This document shows positions 1-64,000 of a stretch of DNA of 64,000 nt, in pieces. Source of the stretch: Longimicrobiales bacterium (lineage in GTDB: Bacteria; Gemmatimonadota; Gemmatimonadetes; Longimicrobiales; Gaopeijiaceae); contig JAQWPM010000021.1 in the NCBI GenBank assembly GCA_029245345.1, forward strand, positions 248,001 through 312,000. Direction: 5' to 3'. The notes beneath the pieces are model-generated. The model searched no databases. It was not told where the DNA came from and worked only from the letters and a program-made list of their open reading frames with translations. Numbering within the stretch: position 1 is the stretch's first letter; every line of letters begins with the position of its first letter. A program made the translations under genes and the position numbers.

Positions 1-213
1 CCTGATTGCTCTGAATGTGCGCGGCACATATCGCTAATGTCAAGCACAGTTGGTCCATTAGCTACAGGGGTCTCTGGTGGATTTCACATGCATGATTATG
101 CGCCGCTTGGGCCACCCTCCAAAATCGCGCTAGCTTGCTCGGGCGGATCGGGATGGCATTCCGCTTGCAACAGAATCGACCAGATATGCTCCCGACCTAG
201 GACCCGTTCAAAC

Positions 214-2415
214 ATGTCGACAGCCAAGCCAAAGAATCCCTCGCCCTCCGCGACCCGTTTGACAGCCGTTATGGCCAAGTTCTGGCACCCACGGGCTTAC
301 CTTTCCGGCGTGACCTTCGCGGGGATGTTGGGACTAGGGGGCGCATGGGGCTCTTGGCAGAACATGTGCGTAGGGGATGCATGCCCTTCGATCGCGCAGA
401 TTAGGACATTCGAGCACCAGCAAACCAGTAAGCTGCTGAGCCATGACGGACGGCAGATCGGGGAGCTGGGGATCGAAAAGCGCACGCCAGTGTCGATCCA
501 CGCCATTCCCGAGTATGTCCCTCAGGCTGTAGTTGCGATTGAAGACAAACGCTTCTACGACCACGGCGGCTTCGACCCCATCGGCTTCGCACGGGCGATC
601 GTCGGCGAACTCACCTTCCGAAACCTGGGTGGGGGAAGCACCATCACCCAGCAGCTCGCTCGAAACCTCTTTGACGAGATCGGCTTCCGAAGGAGGTACA
701 TAAGGAAGGCCCGAGAGATTCAGGTCGCGCTCGACATCGAGCGCTCCTATACCAAGGATCAAATCCTCGAGGCGTATCTCAATGAGATCTACATGGGGCG
801 TGGGAACCTGTATGGCTTTCAGAACGCCGCTCAATACTACGTTGGCAAAAACGTTACGGATCTGAACCCTGCGGAAGGGGCCCTACTCGCCGCCATCCTC
901 AACCGCCCGGCTGCGTACGACCCATTTCGGCACCCGGACCTGGCAAAGGCCCGCCGCGATAGGGTTTTAGCACTGATGGCTGCCGAAGGATTCCTCTCCG
1001 AAGAGGAAGCGGCTCGATGGCAGCGGTTCCCGCTTCCCGACACGGAGTCGTCCGGGCCTGGGACGTCCATCGCACCCTACTTCGAGGAATGGGTGCGGCA
1101 AATTCTCCAGGACCGCTTCGGCGACGAGATCTACCGAAGCGGGCTAAGAGTCTATACCACCCTCGATGTCGGGATGCAGAAGGCGGCTCGCGAGGCGATG
1201 GAATGGGGTTGGGCCAAGATCGAAGCGGATTCTGTTCGATTCAAACATCCACGCTACGCGGAATACGACACAGTTTCGTCGTTCCCAGGCTCCTCGCCGT
1301 ACTTGCAAGGCGCCTTCGTCGCCCTTGACCCCGAGAACGGGCACGTTCGTGCGCTGATTGGGGGCAGGAATTACCAGCAATCGAAGTTCGATCGGGCCCG
1401 GCTCGCTCAGCGCCAGGCTGGCTCGTCCTTTAAGCCCTTCGTCTATACATCAGCGATCGCGAGCGGGCTCCCAGCGTCGCATATCGTTGTCGATGCACCG
1501 GTCGTTTACTCTCAGGTCAGCGGAGAAGACTGGAGGCCGGCCAACTTTGGCAACGAATTCCAGGGCCCAATCACCATCCGCGAGGGCATGTATCGCTCGG
1601 TCAACATGGTCGCGATCAAGCTGGGTTGGGAGGAAGTCGGCATCGAGACGGTTGCGCAAACCGCCCGGCGCATGGGAATCCAAACAGAAATCGAGCGATT
1701 CCCCTCGACCACCATCGGTGCCGCGGAGGTGATCCCGATCCAGGTTGCTGAGGCCTACTCGGCATTCCCGAACATCGGCACCAAGGTCCGGCCCTTCCCC
1801 GTCCTGCGCGTCGAAGATGCCGATGGGAATCTGTTGTGGGAGCCACAGCCCGAGCGTACACAAGTGCTCGACAGCCTTGTGACTCGCATCATGGTATCGA
1901 TGCTCGAGGATGTGGTGACGCGCGGGACTGGGTACGCGGCGATCCGCCTGAACGCGGGACTCCCTCGTGAGGTCCCGGCAGGCGGCAAGACGGGTACAAC
2001 GAACGACGGCACCGACATTTGGTTCACCGGGTTCACGCCGAACCTACTGGCGTCGGTCTGGTTCGGGATGGACAACCCGGTTCCGATTTTCGAGTTGGGA
2101 CCAGGATTGGGGGTGGCCACAGGCGCAGTCCTGCCTGCCCCCGTTTGGGGCGAATTCATGCGGCGGGTCTATCTCGGCACCGAGGGCGACGAAGATAACG
2201 GCGTGGAAGAGCGCCTCCCGCTCCTACCGATCCCGGAACGTTGGCCGCTCTTGCCTGGTTTGAATGCCGTCCTGGTGGACCGCCAGACCGGCAAGCTCGC
2301 GTCGCGGTGGTGTCCCGAGGACGAGCAGTACCTCGAGTACTACATCCCGGGAACCGAACCGACCGAGTTCTGCGATCGATCCAATCGCCGCTTCAGGGTG
2401 CCGCGCATCCGCTGA
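214..2415 (+). CDS. Penicillin-binding protein 1A (bifunctional peptidoglycan synthase)
   Basis: This class A penicillin-binding protein polymerises lipid II and cross-links stem peptides at the outer face of the inner membrane. From the ATG at 214 it has 733 residues. A short cytoplasmic tail is followed by one membrane anchor (about 28-48) and a GT51 glycosyltransferase domain with the catalytic motif EDKRFYDH (Glu110), GGSTITQQLARN and an RKAREIQ segment. The transpeptidase domain carries SSFK (Ser404, Lys407), SVN (462-464) and KTGTT (592-596), so both activities look intact. The frame stays open to position 37, but the extra residues there resemble no family N-terminus, so 214 is preferred. 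Its stop lies 4 bp from the stop of the convergent phosphorylase gene. The family is certain; the exact 1A subtype is less so. Confidence 0.95.
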   Translation: MSTAKPKNPSPSATRLTAVMAKFWHPRAYLSGVTFAGMLGLGGAWGSWQNMCVGDACPSIAQIRTFEHQQTSKLLSHDGRQIGELGIEKRTPVSIHAIPEYVPQAVVAIEDKRFYDHGGFDPIGFARAIVGELTFRNLGGGSTITQQLARNLFDEIGFRRRYIRKAREIQVALDIERSYTKDQILEAYLNEIYMGRGNLYGFQNAAQYYVGKNVTDLNPAEGALLAAILNRPAAYDPFRHPDLAKARRDRVLALMAAEGFLSEEEAARWQRFPLPDTESSGPGTSIAPYFEEWVRQILQDRFGDEIYRSGLRVYTTLDVGMQKAAREAMEWGWAKIEADSVRFKHPRYAEYDTVSSFPGSSPYLQGAFVALDPENGHVRALIGGRNYQQSKFDRARLAQRQAGSSFKPFVYTSAIASGLPASHIVVDAPVVYSQVSGEDWRPANFGNEFQGPITIREGMYRSVNMVAIKLGWEEVGIETVAQTARRMGIQTEIERFPSTTIGAAEVIPIQVAEAYSAFPNIGTKVRPFPVLRVEDADGNLLWEPQPERTQVLDSLVTRIMVSMLEDVVTRGTGYAAIRLNAGLPREVPAGGKTGTTNDGTDIWFTGFTPNLLASVWFGMDNPVPIFELGPGLGVATGAVLPAPVWGEFMRRVYLGTEGDEDNGVEERLPLLPIPERWPLLPGLNAVLVDRQTGKLASRWCPEDEQYLEYYIPGTEPTEFCDRSNRRFRVPRIR

Positions 2416-2419
2416 CGCC

Positions 2420-3748
2420 TCAGGCCGGACGAATTCCGGCGGCGTCAACGATGTGAGAAACGAGGGGTCGCTGCGGCTCGGGGTCACCGTCGCCAACCTG
2501 GACGGACACCCTAATCGCCTGTTCGCCGATATCGGCCCCAGATTCATCAGCAGCGTGCACCACTGCGAGGAGGTCGCCAACGCCTACGTCGTCGCCGACG
2601 CGGGCAAGGACCTCGAAGCCCACACCCAAGTCGATCTCCTGGTCCATTCGTCGCCTACCGCCGCCGAGGGCTACCACTGCCTGCCCTAACACTCTCGGTT
2701 CCACACAGCCTACGGTCCCACCCTGCGCCGCGCGCACTTCACGCCGTACGGTGGCTGTAGCCAGAGTCGTCGGCTCGTCAACCACACCGGCATCGCCTCC
2801 CTGCGCCTCGACCAAACGAACAAACCGCTCGAGAGCTGAGCCCGAGTCCAAGGCCGACTCGGCCCGATCCATCGCGAGGCCCGGCTCGAGAGCACTGTCA
2901 GCGAGCATCAGCATCTCTGCCGCCTGTCGAAGGACTAGAGCCCTGAGATCGGGAGGGCCGTCCCCCTGCAGACAGTGGATCGCCTCCATGGTCTCGAGGC
3001 CATTCCCCACGGCCGCTCCCAGCGGACGATCCATTGCGGTCATGAGGGCCACTGTGGGGAGATCCCGCGTCGTGCCGATCCCAACCATGGCCTCAGCCAG
3101 TTCGAAAGCTCGATCCACTTCAGGGAGAAACGCCCCCGATCCGACCTTCACATCCAAGAGCAAGCCTGTCAGCCCCTCTGCGAGCTTCTTGCTCATGATG
3201 CTGGCAGCGATCAACGGTCGCACGGGCACCGTCGCTGTAACGTCTCTAAGCGCGTAGAGACGCTTGTCGAGGGGGGCGATCTCTGCGCTCTGCCCGAACA
3301 TGGCGCAGCCCACCTCCTCGAGTACCCGCTTCGATTCTGCGAGCGAGAGTTCCGTAACGAACCCGGGAATTGCCTCGAGTTTGTCGAGTGTCCCCGTCGT
3401 GTGCCCCAAACCTCGCCCCGACATCATCGGGACGAAGACGCCCAAGGACGCCACCAATGGCGCTAGCGCGATCGAGACCTTGTCCCCGACGCCACCGGTC
3501 GAATGTTTGTCGACGCGCGGCGCATCCAGGTACGTAAGATCCAGAGAGGTTCCCGATGCCAGCATACACCGCACGAACACGTCCATCTCTTCGGCGTCCA
3601 GCCCATTGAAGTAGATGGCCATAAGTAGAGCCGACATCTGATAGTCGGGCACACTGCCGTCCATATATGCGGCGAGAAACGCTTCGAGGGTGGCAGATTC
3701 AATCCGCTCACCGTCCCGCTTTCGTTCGATGACCTGCGCGGGGGCCAT
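2420..3748 (-). CDS. deoA: Thymidine/pyrimidine-nucleoside phosphorylase
   Basis: The enzyme splits thymidine or other pyrimidine nucleosides with phosphate, giving the free base and (deoxy)ribose-1-phosphate for salvage. The protein shows the signature KHSTGGVGDKVS, the loop MSGRGLGHTTGTLDKLEAIPG-like segment that follows it, and SIMSKKLAEG, all typical of the phosphorylase family. From the ATG at 3748 it is 442 residues, close to the usual 430-440. An in-frame ATG at 3790 would add 14 residues, but family members begin a few residues before the VIERKRDGE motif, which favours 3748. A 36-residue ORF ends 13 bp upstream. Another pair of nucleoside salvage genes (transporter and purine nucleoside phosphorylase) sits 52 kb away. 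Whether the enzyme is thymidine-specific or takes uridine too cannot be decided from sequence. Confidence 0.93.
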   Translation of the reverse strand: MAPAQVIERKRDGERIESATLEAFLAAYMDGSVPDYQMSALLMAIYFNGLDAEEMDVFVRCMLASGTSLDLTYLDAPRVDKHSTGGVGDKVSIALAPLVASLGVFVPMMSGRGLGHTTGTLDKLEAIPGFVTELSLAESKRVLEEVGCAMFGQSAEIAPLDKRLYALRDVTATVPVRPLIAASIMSKKLAEGLTGLLLDVKVGSGAFLPEVDRAFELAEAMVGIGTTRDLPTVALMTAMDRPLGAAVGNGLETMEAIHCLQGDGPPDLRALVLRQAAEMLMLADSALEPGLAMDRAESALDSGSALERFVRLVEAQGGDAGVVDEPTTLATATVRREVRAAQGGTVGCVEPRVLGQAVVALGGGRRRMDQEIDLGVGFEVLARVGDDVGVGDLLAVVHAADESGADIGEQAIRVSVQVGDGDPEPQRPLVSHIVDAAGIRPA

Positions 3749-3761
3749 CAACGGATGACGC

Positions 3762-3872
3762 TCAGCTAGCGGCCCGTTTCCTCGCGACATCTATCGCGTC
3801 GGCCCCGATGACCGCACCGAGAAGCAGGCCAGAGATGAAGTTGACGACTTGAGTCTCGTGATGGTATTCCAT
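3762..3872 (-). CDS. 36-residue YtxH-like small membrane ORF, possibly truncated
   Basis: The ORF starts with ATG directly after a very strong Shine-Dalgarno (GGAGGAGGTC) and encodes 36 residues. It has a short polar start, then one hydrophobic stretch NFISGLLLGAVIGA that matches the beginning of YtxH-type small membrane proteins. After that point it lacks the usual ALLLAP-type continuation and coiled tail, ending with VARKRAAS. It lies 13 bp upstream of the phosphorylase start and could be translated from the same message. Seen: the strong ribosome site and the hydrophobic helix. Inferred: that it is a short or decayed YtxH relative rather than a leader peptide. Confidence 0.45.
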   Translation of the reverse strand: MEYHHETQVVNFISGLLLGAVIGADAIDVARKRAAS

Positions 3873-4007
3873 GACCTCCTCCGGGTCTCTACGCACATTT
3901 CATAGTATATATTAGCCACGCGCAGGGTGGGTCCACACGGATTCGCGCAGCCAATATCTCCGATCCCCGAATGGGGAGACGGACAGGGCATAGAACTCGG
4001 AGGATGG
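3873..4007. promoter_or_regulatory. Divergent intergenic region, probable promoters
   Basis: A 135 bp gap separates the divergent small ORF/phosphorylase unit and the V4R-ruvX-mltG-thiE unit. It contains an AT-rich island (TATATATTA around 3904-3912) that stands out in GC-rich DNA and could supply -10 elements in either direction. No convincing -35 box or operator could be assigned. Confidence 0.35.
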
Positions 4008-4544
4008 ATGGAAGCGACCACAGCTGCGATTCGCGAGATCGCAGTCCCGGTATCGATCTTCACGACATTGAGGGATGAACTATCGAAGGAAGCGGGGCCT
4101 TTGGCGGCCATCCATGCGCTGCACCACGCCGGCTACGAGGCTGGAGTGACTGCAGGGACGACGTTTGGTGGTACGGACCAAGTCGGCGGCATGAGTCAGG
4201 CCGCGTTCTGGAAGGAGCTGGGCGATTTCTTTTCCCGCCGCGGCTGGGGCACGCTAGCTCCGGATGGCGAAGCCCAAAGCGTCGGGCTTCTCGCAAGCCC
4301 GGACTGGGTCGAGGCCGATCCCACAATAGGTGATCCCGAAGCCAGTTGCTCGTTCAGTACCGGATTCCTATCTGGCTTGATGTCCTCTGTCGCAGGCGGC
4401 CCGGTCGCCGTACTCGAGGTCGAATGCAGGAGCCGTGGAGATGCGCGGTGTGGTTTCGCGTTTGGCTCCGAGGCCTCCATCCACTCGCTGTACGGCCAGC
4501 TCGTCGACGGGACGGACCTTGACGCCGCCCTGTCGGCGCTCTAG
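4008..4544 (+). CDS. V4R (4-vinyl reductase-like) domain protein
   Basis: A soluble protein of 178 residues made almost entirely of a V4R domain, a small-molecule-binding fold also found in the sensory N-terminus of XylR/DmpR-type regulators and in bacteriochlorophyll-related proteins. The diagnostic C-terminal part reads CSFSTGFLSGLM, then AVLEVECRSRGDARCGFAFG, with two cysteines in the positions expected for this family. ATG 4008 is chosen because a GGAGG sits 4 bp upstream; the frame is open further up to 3927 without family-like sequence. It is followed after 15 bp by ruvX on the same strand. Ligand and role are unknown; with no attached output domain it may act with a partner. Confidence 0.8.
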   Translation: MEATTAAIREIAVPVSIFTTLRDELSKEAGPLAAIHALHHAGYEAGVTAGTTFGGTDQVGGMSQAAFWKELGDFFSRRGWGTLAPDGEAQSVGLLASPDWVEADPTIGDPEASCSFSTGFLSGLMSSVAGGPVAVLEVECRSRGDARCGFAFGSEASIHSLYGQLVDGTDLDAALSAL

Positions 4545-4559
4545 CGGAGCCCTCGCATC

Positions 4560-4988
4560 GTGCGCGTTCTCGGCGTCGACTTCGGCGAAAAACGAATCGG
4601 CCTCGCGCTGAGCGACCCGACAGGTACGATCGCGACCCCGCTCGAGACGCTGGTACGTCGCGCCGGCAAGCGCGTGCCCTTCGGAAAAATGGAATCCATT
4701 GGACGTGAGAACAAAGCGAAGCACCTCGTCGTCGGGCTTCCGCTCGGCTTGGACGGAAATGAAAACGAATGGTGCGCTACCATTCGAGATGTGGGGGAGA
4801 GACTCGCGGCACGGCTCGGCGTGGACGTCGCTTTTGTCGACGAACGTATGACGTCGGTCAGGGCGGAGCGGGCGATCCGGTCCATCGGGCTGAGCAAGAG
4901 TGCGCTGAAAGACAAGCGGCGCATTGATGCGGCTGCAGCACAGCTGATTCTACAGTCTTGGCTGGACCAACAGGGGACGATCCGATGA
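4560..4988 (+). CDS. ruvX: YqgF/RuvX family pre-16S rRNA nuclease / Holliday junction resolvase-like
   Basis: A 142-residue RNase H-fold protein starting with GTG. It has the family signature GVDFGEKRIGLAL at the N-terminus, the central VVGLPLGLDGNE, DERMTSVRAE, and the C-terminal RIDAAAAQLILQSWLD whose acidic residue completes the metal site. The E. coli homologue (YqgF) trims the 5' end of pre-16S rRNA; a Holliday-junction role has also been proposed. Its TGA overlaps the mltG start as ATGA, so the two are probably translationally coupled. Length and motifs are complete. Confidence 0.93.
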   Translation: MRVLGVDFGEKRIGLALSDPTGTIATPLETLVRRAGKRVPFGKMESIGRENKAKHLVVGLPLGLDGNENEWCATIRDVGERLAARLGVDVAFVDERMTSVRAERAIRSIGLSKSALKDKRRIDAAAAQLILQSWLDQQGTIR

Positions 4989-5995
4989 GACCTCGGATCA
5001 TGGCCACGACGACAAGCCTTCTTCTTTTGTCCGCCGTGGCATGCTCCGATGACCAGGGTAACCCGCGGGACCCGGTGGACATCACTGTGCCTGCGGGCTC
5101 TACGCTGTCCGAGGTCGCCGACACGCTATCCGCACGCGGCGTCATCGGGTCCAAACGGCCGTTCGAACTCTATGCTCGCTTCAAGGGCGCGGACCGCGAT
5201 ATCAAATCGGGTCGCTATGTGTTGGCTACAGGCTCGTCTTGGGGCGACGCACTCGACCACCTGACCCGCGGCACCGTTGTGACCATCCCGATGACGATCC
5301 CAGAGGGGTTCCGGGTTCAGCAGATGGTCCCGAGGATCGCTGAGCTTACCGGTCGATCGGAAGCGGACGTCTCCACTTCCCTCGCTGCCCAGGACATCGA
5401 GACACAATTGCAGGTGCCTGGCCCAGGCCCGGAAGGGTACCTCTTTCCGGATACCTATCGTTTTGCTCAGGGAGTGCCGGTCGACGCCGTCCTCTCTGCC
5501 ATGGCGGGACGCTACAACTCGATATGGACGCCGGAGCGAAGAGCACGCCTCGACAGCCTCGGGATGTCAGAACGGGAGCTCGTGACGCTGGCATCGATCA
5601 TTCAGGCCGAAGCTCGGAAGACGGATGAGATGCCACACATTTCATCCGTCTTCCACAATCGACTCGAGCAGGGATGGCTCCTGCAGGCCGACCCCACGGT
5701 CCTCTACGCCTTAGGCGGTCCGCGTGCACGACTACTCTACGCGGCGATCGATTCGGTTCAGGACAACCCGTACAACACCTACACGCAACGCGGGCTGCCG
5801 CCCGGACCCATCGGAGCCCCTGGCGAAGCCGCGATCGAAGCAGCCCTCTATCCGGTGACCGAGGAGTACATGTATTTCGTGGCCCGCCCTGATGGCTCTC
5901 ATGTCTTCACGAAGACGCTGGCGGATCACAACCGAGCCAAGGCCGCGGCCCGTCGCGCCTGGGATGCCATCGGATCGGGCGACGAAGTTCCTTAG
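4985..5995 (+). CDS. mltG: Endolytic murein transglycosylase MltG (YceG-like)
   Basis: MltG cleaves nascent glycan strands at the outer face of the inner membrane and is thought to set strand length. The ATG at 4985 overlaps the ruvX stop. The 336-residue protein begins with a hydrophobic export segment ending in LLLLSAVAC, which may act as a lipoprotein signal instead of the usual plain membrane anchor. A LysM-like region (about 30-85) precedes the catalytic YceG domain. The active-site region LASIIQAEA keeps the second glutamate of the common E-x-E pair, and the downstream QADPTVLYAL and NPYNTYTQRGLPPGPI motifs are present. It sits between ruvX and thiE in a compact run. Confidence 0.93.
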   Translation: MRPRIMATTTSLLLLSAVACSDDQGNPRDPVDITVPAGSTLSEVADTLSARGVIGSKRPFELYARFKGADRDIKSGRYVLATGSSWGDALDHLTRGTVVTIPMTIPEGFRVQQMVPRIAELTGRSEADVSTSLAAQDIETQLQVPGPGPEGYLFPDTYRFAQGVPVDAVLSAMAGRYNSIWTPERRARLDSLGMSERELVTLASIIQAEARKTDEMPHISSVFHNRLEQGWLLQADPTVLYALGGPRARLLYAAIDSVQDNPYNTYTQRGLPPGPIGAPGEAAIEAALYPVTEEYMYFVARPDGSHVFTKTLADHNRAKAAARRAWDAIGSGDEVP

Positions 5996-5998
5996 GCT

Positions 5999-6637
5999 GT
6001 GACCACTCCCGACCTCTCGGCGCGCCTCTCACTGATCGTCATCGTCGAGCGGACTTTGGCGGCACCCCGGAACGTATATTCCGTCGTTCAGTCCGCCCTC
6101 GATGCCGGCGCGCCGGCCGTTCAGCTGCGGAACAAGGGCGACTCCGCTGCTCAACAGATCGAGGCCGCCCGCACCTTACGTGCGATGACCCGCAAAAGCG
6201 GGGCGTTGCTGTTTGTCAACGACCGACTCGATGTGGCTCTAGCGGCAGAGGCCGACGGAGTGCACCTCGGCCCAAACGATATCCCGGTGGCAGCTGCTCG
6301 AGCGATGGCTCCGCGAAACTTCCTCATTGGTCGCTCGGCAGATGAGCCTGCAGTTGCCCGTCAGGCCGTTCGTGACGGCGCGTCGTACATCGGATGCGGA
6401 ACCGTCTACGCGACCTCCACCAAGACCGATGCCGGTGATGTGATCGGACTGGATGGCCTTCAACGCGTTGCGGAGTCTGTGTGCGCTCCGGTCGTCGGGA
6501 TCGGGGGGATCACGGTGGAACGGGTGAGGGAAGTGCTAGGCGCCGGTGCGGCTGGAGTCGCGGTTGTAGGAGCGGTCATGGCCGCCAAGGACCCTGGCGA
6601 AGCAGTCCGGCGAATTTTCACCGCCAGGGACAGCTAG
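5999..6637 (+). CDS. thiE: Thiamine-phosphate synthase
   Basis: ThiE joins the thiazole phosphate and the HMP pyrimidine pyrophosphate to make thiamine phosphate. The 212-residue TIM barrel starts with GTG 3 bp after mltG. Recognisable segments are VQLRNKGDSAAQ (pyrophosphate loop region), FVNDRLDVALAAEADGVHLG, IGCGTVYATSTK and VVGIGGIT. All are in family order and the length is normal. No other thiamine gene is adjacent, but thiD lies at 53.8 kb. The gene ends 2 bp from the convergent lipoprotein gene, and no terminator hairpin is visible between them. Confidence 0.93.
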   Translation: MTTPDLSARLSLIVIVERTLAAPRNVYSVVQSALDAGAPAVQLRNKGDSAAQQIEAARTLRAMTRKSGALLFVNDRLDVALAAEADGVHLGPNDIPVAAARAMAPRNFLIGRSADEPAVARQAVRDGASYIGCGTVYATSTKTDAGDVIGLDGLQRVAESVCAPVVGIGGITVERVREVLGAGAAGVAVVGAVMAAKDPGEAVRRIFTARDS

Positions 6638-6639
6638 GC

Positions 6640-7584
6640 CTACCTGCGGCGGTACCACCCCTCGAGCAACAGCCGGTGGTGGATCAACCAGCTGACCTTA
6701 CCACGTCCGACCGGTGACGAATGCAGGCCGCCTTGGTCGAAGTCCGTCTGGTTGTAACAAATCCCACCACCATTCATGACTTCAGAAGCGCAATCCGGGG
6801 CCCATGCGTACGCGCCCCAACCATACCACACCCCGTTCACCATGGAGTTCTGCCCGAGCCACGAATTGACCGCGTGGCCCTCCTCGTAGCTGAGAGGCTC
6901 CCCACCGCCCGCGAAGCCAGCGTAGTTACGCGAGGACGTGTATACGGCTTGAACATTGGGAAAGAACGTCGTCACGCGCTCGGCGAACGTATCCAAATTG
7001 TCGTAGAGATTCTGATAGTCCGACTCGGGGTGAGGATACGTGGGGAGTGGCGTTCCGTCCGCCCGAGTCGTCTGTCGATTCGCCGCTGTATGATACACGA
7101 CACGAATCTGATCTCGACGGATGGGGATGTAGGGCAAGAGCACATTTAGGCACGCGCCCCACAGATTCCAATCATGTTCGGCATTCAGCCAGTCCTCTAT
7201 ACCCGCCCCTGGGCGACCACAGTTGAGCACCACGACCTCAGAAGCGACGTCACCGATCCAGTGGCTGTTGATGCGCGCGATATAGTCCCCGCACTCGGTC
7301 GCGGGGTCGCTCATGCCGATGCACACGACCCCGATGCGACCCTCGACGGGTTCCACCAGCGGGGTGCCGTTGTTCACCATCCTAAGCCAGAGCCCTTTGT
7401 ACTTCCCTGGCGTGGTCAAACCGTCGTCTCCCCGATCGATAGGGAACGGTTCCTCTACGTCGTAACCTGGAGGCGATCCGTCGTCCGGGGTCGGATCCAA
7501 CCCGAACTCGCACCCGGATAGCACCATGACGATCGTCCCGAAGACGAACGCCGTCCGGGATCCATAACGCTGCAGGTCGAACAT
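6640..7584 (-). CDS. Exported SGNH-hydrolase-like lipoprotein of unknown substrate
   Basis: A 314-residue predicted lipoprotein: a signal peptide ends in a clean lipobox VLSGC (Cys25), then an acidic linker precedes a globular domain. The domain opens with VVCIGMSDPATE, similar to the nucleophile block of SGNH/GDSL-type exported proteins. It continues with VVVLNCGRPGAGIEDW and closes with GGLHSSPVGRGKV, resembling the block that carries the catalytic histidine. The usual D-x-x-H spacing is not exact, so hydrolase activity is an inference. The N-terminus at 7584 is chosen for the signal peptide; the frame continues upstream to 7653. It diverges from the two-propeller lipoprotein at 7821. Confidence 0.6.
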   Translation of the reverse strand: MFDLQRYGSRTAFVFGTIVMVLSGCEFGLDPTPDDGSPPGYDVEEPFPIDRGDDGLTTPGKYKGLWLRMVNNGTPLVEPVEGRIGVVCIGMSDPATECGDYIARINSHWIGDVASEVVVLNCGRPGAGIEDWLNAEHDWNLWGACLNVLLPYIPIRRDQIRVVYHTAANRQTTRADGTPLPTYPHPESDYQNLYDNLDTFAERVTTFFPNVQAVYTSSRNYAGFAGGGEPLSYEEGHAVNSWLGQNSMVNGVWYGWGAYAWAPDCASEVMNGGGICYNQTDFDQGGLHSSPVGRGKVSWLIHHRLLLEGWYRRR

Positions 7585-7820
7585 CAAGTGGCGTACCTGG
7601 GTCTTTCGGAACTGGAGAGGTGGGCGCAAAACGCCGTTCTGGAATCTCTGCACGCAGGCACGTCGATTCCGTGACCAACTGTGATGTGACGGACGTGGCG
7701 TCGCAAGACAACACCCATAAACCCGGCCGCGGATCTATCGAATACGAAGCAGGGCCACGGGGTTGCACTACAGAGCCCACACAATGTCCTTTCGGGGCCG
7801 CCTTCCCCTCAATACAGCAC

Positions 7821-10800
7821 ATGACCTACACACGAATGACATCTCGAGCCGGCACCCTGTCCAGGCTCATTGTCTTGGCAATGCTCGCAGCGTCCTGCGG
7901 CGAGACAGCTCCGGAGTGGCAGGGAGACGGCCCCATCCGCTGGCAAAACATCGTGCCTTCAGGCGATGGGGGTCCGGGGTTCACAAGCCTTACGGAACGC
8001 CAGACCCGCGTGACCTTTGTAAACGACCCATCTGAAGAGATGACGACGCTGAACCAACATCTCGCGAACGGAGCGGGAGTGGCGCTTGGTGACCTAAACG
8101 GCGACGGCGACGTGGACATCTTTCTCGCCAACACGCGCGGGGAGAACGCGTTGTACCTCAATCGGGGCGGCCTGCGTTTCGAAGAGGTCGGCGCAACCGC
8201 CGGGGTGCACCTGACCGATCGGTATCCGACCGGGGTGGCCCTGGCCGATGGTGATGGTGACGGAGACCTAGACCTGTTCATCTCGTCCATGGGAGCCCCT
8301 CTCACCTATCTCGAGAACGACGGGCTCGGCCATTTCACGAACCAGTCCAACGAGGCGGGCTTCTCCCTCAGCCGTGCAGGCAGCACGATGTCTTTGGCGG
8401 ACATCGACGGGGATGGGGACCTAGACCTCTACGCTGCCAACTATCGATTGGATCGTGCGGCTGATGCGTTTTCTCCGGAGGACCGAAGGGACACTCCTGT
8501 GCTCGAAGAGCGGGACGGAGAATGGGTCGTCAACGAGATGTACCGTGAGTACTACCAGGTGGTTCTTGGGCCTGAGGGTGTCATGAGTTGGGAGTTCGGT
8601 GAGGAAGACGATCTATACCTGAACGATGGATCGGGGCGTTTCACGAGAATTCCCGTACAAGGCGACCGCTTCCGTGAAGCAGACGGGACGCCACTGGATC
8701 TCGAACCCCAAGACTGGGGCCTGAGCGCACGGTTCAGGGACCTGAACCAGGACGGCGCGCCCGACCTCTACGTAGCGAATGACTTCGAAAGCCCCGATCA
8801 CATATGGATGAACGACGGATCGGGGACCTTCCAACGAATGGGGGGCCCTGCTCTGCGAAAGACGAGCCACGCTTCCATGTCCGTGGCCTTCGCGGACGTC
8901 GACGCCGACGGGGGCACCGACATCTTCGTCGCAGATATGCTCCCGCTTTCCACGAGGCACAGAAAAACCCAGGTCTCGACCCTGACCGAGCGACGAGCAA
9001 TGCCGGGGGTGGTCTCCGCAACCATGCAGGTCAATCGCAACACCCTGCTCTTGTCTACGCCCGGCGCTGGATACACCGAGGTGGGCCAACAAGCGGGTGT
9101 CGCAGCATCGGGCTGGACGTGGGGAACCGAATTCGTCGACGTGGACCTAGACGGCTACCAAGATCTGCTCGCCGCCAACGGGCATCGTTGGGACCCTCTG
9201 GATGCGGACACTGGCGAGCGACTCCGTCAGACTCCGGCTACCGCGGGAGCGGATTGGCACGAGGTCATCAACCTCTTCCCACAGCTTCGGACCTCGAACG
9301 TAGCGTTCCGTAACCTAGGAGACGGCAACTTCGAGCTCATGCCCAACGGGTGGGGACTCGACGTCGGGCCAGACATCTCGCACGGGCTCGCCACAGGCGA
9401 TCTCGATGGAGACGGCGATCTAGATGTGGTAGTCAATCGGCTCGGTGACCCCGCGCTCGTGTTGAGGAACGATGCGGGCGCCGCTCGTCTCGCGGTTCGA
9501 CTGATTGGAAGCCGGCCGAACACAGCCGCCGTCGGGGCCAGCATCACAGTTACCGGTGGCCCCGTTGTGCAGAAGCGTGAGGTCGGAGCCGGCGGGCTTT
9601 ACCTGTCGCATGCCGACGGAGCTCAGAGCTTCGCCGTAGGGGATACCGAGTCACTGACAATCGAGGTCCGATGGCCGGACGGCACATACTCCGTGGAGGC
9701 CGACGCGCTCCCGAACCGCATCTACGAGATCTCCCAAACCGGCGCTGCTCCCCGCCCAAGGGTGGCAACGGACACGGACGCGTCGCCTGCACTCTTTGAG
9801 CGGATAGCCGGTGGCCTGAGCCCTCAACACAAAGACGCCCCCTTCGATCCGCGACGCGATCAGATCTTGCTCCCCCGCACACTGAGTCGACTCGGACCTG
9901 GCGTAACCTGGACCGACGCTGATTCGGACGGCGACGCCGACCTCCTGGTTGGGGGTGGGGCTGGCGGGACGATTACTTCCTGGGAGAACGCAGGGGGACG
10001 ATTCGGCGCTGGTCGACCGTCGACCCCTCTGACGCTGGATGTCACCACGATCCTCCCCGAGCCTGAACCGGCCGCAGCGATCGTCGGTGTCGCGAACTAC
10101 GAGGCTCCCGACCCCGAGGCGGCTCGTGCGGCGGCACCCGCTCTCACGATGAGTCTCAATGGGATGCGTCCAGGAGGGCTCCGGCCCACGCTTACCTCGA
10201 ACGGGGCCTCCACGGGACCGCTCGCCTCTGCCGACGTGGATGGCGACGGGGATCTGGATGTCTTTATGGGGGGACGAGTCTATCAGGGCGCCTACCCACT
10301 CGCACCGATGTCCCGACTCTTCATCCGCAACGCGGCAGGTGCCCTGGTCTATGATTCGGTGGCGTCTGCCCCGCTCTCACAAACCGGACTCGTTTCAGCA
10401 GCAACGTTTACAGATATCGACGGCGACGCCGACCCTGATCTGGTTCTCGCTATGGACTGGGGCCCGCCACGGCTCTTTGTGAACCAAGACGGACGTTTCT
10501 TTGATCGTACTCGGGAATGGGGTCTGTCCGAATACTCGAGTTGGTGGAATGGGGTGACCGCAGGCGACCTCGACAGTGACGGACGCATGGACCTGGTCCT
10601 CACCTCTTGGGGACGGAATATCGGCCTGAGGCCCGAGCCGGGCCGGCCACTCATGGCCTACTGGGGAGACTTCGATCGCAGTGGTACGCTCGACGTTCTT
10701 CTGGCTATGCAGGACGACCGCATAGGCGGCGTCGCTCCCCTATCAAACCTCCTCAGGCTTTCCACAGGCCTTCCATTCGTCCGCAGGCAGACGACTCCGA

Positions 10801-11522
10801 CCTTCGGAGCTTATGCCGACGCGACGCTAGACCAGATCCTAGGGCCCGCCAGCGAGACCGCCCGCATGCACACCGTGAGCACCCTGGACCACATGGCCTT
10901 CCTCAACCGAGGAGATCGGTTCGAAGCGCTCAGGCTTCCGGCAAAGTCTCAGGAAGCTCCCGCCCACGGAGTCTCAGTGTCAGACTTCGATGGCGATGGT
11001 TCTGAAGACATCATCCTCGCGCAGAACTTCTTTCCCAACGCGACCGGTGCCGAGCGTCGAGATGCCGGATACGGCATGCTTCTGCTCGGAGACGGCGGCG
11101 GGACGCTCCGCGCGACTTCACCCTTGGAGTCGGGAATCGCACTCACTGGGGATCAGCGCGGACTCGCCGTCGCCGACTTCGACGGCGACGCACGCTTGGA
11201 CGTCGCCATTGGCCAAAATTCGGGATCGACTCAATTGCTTCACAACGTCGGAGCCACTCCAGGGCTTAGAGTACGCCTAGTTGGGCCGCCCTCGAATCGT
11301 CATGGAGTGGGTGCCGCGATCCGAATCGTTTACAGCAACAGGATGGGGCCCGCTCGGGAAGTCAGAATGGGCTCCGGCTTCTGGTCCGTCGACGACCCGG
11401 TTCAGGTGATGGGACTCCAATCCGGAGCGGAGGCGATCGAGGTCCGGTGGCCAAACGGATCTATACAACGCGTCGAGATCGAGGACGGAACCCTCGAGGT
11501 TACGGTGCGTCAGCAGAACTGA
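7821..11522 (+). CDS. Two-propeller FG-GAP/ASPIC-UnbV (CRTAC1-like) lipoprotein, copy 1
   Basis: A 1233-residue predicted lipoprotein (lipobox LAASC, Cys26). It has seven D-x-D-G-type calcium-loop repeats (about residues 80-555) followed by an ASPIC/UnbV domain (about 556-636). It then has another seven loops (about 690-1140) and a second UnbV domain to the end. Seven loops per set fits a seven-bladed integrin-like propeller. A short conserved N-terminal segment (WQGDGPIRWQNIVP) is shared with the paralogues at 24161 and 46296. ATG 7821 or 7836 both give a good signal peptide; the open frame reaches 7620. It is the only plus-strand member and converges on the cytochrome/copper protein gene. 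Function is unknown; the architecture suggests a surface protein-binding or carbohydrate-binding role. Confidence 0.85.
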   Translation: MTYTRMTSRAGTLSRLIVLAMLAASCGETAPEWQGDGPIRWQNIVPSGDGGPGFTSLTERQTRVTFVNDPSEEMTTLNQHLANGAGVALGDLNGDGDVDIFLANTRGENALYLNRGGLRFEEVGATAGVHLTDRYPTGVALADGDGDGDLDLFISSMGAPLTYLENDGLGHFTNQSNEAGFSLSRAGSTMSLADIDGDGDLDLYAANYRLDRAADAFSPEDRRDTPVLEERDGEWVVNEMYREYYQVVLGPEGVMSWEFGEEDDLYLNDGSGRFTRIPVQGDRFREADGTPLDLEPQDWGLSARFRDLNQDGAPDLYVANDFESPDHIWMNDGSGTFQRMGGPALRKTSHASMSVAFADVDADGGTDIFVADMLPLSTRHRKTQVSTLTERRAMPGVVSATMQVNRNTLLLSTPGAGYTEVGQQAGVAASGWTWGTEFVDVDLDGYQDLLAANGHRWDPLDADTGERLRQTPATAGADWHEVINLFPQLRTSNVAFRNLGDGNFELMPNGWGLDVGPDISHGLATGDLDGDGDLDVVVNRLGDPALVLRNDAGAARLAVRLIGSRPNTAAVGASITVTGGPVVQKREVGAGGLYLSHADGAQSFAVGDTESLTIEVRWPDGTYSVEADALPNRIYEISQTGAAPRPRVATDTDASPALFERIAGGLSPQHKDAPFDPRRDQILLPRTLSRLGPGVTWTDADSDGDADLLVGGGAGGTITSWENAGGRFGAGRPSTPLTLDVTTILPEPEPAAAIVGVANYEAPDPEAARAAAPALTMSLNGMRPGGLRPTLTSNGASTGPLASADVDGDGDLDVFMGGRVYQGAYPLAPMSRLFIRNAAGALVYDSVASAPLSQTGLVSAATFTDIDGDADPDLVLAMDWGPPRLFVNQDGRFFDRTREWGLSEYSSWWNGVTAGDLDSDGRMDLVLTSWGRNIGLRPEPGRPLMAYWGDFDRSGTLDVLLAMQDDRIGGVAPLSNLLRLSTGLPFVRRQTTPTFGAYADATLDQILGPASETARMHTVSTLDHMAFLNRGDRFEALRLPAKSQEAPAHGVSVSDFDGDGSEDIILAQNFFPNATGAERRDAGYGMLLLGDGGGTLRATSPLESGIALTGDQRGLAVADFDGDARLDVAIGQNSGSTQLLHNVGATPGLRVRLVGPPSNRHGVGAAIRIVYSNRMGPAREVRMGSGFWSVDDPVQVMGLQSGAEAIEVRWPNGSIQRVEIEDGTLEVTVRQQN

Positions 11523-11543
11523 CGCGTTGACGACCCGAGCAGG

Positions 11544-13733
11544 CTAACGACCTGGCTGTACGTAGGTCCGCTGTGCTCGATACAAGTCTCGTCGGGCGGT
11601 CAGTTCGGGGATTCGCTGGCCCTGATCTCTAAGACGTGCTTCGGCGATTGCTTGCTCGATGAGAGACACCGCATCAATGAACCGTCCGCCTGCTGCGAAA
11701 GCCGCAGCCTGCACATCCAGGACCGCAGGATGTGGTCCGGCAATCTGCCGAATCTGGCCCGCGAGGTCGGCAGCTAGATCGGGACGGCGATTCTCCGGAC
11801 TCCCGTCTGTGGCCAGCGCCCATCCAACCGCCAGGGCTGCCCCAACGTTGCTTCCGTCAATCGCGAGCCCCGCATTGAGTTCCAATAAGGCATCCTCGCC
11901 GCGGGCCAACGAGACGAGGGTTACGGCCCGATTGAACCGTGCCGGAGCGAACTGTGGGGCGATCCGGATCGCGGCCCGGTAGTGGACCTCAGCTTCTGCA
12001 TGACGTCCGAGGTCCCGCAAGACGCTCCCGAGGTTGTTCCGAGACTCCGTGTGCACCGAGTCAATGGAGACCGCTCGCTCCAGCGCCTGCAGGGCCCCCG
12101 ACAGATCGCCTGAAGTGGCCCTAAGCCGGCCAAGGTCGTTCCACGCGGACGGATAATCGGGGAGCGCCGCCACTGCCCGTTCGTAGAGCCTGACCGCGGC
12201 GTCAGCCTCACCCTGCTCCTCCCGGATAAGCCCCATGTTGTGGAGCGCCTGAGCGTAGTTCGGGTTTATCGAAAGTGCTCGTGAATAGTCGTCCACAGCT
12301 TCGTCCAAATCGCCGATCGACTGAGCGTGACTCCCTAGTGCGAAGTGAGCCTCTGGGTCGTCGGGCTCGGCGTCGAGCCGATACATCCAACCCTCTACAC
12401 GATCGTCGACGTCCTTCGCCGCAAGCGCCTGGGCTAGTGGTATCACATCCTCCGGAGCGTCTGGCATTACCTGGAGCCAGAACTCGGCCATCTCATCCGT
12501 TGAGTTGGGGCCGTACCCACACCACTGGGGCGGATCGAACGGATTTAAGGGGTTCCCAGCGGAGTTGTCGTACAGGTACCGGATGTGCACGGTGCTTTGT
12601 GCAGGGATCGGGATCGCCTCCGAATATTGGTAGGCATCCTGCCAGTTGAAATCCCACTTCGGAATGTTCAGTAACGGAATCGAGTCGCCTGCAGGGGTGA
12701 TCGCCCACCCGTCCATCTGCTTGCCCCGATAGTGAGCGTGTGGATACACACCCAGTGCGGTCACGGAAACAGGCAACTGTATCTCATCGATGACTTCGTA
12801 GTCTGTATCTCCCGCAGGGATATCCATCGTCTGACCGCCGAGCCTCACGATCAACGGGATATTCTCTGGAGGTTCATCCGTGAAGTAGAGCCCCACTGAG
12901 ACTCCTGCATCTGCAGGCGTACCGGTCGGACGTAGGTGCAGCTGGACGACGAAGTCGGTCCCGGGCTCCAAGAGCCATGCCATGCCCGGTGGATACGGTG
13001 TCGGGATGCGTCCCGGTGTCCAGCCGAGGAAGAAGCCGCCTGGGGTCCCCGCCTCCGTCCGCGAGAACATGTCATCGAAACCCGGTAGGGAATCTCGAGC
13101 GTCCGCTAGGCGCGACGACGCCGTCTCATCCACCCTCACGGTCGCATGGTGGACCACCTTGGTATTCTTCGGCCGGAGCTCCACAGCTCTGACCCACCGA
13201 GGTCGATCGACGGACGCCGGAATCACGAAATTTCGAAACAGCTCGGGGCCGCCTCCCGGAACGGGGAAGCCCTCTTGGGTCTCCACGACAAGGTCCGGCC
13301 CGCCAAGAGTCCAACCCTCCGTGAACGTTGGCGGGTCGGGCGCCCGCTCGAGATCTCCTTCGGGCGCTCCCGATGCCGCCCATGCGACGAGCAGTTCAAT
13401 CTCGCCCTCTTCGAGAAGCCGCTCGCCATCCATGTGCGGTCCGTCCGCCGATGGGAGCCACGGAGGCATCTTCCGCGCGGACACCATCTCAGCCATGTCC
13501 TCAGCGCGTCGGGACGCCCCTGCATACCGCAACATCGAGAACGGTGCGGAGCCCTGCGGCCGATGGCACTGCGCGCACTCTCGATAGACCAACTCACCAA
13601 CACCATTCGACCAGGTGGGTGGCTCTCCCGCTCCACAGGCTGCCAAGATCGTGACGCCAAGGGCGGAGGCCGCCCAAGCACCGGACCGTAAGAGCTTGCC
13701 CAAGTGTCTGGATCGTGGTTCGCGGTAGCTCAT
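11544..13733 (-). CDS. Cytochrome c / type II copper monooxygenase-like / TPR lipoprotein
   Basis: A 729-residue predicted lipoprotein (lipobox LAAC, Cys33) with three parts. A small cytochrome c domain has CAQCH (53-57) and a distal MPPW (Met89). A region resembling the ascorbate-dependent copper monooxygenases (peptidylglycine and dopamine type) spans about 140-430. All expected copper ligands are present: HH (195-196), the histidine in QLHLRP (266), H-x-H in YPHAHYRGK (332, 334) and the methionine in STDEMAEFW (415). About eight TPR repeats follow to the end. It is the last gene of the 16 kb minus-strand cluster, 9 bp after the preceding gene, with AGGA ahead of its ATG. Family knowledge supports a copper-bound oxidative domain fed by heme; the substrate is unknown. 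Confidence 0.8.
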   Translation of the reverse strand: MSYREPRSRHLGKLLRSGAWAASALGVTILAACGAGEPPTWSNGVGELVYRECAQCHRPQGSAPFSMLRYAGASRRAEDMAEMVSARKMPPWLPSADGPHMDGERLLEEGEIELLVAWAASGAPEGDLERAPDPPTFTEGWTLGGPDLVVETQEGFPVPGGGPELFRNFVIPASVDRPRWVRAVELRPKNTKVVHHATVRVDETASSRLADARDSLPGFDDMFSRTEAGTPGGFFLGWTPGRIPTPYPPGMAWLLEPGTDFVVQLHLRPTGTPADAGVSVGLYFTDEPPENIPLIVRLGGQTMDIPAGDTDYEVIDEIQLPVSVTALGVYPHAHYRGKQMDGWAITPAGDSIPLLNIPKWDFNWQDAYQYSEAIPIPAQSTVHIRYLYDNSAGNPLNPFDPPQWCGYGPNSTDEMAEFWLQVMPDAPEDVIPLAQALAAKDVDDRVEGWMYRLDAEPDDPEAHFALGSHAQSIGDLDEAVDDYSRALSINPNYAQALHNMGLIREEQGEADAAVRLYERAVAALPDYPSAWNDLGRLRATSGDLSGALQALERAVSIDSVHTESRNNLGSVLRDLGRHAEAEVHYRAAIRIAPQFAPARFNRAVTLVSLARGEDALLELNAGLAIDGSNVGAALAVGWALATDGSPENRRPDLAADLAGQIRQIAGPHPAVLDVQAAAFAAGGRFIDAVSLIEQAIAEARLRDQGQRIPELTARRDLYRAQRTYVQPGR

Positions 13734-13742
13734 AACGGCGTC

Positions 13743-16700
13743 CTAACGCGACGGAGGCATCGCGCCACCCAGCGGTGGGACCGGTACCGCTTCCCTCGTG
13801 TGATAGACGTCGAACAACTCTGGGAACGGGTAAGCCTCGTCCTCGCCATAGGGATATCGGCTCATGCCATGAAAAGGGAGCGGCTCAACACGCCAGCCAT
13901 CTGCCGTGTTCACATCCGCGTCCTTTATCCAGCCTTCTGTGTAGATCAAGAAGTCCCTGCTCCAGCCCTCCGGGAGCGGAGGCACCGGTCCGGCGTCAAA
14001 GAGAATCGCGAGTTCGTCGCCGGGGCCCATGATGGGATATCGATCGTCGGCCTCGCCGATGAGAGGAAGGACGTCACCGTACCGTGTGTAGCTGCCTTGA
14101 ATGGGCCGCCACGGGGACTCCTCACTCACCACCTCATAGTCGAACCAATGCGGGCCAAACCGCCCGCCTTTCCTGTACTGTCGGGAAAATCCACGGTACC
14201 TGAAGTCGGCCTCAGTAGGCTCCAGCCGGTTCATCACGACTTGTGCGCGCGGGCTCCCAACCGAGACGAAGGCCTCATCCCAGTAGATGTTCATGTTCGT
14301 GCGCAGCCGCACGCGATGATCGTCCGTCGGGAAGAGTCCCGTAAGGTCTTGGATGACGGTCTTGTTCTTTCCTGACGGGAAACTCATGACCGGCACAACG
14401 GTCACCCAATCGCCCCCGACTCCCACGACTTCGAGATGCGGCATCACGGTCTCAAGTTCCTCCGATTGCGAGATAGCCACATTGATGCTGGCATCCGTCG
14501 GGAAGATCCAACCCCGCAGGTAGAGTTCGACGGACTCGTCCGTATCAAACGCTCCGAGATCCAAGACGAGGTCGTGGACCTCGCTAACCCCTTGATACCG
14601 GTCGGGCTCAAAGCTCGTCACGTAGTTGTCATCGGACGCGAGAAGCTCCGGTAGGACATCGCGCCCGAGTTGGTCCACTGCCGAAAGCGGCCGACGCTTT
14701 TCGGATACCTGGTGGAGCGAGAGGGGTGCATCCGGATCCGGCCACACGAACCGTTCGTCAACGAAGACGTCCACCGAGTCCGGGTGATCTACCACGACGA
14801 GATCGACCTCATCGATGTAGAAGACCTCCCAAAGTTCTCCAGTCACGCGCATTTCGTACCGACCGTCTCGTTCCCGTAGTGCCTCGCCCGGGATCCGCAG
14901 GTACTCTTGTGAAGGCCTCGCCGGGGCGTACTCGGTACCCCCCGCAGCCATCAAGCCCATAGGCATGCCAAGTGCACTCTTCCACATCAGGTCGGTAACG
15001 AAGGTGAAGGCCTCCCCGTCCCAGGTGTACAAGAATGGGCACGATCCTTTCAGAATCTGCTCCTCGACGACCGACTGGTTGGCCCCGGGATAGAAGAGGT
15101 TCTGCGGCACTCCGTTCGGCCACCGCACACGGACGACATCGGCGCGGGCGTGTTGTCCGAGCCCAATGTGGATGTCGGGGCCGGTCACCACTCGAGTCTG
15201 GTACAGCCCGCCGGCCCGTACCTCCAACTTCGCGCCAAGGCCGAAGTGGTTGTTCTTGCCGCTCCCCGTGGACAGGCCGACCAACTGCATCTTGAGGTAA
15301 CGGTTGGCATTACCGCCATCGTTGCGAAGGAGCCGTGCCGCACCATCTGCCGTCGATACGAAGATGTCGAGATCACCATCGTCGCCGAAATCCCCCGTCG
15401 CAATGCGCCGAAGCGGTGGCACATCGGGAAGAAGATCCGAGACGTCGTCGAATTGCCCAGCGGCGGCATTCCGGAACAACCGGATCACACCCTCGTCGCC
15501 TGACTCCCCAACAAGGAGCACGTCGAGCCACCCATCGTTGTCGAAATCGATGAATGCGGCATCGTGCACATCGAAGTCACGCGCCGACGCGAGCAGCGCT
15601 GTAGGACGATCATCCGCCCCGAACGTCGTCCCGGACTCGTTCAGATACAGCTCGACTGCACGGCCACCCCGCGGAGCGACCAGTACGTCCAAGAAGCCGT
15701 CATTGTTGTAGTCGCCAACCGAGGAGATCCCAGTACCGGCCGCATAAGACCCCAAGCCTTCCGGCCTCGCCGCAAACCGGCCGAGTCGTTCGTTGTCGTA
15801 CACCCGAGCTTGCCGACCATCGGCCGACACCACGAAGTCGATATCGTCGTCGTCGTCGAAGTCACCAAACGCCATCGACCCGCCCGCACCTGCATTGCCA
15901 ATACCGGCGCGCGATGTCACGTCCGTAAACGACCCGTCCAGGTTGTTCCGGAGCAGAAAGCCACCCGACGCGCCGGAGACGCTCAGATCAAGGTCACCGT
16001 CCTGATCGAAATCCAAGAACAGCGGCGCGCCGGCCGGAACGGACAGACCCAAGGAACTCGTCACATCTGAGAATGAGCCGTCTCTTGCGTTCCGATACAG
16101 CCTTCCTTCCCCATCGGCTGCCACATAGAGATCGAGAAACCCATCGTTGTCATAGTCGCCGAACAGCGCGGCGCTGGGCTGCCCCGAGGCAAGCCCGGCG
16201 ACCTGCGTGACATCGACGAAGCCAGTGATCTCGTTTTGGAGCAGGCGGCCGCCCACAAAGAGGTCACGGTCACCGTCACCGTCATAGTCCGCGAAAGCGA
16301 GCACACCCGTGTTCGCGGCACCCGATCCCGCCGGGATCCCGACTATGTCGGTCGCGTCGGTAAAACGCAGCGCAGCGAGTACCGTCTCTGGATCCCGTAC
16401 CTCCGTCCCAAACGTCTCGCTGAACGTCACCAAGGGGAATCCTACGAGCACGCCCCCCGGGCCCCGAAGGTCTATCAGGCCCTGTTGGTACGCGGGCGTC
16501 GTGCGCATGACGTTGTGGAACGCCAGAGCAGGCCCACGAGCGCCCGGGGCGTCTCCTGCCCGGGCTGCGACTAAAGCAGCATCGAACAAGTCCTGCCCCT
16601 CCACGGGGAATTCAGGCACAAGTTGGCGCAGGTCTTCGAGACCGACCGCAGCCGCCGACGCATCTCCGGAAGTGAGCAAGGCGCTCACCTGCTCCACCCG

Positions 16701-17225
16701 TGCCGCCACATTCGCTGGCTGAAGTTCGACCACCTGCCCTAACGCGGACGCCTGGCGGGCCGCAGCGGCAGAGTCGCCGATGTCCGCGTCCATGGACGCC
16801 AAGGCGTACAGGATCTTCACGTGTTGGGGGTCCGCTTCGAGCGCCGCTTCAAGCGTGGCCCGAGCGTCATCCGTACGATCCTGAGCCAGGAATATCTCGG
16901 CTAGAATGAGACGTACATCGGGAGCGGCGGGCTCTAGTTCGAGCGCCCGTGCCACCTCCACCTGCGCTTCAGAAAGGCGGGCCATGCGCAGATACGTCAG
17001 TCCCAGATTCGCGTAACCCAGGGGCTCCTGCGGGGCCATTTCGACGAGTCGCTCGAACTCCACTGCCGCCTCGTCGAGCCGGTTCTCTTCGAGGTAGGCC
17101 AGGCCCACGGTGCGAATGGTCAGGACCTCGGCCGGGTCCAGCGGCGGCCCAGCGTCAGCACACCCGGCCATTAAGCCCACCGCGAACATCACGTTGAAAG
17201 CCCGCCCGGAGCTTGAGAGCATCAT
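13743..17225 (-). CDS. TPR + FG-GAP propeller + ASPIC/UnbV lipoprotein with large C-terminal domain
   Basis: A 1160-residue predicted lipoprotein (LMAGC, Cys22). TPR repeats fill about residues 25-220. Then come seven FG-GAP loops (for example FADYDGDGDRDLFVGG and FGDYDNDGFLDLYVAA), an ASPIC/UnbV domain and a C-terminal region of roughly 430 residues. That region begins with SCPFLYTWDGEAFTFVTDLM. Similar regions are known from other multidomain CRTAC1-type proteins, but I cannot name the fold. The start is taken at 17225 because its ATGA overlaps the stop of the preceding cluster gene; the frame is open to 17489 but that part overlaps the neighbour and has no signal peptide. It is part of the cytochrome/propeller cluster. 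Confidence 0.82.
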   Translation of the reverse strand: MMLSSSGRAFNVMFAVGLMAGCADAGPPLDPAEVLTIRTVGLAYLEENRLDEAAVEFERLVEMAPQEPLGYANLGLTYLRMARLSEAQVEVARALELEPAAPDVRLILAEIFLAQDRTDDARATLEAALEADPQHVKILYALASMDADIGDSAAAARQASALGQVVELQPANVAARVEQVSALLTSGDASAAAVGLEDLRQLVPEFPVEGQDLFDAALVAARAGDAPGARGPALAFHNVMRTTPAYQQGLIDLRGPGGVLVGFPLVTFSETFGTEVRDPETVLAALRFTDATDIVGIPAGSGAANTGVLAFADYDGDGDRDLFVGGRLLQNEITGFVDVTQVAGLASGQPSAALFGDYDNDGFLDLYVAADGEGRLYRNARDGSFSDVTSSLGLSVPAGAPLFLDFDQDGDLDLSVSGASGGFLLRNNLDGSFTDVTSRAGIGNAGAGGSMAFGDFDDDDDIDFVVSADGRQARVYDNERLGRFAARPEGLGSYAAGTGISSVGDYNNDGFLDVLVAPRGGRAVELYLNESGTTFGADDRPTALLASARDFDVHDAAFIDFDNDGWLDVLLVGESGDEGVIRLFRNAAAGQFDDVSDLLPDVPPLRRIATGDFGDDGDLDIFVSTADGAARLLRNDGGNANRYLKMQLVGLSTGSGKNNHFGLGAKLEVRAGGLYQTRVVTGPDIHIGLGQHARADVVRVRWPNGVPQNLFYPGANQSVVEEQILKGSCPFLYTWDGEAFTFVTDLMWKSALGMPMGLMAAGGTEYAPARPSQEYLRIPGEALRERDGRYEMRVTGELWEVFYIDEVDLVVVDHPDSVDVFVDERFVWPDPDAPLSLHQVSEKRRPLSAVDQLGRDVLPELLASDDNYVTSFEPDRYQGVSEVHDLVLDLGAFDTDESVELYLRGWIFPTDASINVAISQSEELETVMPHLEVVGVGGDWVTVVPVMSFPSGKNKTVIQDLTGLFPTDDHRVRLRTNMNIYWDEAFVSVGSPRAQVVMNRLEPTEADFRYRGFSRQYRKGGRFGPHWFDYEVVSEESPWRPIQGSYTRYGDVLPLIGEADDRYPIMGPGDELAILFDAGPVPPLPEGWSRDFLIYTEGWIKDADVNTADGWRVEPLPFHGMSRYPYGEDEAYPFPELFDVYHTREAVPVPPLGGAMPPSR

Positions 17226-18967
17226 CGCCCCTCTTCTATCGATACGGTTTCGCCTGCCGAGACCGGCCCCCTTCGAGTCCGCTCCGTGCCAGGCCATTGA
17301 ACTACGATACTGTCGACCACAGAAGCCCCGCCGAGTCCAAACTGAAGTGGCACCACAGCCGACTGCGAAAGGTACGACGACGCTGTGCGCACAAACCGTC
17401 GTTGGACGCGGGTCCCGACAAACACCGAGACCGTGGCGCCGAGTCCGTTGAGGTTGGGCGCGGCTCCTTTCAGATGTACCCCGACCCACGAAGTCGGGGG
17501 CAGGTCGTTACGGAAGAGCCGCGGGGACCCTCCGTTCACAGTGACGAGTAGATCCAAGTCACCGTCCGCATCGATATCAGCTGTGGCGAGCCCACGACCA
17601 ACCACAGGTACGGTAAAGTCGGCACCCACCGCTTGGCTCGCGTCGACGAACTTGCCCGTCCCGTCACCGATGAACAGCAGGGGACGCTGTGCAAAGGTCT
17701 GATCCTGTTGCACCGCGCTGATCCCCGGTTCGATGTGTCCATTCGCACCAACAAGGTCCGGGATTCCGTCTAGGTCGAAGTCCGCGAAGAGAACCCCGAA
17801 GGTGAGCGGAATCAGCGTCGACCTGGTCAGCCGGGCGGCACCCGCTCGGTCTTGGAACAGGTCCTCGCCAATTTCGGTGAACAGTCCGACTGGCTCGTGC
17901 GCGAAGTTGCCGATGGCAATCGACCACTGCCCCGACCCCGTCAAGTCCGCGACGTCGACGCCCATGCCGGCCCTGGCTCGCCCGGCCTCATCGAATGCGA
18001 CTCCGGCCCGCACCGCAATGTCCGTAAATGTGCCGTCCCCATCGTTGCGGTAGAGGAAGTTTCGTTGAGTGTCATTCGCGACCACGATGTCTGGCCACCC
18101 GTCATCGTTGAAGTCTGCGACGACCACACCCAGAGACTTTCCCGTCTCGTCGAGCAAGCCGGCTGCTTGGGTAACGTCCGTGAACCGCCCCGCACCGCCA
18201 TTCGCGTACAGGCGGCACGACTCACCCTGATATTGCTGCGGCGTCGCATAGGACTTGGAAGACCCGTCGATCGTGGCGTACAGGTCCGTCTCAGGGCTCC
18301 ACTGCACATAGTTGCACACGAACAGATCGAGCCATCCGTCCAAATCGACATCGACCCAGGCGGCCCCAGTCGACCAGGTGGGACTCGCGGCGTCGGGGCC
18401 GCCAGGCACTCCGGCGGAAACGGTCACATCTACGAAACGTCCACCGTCGTTGCGTAGGAGGACATTCGTCCCAGTTGCCGTCAGATAGACGTCCTGATCA
18501 CCGTCTGCGTCGTAGTCGGCCGTCGTCACGCCCATGCCGTACAAGGAGATGTCTAGGCCCGCAGCAGCGGTTACGTCCTCGAACGTCCCATCCCCACGAT
18601 TGCTGTACAGTCGCTGAGTTGGCCGGGGTCCCTCACCTGAACGTCCCTCCCACCAATCCGAGTTGACCAGCAAGAGGTCTACATCACCGTCGCTGTCATA
18701 GTCGAAGAACGCGGCGCCACTACCGATCGTCTCCGGCATCCACTTCTCTCCAAACGCTCCAGTGACGTGCTCGAACATGATTCCAGAAGATTGAGTCACG
18801 TCGACGAACACCACATCCGTCGAAGCGGAGCCCCCACCAGCGCTGGCATACGTGGGTTCTGAATACTCAGGCGCGGTATCCACAGCGGGCTCTTCACCGG
18901 AGCATCCCACGATGATCAGCGCGAGCATCAGACTTGGGGCCGGCACACTCGATTTCTTCACCTTCAT
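17222..18967 (-). CDS. FG-GAP/ASPIC-UnbV (CRTAC1 family) lipoprotein
   Basis: A 581-residue predicted lipoprotein with lipobox IIVGC (Cys22). Seven FG-GAP loops can be counted, starting with FFDYDSDGDVDLLLVN and ending with TADIDADGDLDLLVTV; the fifth, VADLTGSGQWSIAIGN, has a degenerate calcium loop. An ASPIC/UnbV domain fills the last 90 or so residues. This is the plain CRTAC1 architecture, without the helical N-terminus of the 736- and 742-residue relatives. Both ends overlap neighbours by four bases (ATGA), so it is translated in step with the pentaheme cytochrome before it and the TPR/propeller protein after it. Confidence 0.85.
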   Translation of the reverse strand: MKVKKSSVPAPSLMLALIIVGCSGEEPAVDTAPEYSEPTYASAGGGSASTDVVFVDVTQSSGIMFEHVTGAFGEKWMPETIGSGAAFFDYDSDGDVDLLLVNSDWWEGRSGEGPRPTQRLYSNRGDGTFEDVTAAAGLDISLYGMGVTTADYDADGDQDVYLTATGTNVLLRNDGGRFVDVTVSAGVPGGPDAASPTWSTGAAWVDVDLDGWLDLFVCNYVQWSPETDLYATIDGSSKSYATPQQYQGESCRLYANGGAGRFTDVTQAAGLLDETGKSLGVVVADFNDDGWPDIVVANDTQRNFLYRNDGDGTFTDIAVRAGVAFDEAGRARAGMGVDVADLTGSGQWSIAIGNFAHEPVGLFTEIGEDLFQDRAGAARLTRSTLIPLTFGVLFADFDLDGIPDLVGANGHIEPGISAVQQDQTFAQRPLLFIGDGTGKFVDASQAVGADFTVPVVGRGLATADIDADGDLDLLVTVNGGSPRLFRNDLPPTSWVGVHLKGAAPNLNGLGATVSVFVGTRVQRRFVRTASSYLSQSAVVPLQFGLGGASVVDSIVVQWPGTERTRRGPVSAGETVSIEEGR

Positions 18968-21864
18968 CGATTGATCTGCAGGCGGTGAATGGGGACGGGT
19001 TGGGCCATGATATTCGCACCGGCATCCTTGGTCCGATACGCCCTCGTGAGTTCTTGGGCGGACTCGTCGATCCCGTAGTACAGATACGCCGCTTCCGCGC
19101 GCCCAGCCTCTTCTTCCCGACCGAGGGCCCTCAGAGACAGCATACGATGATAGTGCGCGATCCTGTCCTCGGGATCGATGGCAAGGACTTCACCAAGCGC
19201 CACAAGTGCCTCATCGAATTGCTGGTCCAGGTAGAGCGTTCGCCCAAGAGCGCGCCAGCTGCCGCGGTCTTCTGGGAAGTCCTCCAGAACACGTCGGTAC
19301 GCGAGCACAGCCTCCTTGTAACGCCCGTCCTCTAAGAGCACCTGGCCCCACAGCCAAGCAACCTGTGCATTCCCCGACTCAATGACCTCGGCCCGCTCGA
19401 GGGCGTCGTACGCCTCGACCAAATTCCCTTCCGTCAGCGCGACACGCGCCCTGTTTAGTGGGCCATCGAGGCGATCAGGCTGAAGGACCTCAACTCTTGA
19501 AAACGCACTCGCGGCGGCCCGGGTATCCCCCTCCTGGAGCAGAGCGATTCCATAGTCGTTGTAGCGTGCCCATTCGTCTGCAGTGAGTTCAGCCGCACCG
19601 GCACCCCGGGACTCATCCGCCCGAGCTTCTATGACAACCGAATCGGAGGCGATTTCGGTGACCGGGAGTTCGGGAGCTTCAAAGAACTGCTTGAACCCGG
19701 CTGGGTTCGCCGCGAAGGCGAACTCCGAATAGCCGCGGTTGAACTTTCGCCAGAGCAGACGTGCCGAAACGGTTAGCGTCGAGCCCGCGAAGGCGGGCGG
19801 TAGCGCGACTTCGTAGTGCGCGAGATCCGCGGATCCCGGGCCGATCACGTTCTGATAGACGGTCACATGAATGTCTTGGGCGTTTCGTTCGTCAACCGGG
19901 TCGCCGTTTCGATCGACGATCACCGCTTTGAACGTGTGCGCCATCGGATCTAGGTGGCCGTCAGCGCCCAACAAACCACTCGCCACCAAGCGGGACCCTT
20001 CAGCATCTTCGATCGTGAACTCCAGCCAGCCCTCGTTGGAGTCGTTGGTCCCACCTGGGAAGGTGTGACCCACACCCCGGTTCCGAATTACGACATCGAA
20101 GGTCAGTGGAACACCTACCGGGACCACGGTGCCCGTCTCAGCCAACGGAAGCGCTCCCTCCACACCGGGGACACGCACAGCGAAGAGATCTACGCTGAGC
20201 TTCTCGGCCTGTAGGAAGTCCTCGATGCGCCGCAGCATCGCTGTGTCACCCCGAATGAACGGAAGCGCCGTGTTCGCCGCAGCGAACCGATGAGAGCGCA
20301 CGAGTCCGTTCTCGGCGGCGACGTCTCCCAACGGAGCGGGCTCGGGCGGCATGTGGCAGTCTTGGCAGAGCCGTCGAGCAGGTGGCAGGTAGAACGTGCG
20401 CGCCGCGTTGAGAGAAACACCGCTGTCGTCCCAGTTGTCGAACTCGTTCTGTCCGCGAAGCCATCGGTAATTATTCACCGGCTCAGAGAGACTGACCTTG
20501 TGGCACGTGGCACAGTATGCGCTCTCCTGGAAGAACGGCTTAATGAGCTGAGCTTGATGGACAGTCGGACGCGCCTTGAGAGCCACATCGTGCAGGTAAC
20601 GCGCAACAGATCCGGGCGCTGCGTCGGCAAAGAGGTACGGGTCTTCCTGCTCGTCCGCGATGTTGTAGTTGCCGTTCCCGGTCCGATCATGGATCTGGTC
20701 CATGGCGTGACACGCCAGACACGTGAGTCCGGCCTGAGCCTCTAGCGTGTTTCGATCAAAATCCCTTCCCATGTCACCTGCGAGCATGAGAGCGGGGTCG
20801 TGGCAGCCACTGCACCACTTGCTCTTCGCCTTCCCAACCCCGTCGATCTCTTCCCCCAGCGCCGCGGCGTGCTCATCCACCCACGCATTGGACTCGAGCG
20901 AGTTCTCACGAAGGCCCATGATTGTGGCTTCGTAGAAAGGATTATTAAACGACGCGAAGCGATGGGCCGACGAGGCCCACTGGTCCACGACATCGGGGTG
21001 GCAGGCCACACACGCTTCGGCCCCGATCAGCGCATCGCTCGCAAAACCACGAGCCTCGACTTCGGCCCGTACTACCTCGGGAGGCGTTCCAAATCCCGGT
21101 TCCGTCAAGATCCGCGCGGCCAGGTAGGCACCCGTCGTGGTTGTGGCGGCGGAAGGAAAGAACGGACTCTCGGGCGGGACTGCGCCGACCGGTACCCAAC
21201 CAGACGAACCGAAGCGACCCGCCAGCATGCTAGCCACATCTCGTTCAGGACCACCCGGACCGTCTGACGCGACCGTGCCACGACCCGATGACATCGCCAG
21301 GCCGCCGTGAAGCATGAACATCGCGAGCCCGCCGGCCGCCACACTCCCCAAAAAGCGCGCGAACCTTCGCCCTTCAGGTCTCGTGTAGCTCACGATTCGA
21401 TGTCCGATGTATAACCCGACTACCAGCGCACCTGAGGCTACGTGGGCCCACCACGCCCACGAATTCTCTCGACTCGCTGCAGCCGAGAGAATGAACAATC
21501 CGCTTACAACCAGGGCCACACCAAGGGCCGCGTACGGGATGCCTGTCCAGGCGGCCTCGGAGTGGAATCTGCGCCACACGGAAGGCAGGTGGGCGACCAG
21601 GAAGACCAGCATGACAGCAGCTAGAAGTAGACCCACCGCAGTGTGCGCGAGGAGCATGACCTGATAGAAACCCGGCAGGCTCGTCGCTCCAAGAGCGAAG
21701 GGAGCGAGCGCAACGTTGTCGGCGAGACGAACCAGCACGAGAAAGACCGTATCGGCGAGCATGAAGCCCGCGAGCGCGAGTGCCGCCGTCAGCAGGCGCT
21801 TCAACCAGACAGGGAGAAGCGACGGCAGCTGCGGTTTGCGCTCACGCGACGAGGACGGGGTCAC
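18964..21864 (-). CDS. Membrane-anchored pentaheme cytochrome c with TPR domain
   Basis: A 966-residue protein starting with GTG that overlaps the previous gene's stop (GTGA). The first 190 residues hold about five membrane helices, with histidine pairs on two of them (His74/His92 and His141/His155) that could hold heme b. A periplasmic region follows with five CxxCH motifs: CVACH (285-289), CSGCH (351-355), CLACH (382-386), CATCH (451-455) and CQDCH (500-504). Then come a beta-rich part and C-terminal TPR repeats. The layout fits a quinol-linked electron carrier that hands electrons to periplasmic or surface partners. The heme c sites are seen directly; heme b and the electron route are inferred. 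Confidence 0.82.
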   Translation of the reverse strand: MTPSSSRERKPQLPSLLPVWLKRLLTAALALAGFMLADTVFLVLVRLADNVALAPFALGATSLPGFYQVMLLAHTAVGLLLAAVMLVFLVAHLPSVWRRFHSEAAWTGIPYAALGVALVVSGLFILSAAASRENSWAWWAHVASGALVVGLYIGHRIVSYTRPEGRRFARFLGSVAAGGLAMFMLHGGLAMSSGRGTVASDGPGGPERDVASMLAGRFGSSGWVPVGAVPPESPFFPSAATTTTGAYLAARILTEPGFGTPPEVVRAEVEARGFASDALIGAEACVACHPDVVDQWASSAHRFASFNNPFYEATIMGLRENSLESNAWVDEHAAALGEEIDGVGKAKSKWCSGCHDPALMLAGDMGRDFDRNTLEAQAGLTCLACHAMDQIHDRTGNGNYNIADEQEDPYLFADAAPGSVARYLHDVALKARPTVHQAQLIKPFFQESAYCATCHKVSLSEPVNNYRWLRGQNEFDNWDDSGVSLNAARTFYLPPARRLCQDCHMPPEPAPLGDVAAENGLVRSHRFAAANTALPFIRGDTAMLRRIEDFLQAEKLSVDLFAVRVPGVEGALPLAETGTVVPVGVPLTFDVVIRNRGVGHTFPGGTNDSNEGWLEFTIEDAEGSRLVASGLLGADGHLDPMAHTFKAVIVDRNGDPVDERNAQDIHVTVYQNVIGPGSADLAHYEVALPPAFAGSTLTVSARLLWRKFNRGYSEFAFAANPAGFKQFFEAPELPVTEIASDSVVIEARADESRGAGAAELTADEWARYNDYGIALLQEGDTRAAASAFSRVEVLQPDRLDGPLNRARVALTEGNLVEAYDALERAEVIESGNAQVAWLWGQVLLEDGRYKEAVLAYRRVLEDFPEDRGSWRALGRTLYLDQQFDEALVALGEVLAIDPEDRIAHYHRMLSLRALGREEEAGRAEAAYLYYGIDESAQELTRAYRTKDAGANIMAQPVPIHRLQINR

Positions 21865-24071
21865 CGGCCGGCCGCCCCGAGCGAGAACGGGACACGTGCC
21901 ACGGTCTCGGTGACGCCGATCCCTTCCACGATCGTGTATTCGGTGTCCACTGACACCGGCCCGATCTCTTCGACCAGACCGGTCGTCGGCCACAGGACGC
22001 TTACACTGACCGGCCCGACCGACTGGCCCAGGCCGATGTCCAGACGGAGTGGGTTCCCTCCGAAGGAGCTTCCACTCGTCACCATTCGGTGTACCTCGCG
22101 CGACACTCCGGCGTCCGAAAAACCGACCGTAACCCGTGCGCCGATCGCGGAGCGGTTTGTAGCCTGCCCCACCAGACGCAACGTGAGTGAGTGATTTCCG
22201 TGACCGGGGTTCTGGAAGAGCACGTTACGAGCAAGGTCACCCTCGTACGCTCCGCCCATCGCGGCGAACACGTCCTGATCGCCGTCCTGGTCGATGTCAC
22301 CAAAAGCGACACCATGCCCTTTTTGGATCAGGCCGAAGCCACCTGATGTTGTCACGTCTTGGAATCCCTGCCCTCCTCCGTTCCTGAACATCCGATTGGG
22401 CATCAGTGCCTGGAAATACGCATCGCCCGTGCCGAGATACAGGTCGAGCCAACCGTCGTTGTCCAAGTCCCCGAAGTTGGAACCCATCGCGAACTGGATT
22501 CGATCCAAGCTCTGTTCGACCGTGACGTCCTCGAAGCTCCCGTCTCCCCGATTCCTGTACAGTCGAGGCACCTCAGATTGATGCGGAAGGCCAAGGTACT
22601 CGGCCGCTATGTCGCCGAAATTCGTGCGATAACCCGCAACGTAGATATCGAGCCACCCATCGTTGTCGAAGTCCCAGAACCACGTCGGAAACGCATCCAC
22701 CGGCTCTGAGACCCGCGCCTCGATCGTGCGGTCGCTAAAGCTCCACCGCCCGCCTGCCCCCGGTCCGTCGTTCCGTAACAAGACGTTCGGCGCGTTCGTC
22801 CTCGAGACGTAAAGGTCCGGCCGACCGTCGTTGTCATAGTCTCCGGAAGCGACCCCTTTCACAATTCCCACGACAGCGACCCCGACTTCCGCGGCTACGT
22901 CCGAAAAGGTCCCGTCACCTTCGTTCCTGAAAAGTTGGGTCGGGTGTACATCGGCGCCGAAGGTCTCGTTCCCAATGAACAGATCCAGCAGCCCATCCCC
23001 ATCATAGTCCAGCCAAGCGGCGGTCTGGCTCGGGTATTGGGGATCGAGCAGTCCGGCCTGTTCCGTCACATCCTGGAACGTCCCGTCGCCCCGATTCATA
23101 AGCAGCGAATTGGGCTGACCGTCCGCGAGCCAACCACCTCGAAGAACGAACACGTCCAAATCGTCATCGTTGTCGTAGTCGGCCTGAACAAGGTTTCCGC
23201 CGCCCCACAAACCCTCTAGGCCGGCGGCGCCCGTGCGGTGCTCGAACGTCCCGTCTCCCCGATTCCTGTGGTACCGGATCGGGTCGCGTAACTGCCAGGA
23301 CGTGGACATGAGATCGAGGAGCCCGTCACCGTCGAAGTCGTCCATGACTCCCCCCCCCACGTGACCTACCTCATCCACACCCAAGGCGCCGGCCACGTTC
23401 TCGAAGCGGCTGATGTCGTGTTCTGACTCAAAGACCTCCGGAGGGATCAGCAACGCACTCGGCACTCCGTCCGGATACGTGCCGGCCATCATGTGAGCGA
23501 CGTTGAGCATCCATCGAGATCCAAGGTTGTCCGGATCCACTTCCAGATATCTCCCGTAAACCTCGGCGGCGGCGATGGCGCCACTTGGGTCGACGTGGAC
23601 GCCTGCCGTGGGCACTGGCACCGTACAGGCCACGGGCCCTGCTCCCGCAATGCAGTTCGCGAGTTCACCGGAGCGAAGGTGAGCGATGGCCAGGAAGTCC
23701 AGAATCGAAGCTAAAAAGCTGTGGGGAGCCCGGGCTTCTGGAGGAGCATCTCGCTGATAACGCTCCAACTCGATCAAGAGCGTCGAGAGCATCTCTGCTG
23801 CTTGGTCCAAGCGCCCGGAATAGAGCACCTGTTCAGCGACTGCGAGCCCGAAGAGGAGCGCCTCCCGCTCGGTCTCACGGGCCGGAAGCGCCAACATGGC
23901 GTGGACCATCGCGCTATTCGCGAACCGATTCCTGACCGGATCGACATTCGCAGCCAAGCCCTCTAGGCGTGCCGCCATGTCGACGGGCACCTCCGGCGAC
24001 GGAGTCCCGTCACAGCCTGACGCGATAACCGTCAATGCCAACGCCGTTGAGGCGGCCAGTGAAAAACGCAC
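21861..24071 (-). CDS. FG-GAP/ASPIC-UnbV lipoprotein with helical N-terminal domain, copy A
   Basis: A 736-residue predicted lipoprotein (lipobox VIASGC, Cys20) from the GTG at 24071, which has AGGAG upstream; an in-frame ATG at 24152 would give an unusually long signal region. About 200 helical residues resembling a TPR-like domain precede seven FG-GAP loops (first MDDFDGDGLLDLMSTS, last FGDIDQDGDQDVFAAM) and a C-terminal ASPIC/UnbV domain. It is paralogous along its whole length to the gene at 49970-52198: both share the segment before the first loop (RFANSAM/PFANEAR and YSGR), the EYPQGVP/TYPDGVP block and the loop spacing. Residue +2 after the lipid cysteine is Asp, which would mean inner-membrane retention under E. 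coli rules; whether that applies here is unknown. Confidence 0.83.
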   Translation of the reverse strand: MRFSLAASTALALTVIASGCDGTPSPEVPVDMAARLEGLAANVDPVRNRFANSAMVHAMLALPARETEREALLFGLAVAEQVLYSGRLDQAAEMLSTLLIELERYQRDAPPEARAPHSFLASILDFLAIAHLRSGELANCIAGAGPVACTVPVPTAGVHVDPSGAIAAAEVYGRYLEVDPDNLGSRWMLNVAHMMAGTYPDGVPSALLIPPEVFESEHDISRFENVAGALGVDEVGHVGGGVMDDFDGDGLLDLMSTSWQLRDPIRYHRNRGDGTFEHRTGAAGLEGLWGGGNLVQADYDNDDDLDVFVLRGGWLADGQPNSLLMNRGDGTFQDVTEQAGLLDPQYPSQTAAWLDYDGDGLLDLFIGNETFGADVHPTQLFRNEGDGTFSDVAAEVGVAVVGIVKGVASGDYDNDGRPDLYVSRTNAPNVLLRNDGPGAGGRWSFSDRTIEARVSEPVDAFPTWFWDFDNDGWLDIYVAGYRTNFGDIAAEYLGLPHQSEVPRLYRNRGDGSFEDVTVEQSLDRIQFAMGSNFGDLDNDGWLDLYLGTGDAYFQALMPNRMFRNGGGQGFQDVTTSGGFGLIQKGHGVAFGDIDQDGDQDVFAAMGGAYEGDLARNVLFQNPGHGNHSLTLRLVGQATNRSAIGARVTVGFSDAGVSREVHRMVTSGSSFGGNPLRLDIGLGQSVGPVSVSVLWPTTGLVEEIGPVSVDTEYTIVEGIGVTETVARVPFSLGAAGR

Positions 24072-24160
24072 GCCGTGATCGCTCCTGGACAAAGTAGGCG
24101 GGCCCGAGGGGCCACGAGAAGACTGGATGGAGAGGAACATGCTCGGCGCCAACTAGGCGA

Positions 24161-27100
24161 TCAAGACGGATTCCACCGGACGGTTACTTCAGTCGCTCCG
24201 CTATCTATGGCCTGTTCCACTGTCCTCCCCCACGGCCACCTCACTTCCACCGCCCGGGGAACACCGGAAAGCCCGAGGATCTGTACGGGGTCATCACTGG
24301 ACCAGTATCCGGCTCCGGAGTGGACTTCTCGGGCCGGGCCAGCCGTCCCGGCATACAGAACACGCATGGTCGCACCGATGCCCATCGGATTCCCAGGTGG
24401 GCCCACCAATCGTACTCTAAGCCCCGGCTCGGAACCTTCATTCTTGAACAGTTTGGTCTCTGCCCCGTGCTGTGCCACAGCAAGGTCGACGCGCCCATCG
24501 CCATCGAAATCCGCCATCGCTGCCCCGCGTTGGTCCCCATACGCGACGAGTCCGGAAACACGACCAGGCACTGCGGCGACACTCCCGTCGCCTCGTCCGA
24601 GCAACAAAAGTCCCCGCCCCGCGTCGTACCGAGGCGAGAATCTCTCCGTCGGGAAGAAATTCTGGGTGATCACGATGTCCTCCACTCCGTCTCCGTCCAG
24701 GTCCCCGACGCCAGCATGATGCGCGGGCGCAAGCTGCGCCTGGGTCGGTAAGGGAATGGCGTCGAAACCGGAGCCCGTGTTGAGGAAGGCCGTGTGGGCC
24801 AAAATGGTCACATGGGTCTGAAAGAGTTGAGCTGTCTCAACGCCAAAGACCTCAGCCAACGTGGCTTGGCTGTATGCCTGGAAACTGTCTAGTCGCCCCC
24901 TTACGGCCGGCAGCGCGGAGCGCACCTGTTCGTACCGAGCCAACGGAAAGAGTGGGCCACCCACCTCGCGGGCTCTCGACAAGCCGATCTCCCAGGTACC
25001 GCTCTGGTCCACATCAGCATACGCCAACGTCAGAGGGCGGTCGTTGGACGTTTTCAGTCGGGTATTCAGGCCTTCGTTGGTAGCGACCAGGTCCATGCGT
25101 CCATCACCGTTCAGATCTCCCGCGGTGATCCCACGCCATAACCCCCGGCTGCCCGCCAAGCCCCATGCGTCCGTGACGTCACTGAATCGGCCGGCATCGT
25201 TGAGGAAGAGGCGTACCGCCCCCCACTCGATCGCCAAAGCGAGGTCCGGGTCACCATCGGCATCGACGTCGGTGAACACCGCTCCGGATACCAAGCCCAG
25301 GTCAGTGAAGAGGCTGACCGAGTCCTCGAAATACTCACCGCCGTCATTGATGAGCAGTCGAGATGTAGCGGGCAGAGGGTAGAAGGCCGGCACGCTGCGC
25401 CCCCCGACGAATACATCGAGATCACCGTCACCGTCGACGTCCACCTGAGCCAGTGGCCCGACGGAGGAAAGGCTCGGCTCTGCGAGCGGCGCGGGAGCGC
25501 CGTGACCGTTCGGCTCGTAGCGCACGACTCCGGACAGCGCCCGAGCCTCCTCGGGACTTCTGGAGTCGAAACTCGTTTGGCCCGCAATAAACGCCACACC
25601 GTCGGGGCCCCACGTGGGGAGCACCGTCGTGAGGTCATGGGCGGTCACCGCACCAACCACTGAAGTGAAGCGCCCGTTGTCGTTCCGCAGCAGCGTCCTC
25701 GACTGCGCCTGACCAGCTGCGACCACAAGATCTGGATCCCCGTCACGGTCTACATCCGCCCAGGTCACCCCAGGCCCTAGCCGCGACAACTCATATGGTA
25801 GGAGAGGCTGTCGGCCGAGATCGGGAAACGCGACATCGGAATGCCGGTGCGCTATGAGATCCGAAACGTCTTGGAAGATCGGTTGGTCCAGGGTGGGGTC
25901 GCCCGGAGTCGTTGCTACAGCCCCCTCTTCGCGGATCTCGTAGACCCGATTCGCCCCTGCGGGCACTCGGGTGATGCGCCCACTCGGCCATTTCACCTCG
26001 AGCACCAGGTCGTCACTCAACGAATTCGCGGCGAAGGAGACCAAGTGCTCGGAGCTCGACAGGTACAAGCCAGCTCCGCGGACCTCCTTCTCCTGCGTAG
26101 CTACGGCTCCTCCGAGAAGTCGGATCCTGGCGCCGATGCCGTTCATGTTGGGTGCATCGCCGCGGAGACGCACAGCTACTCTCCCCGCAGTCGCTTCATT
26201 TCGCAAAAGAGCAGCCGGCATATTCAGTCGATTGATAACGGCGTCCAAATCGCCATCGCCGTCCAGGTCGCCGAGGGCGATCCCGTGGGACACGTCGGGC
26301 TCCGATGCGAAACCCCACTCCTCCGCGACCTCGCTGAAGGTCAGGTCCCCGTTGTTACGGAAGGCGCGGTTCCGCGTGGGGAGGTCCGGGTAAAGAGACT
26401 TCGCTTCCCTCCACGTCATTGCTCCCCTCAATCCAGAAATCCGCTCGAAGGCGTCGCCGTCCCGCATGTCGCGACCGTGCCCGTTCACAGCAAGAAGGTC
26501 TTCGAAGCCGTCCAGATCCACGTCCAGAAACACGCTCCCCCAGGTCCATTCGGATCCGTCCACCCCGGCCATCTCGGCGATCTGGGCCCAAGTGCCGTCT
26601 CCTCGTCCCAAGAAGAGGGTGTTACGCCCTACCTGGGGCCGGTCGGCCACCGCACCGATGGGCTTTTCGATCGCGGCATGGAGCGGTACCTGAGTCAACC
26701 GCCGTGCTGGATCCGAGCTCAACATGTCCGCAACGAAGAAATCCATGTGGCCATCGCGATCCACGTCGGCGAAGTCCACAGCCATGGAGGCGTGACTGGT
26801 CGTTCGCAGCGCGAAGGGTGCGGCTGCCGTGAACGTGCCCGCACCGTCGTTGATCCAAAGCTGATCCGGATCGTCAAAATCGTTGCACACGTACAGATCG
26901 GGATCCCCGTCTGCGTCTACGTCGAAGAAGCCGACAGCGAGTCCGAAGTCGTCGAGGTCACGCGTGAGGGGTCGCCCGTCCTGATCCAAGAAGCGGCCTT
27001 CAGTCCAAGACACTGCCGCGAAGGCTCCCGTTCCATCGTTCAAATAGAGCCGGTCAGTGTCGGCTTGTTCGACGGCCACCTCTACCCCGTCTCGTGTCTC

Positions 27101-27820
27101 GATACGGAAGTGGCCCCGGAACGCCTCGACAATTTCCGGCCCATCTGGCCCCTCGACCACCAGTTCGACCGACGCGTTCTCGTATGGCCTGAGGACGTCC
27201 GCTGCGCTCTCCACCTTATAAGCAGCCACATAGAGATCGAGGTCACCATCACCATCAATGTCGGCCAGAGCCGCGCTCGTGCTGCCCAATGTGGAACCGA
27301 GTCCCACCCGGTCCGTCACGTCCTCGAAGGTGCCGTCTCCACGGTTGTGAAAGAGGGCGTTCGGGCCCCCGAGCGCAGTCACGAACAAGTCGAGTCGTCC
27401 GTCTCCGTCCACATCTGCGAACGCCGCGCCTGTGGAGTAGCGTCCATCGGCGACGACACCCGCAGTGGCTGTCACGTCTTCGAAGCGCCACCCACCGAGA
27501 TTGCGATAGAGCGCGTTCCCGCCCTCCAGGCGCGAGAAATACACGTCGGGCAAGCCGTCCCCATCGTAGTCCCCGATCGTCACGCCGGAGCCAATAAGGA
27601 GATGATCGTGGTCACGGGCGGTCTCGGTGGACAGCCGATTCTCGAAGTCGATTCCCGTCCGGCGCGACGACATAGACTCAAACCCTGCCGCCCCGCGTGA
27701 CGGCACCGCCACGTCACGCCAACGATACGAACCCTCGTCCTGCCACGTCGTCGGCTGCTCGGGTGCACAGGCACCAGAAGCCACGAACAATAGGACGGCT
27801 AAACTGGCCCGCAACATCAT
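24161..27820 (-). CDS. Two-propeller FG-GAP/ASPIC-UnbV lipoprotein, copy 2
   Basis: A 1219-residue predicted lipoprotein (VASGAC, Cys18), the first gene of the 16 kb minus-strand cluster. It has seven FG-GAP loops, a UnbV domain near residues 545-625, seven more loops, and a second UnbV domain from about 1130 to the end. The opening TWQDEGSYRWRDVAVP is shared with the two other long paralogues. In the second set the fifth loop (YADVDQSGTWEIGLSR) has lost most calcium ligands, as in both paralogues. An 89 bp gap separates it from the next gene. It diverges from the TonB-dependent receptor across an 88 bp space, which suggests shared control. Confidence 0.86.
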   Translation of the reverse strand: MMLRASLAVLLFVASGACAPEQPTTWQDEGSYRWRDVAVPSRGAAGFESMSSRRTGIDFENRLSTETARDHDHLLIGSGVTIGDYDGDGLPDVYFSRLEGGNALYRNLGGWRFEDVTATAGVVADGRYSTGAAFADVDGDGRLDLFVTALGGPNALFHNRGDGTFEDVTDRVGLGSTLGSTSAALADIDGDGDLDLYVAAYKVESAADVLRPYENASVELVVEGPDGPEIVEAFRGHFRIETRDGVEVAVEQADTDRLYLNDGTGAFAAVSWTEGRFLDQDGRPLTRDLDDFGLAVGFFDVDADGDPDLYVCNDFDDPDQLWINDGAGTFTAAAPFALRTTSHASMAVDFADVDRDGHMDFFVADMLSSDPARRLTQVPLHAAIEKPIGAVADRPQVGRNTLFLGRGDGTWAQIAEMAGVDGSEWTWGSVFLDVDLDGFEDLLAVNGHGRDMRDGDAFERISGLRGAMTWREAKSLYPDLPTRNRAFRNNGDLTFSEVAEEWGFASEPDVSHGIALGDLDGDGDLDAVINRLNMPAALLRNEATAGRVAVRLRGDAPNMNGIGARIRLLGGAVATQEKEVRGAGLYLSSSEHLVSFAANSLSDDLVLEVKWPSGRITRVPAGANRVYEIREEGAVATTPGDPTLDQPIFQDVSDLIAHRHSDVAFPDLGRQPLLPYELSRLGPGVTWADVDRDGDPDLVVAAGQAQSRTLLRNDNGRFTSVVGAVTAHDLTTVLPTWGPDGVAFIAGQTSFDSRSPEEARALSGVVRYEPNGHGAPAPLAEPSLSSVGPLAQVDVDGDGDLDVFVGGRSVPAFYPLPATSRLLINDGGEYFEDSVSLFTDLGLVSGAVFTDVDADGDPDLALAIEWGAVRLFLNDAGRFSDVTDAWGLAGSRGLWRGITAGDLNGDGRMDLVATNEGLNTRLKTSNDRPLTLAYADVDQSGTWEIGLSRAREVGGPLFPLARYEQVRSALPAVRGRLDSFQAYSQATLAEVFGVETAQLFQTHVTILAHTAFLNTGSGFDAIPLPTQAQLAPAHHAGVGDLDGDGVEDIVITQNFFPTERFSPRYDAGRGLLLLGRGDGSVAAVPGRVSGLVAYGDQRGAAMADFDGDGRVDLAVAQHGAETKLFKNEGSEPGLRVRLVGPPGNPMGIGATMRVLYAGTAGPAREVHSGAGYWSSDDPVQILGLSGVPRAVEVRWPWGRTVEQAIDSGATEVTVRWNPS

Positions 27821-27908
27821 GGCATCGTCAACTGTCTGTTAGCGTGAGCTGTTACGACACAATCTACACGACCGGTCCTTTCCCAACTGTCGAAAAGATA
27901 GCCTTCAT
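27821..27908. promoter_or_regulatory. Divergent promoter region between the propeller cluster and the TonB receptor
   Basis: This 88 bp gap must carry promoters for the long minus-strand lipoprotein/cytochrome cluster and for the receptor. It is less GC-rich than the genes beside it. I could not assign definite -10/-35 boxes, and no strong Shine-Dalgarno precedes the receptor ATG. Confidence 0.4.
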
Positions 27909-30900
27909 ATGAAATGCGCCCATCTTTCCGTGGTGTTCTTCGTCACGGTCGTAATTTCGTTGCTCCTGTCCGTTCAGACCGCCTCCGGACAGTCTCAAAC
28001 GAGTTCGGCGATCCGGGGCGTAGTGCTCATAGCGGACGACACGCCCATCGTCGGGGCAACCGTCATCGTTCGGCACGCTCAGACCGGCGTCGAGAAGGGA
28101 TCGCTGAGCAATGCGGACGGTCGCTTTCTGCTTCTCTTGCTCCAGCCGGGTGGGCCATACGAGCTGACCATCAGCTATCTGGGGTACTCCGACCTCACGG
28201 TCGAGGGCATCCAACTCCAAGTCGGCGAAACACAGACACTCACGATCTATCTCACCGAATCTGCGATCGAGGTCGAAGGCATCGCAGTCAACGTAGAGCG
28301 CGACGAGATCTTCAATCCGGGCCAAGTGGGTCCTGCCACACTTCTCAACGAGCGGATGGTCGAATCTGTACCGATCCTTTCTCGCGATGTCATGGAGCTC
28401 GCCAATCTTTCTCCGCTGGTGAAGACCACCGAGAACGGCGGCTTCTCCATCGCCGGGCAGAACGACCGCTACAACCAGATACTCATTGACGGCGTGACGA
28501 ACAAAGACGCCTTTGGCCTCACTGCCGGCGGTGTCCCTGGGGGCCAGGCGGGCGCCAAAATGCTGCCTATCGACGCCGTGGCTCAGTACGAGATTCTCGT
28601 CGCACCTTTTGATGTCAGGCTGTCAGGCTTCACGGGCGGAGTGATGAATGCGGTGACGAAGACGGGTACGAATGACTGGAACCTGCGCGCCTTCGGAGTC
28701 GGCAGACACGAGGCTCTCATGGGAGACCTCAGCCTGCCAACAGGACTGGTGAACGCCACAGGAGTCGACCGATCCCTATTCGGCTTCAGTGCAGGGGGAC
28801 CGATCATTCGCGACCGAGCACACTTCTTCATTTCTACAGAATTCGAAGAGCGCCGGCAGCCGCCAACGGGGTTCAACCTGCTCCGCGACGCCCCCTCGTT
28901 AGTACAGGTAACCGACGAATCAATGGGAGCGTTCCAGCAACTGTTCCAAAATCAATTCGGTGTGGACACGGGCCTGAGCGGACCCTACGCCCTCGAACAA
29001 GACCTCGCGAACATCTTCGCCCGCGTCGATGCCACAGTCGCTCAGGGACATAGACTGACCGCCCGTACCGTGCTCGCGAGCGCCAACAACGAAGAGGCGC
29101 CGAACCGCGCCGCTTTCGAGCCCTATGAGCTGTCGTCGAACGCCGTGCTACGCAACTCCCAGACGACCAACACCTCGATCCAACTATTCTCGGAGTTGGG
29201 CGCTCGAGGTGGGAACGAACTCGAATTCTCGATTCAGAGAACGACGGATGAGACCACGCCATCGTCGCCTTGGCCGCAAGTCGAAGTCGAACTCCGGAGC
29301 CCAGTCGGAAACGGAACGTCATACAGCCGAGCGGTTCGGGCCGGCTCTCAGTTCTTTGCTCAGGAGAACGACCTGGTTCAGACCAGCTACCGCTTTCAAA
29401 ACACAGTCACGCTTCCCACTCAGGGCGGCAGCACATACACACTCGGTCTGCTGGCTTCACTGAACTCCGTCGAACATCAGTATCTCCCGGGGTCCAAGGG
29501 TGACTTCTATTTCGCGAGCATGGATGACGTCGCGAACAACGCCCCTAGTCGATACCAGCGAACCGTCTTGCTACCGGGACAGGCCCCGGCCGTCGACTTC
29601 TCTGTGCTCGAATGGGGCGGCTACATACAGAACGAGATCGACGCGGGCAAAGGGCTGACCATGCGGTTCGGCTTCAGAGTCGACGTCCCCACCCTCCTCG
29701 ACAGACCCGAGTACAACCCGGAACTCGACGAGCTATTCGGTTTCGACACCTCAGCGCCTCCGAGCGGCCAAGTGCTCTTCTCGCCTCGTTGGGGCTTCAA
29801 CTGGCAAAGTGACGGCTTCCGTACCACTCAGGTCCGTGGAGGTGCCGGCTTCTTCACTGGCCAACTTCCCTACGTCTGGCTGGCAAACGCGTTCCACCAC
29901 AATGGCCTCCGGTCCCAGACCGAGGTGTGCACCGGCCGCTGGACGGACGATCCACGAACTGGGAATACGGCACCGGGCTTTACTCCTGGAACGCCGCCCG
30001 TCGGGTGCATGAATGGCAACGCCATCACGGTCAAGCCGGCTACGGTGTTCGCGGACGACTTCGAATACCCGACGTACATCAAGTTCTCGGCAATCGTCGA
30101 TCACGAAATCTCCGACCGCCTGAACGGTTCACTGGGCTTCTTATTCTCACACGCGCGCAAGCAGGTGACGGTACAGGAGCAGAATCTTGACGGACCGAAG
30201 CGCCCATTGGGCTCTCTTGAGGGATACGGCGGGACCGCACGAAGCCATTTTGGTGACGCCACTTCGAGCGGATTCGCGCCTAACCGCGATCATCCCGAGT
30301 ATGATCAGGTCCTTTTGGTGGCGAACGGAGGAACCGACTGGACGTATTCCTTCACCGCGGAAGCCAGGGGCTACTTCAGCGAAGACCTCGCATTCCAGGC
30401 CGGCTACTCATATGCGCGCTCCTTCGATCGGATGAGCCTGACGTCTGCGGACATGATCTCCAACTTCGGGTTCAACGCCACAGAGGGCAGCCCTAATCAG
30501 CCGTCTATGACAGCGTCGAACTTCGACCGTCCACACAAGTTCGTTTTCTCCGTGTATGGCCGGCCATTTCCCAGCGTGTCCAATACAGAGTTCTCTCTGC
30601 TCTACACGGCTCAGTCCGGTCTTCCGTTCTCGTATGTGTATCGGGGGGATATGAATGGGGACGGCTATCCCGCTCTTGGCCCGGCATTCGACCGGTTCAA
30701 TGACCTTCTTTACGTGCCCAACGTGGCGTCTGAAGTGCCGTCTGGATTCGCCACGCTCGCTCTGCTCGGAGCGGCGTTGGAGAGCGATGAATGCCTGGCC
30801 GCTAATAAAGGCGAGATCCTGAGACGGAACGCCTGTCGGGCGCCTTGGCAGCACCATCTGGATCTGAGGGTGACTCATGCGATCGACGTGGGTGGATCTG

Positions 30901-31187
30901 AGATTCGATTGGAGGCAGACATGATCAACGTGCTGAACCTGATCAACTCCGAATGGGGGACGATTCAGTCCATTCGCAGCAACGTTCCGCTCCTAGAGCC
31001 GACGGGTCGAACCGAGAGCTTGAGCACCACGCCCGGCGAACTCTCTTCGCGATGGGCGGGCGGTCAGTTGCCAGCACGAGATTCAGAGGGACGACTCGTC
31101 CCCCCCAAACCATGGTCCGTTCTCACCCCTGACTCCCAATGGCAAGCGCAACTCGGTGTGCGAGTTACATTTGGAGGACGCAATTAG
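27909..31187 (+). CDS. TonB-dependent receptor, Oar-like, with carboxypeptidase-regulatory N-terminus
   Basis: A 1092-residue outer-membrane transporter. A signal peptide (cleavage near QTASG/QSQ, about residue 27) leads to a carboxypeptidase-regulatory-like beta-sandwich (about 36-115). A plug domain follows (about 125-255, with QILIDGVTNKDAFG and GGVMNAVTKTGTN), then a long beta-barrel. The second half contains many alternating strands and a cysteine-bearing loop (VCTGRW to GCMNG). The architecture matches Oar/SusC-like receptors, but no SusD partner is nearby. It diverges from the propeller/cytochrome cluster and is followed by a plug-only TonB protein. The substrate is unknown; such receptors bring in large or scarce compounds using proton-motive force through TonB. 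Confidence 0.9.
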   Translation: MKCAHLSVVFFVTVVISLLLSVQTASGQSQTSSAIRGVVLIADDTPIVGATVIVRHAQTGVEKGSLSNADGRFLLLLLQPGGPYELTISYLGYSDLTVEGIQLQVGETQTLTIYLTESAIEVEGIAVNVERDEIFNPGQVGPATLLNERMVESVPILSRDVMELANLSPLVKTTENGGFSIAGQNDRYNQILIDGVTNKDAFGLTAGGVPGGQAGAKMLPIDAVAQYEILVAPFDVRLSGFTGGVMNAVTKTGTNDWNLRAFGVGRHEALMGDLSLPTGLVNATGVDRSLFGFSAGGPIIRDRAHFFISTEFEERRQPPTGFNLLRDAPSLVQVTDESMGAFQQLFQNQFGVDTGLSGPYALEQDLANIFARVDATVAQGHRLTARTVLASANNEEAPNRAAFEPYELSSNAVLRNSQTTNTSIQLFSELGARGGNELEFSIQRTTDETTPSSPWPQVEVELRSPVGNGTSYSRAVRAGSQFFAQENDLVQTSYRFQNTVTLPTQGGSTYTLGLLASLNSVEHQYLPGSKGDFYFASMDDVANNAPSRYQRTVLLPGQAPAVDFSVLEWGGYIQNEIDAGKGLTMRFGFRVDVPTLLDRPEYNPELDELFGFDTSAPPSGQVLFSPRWGFNWQSDGFRTTQVRGGAGFFTGQLPYVWLANAFHHNGLRSQTEVCTGRWTDDPRTGNTAPGFTPGTPPVGCMNGNAITVKPATVFADDFEYPTYIKFSAIVDHEISDRLNGSLGFLFSHARKQVTVQEQNLDGPKRPLGSLEGYGGTARSHFGDATSSGFAPNRDHPEYDQVLLVANGGTDWTYSFTAEARGYFSEDLAFQAGYSYARSFDRMSLTSADMISNFGFNATEGSPNQPSMTASNFDRPHKFVFSVYGRPFPSVSNTEFSLLYTAQSGLPFSYVYRGDMNGDGYPALGPAFDRFNDLLYVPNVASEVPSGFATLALLGAALESDECLAANKGEILRRNACRAPWQHHLDLRVTHAIDVGGSEIRLEADMINVLNLINSEWGTIQSIRSNVPLLEPTGRTESLSTTPGELSSRWAGGQLPARDSEGRLVPPKPWSVLTPDSQWQAQLGVRVTFGGRN

Positions 31188-31206
31188 CAGCACCGGGGGA
31201 CGAACT

Positions 31207-32052
31207 ATGCAGACACATTCCTTCCCGGCCAGGGTCACATATTTGGCCAGCGCCGTTCTTGCACTCGGTTTCACGGGCGGGCCAACTCACGCCGCCGAGA
31301 CTGACGTTTCTGCCAACCTGCTCGGCTACATTCACGATGAGGTCACGGGTCGCGCCATCCAGGGCGCTTCGGTTCTGTTCGAGTCGATGTCGACGTCAAA
31401 AACGACGAGCGAGCTAGGTTTCTTCACGTTCACCGACGTCCCGATCGGAGTGCACTTCCTTAGGATCGAAGCCCTGGGATACGCGGAGCGCCGAGTTCAG
31501 GTGCGTCTCTCCGACGACCAGTCGTACGAAACCGAGGTGTATTTGAGTTCGGAGGCCGTCGAACTCGAGGGCCTGAGCGTCGAGGTGATTCCAAGGAGGA
31601 CGTTCAACGAACTCCGAGATCTCGATATTCGACTTGATCGTGGTCCTGGACAGTTCATTCTCCGCACCGAAATCGACCAACGAGGGGGCAACCTTATCAG
31701 TCTGCTGCAAGGTCGGCGAGGCGTCCGAATTCAAGGAAGCGGCGGGATATCGTCAGGGCGCTCCGTCCAACTACGGCGCGCGCAGCATCTCACATCCACG
31801 GCGGCCGGACAGCACACCATCGTAGCGTGTTACCCAGCCGTGTTCGTGGACGGCCGCCGTTTTAGTCGGCGCGCGTCCCTTGGTGACCAGGAGACCGATC
31901 TAACCGAGTTCTTGTCGTCGGACATGGACGCGGTCGAGGTCTATTCGGGCTCCTCGGTGCCGGCAGTTTTCGGAGGAGGAGACGCGGCGTGTGGTGCAAT
32001 CTTGGTATGGACCCGTAGAGGCCCACAGCGTCGGGGGGAGACTAGCGAGTAG
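31207..32052 (+). CDS. Barrel-less TonB plug-domain protein with carboxypeptidase-regulatory domain
   Basis: A 281-residue exported protein starting at ATG 31207, 19 bp after the receptor stop. The signal peptide ends near GPTHAAET. A carboxypeptidase-regulatory-like domain (LLGYIHDEVTGRAIQGASV, about 35-115) is followed by a TonB plug-like domain that ends with the typical DMDAVEVYSGSSVPAVFGG and CGAILVWTRRG. The chain then stops where a receptor barrel would start. It may assist the neighbouring receptor or act as a soluble periplasmic binding module. No frameshift into a barrel is seen: the downstream DNA is a convergent lipoprotein gene. Confidence 0.8.
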   Translation: MQTHSFPARVTYLASAVLALGFTGGPTHAAETDVSANLLGYIHDEVTGRAIQGASVLFESMSTSKTTSELGFFTFTDVPIGVHFLRIEALGYAERRVQVRLSDDQSYETEVYLSSEAVELEGLSVEVIPRRTFNELRDLDIRLDRGPGQFILRTEIDQRGGNLISLLQGRRGVRIQGSGGISSGRSVQLRRAQHLTSTAAGQHTIVACYPAVFVDGRRFSRRASLGDQETDLTEFLSSDMDAVEVYSGSSVPAVFGGGDAACGAILVWTRRGPQRRGETSE

Positions 32053-32067
32053 GACGCAGGGACCCGG

Positions 32068-32586
32068 CTAGGTGCAGCGCCGAATCGCCCATCCTTCGGG
32101 CCCACGAACAAGGGAGCAATTGAAGCGATACCAGGTGCGCTGATTCTCTCTGAGTGTTGCCGAGACTCGGGCCAAATTGGGTGTGACCCAAGTCGGGTGA
32201 CTGATCCCAAGCACGATCGCTCGCTCCCCCGTCGACCTAACAACCTCGGCTAAATCATCTCCATAAACACAGTCGGAGATCGGCCTCACCGCAGGACGCA
32301 CGCCGCGGAGCCGCGAAAGCAGGGTGGATGGCGGATCCATGTCTTTCGGTCGAGCGCTCTGCGCAGTGGCCTCGACATCTCGCCTTCCGACAACATCTGC
32401 CACAACGAGACAAATGGCTCTTGGCTCTCCTAGGAACTCGGAAGGATCGTAGTTCTCAGCCAGGAATTCGACCGTCGCCACATAGACAGCCTGGGTCTCG
32501 CGGCTCGCCGTACGACCGCCGTAAACCTCCTGCGTGGTGGCGCACCCCGACGACACGGCGAGCGCGGCGAACAACAAGCGCTTCAT
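32068..32586 (-). CDS. Small lipoprotein of unknown function
   Basis: A 172-residue predicted lipoprotein (VSSGC, Cys near 15) with a purine-rich Shine-Dalgarno (GGAGGAGGAAGAGGAC) just before ATG 32586, which decides the start over the upstream ATG at 32613. The mature part is a mixed alpha/beta domain with four cysteines (ICLVVAD, DCVYGDD, FNCSLVRG, IRRCT) that might form disulfides. I do not recognise the family. It is convergent with the plug-only TonB gene, 15 bp away, and is downstream of the HEAT/cyclophilin gene on the same strand. Confidence 0.65.
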   Translation of the reverse strand: MKRLLFAALAVSSGCATTQEVYGGRTASRETQAVYVATVEFLAENYDPSEFLGEPRAICLVVADVVGRRDVEATAQSARPKDMDPPSTLLSRLRGVRPAVRPISDCVYGDDLAEVVRSTGERAIVLGISHPTWVTPNLARVSATLRENQRTWYRFNCSLVRGPEGWAIRRCT

Positions 32587-32681
32587 CTGTCCTCTTCCTC
32601 CTCCTAGCGGCACGTCCTAGCTCTCATACTACGAAGACGAGTCAAAGGTTGCCCAGACCACATGGGCAGAATCGGAGGGGT

Positions 32682-34607
32682 CTAGTTCCCACCCTCCGGA
32701 ATGACACGCGCTCGCTCGATGACATCGAACAGCTCGAGTCGATCCAGAATGTCCAAGCCCTCCTCCACCCAACCAAACGCAGTGAAGGCACCGTCCAGTT
32801 CAAGATGTCGCGAATGCGCAATCATGAACTGGCTTCCCTGGCTGTCCCGGGAGCCGCTGTTCGCCATCCCAACAACACCGCGCAAGAACGAAAGGCTGGT
32901 GAGTTCGACACGGGTCGAGAACCCGGGCTCACCTGACCCGTCCCGCTCGCTGAAATCTCCGGCCTGCACGACGAAATTCGGAACGACACGGTGAAACGGC
33001 ACCCCATCATACAGACCGGCGTCCGCAAGCCAGCTCACGGTCTGAATCGTGAGAGGAGCTTCCCCTACTGCCATCCGAATGAGGATTCGCCCTCGGGTCG
33101 TCTGCAACTCGAGCATCGGGCGTTCACCCAGTTCGGCGAGGCGAGCCCAGTCGATTACCTGCGGTGGGGCCGTCGTATCTAGATCGACTCCACCCGTCAC
33201 CTCCGGGTCGACGGAAGCACTAACGTACGCCGGGCGACCCACAAATTCGGGAGAACCGAGTCCTCTCTGAGCTATTGCTCGCAGGGAGGCCACGCGATGG
33301 TCCGACGCCCCACGGAACACCTCATAGTACAGATCGTGAGTCTCCGGAGTCGGTCGGTCGTTATTCCAACGCGCGGCGAGGGCGGCCATTGCCCTGTTCG
33401 CGACCACATCAGAGGGGTCGTCGAGAGCGGATACCAGTGCCTGGATCGCCTCTTCCCCGGGGAGGTATGCCAGCGTCTCGAAGCCGACGTTCCATCGGAA
33501 TTCGTCTCCAGGCGGAATCTGGTCGATCCACGCCCTAACTGTCGCCACGCGTTCAAGCCGTGCGAGTTGGACGAGGAGGGGCGCCGCAACGCCCAGTCGG
33601 GCGCCATCACTACCGTGGAGCCACGCTTCAATGGGCGCAATCAAGCCTTCATGGATCGCATCCTGCCCCAACCGCTCCGCTGCGGCGACCGCAACATTCA
33701 CGTCGGGGGCGTTCAGTGCTTCCAGCAGAACGGGGACACTGGCCGATATCGGGTCCATACCGTGCATCGCGTCTGCCCGCGTCCGCCAGTCGGTCGCCTC
33801 CGTAGCCCATTCGCGGAGCCGTGAGCCGTTGAGTACGTCGTTCATGCGCGACAACCCTCGCACCAGGTGCATCGCCGCCGGGTCACCCTTGTCATAGGTG
33901 TCCAGCGCCGACCGCAGGAACAGCGATCGACTCGCCCAGCGGCTCACGTTGTTCGGCGACCGGAAGTAATGGGCTGCAGCATCTCTCACCCGCGGATCGA
34001 CGTGGGTGAGGTCATCGACCACGCGTTGGCGGAGCGCGTCACTCGCGACGGCGCCTGAACCCCCCAGGCGCGACAGCGCATACACTCGGAGCACATTCTC
34101 TTCGCCGGAAAGATCGTCCGTGAGAAGCGCGTCGGCCGCTTGCTCGCTCGGCAACATTCCGAGGGCTCCGATCAGCGCCGCACGGACCTCAGAAGCATGC
34201 TCGCTGTCGAGCGCCCGGCGTACCGCTCGGACAGCGTCGGCATCACCGATACGCCCGAGGGCGAAGGCCGCATCTCGCCGGACGTCTGGAGCCGCATCTT
34301 GGAGCAGCGGCATCAGAGCATCGACTGACTCCACCGCCCCTATGGACCCCAACGCGAAGGCGGCACGCGCCTTTATGTCGGAACGTTCGTCACCGAGAAG
34401 CTCGACAAGGCCGTACATGTCACCGACGACCTGAAGGTCAACTACAGATTGAAGGCTAGCGTCCGTGAGCAAACCGTCGGAGGGGCGACTCGTCGGGATT
34501 CCAACGAACAGGTCACTCCCGACGTCGCTACAGCCCGCGAGCAAAAGCGCGGCAAGCGGGAAAAGAAGGCCCACACGGCTCAGGATTGGTTGAGGTATGA
34601 GGTTCAT
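32682..34607 (-). CDS. HEAT-repeat lipoprotein with C-terminal cyclophilin-type PPIase
   Basis: A 641-residue predicted lipoprotein (LLLAGC). Most of the chain is HEAT or PBS-lyase-type helical repeats (IKARAAFALGSIGAVESVDAL, DVRRDAAFALGRIGDADAV and similar). The last 170 residues form a cyclophilin domain: GVPFHRVVPNFVVQAGDF contains the Arg, Phe and Gln of the active site, and GSQFMIAHS plus DGAFTAFG are also present. The domain looks catalytically capable of proline isomerisation. The fusion suggests a periplasmic folding helper that uses its helical repeats to hold clients. ATG 34607 is chosen because it starts the signal peptide and clears the preceding PHP gene by 13 bp. Confidence 0.88.
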   Translation of the reverse strand: MNLIPQPILSRVGLLFPLAALLLAGCSDVGSDLFVGIPTSRPSDGLLTDASLQSVVDLQVVGDMYGLVELLGDERSDIKARAAFALGSIGAVESVDALMPLLQDAAPDVRRDAAFALGRIGDADAVRAVRRALDSEHASEVRAALIGALGMLPSEQAADALLTDDLSGEENVLRVYALSRLGGSGAVASDALRQRVVDDLTHVDPRVRDAAAHYFRSPNNVSRWASRSLFLRSALDTYDKGDPAAMHLVRGLSRMNDVLNGSRLREWATEATDWRTRADAMHGMDPISASVPVLLEALNAPDVNVAVAAAERLGQDAIHEGLIAPIEAWLHGSDGARLGVAAPLLVQLARLERVATVRAWIDQIPPGDEFRWNVGFETLAYLPGEEAIQALVSALDDPSDVVANRAMAALAARWNNDRPTPETHDLYYEVFRGASDHRVASLRAIAQRGLGSPEFVGRPAYVSASVDPEVTGGVDLDTTAPPQVIDWARLAELGERPMLELQTTRGRILIRMAVGEAPLTIQTVSWLADAGLYDGVPFHRVVPNFVVQAGDFSERDGSGEPGFSTRVELTSLSFLRGVVGMANSGSRDSQGSQFMIAHSRHLELDGAFTAFGWVEEGLDILDRLELFDVIERARVIPEGGN

Positions 34608-34620
34608 CTCTGTCCGTGCT

Positions 34621-35439
34621 TTAGAAGCCGCCCTCCGAGAGAAGCGGCTCGATTTCCGATGCTGCGACGTGGAAGTCACCCAAAGACGCCCCGGCGAAAG
34701 GGGTGTGCCAGTCAGATCCCCCGCTCATGAGCAAACCGCCCGTGCGGCAGATTGTCTCATAGCGTACGACATCGTGCTTGCGATGGGACGGCCGATAGAC
34801 CTCCAGGCCTCCCAACCCCGCCCCCACGAGACCTGGCAGAAGTTCGTCCACTAACCATCCCGGAGGATGGGCCCAAATGGGGATGCCGCCGGCTTCTACG
34901 ATCATACCGACTGCCTCGACCGGTGAGGCCAGGTGCGTCGGGACGAACGCCACGTGGTTGTCGCCGATCAGCGAGTTGAAGGCACCACTAACCGTCGAGA
35001 CATGTCCCAACGCGACGAGCGCGCGCGCGAGGTGCGGGCGACCAATCGTAACGTGATCCGGGCCGGCCGCCTGGAGGACATCTTCGTACGTCACTTCCAG
35101 GCCGCCCTCAACCAGCTTTGCCACCATTTCCTGCATGCGCTCCACCCGTCGGTTGCCTGCGCGCGCGCAATGGGCGATCAGAACCGGGGACTCCGGGTCG
35201 ACAAAATACCCGAGAATGTGGACGTCCTGCCCCTCGTGGGTCGAACTGACCTCAATGCCACGAATGACCTGGATCGGGAGCTTCTCTGCGGCCGCAGCGG
35301 CAGGCTCATATCCGGCCATGGTGTCATGATCGGTGATCGCGATCACATCGAGACGCCCGTCCACGGCCCCTTGAACGACCGCCTGAGGCGTCCAAGCACC
35401 ATCGGACGCCGTGGTATGCATGTGGAGATCGACTCTCAT
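34621..35439 (-). CDS. PHP-domain phosphoesterase (RNase AM/YciV-like)
   Basis: A 272-residue PHP-domain metal enzyme. Seen motifs are DLHMHTTASDG, ITDHDT, GIEVSS, an HP pair in PIWAHPPG and the C-terminal GGSDWH, which together supply the three-metal site. Related proteins act as 3',5'-nucleoside bisphosphate phosphatases and 5'-3' exoribonucleases (YciV/TrpH). GTG 35442 directly precedes ATG 35439 and could also start translation. It lies between the HEAT/cyclophilin gene and the ATP synthase terminator, so it is probably transcribed separately from the atp operon. Confidence 0.88.
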   Translation of the reverse strand: MRVDLHMHTTASDGAWTPQAVVQGAVDGRLDVIAITDHDTMAGYEPAAAAAEKLPIQVIRGIEVSSTHEGQDVHILGYFVDPESPVLIAHCARAGNRRVERMQEMVAKLVEGGLEVTYEDVLQAAGPDHVTIGRPHLARALVALGHVSTVSGAFNSLIGDNHVAFVPTHLASPVEAVGMIVEAGGIPIWAHPPGWLVDELLPGLVGAGLGGLEVYRPSHRKHDVVRYETICRTGGLLMSGGSDWHTPFAGASLGDFHVAASEIEPLLSEGGF

Positions 35440-35470
35440 CACGTCTCGCCTTTGTGGCTTTTCACAGTTC

Positions 35471-35506
35471 TAAAAAGAAAAGCGGGGAGAGCCAAGCTCT
35501 CCCCGC
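35471..35506 (-). terminator. Rho-independent terminator of the ATP synthase operon
   Basis: Read on the minus strand, a perfect 11-bp stem (GCGGGGAGAGC / GCTCTCCCCGC) with a 3-base loop is followed by TTTTCTTTTT. It lies 33 bp after the atpC stop and before the PHP gene, so it should end the atp transcript. Confidence 0.9.
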
Positions 35507-35538
35507 CCTCCAATGTACGCACGACGGGCTTCGTCGTG

Positions 35539-35859
35539 TCAGTCTTCCACATCTTCCGGAAACACGATGGCCTCTGCCGGGACCTCAGCAGGCGGTTCAT
35601 CACCGGCATACTCGGTCAGCAATGTCACGGTGTTGCCTTCAACTTTCATCACGCCGCCTGCAACGTGGAAGGAATCGGCACCTCCACCGGGCCGGTCGAC
35701 GCTGAGAACTCCTGAACCAATCAAGGAGAGCAACGGTGCGTGACCCGGAAGGACGCCAATCTGGCCGTCCCACGCCGGAGCCACCACGGCAGAAGCCTCA
35801 CCCTCGAAGACCGTTTGGTCGGGAGAGACCACTCGCACCTTCAGAGTAACGTCAGCCAT
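35539..35859 (-). CDS. atpC: ATP synthase epsilon subunit, short form
   Basis: The rotor-stalk epsilon subunit. The N-terminal beta-sandwich is complete (VVSPDQTVFEGEA, GQIGVLPGHAPLLSLIGSG, GGVMKVEGNTVTLL), but at 106 residues it ends with an acidic tail. The C-terminal two-helix domain, which in many bacteria inhibits ATP hydrolysis, is missing. No frameshift is visible and the terminator follows shortly, so the short form seems genuine. Last gene of the operon, 4 bp after atpD. Confidence 0.93.
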   Translation of the reverse strand: MADVTLKVRVVSPDQTVFEGEASAVVAPAWDGQIGVLPGHAPLLSLIGSGVLSVDRPGGGADSFHVAGGVMKVEGNTVTLLTEYAGDEPPAEVPAEAIVFPEDVED

Positions 35860-35863
35860 CAGG

Positions 35864-38168
<2,305 letters not shown>

Positions 38169-38196
38169 GTGTCGTCCTCGTTCTCGTTAGCGTGAA

Positions 38197-39762
<1,566 letters not shown>

Positions 39763-39794
39763 CTTCTATTCGGTCCTAAGTGTAGGGATCGGGA

Positions 39795-40370
39795 TCAGGC
39801 TTCGGCGGCACTAGCGGTCGCTTCCGGCATGTGTGCCTGTAGCATCTTCCGCCGCATGCCTTCCAGCCGCCTGCGAACCGATCCGTCATAGATCGTATCA
39901 CCGGTGCGAACGAGCAGTCCCCCCAAGATTTCCGGCTTAACCCGGATGTGAGGGATCGCTTCCTTACCGAAGGCCTTAGACAGCCCCTCGGCGATCATCT
40001 GTTTGGTGGATTCATCCACCTCCCGCGCCACAGTCACCTCCACATGCTCTCGTCCCATATGGGCATCGAGCAGGAGGTTATAGGCGCTGGAAATAGCCCG
40101 AAGCAGACGCTGACGCCGTTTGTCGATCGCAACCATCACAAAGTTCACGACATGCTTGGGCAATGCGTCACCGAACGCGCTTCGGACGACGTCCTTCTTG
40201 TCTCCATCGTCAATACGCGGAGTCTCCAGGAATGCCCTAAACTTCGAGTCCTGGTTGATCAAATCCGCGACCGTGTGAAGGGCCTGGCCATACTGCTCCA
40301 GGCCGTCATTACGGTGTGCGAGCTCGAACAGCGTCTCAGCATAATTCTTGGCGACGGTTTCGTCTCTCAC
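39795..40370 (-). CDS. atpH: ATP synthase delta subunit
   Basis: The peripheral-stalk subunit that ties F1 to the b subunits. The 191-residue protein starts with ETVAKNYAETLFELA, the usual helical N-domain, and ends with GGLLVRTGDTIYDGSVRRRLEGM, a strong family signature. Its ATG overlaps the atpF stop by four bases, indicating translational coupling. Confidence 0.95.
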   Translation of the reverse strand: MRDETVAKNYAETLFELAHRNDGLEQYGQALHTVADLINQDSKFRAFLETPRIDDGDKKDVVRSAFGDALPKHVVNFVMVAIDKRRQRLLRAISSAYNLLLDAHMGREHVEVTVAREVDESTKQMIAEGLSKAFGKEAIPHIRVKPEILGGLLVRTGDTIYDGSVRRRLEGMRRKMLQAHMPEATASAAEA

Positions 40371-40957
40371 GCCTCGGCTCCCTTGCCGAGCTCGCTCAAA
40401 TACTTCTCAACGAGCTCGCGGTCTTTGGCCTGGTCGAGGTTCTCCGACATGAGCCGCGAAGCCGCAGCCAGTGCTAGTTCGACAGACTCCTTCCGAAGCA
40501 TCTCGAGCGCTGCATCTCTTTCCCGCTCGATCTCGGAGCGCGCGCGCTCCACGATGGCCTGCGCTTCTGCACGGGCCTTCTCTTCGATGTCCTTGCGCAC
40601 AGACTCACCGGCCGCCTTCCCTTCGGCGATCAGATCGTTGGACTGACGACGTGCGTCGGCCAACTGAGACTTGTGCTCCTCCAGCAACCGCGCGGCCTCT
40701 GCATTCTGATCCGCAGCACCATCGATCGCAGCCTGAATCCCCTTTTCACGGGCATCCACGGCTTCGAGGATCGGGCCCCAAGCATACTTGCCTAGGACGA
40801 ACACCAAGGCGCCGAAAACCAGCAGCGTCCATGTGCTCAGACCCGTATTGATGTCGAAGAGACCTCCGCCACCTTCTCCGCCGCCCTGTGCCCAGACTGT
40901 GCCTGGGAGGGCGACCAACAAGGCGAGCGTGGCCGGCACTATCCGACTCGCTCTCAT
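40367..40957 (-). CDS. atpF: ATP synthase b subunit with predicted cleavable signal peptide
   Basis: The peripheral-stalk b subunit, 196 residues. The membrane helix (STWTLLVFGALVFVLGKYAW) and the long charged coiled coil after it are typical. Unusually, an extra hydrophobic start (RIVPATLALLVALPGTVWA, then QGGGEGGGG) looks like a signal peptide with a cleavage site after VWA, followed by a glycine linker. If cleaved, the mature protein would have its N-terminus in the periplasm as usual. It overlaps atpH by four bases and lies 102 bp after atpE. Confidence 0.94.
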   Translation of the reverse strand: MRASRIVPATLALLVALPGTVWAQGGGEGGGGLFDINTGLSTWTLLVFGALVFVLGKYAWGPILEAVDAREKGIQAAIDGAADQNAEAARLLEEHKSQLADARRQSNDLIAEGKAAGESVRKDIEEKARAEAQAIVERARSEIERERDAALEMLRKESVELALAAASRLMSENLDQAKDRELVEKYLSELGKGAEA

Positions 40958-41059
40958 AATCGCTCCATCCGTTCTTCTGTGGTCGCGGCCACCGCTGTTG
41001 CCGTCAGTCGACGGAAGCGGCAGAACCGGCTGAACGACCGCCTGCGCGGCCGAAAAGAC

Positions 41060-41383
<324 letters not shown>

Positions 41384-41396
41384 TCACAAACTGCAC

Positions 41397-42323
41397 TTAG
41401 TGCGCATGCCTAATGAGGCCAATGAAGACCGCAGTCAGCATCGCAAAGATGTAGGCCTGCAAGAAGGCCACGAAGACCTCCAGGAGCATAATCCCGATAA
41501 CCATCGTGACCGAGGCCGCCGCTACACCACCGGCGATCACAGCTCCACCACTCGCAAACATGAAGATCATCCCTAACAGGGACAGGACGAGCGTGTGCCC
41601 GGCCAACATGTTCGCGAACAAACGAATCATCAAAGCGAACGGCTTCGTGAGCTTCCCGAGAAATTCCACCGGGGTAAGAATCACGAGCATGATCGCCGTC
41701 CCCACCGGATTGAGCCCCGGCGGGGCGTAAAAGATCGTCTTCATGTAACCCTGGAACCCTAGGGCGCGCATGCCGGAGATCTCTACGACGATGAAGGTGA
41801 CCAGGGCCAAGGCGCCGGTGACCATGAAGTTTCCACTGGCCGCTGAACCAAAGGGAACGAGCCCCAAGAAGTTCATGGCCAGAATGAAGAAGAACAGCGT
41901 AAGGATATATCCAGTGTAAGCATCGGCTCCATGGCCGATGTTTCGCCGGACCACCTCGTCCCGAAAGTAGAGGACGAGAGCCTCCATGGCATTCGCCAGC
42001 CCACTCGGAGCGCGATCCTTGTACTTGCCCTTCATAGCCCGGCCGATCGGCAGAAACACGAACAACAACAGGACGGCGGACAAGAAGAGGAAGACAATGT
42101 GCTTCGTAGGCGACAGATCGAGCGTGAGCGAGCCGATGTGAATGGGCTCCCAGGTGGGGAGATGCCAAACAAAGCCCCTACCCAGGACCTCGAACTCGAT
42201 CTCCTTACCGTCGAGCAAATGGTGCATGAGCATGCCCTGCAGGTCCGGCGGAGTCCCCTCCGCCGCCGGCGCGTATTCCTGCGCGCCACCCTGAAACATG
42301 CTGAGCATTCCTAAGAGCTTCAT
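41397..42323 (-). CDS. atpB: ATP synthase a subunit
   Basis: The stator channel subunit of Fo, 308 residues. The essential arginine is Arg234 in IRLFANMLAGHT, and the family pattern NFLGLVPFG and the last helix with AYIFAMLTAVFIGL are present. The N-terminal 60-residue periplasmic extension (GAQEYAPAAEGTPP and onward) is longer than in E. coli, as often seen outside Proteobacteria. It begins directly at the stop of the AtpI-like gene. Confidence 0.96.
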   Translation of the reverse strand: MKLLGMLSMFQGGAQEYAPAAEGTPPDLQGMLMHHLLDGKEIEFEVLGRGFVWHLPTWEPIHIGSLTLDLSPTKHIVFLFLSAVLLLFVFLPIGRAMKGKYKDRAPSGLANAMEALVLYFRDEVVRRNIGHGADAYTGYILTLFFFILAMNFLGLVPFGSAASGNFMVTGALALVTFIVVEISGMRALGFQGYMKTIFYAPPGLNPVGTAIMLVILTPVEFLGKLTKPFALMIRLFANMLAGHTLVLSLLGMIFMFASGGAVIAGGVAAASVTMVIGIMLLEVFVAFLQAYIFAMLTAVFIGLIRHAH

Positions 42324-42692
42324 CTAAGCCGTTTCGCTCGGCTCGGGCTTGAAATACATCGGCTCGAGCATGAGAAGTCCAAAAAAGAAGCCTGCGAGGG
42401 CTAAGAGCATCGGTACCGCTCCCTCAACACTCGACCGTATGGCATAAACTGCCACCGCCGCGACCACCAGCATCCGAAGCAGTGTCCCACCCACCCACGC
42501 GGCCAAAAAGCCGTTCAACTGACCGCGGAAGCGCAACAACGCCCATAACGCGGTCACTTGGATCGGGAGAGCAACCGCACCCGCGATAACAACTCCGCGG
42601 CGCCCTGCCGGATCCAAAAATGGCCACGACACGAGTGTGACGAGCGCAACGAAGCACAGCCCAGAGACTGCGTACTTTGCAGCCTTATTCAT
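42324..42692 (-). CDS. Small membrane protein in the ATP synthase operon (AtpI-like)
   Basis: A 122-residue protein with four predicted membrane helices. It lies between the AtpZ-like gene and atpB and is in the position and size range of ATP synthase protein I. Sequence motifs are weak (WPFLDPAGRRGVVIAGAVALP, GTLLRMLVVAAVAVY), so the name rests mostly on context. AtpI proteins help assemble the c-ring or handle magnesium. It overlaps the preceding gene by 8 bp and abuts atpB. Confidence 0.6.
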   Translation of the reverse strand: MNKAAKYAVSGLCFVALVTLVSWPFLDPAGRRGVVIAGAVALPIQVTALWALLRFRGQLNGFLAAWVGGTLLRMLVVAAVAVYAIRSSVEGAVPMLLALAGFFFGLLMLEPMYFKPEPSETA

Positions 42693-42996
42693 GCGAGTCT
42701 TTCTTCCGCAACTTGGGTTCGATCACAATGTGGTAATAGAGACTATAGAATCCAGCACATGCTCCGACAAACGCTCCCAGAAGCATCAGGAACGGCCCCG
42801 TGTCGAGCCTAGAGTCCAACCACGCCCCCACGCCCAAAAAAAGAAGGACCGAGAGTGCCAACTGGAGTCCGTGTCCCATGAATTGCCCAGAGGCTCTCAT
42901 GATCTCTCGAGGGTCACCCCCCCGCTGGTCTCCTGCCAAGTCCAACTCCTTCACTGCTGACAGATACGCACACAGATAGAGCACGCTACCCGTCAT
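42685..42996 (-). CDS. atpZ: AtpZ/AtpI-family protein, first gene of the ATP synthase operon
   Basis: A 103-residue membrane protein with two helices (LQLALSVLLFLGVGAWLDSR and FLMLLGAFVGACAGFYSLYY). The GVGAWLD and G-x-x-x-G-x-x-x-G patterns are characteristic of the AtpZ family (F0F1-ATPase gene 1), proposed to form a magnesium or calcium channel with AtpI and help c-ring assembly. The true start may be GTG 42954, which would drop 14 residues. It opens the operon in the order atpZ-atpI-like-B-E-F-H-A-G-D-C. Confidence 0.8.
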   Translation of the reverse strand: MTGSVLYLCAYLSAVKELDLAGDQRGGDPREIMRASGQFMGHGLQLALSVLLFLGVGAWLDSRLDTGPFLMLLGAFVGACAGFYSLYYHIVIEPKLRKKDSHE

Positions 42997-43257
42997 AGCC
43001 AGGATAAATTACCGCTTGTGAAAAAAAGCGCAAGCGCGATCTAGGCCGAGACCAAGGGACGAATGGGGCGCTTGACTACTGGAAAATCCCAGGCCTATCT
43101 TCGCGTCGGCCCACACCCCGCCGCAGCCCGAGGATCCTAGCACTTTTCTACGGATCAGTGTCAGGTGAATTGAGTATCTTTGCTCCCTACTATATCAACC
43201 AGTTTTTCGGTGTCGCACGCCAGCGAGTCACCGGATGCGTCGGCCCACAGGACAGGC
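42997..43257. promoter_or_regulatory. Divergent promoter region of the ATP synthase operon and moxR
   Basis: A 261 bp gap between divergent units. It contains an A-rich tract (GTGAAAAAAAGCG near 43018-43030) and an AT-rich patch near 43180-43205 just ahead of moxR. No riboswitch, RNA gene or clear operator was recognised. Promoters are expected from gene orientation only. Confidence 0.4.
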
Positions 43258-44274
<1,017 letters not shown>

Positions 44275-44344
44275 GTCGCGATTCCGGAGGGCCTGACCAC
44301 CCTCCGAGTAGAAACCGCAGGGCCGATGCGACAGGCGGAGGCTC

Positions 44345-45598
44345 ATGACGGGTATGGTGCTAGGCCTCATCGGGCTTTTCCTCTTGCTGTCCGCACTTCT
44401 CACCGCGGCTGAGACGGCCGCGTTCCAGATCGGCTCGTCCCGGCTTCGTACGCTCCAAGAAGAAGGTTTCGCCGGCGCCGAGGCCCTCACGGAGGTTCGC
44501 CGACACGCAGCGCTCGTAGGGTCCAGCGTGCGGCTAGCGACGGGAGTGCTGAACCTCACTGCAATGGGAGCGGGCATTGTGACCGGGGCATGGACCCTCG
44601 GGAACGGCAGCCCCTGGGTAAATCTCGTGGTTGGGGTTCTGTTCGTGCTCGTTGGCGGCGATATCGCCCCGCGCCTGATCGCGGCTCGCAATCCGGTACG
44701 GTTGGCGCTGTCCTCGGCGTCGGGCCTCCTGGCCCTGACCCGCGTGACTCGATTCGTCGCGGTGCCCGTGTCTCGCCTTGAGGAGGCTTGGGTCGGACGC
44801 GGTGATGAGGACGTGAGCACCGAAGAGCGAGAACTCCGCGAAATCCAGGAGATCGGCCAAGAAGCTGGAATCCTCGAGGAATCGGAGAATATCTTGGTCG
44901 AGCGAGCCTTTCGACTCGACGAACTCGCGGCTTGGGACGTAATGGTCCCGCGCGTCGACATCTTCGCATGGGAGGAAGAGCTCGTCCTCAGTGACATCCA
45001 CGATTCGCTCGCCGATGTCCCTTATAGTCGGGTCCCCGTGTACCGCAACTCAGTGGACAACGTCACTGGCATCGTCTACGTACGTGAGGTCTACGAGCGA
45101 TTGGCGAACGGGCAACGAGACGTGAAACTCAGCGAACTGTCGCGAGACCCGTTCTTCGTGCCGGGCTCGCTGTCGTGTGCCCAGTTGCTCCGGGACTTCC
45201 AATCCCGACGGATCCACATGGGTATCGTTGCCGACGAATTCGGTGGCACGGATGGTCTCGTCACGTTGGAAGACGTGGTGGAAGAACTCGTTGGTGAGAT
45301 CCACGACGAGACCGACGTCGCAGAACAAGGGGTGGTTCGCGTTTCCGACTTCGCCGTTGAGTGCGATGCAGGGGCCGACGTGCGTGACATCAACGAAGCA
45401 CTCAGCGTGGCACTTCCGAAGGTCGAACATCGGTCACTTAATGGTCTCATCCTGGAGGAACTGGGCCACGTCCCTCCTGAAGGTGAGACCTTCGAGCGCC
45501 ACGGTGTCCGCATCGACATCATCGAGGCTTCAGAGACTCAGGTTCTGCGCGCGCGTGTGACGCGCCTGCCCACCGTTACAGGCCCAGACTCGGACTGA
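44345..45598 (+). CDS. CNNM/CorC-type transporter (DUF21-CBS-CorC_HlyC)
   Basis: A 417-residue membrane protein. The DUF21 transmembrane domain (about 1-150, with LLSALLTAAETA near the start) is followed by a pair of CBS domains (about 185-310; DVMVPRVDIF and MGIVADEFGGTDGLVTLEDVVEE) and a CorC_HlyC domain to the end (GLILEELGHVPPEGETFE). Relatives are linked to magnesium, cobalt or sodium-magnesium transport. DUF21 seems to have only three helices with shortened loops. Its TGA overlaps the ATG of the carbonic-anhydrase-like gene. Confidence 0.9.
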   Translation: MTGMVLGLIGLFLLLSALLTAAETAAFQIGSSRLRTLQEEGFAGAEALTEVRRHAALVGSSVRLATGVLNLTAMGAGIVTGAWTLGNGSPWVNLVVGVLFVLVGGDIAPRLIAARNPVRLALSSASGLLALTRVTRFVAVPVSRLEEAWVGRGDEDVSTEERELREIQEIGQEAGILEESENILVERAFRLDELAAWDVMVPRVDIFAWEEELVLSDIHDSLADVPYSRVPVYRNSVDNVTGIVYVREVYERLANGQRDVKLSELSRDPFFVPGSLSCAQLLRDFQSRRIHMGIVADEFGGTDGLVTLEDVVEELVGEIHDETDVAEQGVVRVSDFAVECDAGADVRDINEALSVALPKVEHRSLNGLILEELGHVPPEGETFERHGVRIDIIEASETQVLRARVTRLPTVTGPDSD

Positions 45599-46140
45599 TG
45601 GCGCTTCTCCTGCCTTTCAATGGTAAGTCTCCGCAGGTGCACTCTTCTGCGTTTCTGGCCCCAACCGCAGTTCTAATCGGAGACGTCACGATCGGAGAGA
45701 ACTCGAGCGTTTGGTTCGGGGCGGTGCTGAGAGGAGACGACCCGGATAACGGGATCATCGTCGGCGCACGCACGAGCGTCCAAGACAACTGTGTGGTGCA
45801 CGTGGGTGCCTGGCAGCCGACCGTCATCGGGGCTGACGTGACGGTGGGGCACGGCGCGAAATTCGAGAGTTGTACGATCGGGGACCGGACCGTGGTGGGG
45901 ATGAACGCGGTCATCCTCCAACGCGCGACGATCGGTGAAGAATGCCTGCTCGCCGCTGGCACAGTTGTTCTCGAGGGCGCGGCGATCCCGGCCAGAAGCG
46001 TCGTGGCAGGAGTGCCCGGCGTGATTAAGAAGACGCTGGAGGGGTCCGCCGCCGAGTGGATCGCCGGCGGAGGGGGACACTACGTCGAGCTGTCGCGCGA
46101 GTATCTCGCCCAGGGCATCCAAGGGGATGCATGTGAATGA
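45598..46140 (+). CDS. Gamma-carbonic-anhydrase-like hexapeptide protein
   Basis: A 180-residue left-handed beta-helix protein of the YrdA/PaaY type. It shows IGDVTIGENSSVWFGAVLRGD, SVQDNCVVHV, and VTVGHGAKFESCTIGDRTVVGM. In active gamma-class enzymes three histidines hold the metal. Here the first (VVHV) and second (VGHG) are present, but the third, normally in an LHGC block, is replaced by Glu in FESC. Carbonic anhydrase activity is therefore uncertain, though a binding or scaffold role remains likely. It overlaps the preceding gene by one base. Confidence 0.85.
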   Translation: MALLLPFNGKSPQVHSSAFLAPTAVLIGDVTIGENSSVWFGAVLRGDDPDNGIIVGARTSVQDNCVVHVGAWQPTVIGADVTVGHGAKFESCTIGDRTVVGMNAVILQRATIGEECLLAAGTVVLEGAAIPARSVVAGVPGVIKKTLEGSAAEWIAGGGGHYVELSREYLAQGIQGDACE

Positions 46141-46291
46141 AGCAGGGCCAGTGAAGAGCAGCGGAGCCCAAATGGGAGTTCCCTCTGGCCCTCCCCCAAC
46201 GTGCGACCTGTGCGGCGGTCCAATGATCGACCGGCATTGCAAGCTGGTGTGCAAGGACTGCGGGTATCAGCGCGATTGCTCCGACCCCTAG
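46133..46291 (+). CDS. 52-residue zinc-ribbon microprotein
   Basis: A short ORF starting at GTG 46133 inside the end of the carbonic-anhydrase-like gene, with GGGG about 7 bases upstream, and ending 4 bp before the convergent propeller gene. The C-terminal half carries CDLCGGPM, HCKLVCKDCGY and a final DCSDP, giving two CxxC pairs (plus two extra cysteines) expected to bind zinc. GTG 46151 or ATG 46172 are alternative starts. The dense cysteine pattern and family-like ending make coding likely; function is unknown. Confidence 0.65.
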   Translation: MNEAGPVKSSGAQMGVPSGPPPTCDLCGGPMIDRHCKLVCKDCGYQRDCSDP

Positions 46292-46295
46292 CGGA

Positions 46296-49200
46296 CTAAC
46301 CCGCGGGCTCTCGTACCTCGATCTCAAAATCCCCGTCGGAAAGCACTGCCTCCGACACCGCACCTCCCGGCCAACGCACTTGGAGTGCGGTCGCGCCGGC
46401 TCGACCGCCAAGCACCTGGGTGGCACCATCGACGGACCAATACCCAGAGCCAAGCCGAACCTCACGAGCCGGGCCCATACGATCCCCGTAGACCAGTCTA
46501 ATGGTGGCCCCGATAGCCCTTGGGTTCGCCGCTGCCCCCAATAGCCTCACGCGGAGTCCGACCTCGGCACCCCGGTTCCGGAACAACCGCAGAGCCGCGC
46601 CGTTCTGAGCGACAGCCAGGTCGACTCGGCCGTCACCGTCGAAGTCGGAGAATGCCGCCCCTCTGGCATCACCCCAAACGTCAACACCCGAGACCTGCCC
46701 AGGAACCGCTGTGAGCCCACCCGCACCATCGCCCCGGAGCCACAACCCGCGCCCACTGTCCAGCCGCGGCGCGTCGGTCTCCGTGGGAAAGAAGTTCTGA
46801 CCGAGAAAGACATCTTCCGCGCCGTCCCCGTCCAAGTCCGCGATTGCTACTGCGAAAGCGGGCGCGAACTGCGCCTCCACGGGGAGAGGCACCGACTCGA
46901 AATGATCACCTTTGTTGAGGAAGAGCGTGTGGTCGTATGTCGTCGCTTGGTATCGCCCCGCTCTCTCCAGCGACTCGCCGAAGAGTTCATCCATAGTCGC
47001 TTCCGAGTATGCAGCCACACTCTCTACGATCTGACTCAGCCGAGGGACTCCGGCCGCCAGGCGAGAGAAACGGTCCAATGGCATGAGAGGCCCACCGTTC
47101 GTTTCGCTCTGTGCACGAACCACATCGAGTGACCCATTTCGGTCCATGTCCCCAAAGTAGAGCACCAGAGGGTGATCCGGCCGGGGAGCGAATCGTGTGT
47201 TCCTTCCCCAGTTGGTGGCCACGAAGTCCATGCGCCCATCTCCATCCAAATCACCGGCCGATATCCCATTCCATCGACCCGTCTGATTCAAGCCCCACTC
47301 CGGGCCCGCCCTCTGGAAGCGACCTCCTTGGTTCATGAGCAAGACGACCGCGCCCCACTCCACCGCGGCCAACAAATCCGGGTCGCCATCTCCGTCCACG
47401 TCAGAGAACGTCGCCGCCGACACCATGCCCAAGCGACCAAGGACCGATGCGTTTTCGCTGTCCTTTGCGAAGGTCCCCGACTCGTTGAGGAAGAGCCGCG
47501 AGCTCCCCGCTAGGGGATACCCCGCAGGCATCACCCGCCCGCCGACGAACAGGTCGAGATCTCCGTCCGAGTCCACGTCAGCGGCGGCCATGGCGCCGAT
47601 GCTGGTGGTGTCGGGTCCAATCACCTCCTGGGCACCGCCATCCGGCCCGAGGGCGACAACGGAGGGCAGGCTCAACGCCATGCTCGGAGAGTCAGACTCG
47701 TAGCTGGACTGCCCCACCAGAATCCTGGAACCGCCCCTCTCGTCCGGAACCGGAAGCGCTACCGTCTGATCCCCGGCAGCCGGGATACTCCATCCCTCCA
47801 GCGGGGTGAAGGCGCCTCCAACATTGCGAAACACCGCCATGCGTCCGCCCCGCCCCGCAGGAGCAAGGAGGTCTTCCGCACCGTCACCATCCACGTCGTA
47901 CCACGTCACGCCCGGCCCGAGTCGAGACATTTCGTTTGGGAGTAAGGCTTGGCGCGCTGCGTCATCGTACTCGGATTCGAAATGCGCGTGCGCCAGGAGG
48001 TTCGAGACGTCTTCAAAGTGCTGGCCACTGGCCATTTCTTCGACAGGCGGACCGACGCCGACGATCCGCTCTGTCGCAGTCGACTGGTCGATCTCATAGG
48101 CCCGATCAGCCCTGACGTCATCGATCTGGGTCACAGATCCATCGCGCCAGATGACTTCGATCGTGTGCCCGGAACCGGGTTCCGCCGCGAACGTCAGCGT
48201 AGGCCCCGAGCCGGACAGGTACATGCCCCCGGACGTCACCTCACGGGACTGGGCCGGCACGCCATCTCCGCTCAAGCGCACGACCGCGCCAACCCCACCA
48301 GTGTTCGGCGCTCGTCCGCTGAGCTGAACGGCGACCCGCGGAGATGTGCCGCTGTTTCGCAGCAACAGAGGCGGGGCATTCAGACGGGTGACCACCACAT
48401 CCAGGTCACCGTCCAAGTCGAAGTCGGCGGAGGCCAGGCCGTGGGAAATGTCGCTTGAGGGTGCGAAGCCCCACTCGTCGGTCATCTCCCCAAACGTGAG
48501 ATCGCCGCGATTCCGCAGCGCTCGATTCGGTTGCTTGAGTGCCGGAAACAGGAGGAACTCCTCCCGCCAGTCGTATTCGAGTGTCCCCAGCCGCCGCTGG
48601 GTGTCCGCATCCATGATGTCCCAGGTGTGACCCGTTGAGACGAGGATGTCCTCGAAGCCGTCCAAGTCCACGTCAAGGAACATCGTCGCCCAAGACCATC
48701 CGGTCGCCTCCACACCGGCCATCTCGGAGATCTGCGCAAACGTGGCATCACCGCGGTTGAGGAAAAGCGTGTTCCGCATCATCTGAGGGCGGTCGTCGAT
48801 CATCCCGAGCTGCTTCGGGAGTGCGGTGTGCGTGGGCACCTGTCGCATGCGCAGCGACCGCTGCCGGCTAAGCATATCGACCTCGAAAAAATCGACATCT
48901 CCATCTCGGTCGATGTCTGCGAAGTCTACAGCCATTCCCGCGTTGCTCGTGGCTCGGAGAGACAACCTCGGGGCCGCTCGGAACGACCCATCACCCTGAT
49001 TGATCCAGAAGTGGTCGGGATCCTCGAAGTCGTTCGCGACGAACAGATCTGGAGCACGATCTCCGTTCACGTCGTAGAAGCGAGCCGTCAGCGCAAACAG
49101 GTCGGGTTCTTCTTCCAAGCGGCGTCCATCCGGATCCAAGAAAGCTCCTGAGGTGAACGACACTCGCTCGAAGGTGCCCAGGCCGTCGTTCAGGTAGAAC

Positions 49201-49973
49201 GCGTCGGGTTCAGCGCGTTGCGTGTATACCACTGCGTTCAGGTCCGGCCGCTCGACCACACGGAAGTCCTGCTCCAGACCAGGCGCCACATGGAAACCTT
49301 GCTCACCTTCCTGGACGATCGCGTCGAAGGTGCGCTCTTCCGGCGAGTACACGTCCATCGCCGAACGCAGCTTGTAGTTGGCGACATAGAGATCTAGGTC
49401 ACCGTCTCCCTCCACATCTGCCAGAGTGAGCGTGGTCGACCCGAACGATTCACTGGGATCTCCAATCGGGCGTTCACTGAAGACTCCGGCCCCGTCGTTC
49501 ACAAAGAGGGCGTTCCCTTGCCCGAGAGCTGTGAGCAGCAGGTCGAGGTCCCCATCACCGTCGACGTCCGCCAACACTGCGCCCGTTGAAGACCGATCGG
49601 CTGCCTCTACACCCGCGGCGGCCGACACGTCCTCGAAGCGCCATCCACCGACGTTCTTGTACAGAGCGTTCGGGCCATCCAGACGTGCAAGAAAGACATC
49701 GACCAACCCGTCCCCATCCACATCTCCGAGTGCCACGCCAGATCCGTGAGTAAGGTGCCGATTTTGAAGCGCGTCCTCCTGCCGAACCGCATTGATGAAG
49801 TCAATGCCTGCACGGCTGAGGTCCACCACCTGGAAGCCGGCACTGCCCCTTCGAGGGACCACGACCTCTCGCCACCGGTATCCGTCTTCGACGTGCCATT
49901 CCGGAAGCGGCGCATCCCCGCACGCCACGGTTCCGAGCACTAGAAGGAGTCCTGCTACGCGGCGCACAATCAA
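46296..49973 (-). CDS. Two-propeller FG-GAP/ASPIC-UnbV lipoprotein, copy 3
   Basis: A 1225-residue predicted lipoprotein (LGTVAC, Cys18). It has the same plan as the genes at 7821 and 24161: seven FG-GAP loops, UnbV near residues 544-625, seven more loops, and a UnbV domain from about 1134. The N-terminal block reads EWHVEDGYRWREVVVP. The start is TTG at 49973, overlapping the previous gene's stop as TTGA; GTG at 49967 is the alternative. Unlike the copy at 24161, it comes after, not before, its one-propeller partner. Confidence 0.86.
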   Translation of the reverse strand: MIVRRVAGLLLVLGTVACGDAPLPEWHVEDGYRWREVVVPRRGSAGFQVVDLSRAGIDFINAVRQEDALQNRHLTHGSGVALGDVDGDGLVDVFLARLDGPNALYKNVGGWRFEDVSAAAGVEAADRSSTGAVLADVDGDGDLDLLLTALGQGNALFVNDGAGVFSERPIGDPSESFGSTTLTLADVEGDGDLDLYVANYKLRSAMDVYSPEERTFDAIVQEGEQGFHVAPGLEQDFRVVERPDLNAVVYTQRAEPDAFYLNDGLGTFERVSFTSGAFLDPDGRRLEEEPDLFALTARFYDVNGDRAPDLFVANDFEDPDHFWINQGDGSFRAAPRLSLRATSNAGMAVDFADIDRDGDVDFFEVDMLSRQRSLRMRQVPTHTALPKQLGMIDDRPQMMRNTLFLNRGDATFAQISEMAGVEATGWSWATMFLDVDLDGFEDILVSTGHTWDIMDADTQRRLGTLEYDWREEFLLFPALKQPNRALRNRGDLTFGEMTDEWGFAPSSDISHGLASADFDLDGDLDVVVTRLNAPPLLLRNSGTSPRVAVQLSGRAPNTGGVGAVVRLSGDGVPAQSREVTSGGMYLSGSGPTLTFAAEPGSGHTIEVIWRDGSVTQIDDVRADRAYEIDQSTATERIVGVGPPVEEMASGQHFEDVSNLLAHAHFESEYDDAARQALLPNEMSRLGPGVTWYDVDGDGAEDLLAPAGRGGRMAVFRNVGGAFTPLEGWSIPAAGDQTVALPVPDERGGSRILVGQSSYESDSPSMALSLPSVVALGPDGGAQEVIGPDTTSIGAMAAADVDSDGDLDLFVGGRVMPAGYPLAGSSRLFLNESGTFAKDSENASVLGRLGMVSAATFSDVDGDGDPDLLAAVEWGAVVLLMNQGGRFQRAGPEWGLNQTGRWNGISAGDLDGDGRMDFVATNWGRNTRFAPRPDHPLVLYFGDMDRNGSLDVVRAQSETNGGPLMPLDRFSRLAAGVPRLSQIVESVAAYSEATMDELFGESLERAGRYQATTYDHTLFLNKGDHFESVPLPVEAQFAPAFAVAIADLDGDGAEDVFLGQNFFPTETDAPRLDSGRGLWLRGDGAGGLTAVPGQVSGVDVWGDARGAAFSDFDGDGRVDLAVAQNGAALRLFRNRGAEVGLRVRLLGAAANPRAIGATIRLVYGDRMGPAREVRLGSGYWSVDGATQVLGGRAGATALQVRWPGGAVSEAVLSDGDFEIEVREPAG

Positions 49974-52198
49974 TTGCCCGCTAGGGATCTACCTAGGGCA
50001 AACGGCTGGGCCTCGACGCGTTCTAACGTGGGGGCACCCTCTACCACCCGGTACACCGAGTCCATCTCCACGGCCTCGAACCGCTGAGTCTCACCACTTA
50101 CCGGCCAGTCGATTTCGAGCGATACGATCCGGCTGGCAGCACCAATACCGATCTCGAGCTGCAAGCTGTTCGCGCCGAAGCTCCCTCCACCGGTCACACG
50201 AGAATGTACGGTTCGCTCACGCCCCCCTCCTTCTACCGTGACTCTCACCCGCGCCCCAATCGCTGCCCGGTTCGAGCGAACACCCTCGAGGCGTAGCGTA
50301 AGCCACCGACTCTCATTTCCTGGATTTTCGAAGAGCGCGTTGCGCGCGCGATCCGCCTGTGTCGCCCCTCCCATGTTGACCAGTATGTCTTGGTCGCCGT
50401 CGTTGTCCGCGTCACCAAACGAAACGGCGTGCCCTTTTTGCAGATGGCCAAAGCCCCCCGTGGTGGTGACCTCTTGGAAGAGGGCTCCTTCAGCGTTCCT
50501 GAACATCCGATTCGCCATCATCGACTCGTATGCCGGATCACCAGTGGCCACATAAAAATCGGGATAACCATCTAAATCGAGATCCCCGTAGTTCGAGCCC
50601 ATGACGTACTGGACGCGTTCTAGTGCCGCCGCCGCAGTGGCGTTAGAGAACGTTCCGTTCCCCTCGTTGTGATAGAGCCGAGGTGGTGCACCGTCGGACT
50701 CCTGTCCTAGGATCTCCGCAGCTATGTCAGAGACCTGGGCCCGATATCCAGAGACGTAGAGGTCCAGCCATCCATCATTGTCATAATCCCAAAACCAGGC
50801 AGGGAAACTGGTCTCCGGCTCAGTGACACCTGCCGACTCCGAAACATCCACGAACAGACGTTTGCCAGCTTCCGTCACATCGTTGCGAAACAGTCGATTA
50901 GTGGCCCCCAACAGAGACACGAAGAGATCGAGATCGCCATCGTTGTCGATGTCTCCCCACGTGACCCCCTTCACAAAGCCAACGACGTCCAAACGCATCT
51001 CACGGGTCACGTCCGAGAATGTGCCATCACCGCGGTTTCGAAAGAGTTGGCTCCCGTCCCTCCGCCCAGGAGATGCCTCGTTCCCAATGAAGAGATCGAC
51101 CCATCCGTCGTTGTCGAAATCACCCCAATCGGCCGTTTGCGTCGAGAATGCATCCAGAAGCCCTGCAGCCTCCGTGACATCGACAAAGGTGCCGTCACCA
51201 CGGTTACGAAGAAGTGAATTAGGCTGGCCATAGGAGAGCCAGGCACCGCGCAGAACGAGGATGTCCAGAAAGCCGTCGTTGTCGAAGTCGGCATGTTTCA
51301 TGTTGAGTCCGCCGACAAACCCGGTAAGCCCGGCAGCCTCTGTACGGTCGGTGAAACCACCCGAACCGTCGTTCTCGTGATAGCGCATCTGGTCCTCGAG
51401 CAACCAGCCCGACGTAACGACATCCAAGTCTCCGTCGCGATCGAAGTCGTCCAGAATCGCTCCGCCTGCATGCCCCACGTCGTCGATGCCGAGCACGCCT
51501 GATACATCCGGAAAGCGGTCCATCTCGTAGTCGTCTCGAAACGACTCCAGCGGAACCAACCAACGCGGCGGGACTCCCTGTGGATATTCGCCCAGCAGCA
51601 TGTACGCAACATTCAAAAGCCAGCGATTCTGAAGATTGTCCGGGTCCGACGACAGGAGCACCTCGAGGCGTTCGGCAGCGGCGTGTCCAGGAGCATCATC
51701 CGGACGACTGGCCATCCCTGTGACAGGCACCAAGCAACGCGACACCTGTGATTGAACCACACAAGCTTCCTGCTCTTCCCATTTCAGCAGTGCCATCGCC
51801 TCGAGGTCCGCGATGACGCTTCGGAACTCCGGTGGCACTCGACCTCCTTGTCCATCGATGTCGTGGAGCAAAGAAGCGAGACTGTCCGCAGCCTCAGCGA
51901 AACGCCCGGAATACACGAGTTGCTCTGAGAGCTGGCCTCGGTAGGTCATTTCCCCTTGAAGCCCCCCGTCGGGACCGCGCGCGGCCAACGCTGCAACTCG
52001 GGCCTCATTGGCGAAGGGACTTTGTCTGCGGTCGAGCCCGTTCGCGAGATCGGACAACCGCTGAACCATCTCGGCGCTTCCATCCCGCGCCTGCGGCGGG
52101 GGCTCTCCCGCAGAGCATGCGCCGATCAAGAGCAGCGACCCCAGGAAAGCCGCGCGAACAGCGGGCTTCCCGCGTGCGTCGAGAGGAACTCGGCTCAT
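49970..52198 (-). CDS. FG-GAP/ASPIC-UnbV lipoprotein with helical N-terminal domain, copy B
   Basis: A 742-residue predicted lipoprotein (LLIGAC, Cys28). A roughly 200-residue helical N-domain with a cysteine pair (ACVVQSQVSRCLVP) leads to seven FG-GAP loops (LDDFDRDGDLDVVTSG to FGDADNDGDQDILVNM) and an ASPIC/UnbV domain. The protein at 21861 has the same layout and cysteine pair, so the two are paralogues. It is 4 bp downstream of the prepilin peptidase gene and overlaps the long propeller gene that follows. Confidence 0.85.
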   Translation of the reverse strand: MSRVPLDARGKPAVRAAFLGSLLLIGACSAGEPPPQARDGSAEMVQRLSDLANGLDRRQSPFANEARVAALAARGPDGGLQGEMTYRGQLSEQLVYSGRFAEAADSLASLLHDIDGQGGRVPPEFRSVIADLEAMALLKWEEQEACVVQSQVSRCLVPVTGMASRPDDAPGHAAAERLEVLLSSDPDNLQNRWLLNVAYMLLGEYPQGVPPRWLVPLESFRDDYEMDRFPDVSGVLGIDDVGHAGGAILDDFDRDGDLDVVTSGWLLEDQMRYHENDGSGGFTDRTEAAGLTGFVGGLNMKHADFDNDGFLDILVLRGAWLSYGQPNSLLRNRGDGTFVDVTEAAGLLDAFSTQTADWGDFDNDGWVDLFIGNEASPGRRDGSQLFRNRGDGTFSDVTREMRLDVVGFVKGVTWGDIDNDGDLDLFVSLLGATNRLFRNDVTEAGKRLFVDVSESAGVTEPETSFPAWFWDYDNDGWLDLYVSGYRAQVSDIAAEILGQESDGAPPRLYHNEGNGTFSNATAAAALERVQYVMGSNYGDLDLDGYPDFYVATGDPAYESMMANRMFRNAEGALFQEVTTTGGFGHLQKGHAVSFGDADNDGDQDILVNMGGATQADRARNALFENPGNESRWLTLRLEGVRSNRAAIGARVRVTVEGGGRERTVHSRVTGGGSFGANSLQLEIGIGAASRIVSLEIDWPVSGETQRFEAVEMDSVYRVVEGAPTLERVEAQPFALGRSLAGN

Positions 52199-52202
52199 GC
52201 GG

Positions 52203-53015
52203 TCAACCGGGCAACCCGACGACCTGGGTGAGGTACCACCCCACCATCAGGTCGCCCCAGCCGTAAACGATCGCGGCCGCTGCAGCGAGGAAGACGCCGA
52301 GGGGAATCAAACGCTTGGAGAATGACGCGATTGGGCCAAACACCATGAGCGCTAGAATCGACCCCAAGAAGATCGTGAGGCCCACGCCCCACACGCCCAC
52401 AAAGGCGCCGACCATCATCATCATCTTGATATCGCCACCGCCCATCGCTTGATCCACACCCGCCTCTTCCAAGCGACCCGGCCACACCTTCTTGATGACC
52501 CACGTCCCGGCTAACCCTACGAACCACAGAACGCCGTAACCGACAACTGCCCCGATGAGGGACTCGAGCCATTCGATTCCTCCCGGGAAGGACGCCATCC
52601 CAAAGCCGATCACCGCCCCGCCTAATGAGAACTGATCTGGAATGATGAAGAAGCGCGCGTCCGAAACTGCGATGCCGAAGAGTATCGTGAGGAAAACCGC
52701 CCCCCGAAGCGCTTCCGGCGTGGGGCCATGCGCGGCGAACACACCCGCCCACATGAGGCCCGTCGCAAACTCCACCAACGGGTACTGCACGGAGATCGGC
52801 TCTGAACAAAACCGACATCTACCCCGCAGAATCACCCAACTCAGCACGGGAACATTGTCGAACCACTGGACGGGTTCGAGGCACTTCGGACACCTCGATC
52901 CTGGCGACACAATCGATTCGTCGATCGGCCAGCGCAGCGAGCAGACGTTCAGAAACGACCCTAACAACAGGCCGAACAGCCCCGCCACGACGGCTACGAG
53001 CCAACCTTCGATCAC
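52203..53015 (-). CDS. Prepilin peptidase (A24 family, type IV leader peptidase)
   Basis: A 270-residue polytopic membrane protease that trims and N-methylates type IV pilin or type II secretion pseudopilin precursors. The N-terminal domain carries a zinc-type tetracysteine set (CPKC at 42-45 and CRFC at 67-70). The two catalytic aspartates lie in VSDARFFIIPD (Asp119) and MGGGDIK (Asp195). GTG 53015 overlaps the stop of the preceding methyltransferase gene (GTGA). No pilin genes are in the window. Confidence 0.92.
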   Translation of the reverse strand: MIEGWLVAVVAGLFGLLLGSFLNVCSLRWPIDESIVSPGSRCPKCLEPVQWFDNVPVLSWVILRGRCRFCSEPISVQYPLVEFATGLMWAGVFAAHGPTPEALRGAVFLTILFGIAVSDARFFIIPDQFSLGGAVIGFGMASFPGGIEWLESLIGAVVGYGVLWFVGLAGTWVIKKVWPGRLEEAGVDQAMGGGDIKMMMMVGAFVGVWGVGLTIFLGSILALMVFGPIASFSKRLIPLGVFLAAAAAIVYGWGDLMVGWYLTQVVGLPG

Positions 53016-53809
53016 CCTTTGTACTCCTGTGTCAGCTCAAAAAGAAGGACTGCTCCTGCCATCCCCACGTTAAGGGACTCCGTGGCGCCGGGCATGGGAA
53101 CCGATACTACCCCCGCAGCAGCTTCTAGGATCTCAGGCCTGACACCGGCTCCCTCATTTCCCACCGCAAGTGCGAATCGTTGCCGCTCCCTCCATTCCCG
53201 CACGCTTCGTCCTGCACTGTCCGCGACCAAGACAGGTACGCCCTCCTCACTCAGCGCCGGCAGCACTTCTTCCCATCTCGCGTGAACCACAGGCATGGTG
53301 AAAACAGCGCCCGCCGAAGCTCTTACTGCCTTGGCACTCCAGACGTCCACAGTGCCGTCGAGCGCGATCACCCCGTCCACGGCAAAACCACGTGCCGCTC
53401 GAACGAGGGTGCCGACGTTCCCCGGGTCCTGGATCGCGTCGAGTATCAAGCAACGCGAAGCTTGCACAACTTCAGAGAGATCCGTGACCGGTTGTTTCAC
53501 GACCAGCAGCACCCCCTGATGATGCTCCGTGTCCGACAACTCACTCAAATCACGATCGCCGACCTCGACGAGCTCCGCGCCGGAGTCACCTAAGATATCG
53601 GCCAAATCCTGCCCCCCGGTCAGCTCACCGAGGCGTGGGGTCGTCACAGCGAAGCGCACTTCCATACGCGCCATCAAAGCCTCGCGGGCCGCTCGCACGC
53701 CCTCGACCACAACGAGTCCCTCTCGGACTCTGCTCTTCCGCGTCCCTAACCGACGGACCAAACGGCTACGCTCTTGGCTCAACGCCATCACTGCACCAAC
53801 CTTCCGCAT
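53012..53809 (-). CDS. SpoU/TrmH-family RNA 2'-O-methyltransferase
   Basis: A 265-residue RNA-modifying enzyme of the RlmB/TsnR type. A substrate-binding N-domain (RKSRVREGLVVVEGVRAARE) precedes the SPOUT domain with its three motifs: LDAIQDPGNVGTLVRAA, FALAVGNEGAGV and VPMPGATESLNVGMAGAVLLFE. The trefoil-knot S-adenosylmethionine site is complete. The ATG at 53809 has GAGG about 8 bp upstream; ATG 53788 is possible. It diverges from thiD across 23 bp. The exact rRNA or tRNA target is not decidable. Confidence 0.88.
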   Translation of the reverse strand: MRKVGAVMALSQERSRLVRRLGTRKSRVREGLVVVEGVRAAREALMARMEVRFAVTTPRLGELTGGQDLADILGDSGAELVEVGDRDLSELSDTEHHQGVLLVVKQPVTDLSEVVQASRCLILDAIQDPGNVGTLVRAARGFAVDGVIALDGTVDVWSAKAVRASAGAVFTMPVVHARWEEVLPALSEEGVPVLVADSAGRSVREWRERQRFALAVGNEGAGVRPEILEAAAGVVSVPMPGATESLNVGMAGAVLLFELTQEYKG

Positions 53810-53832
53810 CGTCCACCCTCGTCCGACCACGT

Positions 53833-54630
53833 ATGATCGAACCACAACTGCCTGTCGCGCTCACCATCGCTGGAAGCGATAGCGGGGGCGGAGCCGGCAT
53901 TCAGGCGGATCTCAAGACGTTCCACCAATTTGGTGTCTTCGGGACATGCGCCGTCACTGCGATCACTGCTCAGAATACGGTCGGGGTCCAGTCGATCCAC
54001 AGCGTGCCTGTTTCCGAGGTCCGAGCCCAAATCGACGCGGTGGTGACGGACCTGCCACCTCGAGCGTTCAAGACCGGCATGCTGGGGTCCCTCGAGTTGG
54101 TGCATTCGGTCGCCGCCGCCATCGACGATCACGACCTCCGCGCCTACGTCATGGATCCCGTCATGGTCGCGACGAGCGGCGATCGCCTCCTCCCCGAAGA
54201 GACGGAGTCTGCGATCGCCGAAGTCCTGCTCTCGCGAGTCGCCCTGGTCACGCCGAACCTGCAAGAAGCTGCCGTCTTGTCCGGGGGCCCCGTCACCTCG
54301 CTGGCGGAGATGGCGGCGGCGGCTCGCCTGCTCGTCGATCGCGGGGCTGGAGCCGCCCTGATCAAGGGTGGACATCTGGACGGTGACGCCGTCGACTTGT
54401 TCTGGGACGGTGAGACCGAACGCATCTGGCGGCGAAGCCGCATCGACACGGTCCACACACACGGGACCGGGTGCACCCTTTCCGCTGCAATCACTGCGGG
54501 GCTGGCTACCGGAAACACCCTGGAAGGCGCAGTCGATCGCGCAATCCGGTTCGTCTCCCGGGCGATCCAAACCGCTCCCGGCCTCGGTAAAGGCCACGGG
54601 CCTGTGAATCACTTCGCGCCCACCGACTGA
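53833..54630 (+). CDS. thiD: Hydroxymethylpyrimidine/phosphomethylpyrimidine kinase
   Basis: ThiD phosphorylates HMP and HMP phosphate to supply the pyrimidine half of thiamine to ThiE. The 265-residue ribokinase-fold protein starts VALTIAGSDSGGGAGIQADLK and has VMDPVMVATSG, LVTPNLQEAAVLSG and the catalytic block HTHGTGCTLSAAI. The start at ATG 53833 is fixed by the family N-terminus; the frame is open to 53635 but that region codes the divergent methyltransferase. Its 3' end overlaps the convergent purine nucleoside phosphorylase gene by 22 bp. Confidence 0.95.
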   Translation: MIEPQLPVALTIAGSDSGGGAGIQADLKTFHQFGVFGTCAVTAITAQNTVGVQSIHSVPVSEVRAQIDAVVTDLPPRAFKTGMLGSLELVHSVAAAIDDHDLRAYVMDPVMVATSGDRLLPEETESAIAEVLLSRVALVTPNLQEAAVLSGGPVTSLAEMAAAARLLVDRGAGAALIKGGHLDGDAVDLFWDGETERIWRRSRIDTVHTHGTGCTLSAAITAGLATGNTLEGAVDRAIRFVSRAIQTAPGLGKGHGPVNHFAPTD

Positions 54631-55436
54631 GAACAAGCAGCCAGGGCTTCGGCAACGCCGGAAATCACGCCCCCCAGGCGAGCGCCCATCTGTTGTCCAA
54701 CCTCGATGACCTGGTCGTGCCCGATGGGTTCCTGACTGAGACCTGTCCCCTTATTGGTGACCATTGAGAATGCCATGCAACGGACGCCAAGCGCACGCGC
54801 GGCGATGACTTCGGGCACGGTGGACATCCCCACGACGTTCGCCCCCATCAGTGTCAGCATTTTGACTTCAGCGGCGGTTTCGTACGAAGGCCCGAGCACG
54901 GCTGCGTAGATCCCGCTCGACAAGGCCACGCCCAGACGCTCCGCCACCTCTCGAGCCAAGTCCTGCAACTCACGATCGTACGGCCTGCTCATGTCGGGGA
55001 ATCGTGTCTCGCCCTGCTTCACAGGTCCGATGAGAGGATTCGTGAACATCATGTTGATGTGGTCATCCAAAAGGACGAGATCGCCCGGCCCGAGTTCTCC
55101 GTCGATGCCTCCCGCGGCGTTAGTGAACACCATCACCTCAACCCCGAGAGCCGAGAGCACGCGGACAGGCGCGACGACAAAGTCCAAGTCGTGTCCTTCG
55201 TAGGCGTGATAGCGACCCGCCTGGAGAAGCACCCGCGTACCGTCTAACGATCCCGCCACGAATCGACCCGAGTGCCCCTCGACTCCCGAAGGCACGAAAC
55301 CAGAAAGGTCTTCGAATGGAATCGTGACCGGGTCTTGCACTTCATCAGCGAGATGATTGAGGCCCGAGCCAAGCACCACTGCGATACGTGGCACCGTCAC
55401 CAGGCGCCGACGAAGCTCTTCGGCTGCTGCCCGCAC
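54609..55436 (-). CDS. Purine nucleoside phosphorylase
   Basis: This enzyme splits purine nucleosides with phosphate. The 275-residue protein has VVLGSGLNHLADEV, GRYHAYEGHD, VFTNAAGGID, LGPSYETAAEVKML and MVTNKGTG, matching the trimeric (PunA/human-like) class. The start is uncertain: GTG 55436 gives the usual length, while CTG 55457 would overlap the transporter stop. The frame reaches 55805, but that extension runs inside the transporter gene. It lies just after the NupC-type transporter and forms a salvage unit with it. Confidence 0.9.
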   Translation of the reverse strand: MRAAAEELRRRLVTVPRIAVVLGSGLNHLADEVQDPVTIPFEDLSGFVPSGVEGHSGRFVAGSLDGTRVLLQAGRYHAYEGHDLDFVVAPVRVLSALGVEVMVFTNAAGGIDGELGPGDLVLLDDHINMMFTNPLIGPVKQGETRFPDMSRPYDRELQDLAREVAERLGVALSSGIYAAVLGPSYETAAEVKMLTLMGANVVGMSTVPEVIAARALGVRCMAFSMVTNKGTGLSQEPIGHDQVIEVGQQMGARLGGVISGVAEALAACSQSVGAK

Positions 55437-55459
55437 CTGGATGCCAGCGCGTTCGGTGT

Positions 55460-56929
55460 TCAGAGAATCATCCCGGCGACTGTTGCCGTCATGAAGGCTG
55501 CAATCGAGCCGGCTACCATCGCGCGGAGTCCCAACCGAGACAGATCGTGCCTGCGGGACGGTGCGATCCCCCCGATCCCGCCGAGCTGGATCGCAATCGA
55601 CGAGAAATTGGCGAAGCCGGAGAGCGCGTACGTGGCGATGATAATCGACCGAGGCTGCAAGGTATGCTCGCCTCCCAAGGTGGCCGCGAGTTGGAAGTAG
55701 GCGAAGAACTCGTTGAGAACGGTCTTCACGCCCATGAGCGAAGCCACAGCAGGCGCGTCTACCCAGGGCACACCCATCAGCCAAGCAAGCGGTGCGAGCA
55801 CCCAACCCAGAATCAACTCGAAGCTCAACGCCTCGAAACCGACCAAGCCACCGAGCCAGCCAAGCATCCCGTTCATCATGTACACGAGAGCGATGAACGC
55901 CAGCAGCATCGCGCCGACGTTGAGCGCGAGATAGAGCCCCTCGGACGCTCCCCGAGCCGCCGCGTCGATGACGTTGACGTCCGGCCTCTCGATGTCGATC
56001 TCGAGCGTTCCGGCGGTTTCCGGCTCGCCGTCCTCCGGATACATGATCTTGGCGATCACGAGCGCGGCCGGAGCGGACATGACCGAGGCGGCCATCAGGT
56101 GTCCGGCGATGTCCGGAAAATACGCGATTAGGATGCCGACGTACGCAGCAAGCACTCCACCCGCGACTGTGGCAAACCCTCCCGTCATCACCGCCATCAA
56201 TTCGGAATTGGTCATGCGATCGACGAAAGGTTTGATAAGCAGCGGCGCCTCCGTTTGACCGACGAAGATGTTGCCCGCGGCCGAAAGGGTCTCGGCGCCT
56301 GACGTCTTCATGGTTCTTTGCATGACAAACGCCACGCCCTTCACGGCGACCTGCATGACGCCGATGTGATACAACACCGTCATCAGCGACGAGAAGAAGA
56401 TGATCGTCGGCAGAACGTTGAAGGCGAACATCGCGCCGGTATTCGCGACTCGGCCCGGCGTCGCGACAAAAGCGCCTGAGCCCGCGACGCCAACCGGCAC
56501 GTTGTTGTACACCAGGTTACCGAAGATGAACTGCGCGCCATCCACAGTGAAGCCGAGCAGGGCAACGACGATGGTATTCATGAAATCAAAGACTCCCTCA
56601 CCCACGGGCGTCTTCAAAATGAACACAGCAAAAACGAGTTGAAGAGAGATCCCCCAAATCACCACGCGCCAGGAGATGTTCTTCCGATTCATACTGAAGA
56701 GCCAGGCCACCCCTACCAGTGCCAGAAGGCCGAGGATCGACCTTAGCCGCTCGAGCAACGGCGTCCCCAACGATCCCTGGGGCACACTGATCTGAGGCGC
56801 CGCCTGAACGACGGCTGCCGTGGCGAGAGGATCCGCGGTACCGGCCCCCAGAGAATGCCACACACCCGTGACCATGAGGACGGCTGCAGCGCACCAAAGA
56901 GCGGCAATGGAGAGTCTGGGTCGCTTCAT
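55460..56929 (-). CDS. NupC-type concentrative nucleoside transporter
   Basis: A 489-residue inner-membrane symporter. The core has the CNT signatures VFAVFILKTPVGEGVF, FIFGNLVYNNV, GNIFVGQTEAPLLIKP and the MAVMTGGFATVAGGV region, with about ten helices. An extra N-terminal hydrophobic segment with a small export-signal-like sequence (ALWCAAAVLMVTGVWHSL) comes before the first core helix. ATG 56929 is preferred; the frame reaches 57043. It pairs with the purine nucleoside phosphorylase, so imported purine nucleosides are probably cleaved at once. Confidence 0.92.
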   Translation of the reverse strand: MKRPRLSIAALWCAAAVLMVTGVWHSLGAGTADPLATAAVVQAAPQISVPQGSLGTPLLERLRSILGLLALVGVAWLFSMNRKNISWRVVIWGISLQLVFAVFILKTPVGEGVFDFMNTIVVALLGFTVDGAQFIFGNLVYNNVPVGVAGSGAFVATPGRVANTGAMFAFNVLPTIIFFSSLMTVLYHIGVMQVAVKGVAFVMQRTMKTSGAETLSAAGNIFVGQTEAPLLIKPFVDRMTNSELMAVMTGGFATVAGGVLAAYVGILIAYFPDIAGHLMAASVMSAPAALVIAKIMYPEDGEPETAGTLEIDIERPDVNVIDAAARGASEGLYLALNVGAMLLAFIALVYMMNGMLGWLGGLVGFEALSFELILGWVLAPLAWLMGVPWVDAPAVASLMGVKTVLNEFFAYFQLAATLGGEHTLQPRSIIIATYALSGFANFSSIAIQLGGIGGIAPSRRHDLSRLGLRAMVAGSIAAFMTATVAGMIL

Positions 56930-57297
56930 GTGCTGCGGTCCCGAGCCTCGAGGATGGATTGCGATCGCCGCGCAATATCTGCGCGACAGTGCCTCACCAC
57001 CAGCCACAGCCGCCGAGTCGCTCCGAGCGGGCCCGCGCTTCATCCTGCCTTAATCGGCGCCCCTCCATCATCAGATGGGGGCAAGGCGCTGCCATTTTGG
57101 CAGTTGTGCCGCGATAAATCCGCCATACCGGCGCATATTGCGGCGCTTTATTCGGCATAATCATTGCACTTCTTGCGCCGTAATGCGGAGGCAGCAATCT
57201 CGCAGATTTCGCCGGCACCACCGGCGCTTTCACACAGATCATCGTCCAGGACCGCCCCGGCGCCTCCTGGATTCAATTGAACGAGCAGAGGAGAACA
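56930..57297. promoter_or_regulatory. Long divergent leader between nupC-like gene and dnaK, with inverted repeats
   Basis: This 368 bp non-coding region contains two inverted repeats: CTGCC-ATTTT-GGCAG at 57089-57103, and a longer imperfect one with arms at 57108-57127 and 57136-57156. No CIRCE element (TTAGCACTC-N9-GAGTGCTAA) or HAIR-type site was found. The dnaK start is preceded by AGAGGAG. The repeats may be operators or RNA hairpins for heat control; this is a guess from position. Confidence 0.4.
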
Positions 57298-59253
57298 ATG
57301 GGTAAAGTCATCGGGATCGACCTCGGTACCACGAACTCGGTGGTCGCGGTCATGGAGGGCGGTGAGCCCGTCGTGATCCCCAACTCCGAGGGTGGTCGCA
57401 CGACCCCTTCCGTCGTCGCACACACGAAGGACGGTGAGCGCCTGGTCGGTCAGGTCGCACGTCGCCAGGCCATCACGAACCCCGAGAACACCGTGTTCTC
57501 GATCAAACGGTTCATGGGTCGCAAGCACGACGAAGTGGCTGGGGAAGAGAAGCTCGTCCCGTACGACGTCGGTCACGACGCCAGCGGCAGGGTGACGGTC
57601 AAGATTCCGAACGTCGACAAGACGTTCACGCCGCCCGAAATAAGCGCAATGATCCTCCAGAAGATGCGCCAAACTGCGGAGGACTATCTGGGCACCAAGG
57701 TGAGCCAGGCCGTAATTACGGTCCCGGCTTACTTCAACGACGCCCAGCGCCAGGCCACGAAAGACGCCGGTAAGATCGCCGGTCTCGAAGTGCTCCGGAT
57801 CATCAATGAGCCGACAGCAGCAGCACTCGCCTACGGCCTCGACAAGAAGGCAGAAGAGAAGATCGCGGTCTTCGACCTCGGTGGAGGTACGTACGACATC
57901 TCGATTCTCGAGCTGGGTGACGGCGTCTTCGAGGTGAAATCGACCAACGGCGACACGCACCTCGGTGGAGACGACTACGACCAGCGTCTCATCAACTGGC
58001 TGGTCGAGGAATTCAAGAAAGACCAGGGAATCGACCTGTCTCAGGATTCCATGGCACTCCAGCGCCTGAAGGAAGCAGCAGAGAAGGCGAAGATGGAGTT
58101 GTCCACGACCATGACGTCGGACATCAACCTGCCGTTCATCACTGCGACCCAGGAAGGGCCGAAGCACCTGAACTACAGCCTCTCCCGAGCCAAGTTTGAG
58201 CAGCTGGTGGATGACCTGAACCAACGCACGATCCCGCCCATGGCGGCTGCGCTCAAGGACGCCGGCTTGACGACCGACGACATCGACGAGGTCATTCTCG
58301 TTGGTGGATCGACGCGGATCCCCAAGATCCAGGAGATCGTGAAGGAATTCTTCGGCAAGGACCCTCACCGGGGCGTGAACCCGGACGAGGTCGTCGCTGT
58401 CGGTGCCGCTATTCAGGGTGGTGTTCTGTCCGGTGACGTAACTGACGTCCTCCTTCTCGACGTGTCGCCGCTGTCACTCGGAATCGAAACGCTGGGTGGC
58501 GTCATGACTTCGCTCATCGAGCGGAACACGACGATCCCGACTAAGAAGGCCGAGGTGTTCTCAACGGCTGAGGACAACCAGACCACGGTCGAGATCCATG
58601 TGCTCCAGGGTGAGCGAAAGATGGCGATGGACAACAAGACCATCGGCAAGTTCCAGCTGACGGGAATTCCGCCGGCACCGCGCGGCATGCCGCAGGTCGA
58701 GGTCACCTTCGATATCGACGCAAACGGTATCCTGCACGTGTCTGCCAAGGACCGCGCCACGGCTAAGGAACAGAAGATCCGCATCGAAGCTTCGAGCGGC
58801 CTCTCCGACGCCGAAATCGAGCGTATGGTCAAGGACGCAGAGGCTCACGCCGGCGAGGACGAGTCGCGCCGCGAGAAGGTCGAGGCTCGTAATCAGCTCG
58901 ACTCACTCGTCTACCAGGTCGAGAAGGACACGGCGGAGTGGGGCGACATGGTCCAGGAAGCGACGCGCGAGCGTCTCAACCAGGCAGTCGAAGCTGCCAA
59001 GGAAGCACTGAAGGGTGACGAACTCGAGACGCTGACGTCGGCCCGTGACGAGCTGATGCAGGCGTTCAGTGCTGCTGGGCAGGAGATGTACCAGTCACAG
59101 GCAGCGGAGGCCGAGGCGGCTTCCGATGAAGAGGGCGAAGAGTCCGAGACGGGTGGTGAGGAAGCGGAAGGCGGGGATAAGGGAGAGGCTGAGGCCTCCT
59201 CTGACGAGGACGTGGTCGAAGCAGACTACGAGATCGTCGACGAGGAAAGCTGA
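57298..59253 (+). CDS. dnaK: Hsp70 chaperone DnaK
   Basis: The 651-residue ATP-driven chaperone. The N-terminal ATPase starts [20 protein letters not shown] and contains [30 protein letters not shown] and [13 protein letters not shown]. The linker [16 protein letters not shown] leads into the substrate domain, and the tail is acidic, ending [10 protein letters not shown]. Start ATG 57298 has AGAGGAG 5-11 bp upstream. No dnaJ or grpE is next to it, so it is transcribed alone, with a terminator after it. Confidence 0.98.
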
Positions 59254-59280
59254 CGTCGCACCCCCCTCAGGGCGCTCAAG

Positions 59281-59316
59281 CGTGGGGCATCGGGGCAACC
59301 CGGCGCCCCACGTTTT
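59281..59316 (+). terminator. Rho-independent terminator after dnaK
   Basis: CGTGGGGC pairs with GCCCCACG (59281-59288 with 59305-59312) around an inner CGGG-GCAA-CCCG hairpin with a stable GNRA-type loop, followed by TTTT. It sits 27 bp after the dnaK stop. The T-tract is short, so termination may be partial. Confidence 0.75.
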
Positions 59317-59337
59317 GCGTCTCAGACAGGTGTAGAA

Positions 59338-59357
59338 GATCAAGCCTTGGCATGATC
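59338..59357. promoter_or_regulatory. Near-perfect 20-bp inverted repeat upstream of the DegP-like gene
   Basis: GATCAAGCCTTGGCATGATC reads almost the same on both strands (eight of ten base pairs match). It lies 66 bp before the protease start and could be a dimeric regulator site. The same region might overlap the end of the dnaK transcript. No regulator was identified. Confidence 0.3.
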
Positions 59358-59423
59358 TTCATTGTATGATTGGACCGTCCGGATCGTATGAACGTCCGAT
59401 GACATAGACATTAGGAGTGACCG

Positions 59424-60983
59424 ATGTACGACCCTCTTCGCGCCAAGGCCAAGCTCGTCCTCTATACGGCGGTCGCATTTCTCTTCGGGATCGGCATGGC
59501 GGGCGGGCTCGGATGGACGAGCACATCGTACGCGATGCCGGTTATCGAAGAATCTCCTCAGATCTCGCCGGAAGCTGTGCAACCGGCGCTCGACCTGAGT
59601 GCCGCTTTCACCAACCTCGCGGACGCCGTCACACCAGCGGTAGTGCGCATCGAGAGCCGACGGCCGGTCAGCCAAGCGACCCAGCAGGTCCCTGACGCGT
59701 TCCGTCGTTACTTCGACCTACCCAATGACGGCAACGAGCAGGCTCCGCCGGTCCAAGGAGCGATCGCTGGAGGGAGCGGCTTCATCGTGTCGGCGGACGG
59801 CTACATACTGACGAACAACCACGTCGTCGAGGGCGCAAATCAGGTCACGGTGTACTTCCCTGACCGAAGCGTGCACGAAGCGGTGATTGTCGGAAACGAC
59901 CCGTTCACGGACGTGGCTGTCATCAAAATCGTCGCCGATGAGCCACTACCGCACATGTCGTTCGGTGATTCGGACGACAGTAAAGTCGGCGAATGGATTC
60001 TGGCGATCGGAAACCCGGGGATCGGCCGCTCCACGCAGCTCGACTTCACCGTGACGGCCGGCATCATCAGTGCACTAGGCCGCCCGCTGCAGTTGCTGCA
60101 GCGCGATCTGATGAACGACCCTCGCTACGGGCCCGACGCGGCCGGATTCGCAATCGAGGATTTCATCCAGACGGATGCAGTGATCAACCCGGGCAACTCC
60201 GGCGGCCCGATGATCAACCTTAAGGGTCAGGTGATCGGCATCAACTCGGCCATCGCATCGACAACCGGTGGTTATCAAGGGTACGGCTTCGCGATCCCCA
60301 TCAACCTCGCGCGGCGCGTCATGGAAGACCTCGTCGAGTTCGGACACGTGAGGCGTCCACGGATCGGTGTGAGGATCGCCGCGGTCTCGGCCGAAGACGC
60401 CGAGGCGTACGGCCTCCCCTCCGTCTCCGGGATCCTCGTGCAGGGCGTCAACGAAGGGGGTCCCTCGGACGGTCAACTCGAAGCTGAAGACGTCATCGTC
60501 GCCATCGAAGACGAGCCCGTCGGGTATGTGGCAGAACTACAGGCACGCGTGGCCGAGTTCCGCCCGGGAGACCGTATCAAGGTGTCACTCTATCGCGACG
60601 GTCGTCTGATGGATGCAGAAATCCGCTTGGACGAAGCGCCGATCAACGAAATCCCCACCGTGGTAACCGTACGGACGGGAGAGCCGGACGAGCGGCTTGG
60701 AATCAACGTCGAAGTGGTTGATCTCGAGGAGATCGCGAGCTTGGGGTGGGAAAATGCCGATGGCGTATTCCTCACGCAGGTGGCACGTGGGAGCCCGGCG
60801 GATCGTCGCGGGGTGGGTGGATACCTCGGCACCAAGATCGTCCGCGTGCAAGACGTTGCGATCTCCACACCCGCCGACGTCCGGCGCGCACTGGGCGGAG
60901 TCGACCCGGGCGAGATCGTCTCTCTGCACTTCGAGTACCCAAACGGAGACCAACAGGTGGTCAACGTGAGGATGCCGCGCTAG
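59424..60983 (+). CDS. DegP/HtrA-family periplasmic serine protease
   Basis: A 519-residue exported or membrane-anchored protease with one N-terminal hydrophobic segment (LVLYTAVAFLFGIGMAGGLG). The trypsin-like domain carries the triad His133 (LTNNHVV), Asp163 (DPFTDVAVIK) and Ser259 (GNSGGPM). Two PDZ domains follow: RRPRIGVRIAAVSAEDAEAYG and DERLGINVEVVDLEEIASLGW. It is a typical Do-like quality-control protease of the envelope. AGGAG precedes the ATG. Placement after dnaK puts two folding-stress genes side by side. Confidence 0.94.
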   Translation: MYDPLRAKAKLVLYTAVAFLFGIGMAGGLGWTSTSYAMPVIEESPQISPEAVQPALDLSAAFTNLADAVTPAVVRIESRRPVSQATQQVPDAFRRYFDLPNDGNEQAPPVQGAIAGGSGFIVSADGYILTNNHVVEGANQVTVYFPDRSVHEAVIVGNDPFTDVAVIKIVADEPLPHMSFGDSDDSKVGEWILAIGNPGIGRSTQLDFTVTAGIISALGRPLQLLQRDLMNDPRYGPDAAGFAIEDFIQTDAVINPGNSGGPMINLKGQVIGINSAIASTTGGYQGYGFAIPINLARRVMEDLVEFGHVRRPRIGVRIAAVSAEDAEAYGLPSVSGILVQGVNEGGPSDGQLEAEDVIVAIEDEPVGYVAELQARVAEFRPGDRIKVSLYRDGRLMDAEIRLDEAPINEIPTVVTVRTGEPDERLGINVEVVDLEEIASLGWENADGVFLTQVARGSPADRRGVGGYLGTKIVRVQDVAISTPADVRRALGGVDPGEIVSLHFEYPNGDQQVVNVRMPR

Positions 60984-61043
60984 GACGACAGACGCGGAGA
61001 GAGTGTACCCTTCTTCGCGCCGGGTTTATCTTTTCCCGGGTCT

Positions 61044-61125
61044 GCGAAAGTGGCGGAATTGGTAGACGCGCGGGATTTAGGATCCCGTGGCTTATGCCGT
61101 GGGGGTTCGAGTCCCCCCTTTCGCA
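61044..61125 (+). tRNA. tRNA-Leu (anticodon UAG)
   Basis: The 82-nt sequence folds as a class II tRNA. The acceptor stem GCGAAAG/CTTTCGC has discriminator A. The D-arm includes GGTAGACGC, and the anticodon stem CGGGA/TCCCG has loop TTTAGGA, placing TAG at 61078-61080. There is a long variable arm and a T-arm GGGGG-TTCGAGT-CCCCC. CCA is not encoded. It reads CUA and, by wobble, other CUN codons. Confidence 0.95.
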
Positions 61126-61197
61126 CTCGGGGGCCCGCTTCATGGTCTCCGTTTGTTGATTTCTTTCAGATTTTGGCCCCTGTGAGGGCGTGAGGGT

Positions 61198-62469
61198 ATG
61201 GCTGTAGACGTTTCGAATCTTCAGATCTCCGTGACGGAGCATGAACGGTGGCGCCGTAGCATGAGCGTTACCGTACCCGCATCTGTTATTCAGGAAGAAG
61301 AACAGAATGCCGCCCGGCAACTTGCCGGCCGCGCACGCCTCAAGGGTTTCCGCAAGGGACGCGTCCCAACCAAGCTGATCGAACAACGGTTTGGTGGGTC
61401 TCTCAAGAAGGAGACGCTCGACAAGTTGATCAGTGATGCGTACCGGAGCGCGTTGGCCGCTCAGGAATTGCGCCCGATCAGCGAGGGTGACATCGAGGAG
61501 GTGAATTACGAGCCCGATCAGGATCTCGTGTTCTCCATCGCTTTTGATGTTCAGCCTGTCGTGGAGCTCTCTACGCTCAGTGGTTTTGTCCTGGAACGGC
61601 CTGCCGCCGAGGTGAACGACGAACATGTCGACCAGGTACTAGAGCGCGTCCGGGAGCAGCACGGCGCATGGAAGCCGGTAGAAGAAGGAAAGCCCGTCGA
61701 TACCGATCTCGTCTCGGTTCGCATCGCGAAGATCGAAGGTGAGGAGGTCGACGAAGGCAAGGAGTATGAATTCACTCTAGGCCAGGGCGACGCGCTTCCG
61801 GACATCGAGAACGGAATCAAGACGCTCGACATCAACGAAGTCGGTGAATTCGACGTGTCCTTCCCAGACGACTTTCCCGACGAAAGCCGGCGCGGCGACA
61901 CGGAGAGAATCCAAGTCACGGTGCTGGCGCGGAAGGAACGCGAACTCCCGGCCCTCGATGACGAGCTCGCCAAGCAAGTAGGCGAATTCGAGACGGTGGA
62001 GGAATTGAAGGCGAGGGTCCAGGAAGACTTGGCGAAGGACGCTGAACAGCAGGCCGAATCGGTCGTCCGAGGGCGACTTCTGGACATGGTGCTCGATGCC
62101 AACCCGTTTGAGGTTCCGAAGTCGATGGTCGACCGGTACGCGGACGGAGTCATTGGCGAGCAACAGGAGATGGACGAGGAGCGTAAGGCGGAAGTGCGCG
62201 AGTCCATTCGCCCTGAAGCGGAACGCGCTGTGAAGCGGATCCTCATCGTGGAAGAGGTGGCGACATCCCAAAGCCTCACGGCGACGGATGACGACATCGA
62301 CGCCCGCGTGGAAGAAATCGCCGAGGCGAACAACAGCACCCCGGCGCAGGTATATGCAGGCCTTCAGAAGTCGGGCCGTCTCGAGATGCTCGAACGCGAG
62401 CTCACCGAGACAAGAGTCTTCGATTATCTGAAAGAACAGTCCGAGATCACTGACGCGGTGGCCGAATAA
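61198..62469 (+). CDS. tig: Trigger factor
   Basis: The ribosome-bound chaperone with prolyl isomerase activity. The 423-residue protein has the ribosome-binding N-domain signature [18 protein letters not shown], the FKBP-like middle domain ([33 protein letters not shown]) and the helical C-domain ([31 protein letters not shown]). GAGGG sits 7 bp ahead of the ATG. It begins the tig-clpP-clpX unit. Confidence 0.97.
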
Positions 62470-62489
62470 GCCACGAGACCCGGAGCGAT

Positions 62490-63119
62490 ATGTCGATTTA
62501 TCCACCTTATGTCATCGAGCGGACCAGCCGCGGCGAGCGTAGCTACGACATCTTCAGCCGGCTGCTCATGGACCGGATCGTCTTCCTAGGAAGCGGTATT
62601 GATGACAACGTGGCGAACATCATCGTGGCTCAGCTCCTCTTCCTCGATGCTGAGGACCCGGAGCGCGACATCTTCATGTACATCAACTCGCCGGGTGGGA
62701 GCGTGTACGCGGGGATGGCCATCTACGACACGATGCAGCACCTGCGTGCGCCGGTGTCGACGTTCTGCGTTGGCATGGCAGCGTCCATGGGCGCGATCCT
62801 GCTCACCGCCGGAGTCGAAGGCAAACGCAGCGCGTTACCGAACTCGCGCATTATGATCCATCAGCCTTCGGGCGGATCGCACGGTACGGCTTCGGATATC
62901 GAGATCGCAGCCAAAGAGATCGTGCACATCAGACACAGTCTCAACGGAATCCTCTCGAAGCATACGGGAAAGTCCGTTGAACAAGTCGCGGCCGACGTGG
63001 ACCGCGACCGTTTCATGAGCCCAGTCGAAGCCGTCGAGTACGGGCTCATCGATCAGGTCCTGGAAGGCCCGGTACAGCCCACAGAAGGGAAGCCGGCCGA
63101 CTCGGATAGCGCCGAATAG
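62490..63119 (+). CDS. clpP: ATP-dependent Clp protease proteolytic subunit
   Basis: The 209-residue serine protease that assembles into a double heptamer for ClpX- and ClpA-driven degradation. The triad is Ser99 ([10 protein letters not shown]), His124 ([10 protein letters not shown]) and Asp173 (DRDRFMS). A short N-terminal propeptide region ([18 protein letters not shown]) is typical. It follows tig by 20 bp and precedes clpX by 12 bp. Confidence 0.98.
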
Positions 63120-63131
63120 CGAGGTCTTGTG

Positions 63132-64000
63132 ATGACGAGCGATAAACACCTGCGTTGCAGCTTCTGCGGAAAGTCCAAGGAGAGCGTCAAGAAGTTCATC
63201 TCCGGACCGAACGTATACATCTGCAATGAATGCATCTCGCTCTGCAACGAGATCCTAGCGGAGGAAGAAGAGCGCGAGGCTCAAGGACAAACGACTCCAA
63301 GCCCCACGCCCGAAGAGATCAAGTCGGTTCTGGATCAGTATGTTATTGGTCAGGAGAACGCTAAGAAGGCACTCGCCGTGTCGGTGTACAATCACTACAA
63401 GCGAGTGAACAATCATGGCGTGTTGGACGAAGTCGAAATCGACAAAGCCAACATCCTGCTCATTGGGCCGACGGGTGTCGGAAAAACCCTGCTGGCACAG
63501 ACGCTTGCCCGCATGCTGCACGTGCCCTTCACCATCGCCGACGCGACGACGTTGACCGAAGCCGGCTACGTGGGCGAGGACGTCGAGAACATCCTCGTAC
63601 GACTCCTTCATGCTGCTGACTTCAACGTCGCCGAGTGTGAGCGGGGAATCGTGTACATCGATGAGATGGACAAGATCGCGCGTAAATCTGAGAACCCATC
63701 CATCACCCGTGACGTTTCTGGTGAGGGTGTCCAACAGGCCCTGCTAAAGATTTTGGAAGGCACGATCGCGAGCGTACCGCCCCAGGGCGGACGGAAGCAT
63801 CCGCAGCAGGAGTACATCCAGATAAACACCCGCAACATTCTGTTTATTTGCGGCGGTGCGTTTGACGGGCTCGAAAAGATCGTCGAGCAGCGCATTGGCA
63901 GTCGGCGTATTGGCTTTGCTGGTGAGGACATGGAGCGGAAGGAAGGCCCCCTTATGCAGTGGGTCGAGCCCGAAGACCTCCAGCGCTTCGGGATCATTCC
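63132..64000 (+). CDS. clpX: ATP-dependent Clp protease ATPase subunit ClpX (cut off at window end)
   Basis: The first 289 codons of the unfoldase partner of ClpP. The N-terminal zinc-binding domain has four cysteines (CSFC and CNEC spaced by the SGPNVYI segment). The AAA+ domain has GPTGVGKT (Walker A), [10 protein letters not shown] (Walker B), and the conserved [19 protein letters not shown] and [16 protein letters not shown] 63129 immediately before ATG 63132 could also be the start. No stop is reached before position 64000. Confidence 0.97.

Follow-up and report, generated by a model that had tools for sequence, protein, structure and literature searches.

Conserved pairing of a predicted b-fused pentaheme cytochrome with CRTAC1/UnbV propeller lipoproteins in Gemmatimonadota

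Gene organization of the cluster

The window, which is the whole 64-kb stretch of DNA analysed here, comes from a Gemmatimonadota genome of 3.79 Mb. Six genes were located on the minus strand at 11544-27820 and, after their start codons were re-chosen with the overlaps as a guide, they were connected by three overlaps of 4 bases and two short gaps of 20 and 9 bases; the initial annotation had described four-base overlaps or short gaps. In the direction of transcription, two accessory members, a double-UnbV propeller lipoprotein of 1219 aa (24161-27820) and the UnbV/FG-GAP lipoprotein UnbV_m (21861-24140), preceded the cytochrome (18964-21864), which carried a 5-TM domain, five CxxCH motifs, an Ig-like beta domain and C-terminal TPRs. 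The cytochrome was followed by its core partner UnbV_s (17222-18967), a UnbV/FG-GAP propeller lipoprotein of CRTAC1 type, then by a TPR and FG-GAP/UnbV lipoprotein (TPR-UnbV, 13743-17225), the third common core member, and finally by a lipoprotein with heme, a PHM/DBM-type copper domain and TPRs (11544-13733), hereafter the copper protein. The 4-base overlaps were found at 21861-21864 (cytochrome/UnbV_m), 18964-18967 (UnbV_s/cytochrome) and 17222-17225 (TPR-UnbV/UnbV_s). The lipoprotein-type signals were judged by eye. Among the products of the six genes, Pfam detected FG-GAP and UnbV_ASPIC domains in four and TPRs in three, and FG-GAP repeats together with UnbV_ASPIC exceeded the cut-off in the predicted proteins P0002, P0003, P0005, P0006 and P0008.

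On the plus strand, an Oar-like TonB-dependent receptor (27909-31187) diverged from the cluster, as the initial annotation had also noted, and contained CarboxypepD_reg (1.2e-18), plug (0.0015, below cut-off) and beta-barrel (5.6e-38) domains. A protein with CarboxypepD_reg and a plug-like domain but no barrel was encoded 3' of the receptor (31156-32052, plus strand). At the other end, a second double-UnbV propeller gene (7620-11522, plus strand), the actual start of which is probably 3' of the listed GTG, was convergent with the cluster. Twelve matches to the UnbV domain were counted in the genome and 10 of them fell inside the window, a clustering far above chance. Elsewhere in the window, a second pair of double-UnbV and UnbV_m genes was observed at 46296-52198 on the minus strand; its products were 50% and 48% identical to those of the cluster pair, with no cytochrome or receptor adjoining, and it represented a duplicated sub-cassette.

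Conservation of the whole block

All window proteins were compared by tblastn with loci of other genomes, and synteny was read from these matches because long antisense ORFs in high-GC DNA confused simple gene calling. The cluster was not confined to this genome, the case in which the initial annotation would have counted its model as refuted. The whole order, from the receptor through the second double-UnbV gene, recurred in G001, of the same genus, and in G020, of a different genus, while the G049 cluster contained all members except the copper protein. The receptor of G020 was 76% identical to that of the window and was followed by the plug-like gene, and the receptor of G001 was read as two pieces. 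The positions of UnbV_m and of the 1219-aa double-UnbV gene were kept in G001, G020 and G049; the convergent double-UnbV gene lay beside the cluster in the same three genomes, and the plug-like gene was kept in G020 and G049. The block had initially been drawn from the copper protein to the receptor. All of the genes named within it were present, but its limits were too narrow, since the genes at 7620-11522 and 31156-32052 are conserved with it.

Composition of the cytochrome

Residues of the cytochrome were numbered from the GTG start at 21864. In the five-helix N-terminal membrane domain, H74, H92, H141 and H155 were invariant across the two clades described below, with H74/H92 on the predicted helix 65-99 and H141/H155 on the predicted helix 132-159. 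Four membrane histidines are placed in this way in diheme cytochrome b, and the domain was predicted to be a diheme b. It had no firm family in Pfam, where only DUF4405 was matched, at E ~0.007, in the second clade. The five c-heme motifs were invariant and in conserved order in both clades, and the motifs, running from C285 to H504, were invariant in 13/13 aligned members. The cytochrome is thus predicted to be loaded with seven hemes, two b and five c. The name "pentaheme cytochrome" in the initial annotation was right about the five c-type motifs but incomplete, as the diheme-b-like membrane domain adds a predicted two.

Full-length alignments against the PDB were swamped by TPRs, and the searches were repeated without them. 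The profile matched Thermochromatium tepidum c552 (PDB 5ze8) at E=4e-7, and the ExtKL model matched 12 of the 13 members, with a best E of 1.2e-9, although the match fell far short of that model's own cut-off. The top PDB match in Foldseek was also 5ze8 (E=1.5e-6), obtained with a low-confidence predicted model that had a mean pLDDT of 48 in the heme region and no hemes modelled. An Ig-like beta domain was seen at 556-750 of the model, with a weak collinear match to residues 296-363 of c552. Judged from these profiles and the predicted fold, the cytochrome is related to the pentaheme cytochrome family that includes ExtKL and Thermochromatium c552. In the periplasmic part, only four invariant histidines outside the motifs (301, 436, 525 and 600) were available for five c hemes, which may leave one of these hemes with an open site.

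Pairing of the cytochrome with UnbV propellers across Gemmatimonadota

A search with an alignment from which the TPRs were removed showed a patchy distribution of the cytochrome, which was found in 63 of 395 Gemmatimonadota genomes. A UnbV gene was directly downstream of it in 39 of the 39 loci whose sequence reached far enough (a script gave 38 of these, and L129 was read individually; some are close relatives, so that they do not count as 39 independent events), and the two genes overlapped by 4 bases in 22 of the 39. The trees of the cytochrome and its UnbV partner agreed (mirrortree r=0.93, 0/999 permutations), in part through shared species history, and supported splits conflicted in 2 pairs only. 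The cytochrome (18964-21864) and the UnbV/FG-GAP lipoprotein encoded next downstream make up the conserved core; their constant adjacency speaks for linkage, not for binding. The initial annotation had modelled an inner-membrane, quinol-linked cytochrome with a lipoprotein scaffold, and a cytochrome of this type as the centre of the locus, conserved with propeller lipoproteins, was supported. A fusion of the cytochrome with UnbV, suggested by open frames of 1,600 aa in L122 and L123 (G168 and G184), was rejected: the two genes were in the same frame, with a stop codon between them.

The cytochromes were divided into two clades. Those of the window's clade were ~970-1000 aa in length with TPRs at the C-terminus, whereas those of the second clade were ~720 aa, lacked TPRs and had CX4CH as the first heme motif, and here the UnbV partner bore a C-terminal extension that was read as TPRs. 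That TPRs can be carried by one or the other of two adjacent gene products hints at a single assembly but does not prove it. A TPR-bearing UnbV gene was also found near the cytochrome, on either strand, in ~26 of the loci and in both clades. The C-terminal domain of TPR-UnbV (~440 aa; 13743-15119 of the window, minus strand) contained a CPFLYxWDG motif and was strongly conserved, at 55-78% identity; no Pfam family was matched by this domain, and its predicted structure (pLDDT 41) was uninformative.

Other propeller proteins held accessory positions beside the pair in other lineages, namely an FG-GAP_2/LVIVD protein in the Palauibacter-type locus L067 (4721-7246, minus strand) and a sortilin/BNR protein in L078 (18625-21885, plus strand) and L083 (18267-21509, plus strand). 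The distribution outside Gemmatimonadota comes from one scan of named genomes, in which the locus was met on contigs named Gammaproteobacteria (L089, VXNP01000066.1) and Latescibacterota (L087, JAAXHW010000282.1); both may be misbinned contigs, and L089 has the same neighbours as loci of the Palauibacter type, a hint that it was misnamed or misbinned.

Copper protein and TonB-dependent receptor

The copper protein (11544-13733) contained one c-heme motif (CAQCH), a PHM/DBM-type domain and TPRs. Its putative copper ligands H195, H196, H266, H332, H334 and M415, in the pattern HH, H, HxH, M, were invariant across 21 aligned sequences, and a trimmed profile matched PHM at E=2.4e-6. Cu2_monoox_C of Pfam was detected in only 3 of 13 members and was absent from the window protein itself. 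With all six ligands present, the description "copper-monooxygenase-like" was well chosen: the sequence marks the protein as a genuine distant relative of peptidylglycine monooxygenase, with the activity as a prediction. Its role as the destination of electrons, which had also been proposed, was not supported. The copper protein was at the cytochrome locus only in G000, G001 and G020, 3 of ~39 loci, and was missing from the otherwise identical G049 cluster; related heme-PHM proteins were encoded many times over at other places in these genomes. It was ruled out as a core member on this distribution and is best read as a lineage-specific accessory. Genomes of family f1 (e.g. G000, G004 and G049) were found to harbour a large paralogous family of c-heme and PHM-like copper proteins, mostly ~450-550 aa, which Pfam barely recognises, with several to more than 10 matches per genome, some of them to the TPRs only.

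A TonB receptor was present by the cytochrome or cluster in 9 or 10 of the loci examined, about one quarter, and sometimes belonged to a different receptor family; none was seen in the Palauibacter-type loci. The receptor adjoined the double-UnbV gene in G000, G001, G020 and G049 and was directly beside the cytochrome in G009. The receptor, a family-level accessory, and its plug-like partner are lineage-specific additions outside the core and look like optional extras, as does the copper protein. TonB and UnbV as a general uptake pair were ruled out, because paralogous receptors elsewhere had no UnbV neighbours.

Discussion

The locus is best explained as an envelope redox module with the b-fused pentaheme cytochrome and one or two CRTAC1/UnbV lipoproteins as its core, a reading that we hold to be reasonably probable though far from certain. 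The b hemes would swap electrons with the quinone pool, and the c hemes would take electrons, in the presumed direction, over the periplasmic face, where they would feed a reaction of a putative substrate at a heme with an open site or pass to a partner that the lipoproteins hold. The UnbV propeller lipoproteins are translated with the cytochrome and probably bind it, and the TPR domain, carried by the cytochrome or by the propeller partner according to clade, would serve for docking. The cytochrome need not be a pure conduit, as catalytic or wire-forming roles have also been put forward for relatives of the pentaheme family (PMC11976967).

Several other explanations were weighed. The pentaheme domain could itself be an enzyme that reduces or oxidises a small substrate in the periplasm at a five-coordinate heme, while the propellers bind the substrate or act as stabilising subunits. 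The shortage of invariant histidines, which may leave one site open, argues for it, as does the classing of cable-bacteria relatives, with their pentacoordinate hemes, as potentially catalytic (PMC11976967); the axial ligands cannot be assigned from the weak model, however, and a non-histidine ligand may be used. We regard this as a tentative and rather unlikely proposal, although it is a sharper form of the redox-module explanation and both may be true together. An extracellular electron-transfer conduit, in which the lipoprotein propellers set the cytochrome against the outer membrane, draws on the membrane b-c fusion, as in the quinol dehydrogenases of metal reducers, and on kinship to ExtKL (PMC7096707), but the cluster showed neither a porin-cytochrome pair nor a multiheme protein of the outer membrane, and relatives in the Palauibacterales were reported as facultative aerobes (PMC10469786), so that it appears improbable. 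We assign an equally low probability to an undescribed envelope-spanning respiratory complex in which a seven-heme, quinone-linked cytochrome would pass electrons through CRTAC1 lipoproteins to the outer membrane; if true, such a hand-off would be the first redox role for the widespread orphan CRTAC1 propeller family.

In the model of the initial annotation, the heme/copper monooxygenase-like protein would receive electrons from the cytochrome, and the receptor would move the substrate or product of that enzyme. All of the parts adjoin in G000, G001 and G020, and the copper protein is a true PHM relative with a c-type heme that could feed its copper, yet the G049 cluster lacks this protein, as does every other cytochrome locus that was examined, and its heme-PHM relatives are scattered in genomes away from the cytochrome, which makes this route distinctly improbable. 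Least probable of all is an uptake system resembling SusC/SusD, in which the TonB receptor works with propeller surface lipoproteins and the cytochrome is a passenger. The receptor does adjoin double-UnbV genes or the cytochrome in the five genomes listed above, but its paralogs stand without UnbV neighbours, most cytochrome-UnbV loci have no receptor, and no SusD domain was found among the cluster proteins.

For the preferred redox module, the fixed pairing across the phylum and the TPRs on either partner lead to a testable claim, that a quinone-linked electron-transfer unit has the propellers among its subunits. The pentaheme family, met in metal reducers and cable bacteria, gains a b-fused membrane form in Gemmatimonadota, sponge-associated ones among them. 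In a literature search that covered few subscription journals, b-fused pentaheme cytochromes were nowhere reported as paired with CRTAC1, and there was no paper giving the bacterial CRTAC1/UnbV proteins, common as they are, a function. The component families are individually ordinary; their fixed pairing appears to be undescribed.

Comparison with known systems

A family of pentaheme cytochromes (PHC) with an Ig-like domain has been described that comprises ExtKL, Gsu2801 and proteins of cable bacteria, with c552 included by structure (PMC11976967). Its members, Geobacter ExtKL and Gsu2801, cable-bacteria sPHC and lPHC and T. tepidum c552, have five collinear c hemes followed by the Ig-like domain, as is predicted for the cytochrome of the window; here, by contrast, a 5-TM domain predicted to be a diheme b precedes this unit in the same chain, TPRs often come after it, and it is tied to UnbV propellers. 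The fused b/multiheme-c quinol dehydrogenases of the Geobacter CbcL type are alike in general anatomy only, with a membrane b part and periplasmic c hemes on one polypeptide. In CbcL, which combines membrane b-type with periplasmic c-type hemes, the b domain is at the C-terminus and the c domain is different from that seen here.

The literature search returned one report of CRTAC1 next to multiheme cytochromes: in Planctomycetota and Desulfobacterota, a CRTAC1/FG-GAP gene separates the alpha gene of a hydrazine-synthase-like cluster from its beta-gamma (c554) gene (PMC12758564). A CRTAC1 propeller gene lies beside multiheme cytochrome genes in both settings, but the cytochrome of the present locus is of another family and membrane-bound, and the cluster proteins gave no hit to HZS_alpha or to any domain of HZS type. 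With the type II copper enzymes peptidylglycine alpha-hydroxylating and dopamine beta-monooxygenase, the copper protein has the six copper ligands in common at similar spacing, and it differs from them by its own c-heme, TPR tail, lipoprotein-type signal and many paralogs. SusC/SusD pairs, finally, likewise place a carboxypeptidase-regulatory TonB receptor beside large lipoproteins; in the present cluster these lipoproteins are UnbV propellers instead of SusD, and paralogous receptors do not preserve the pairing.
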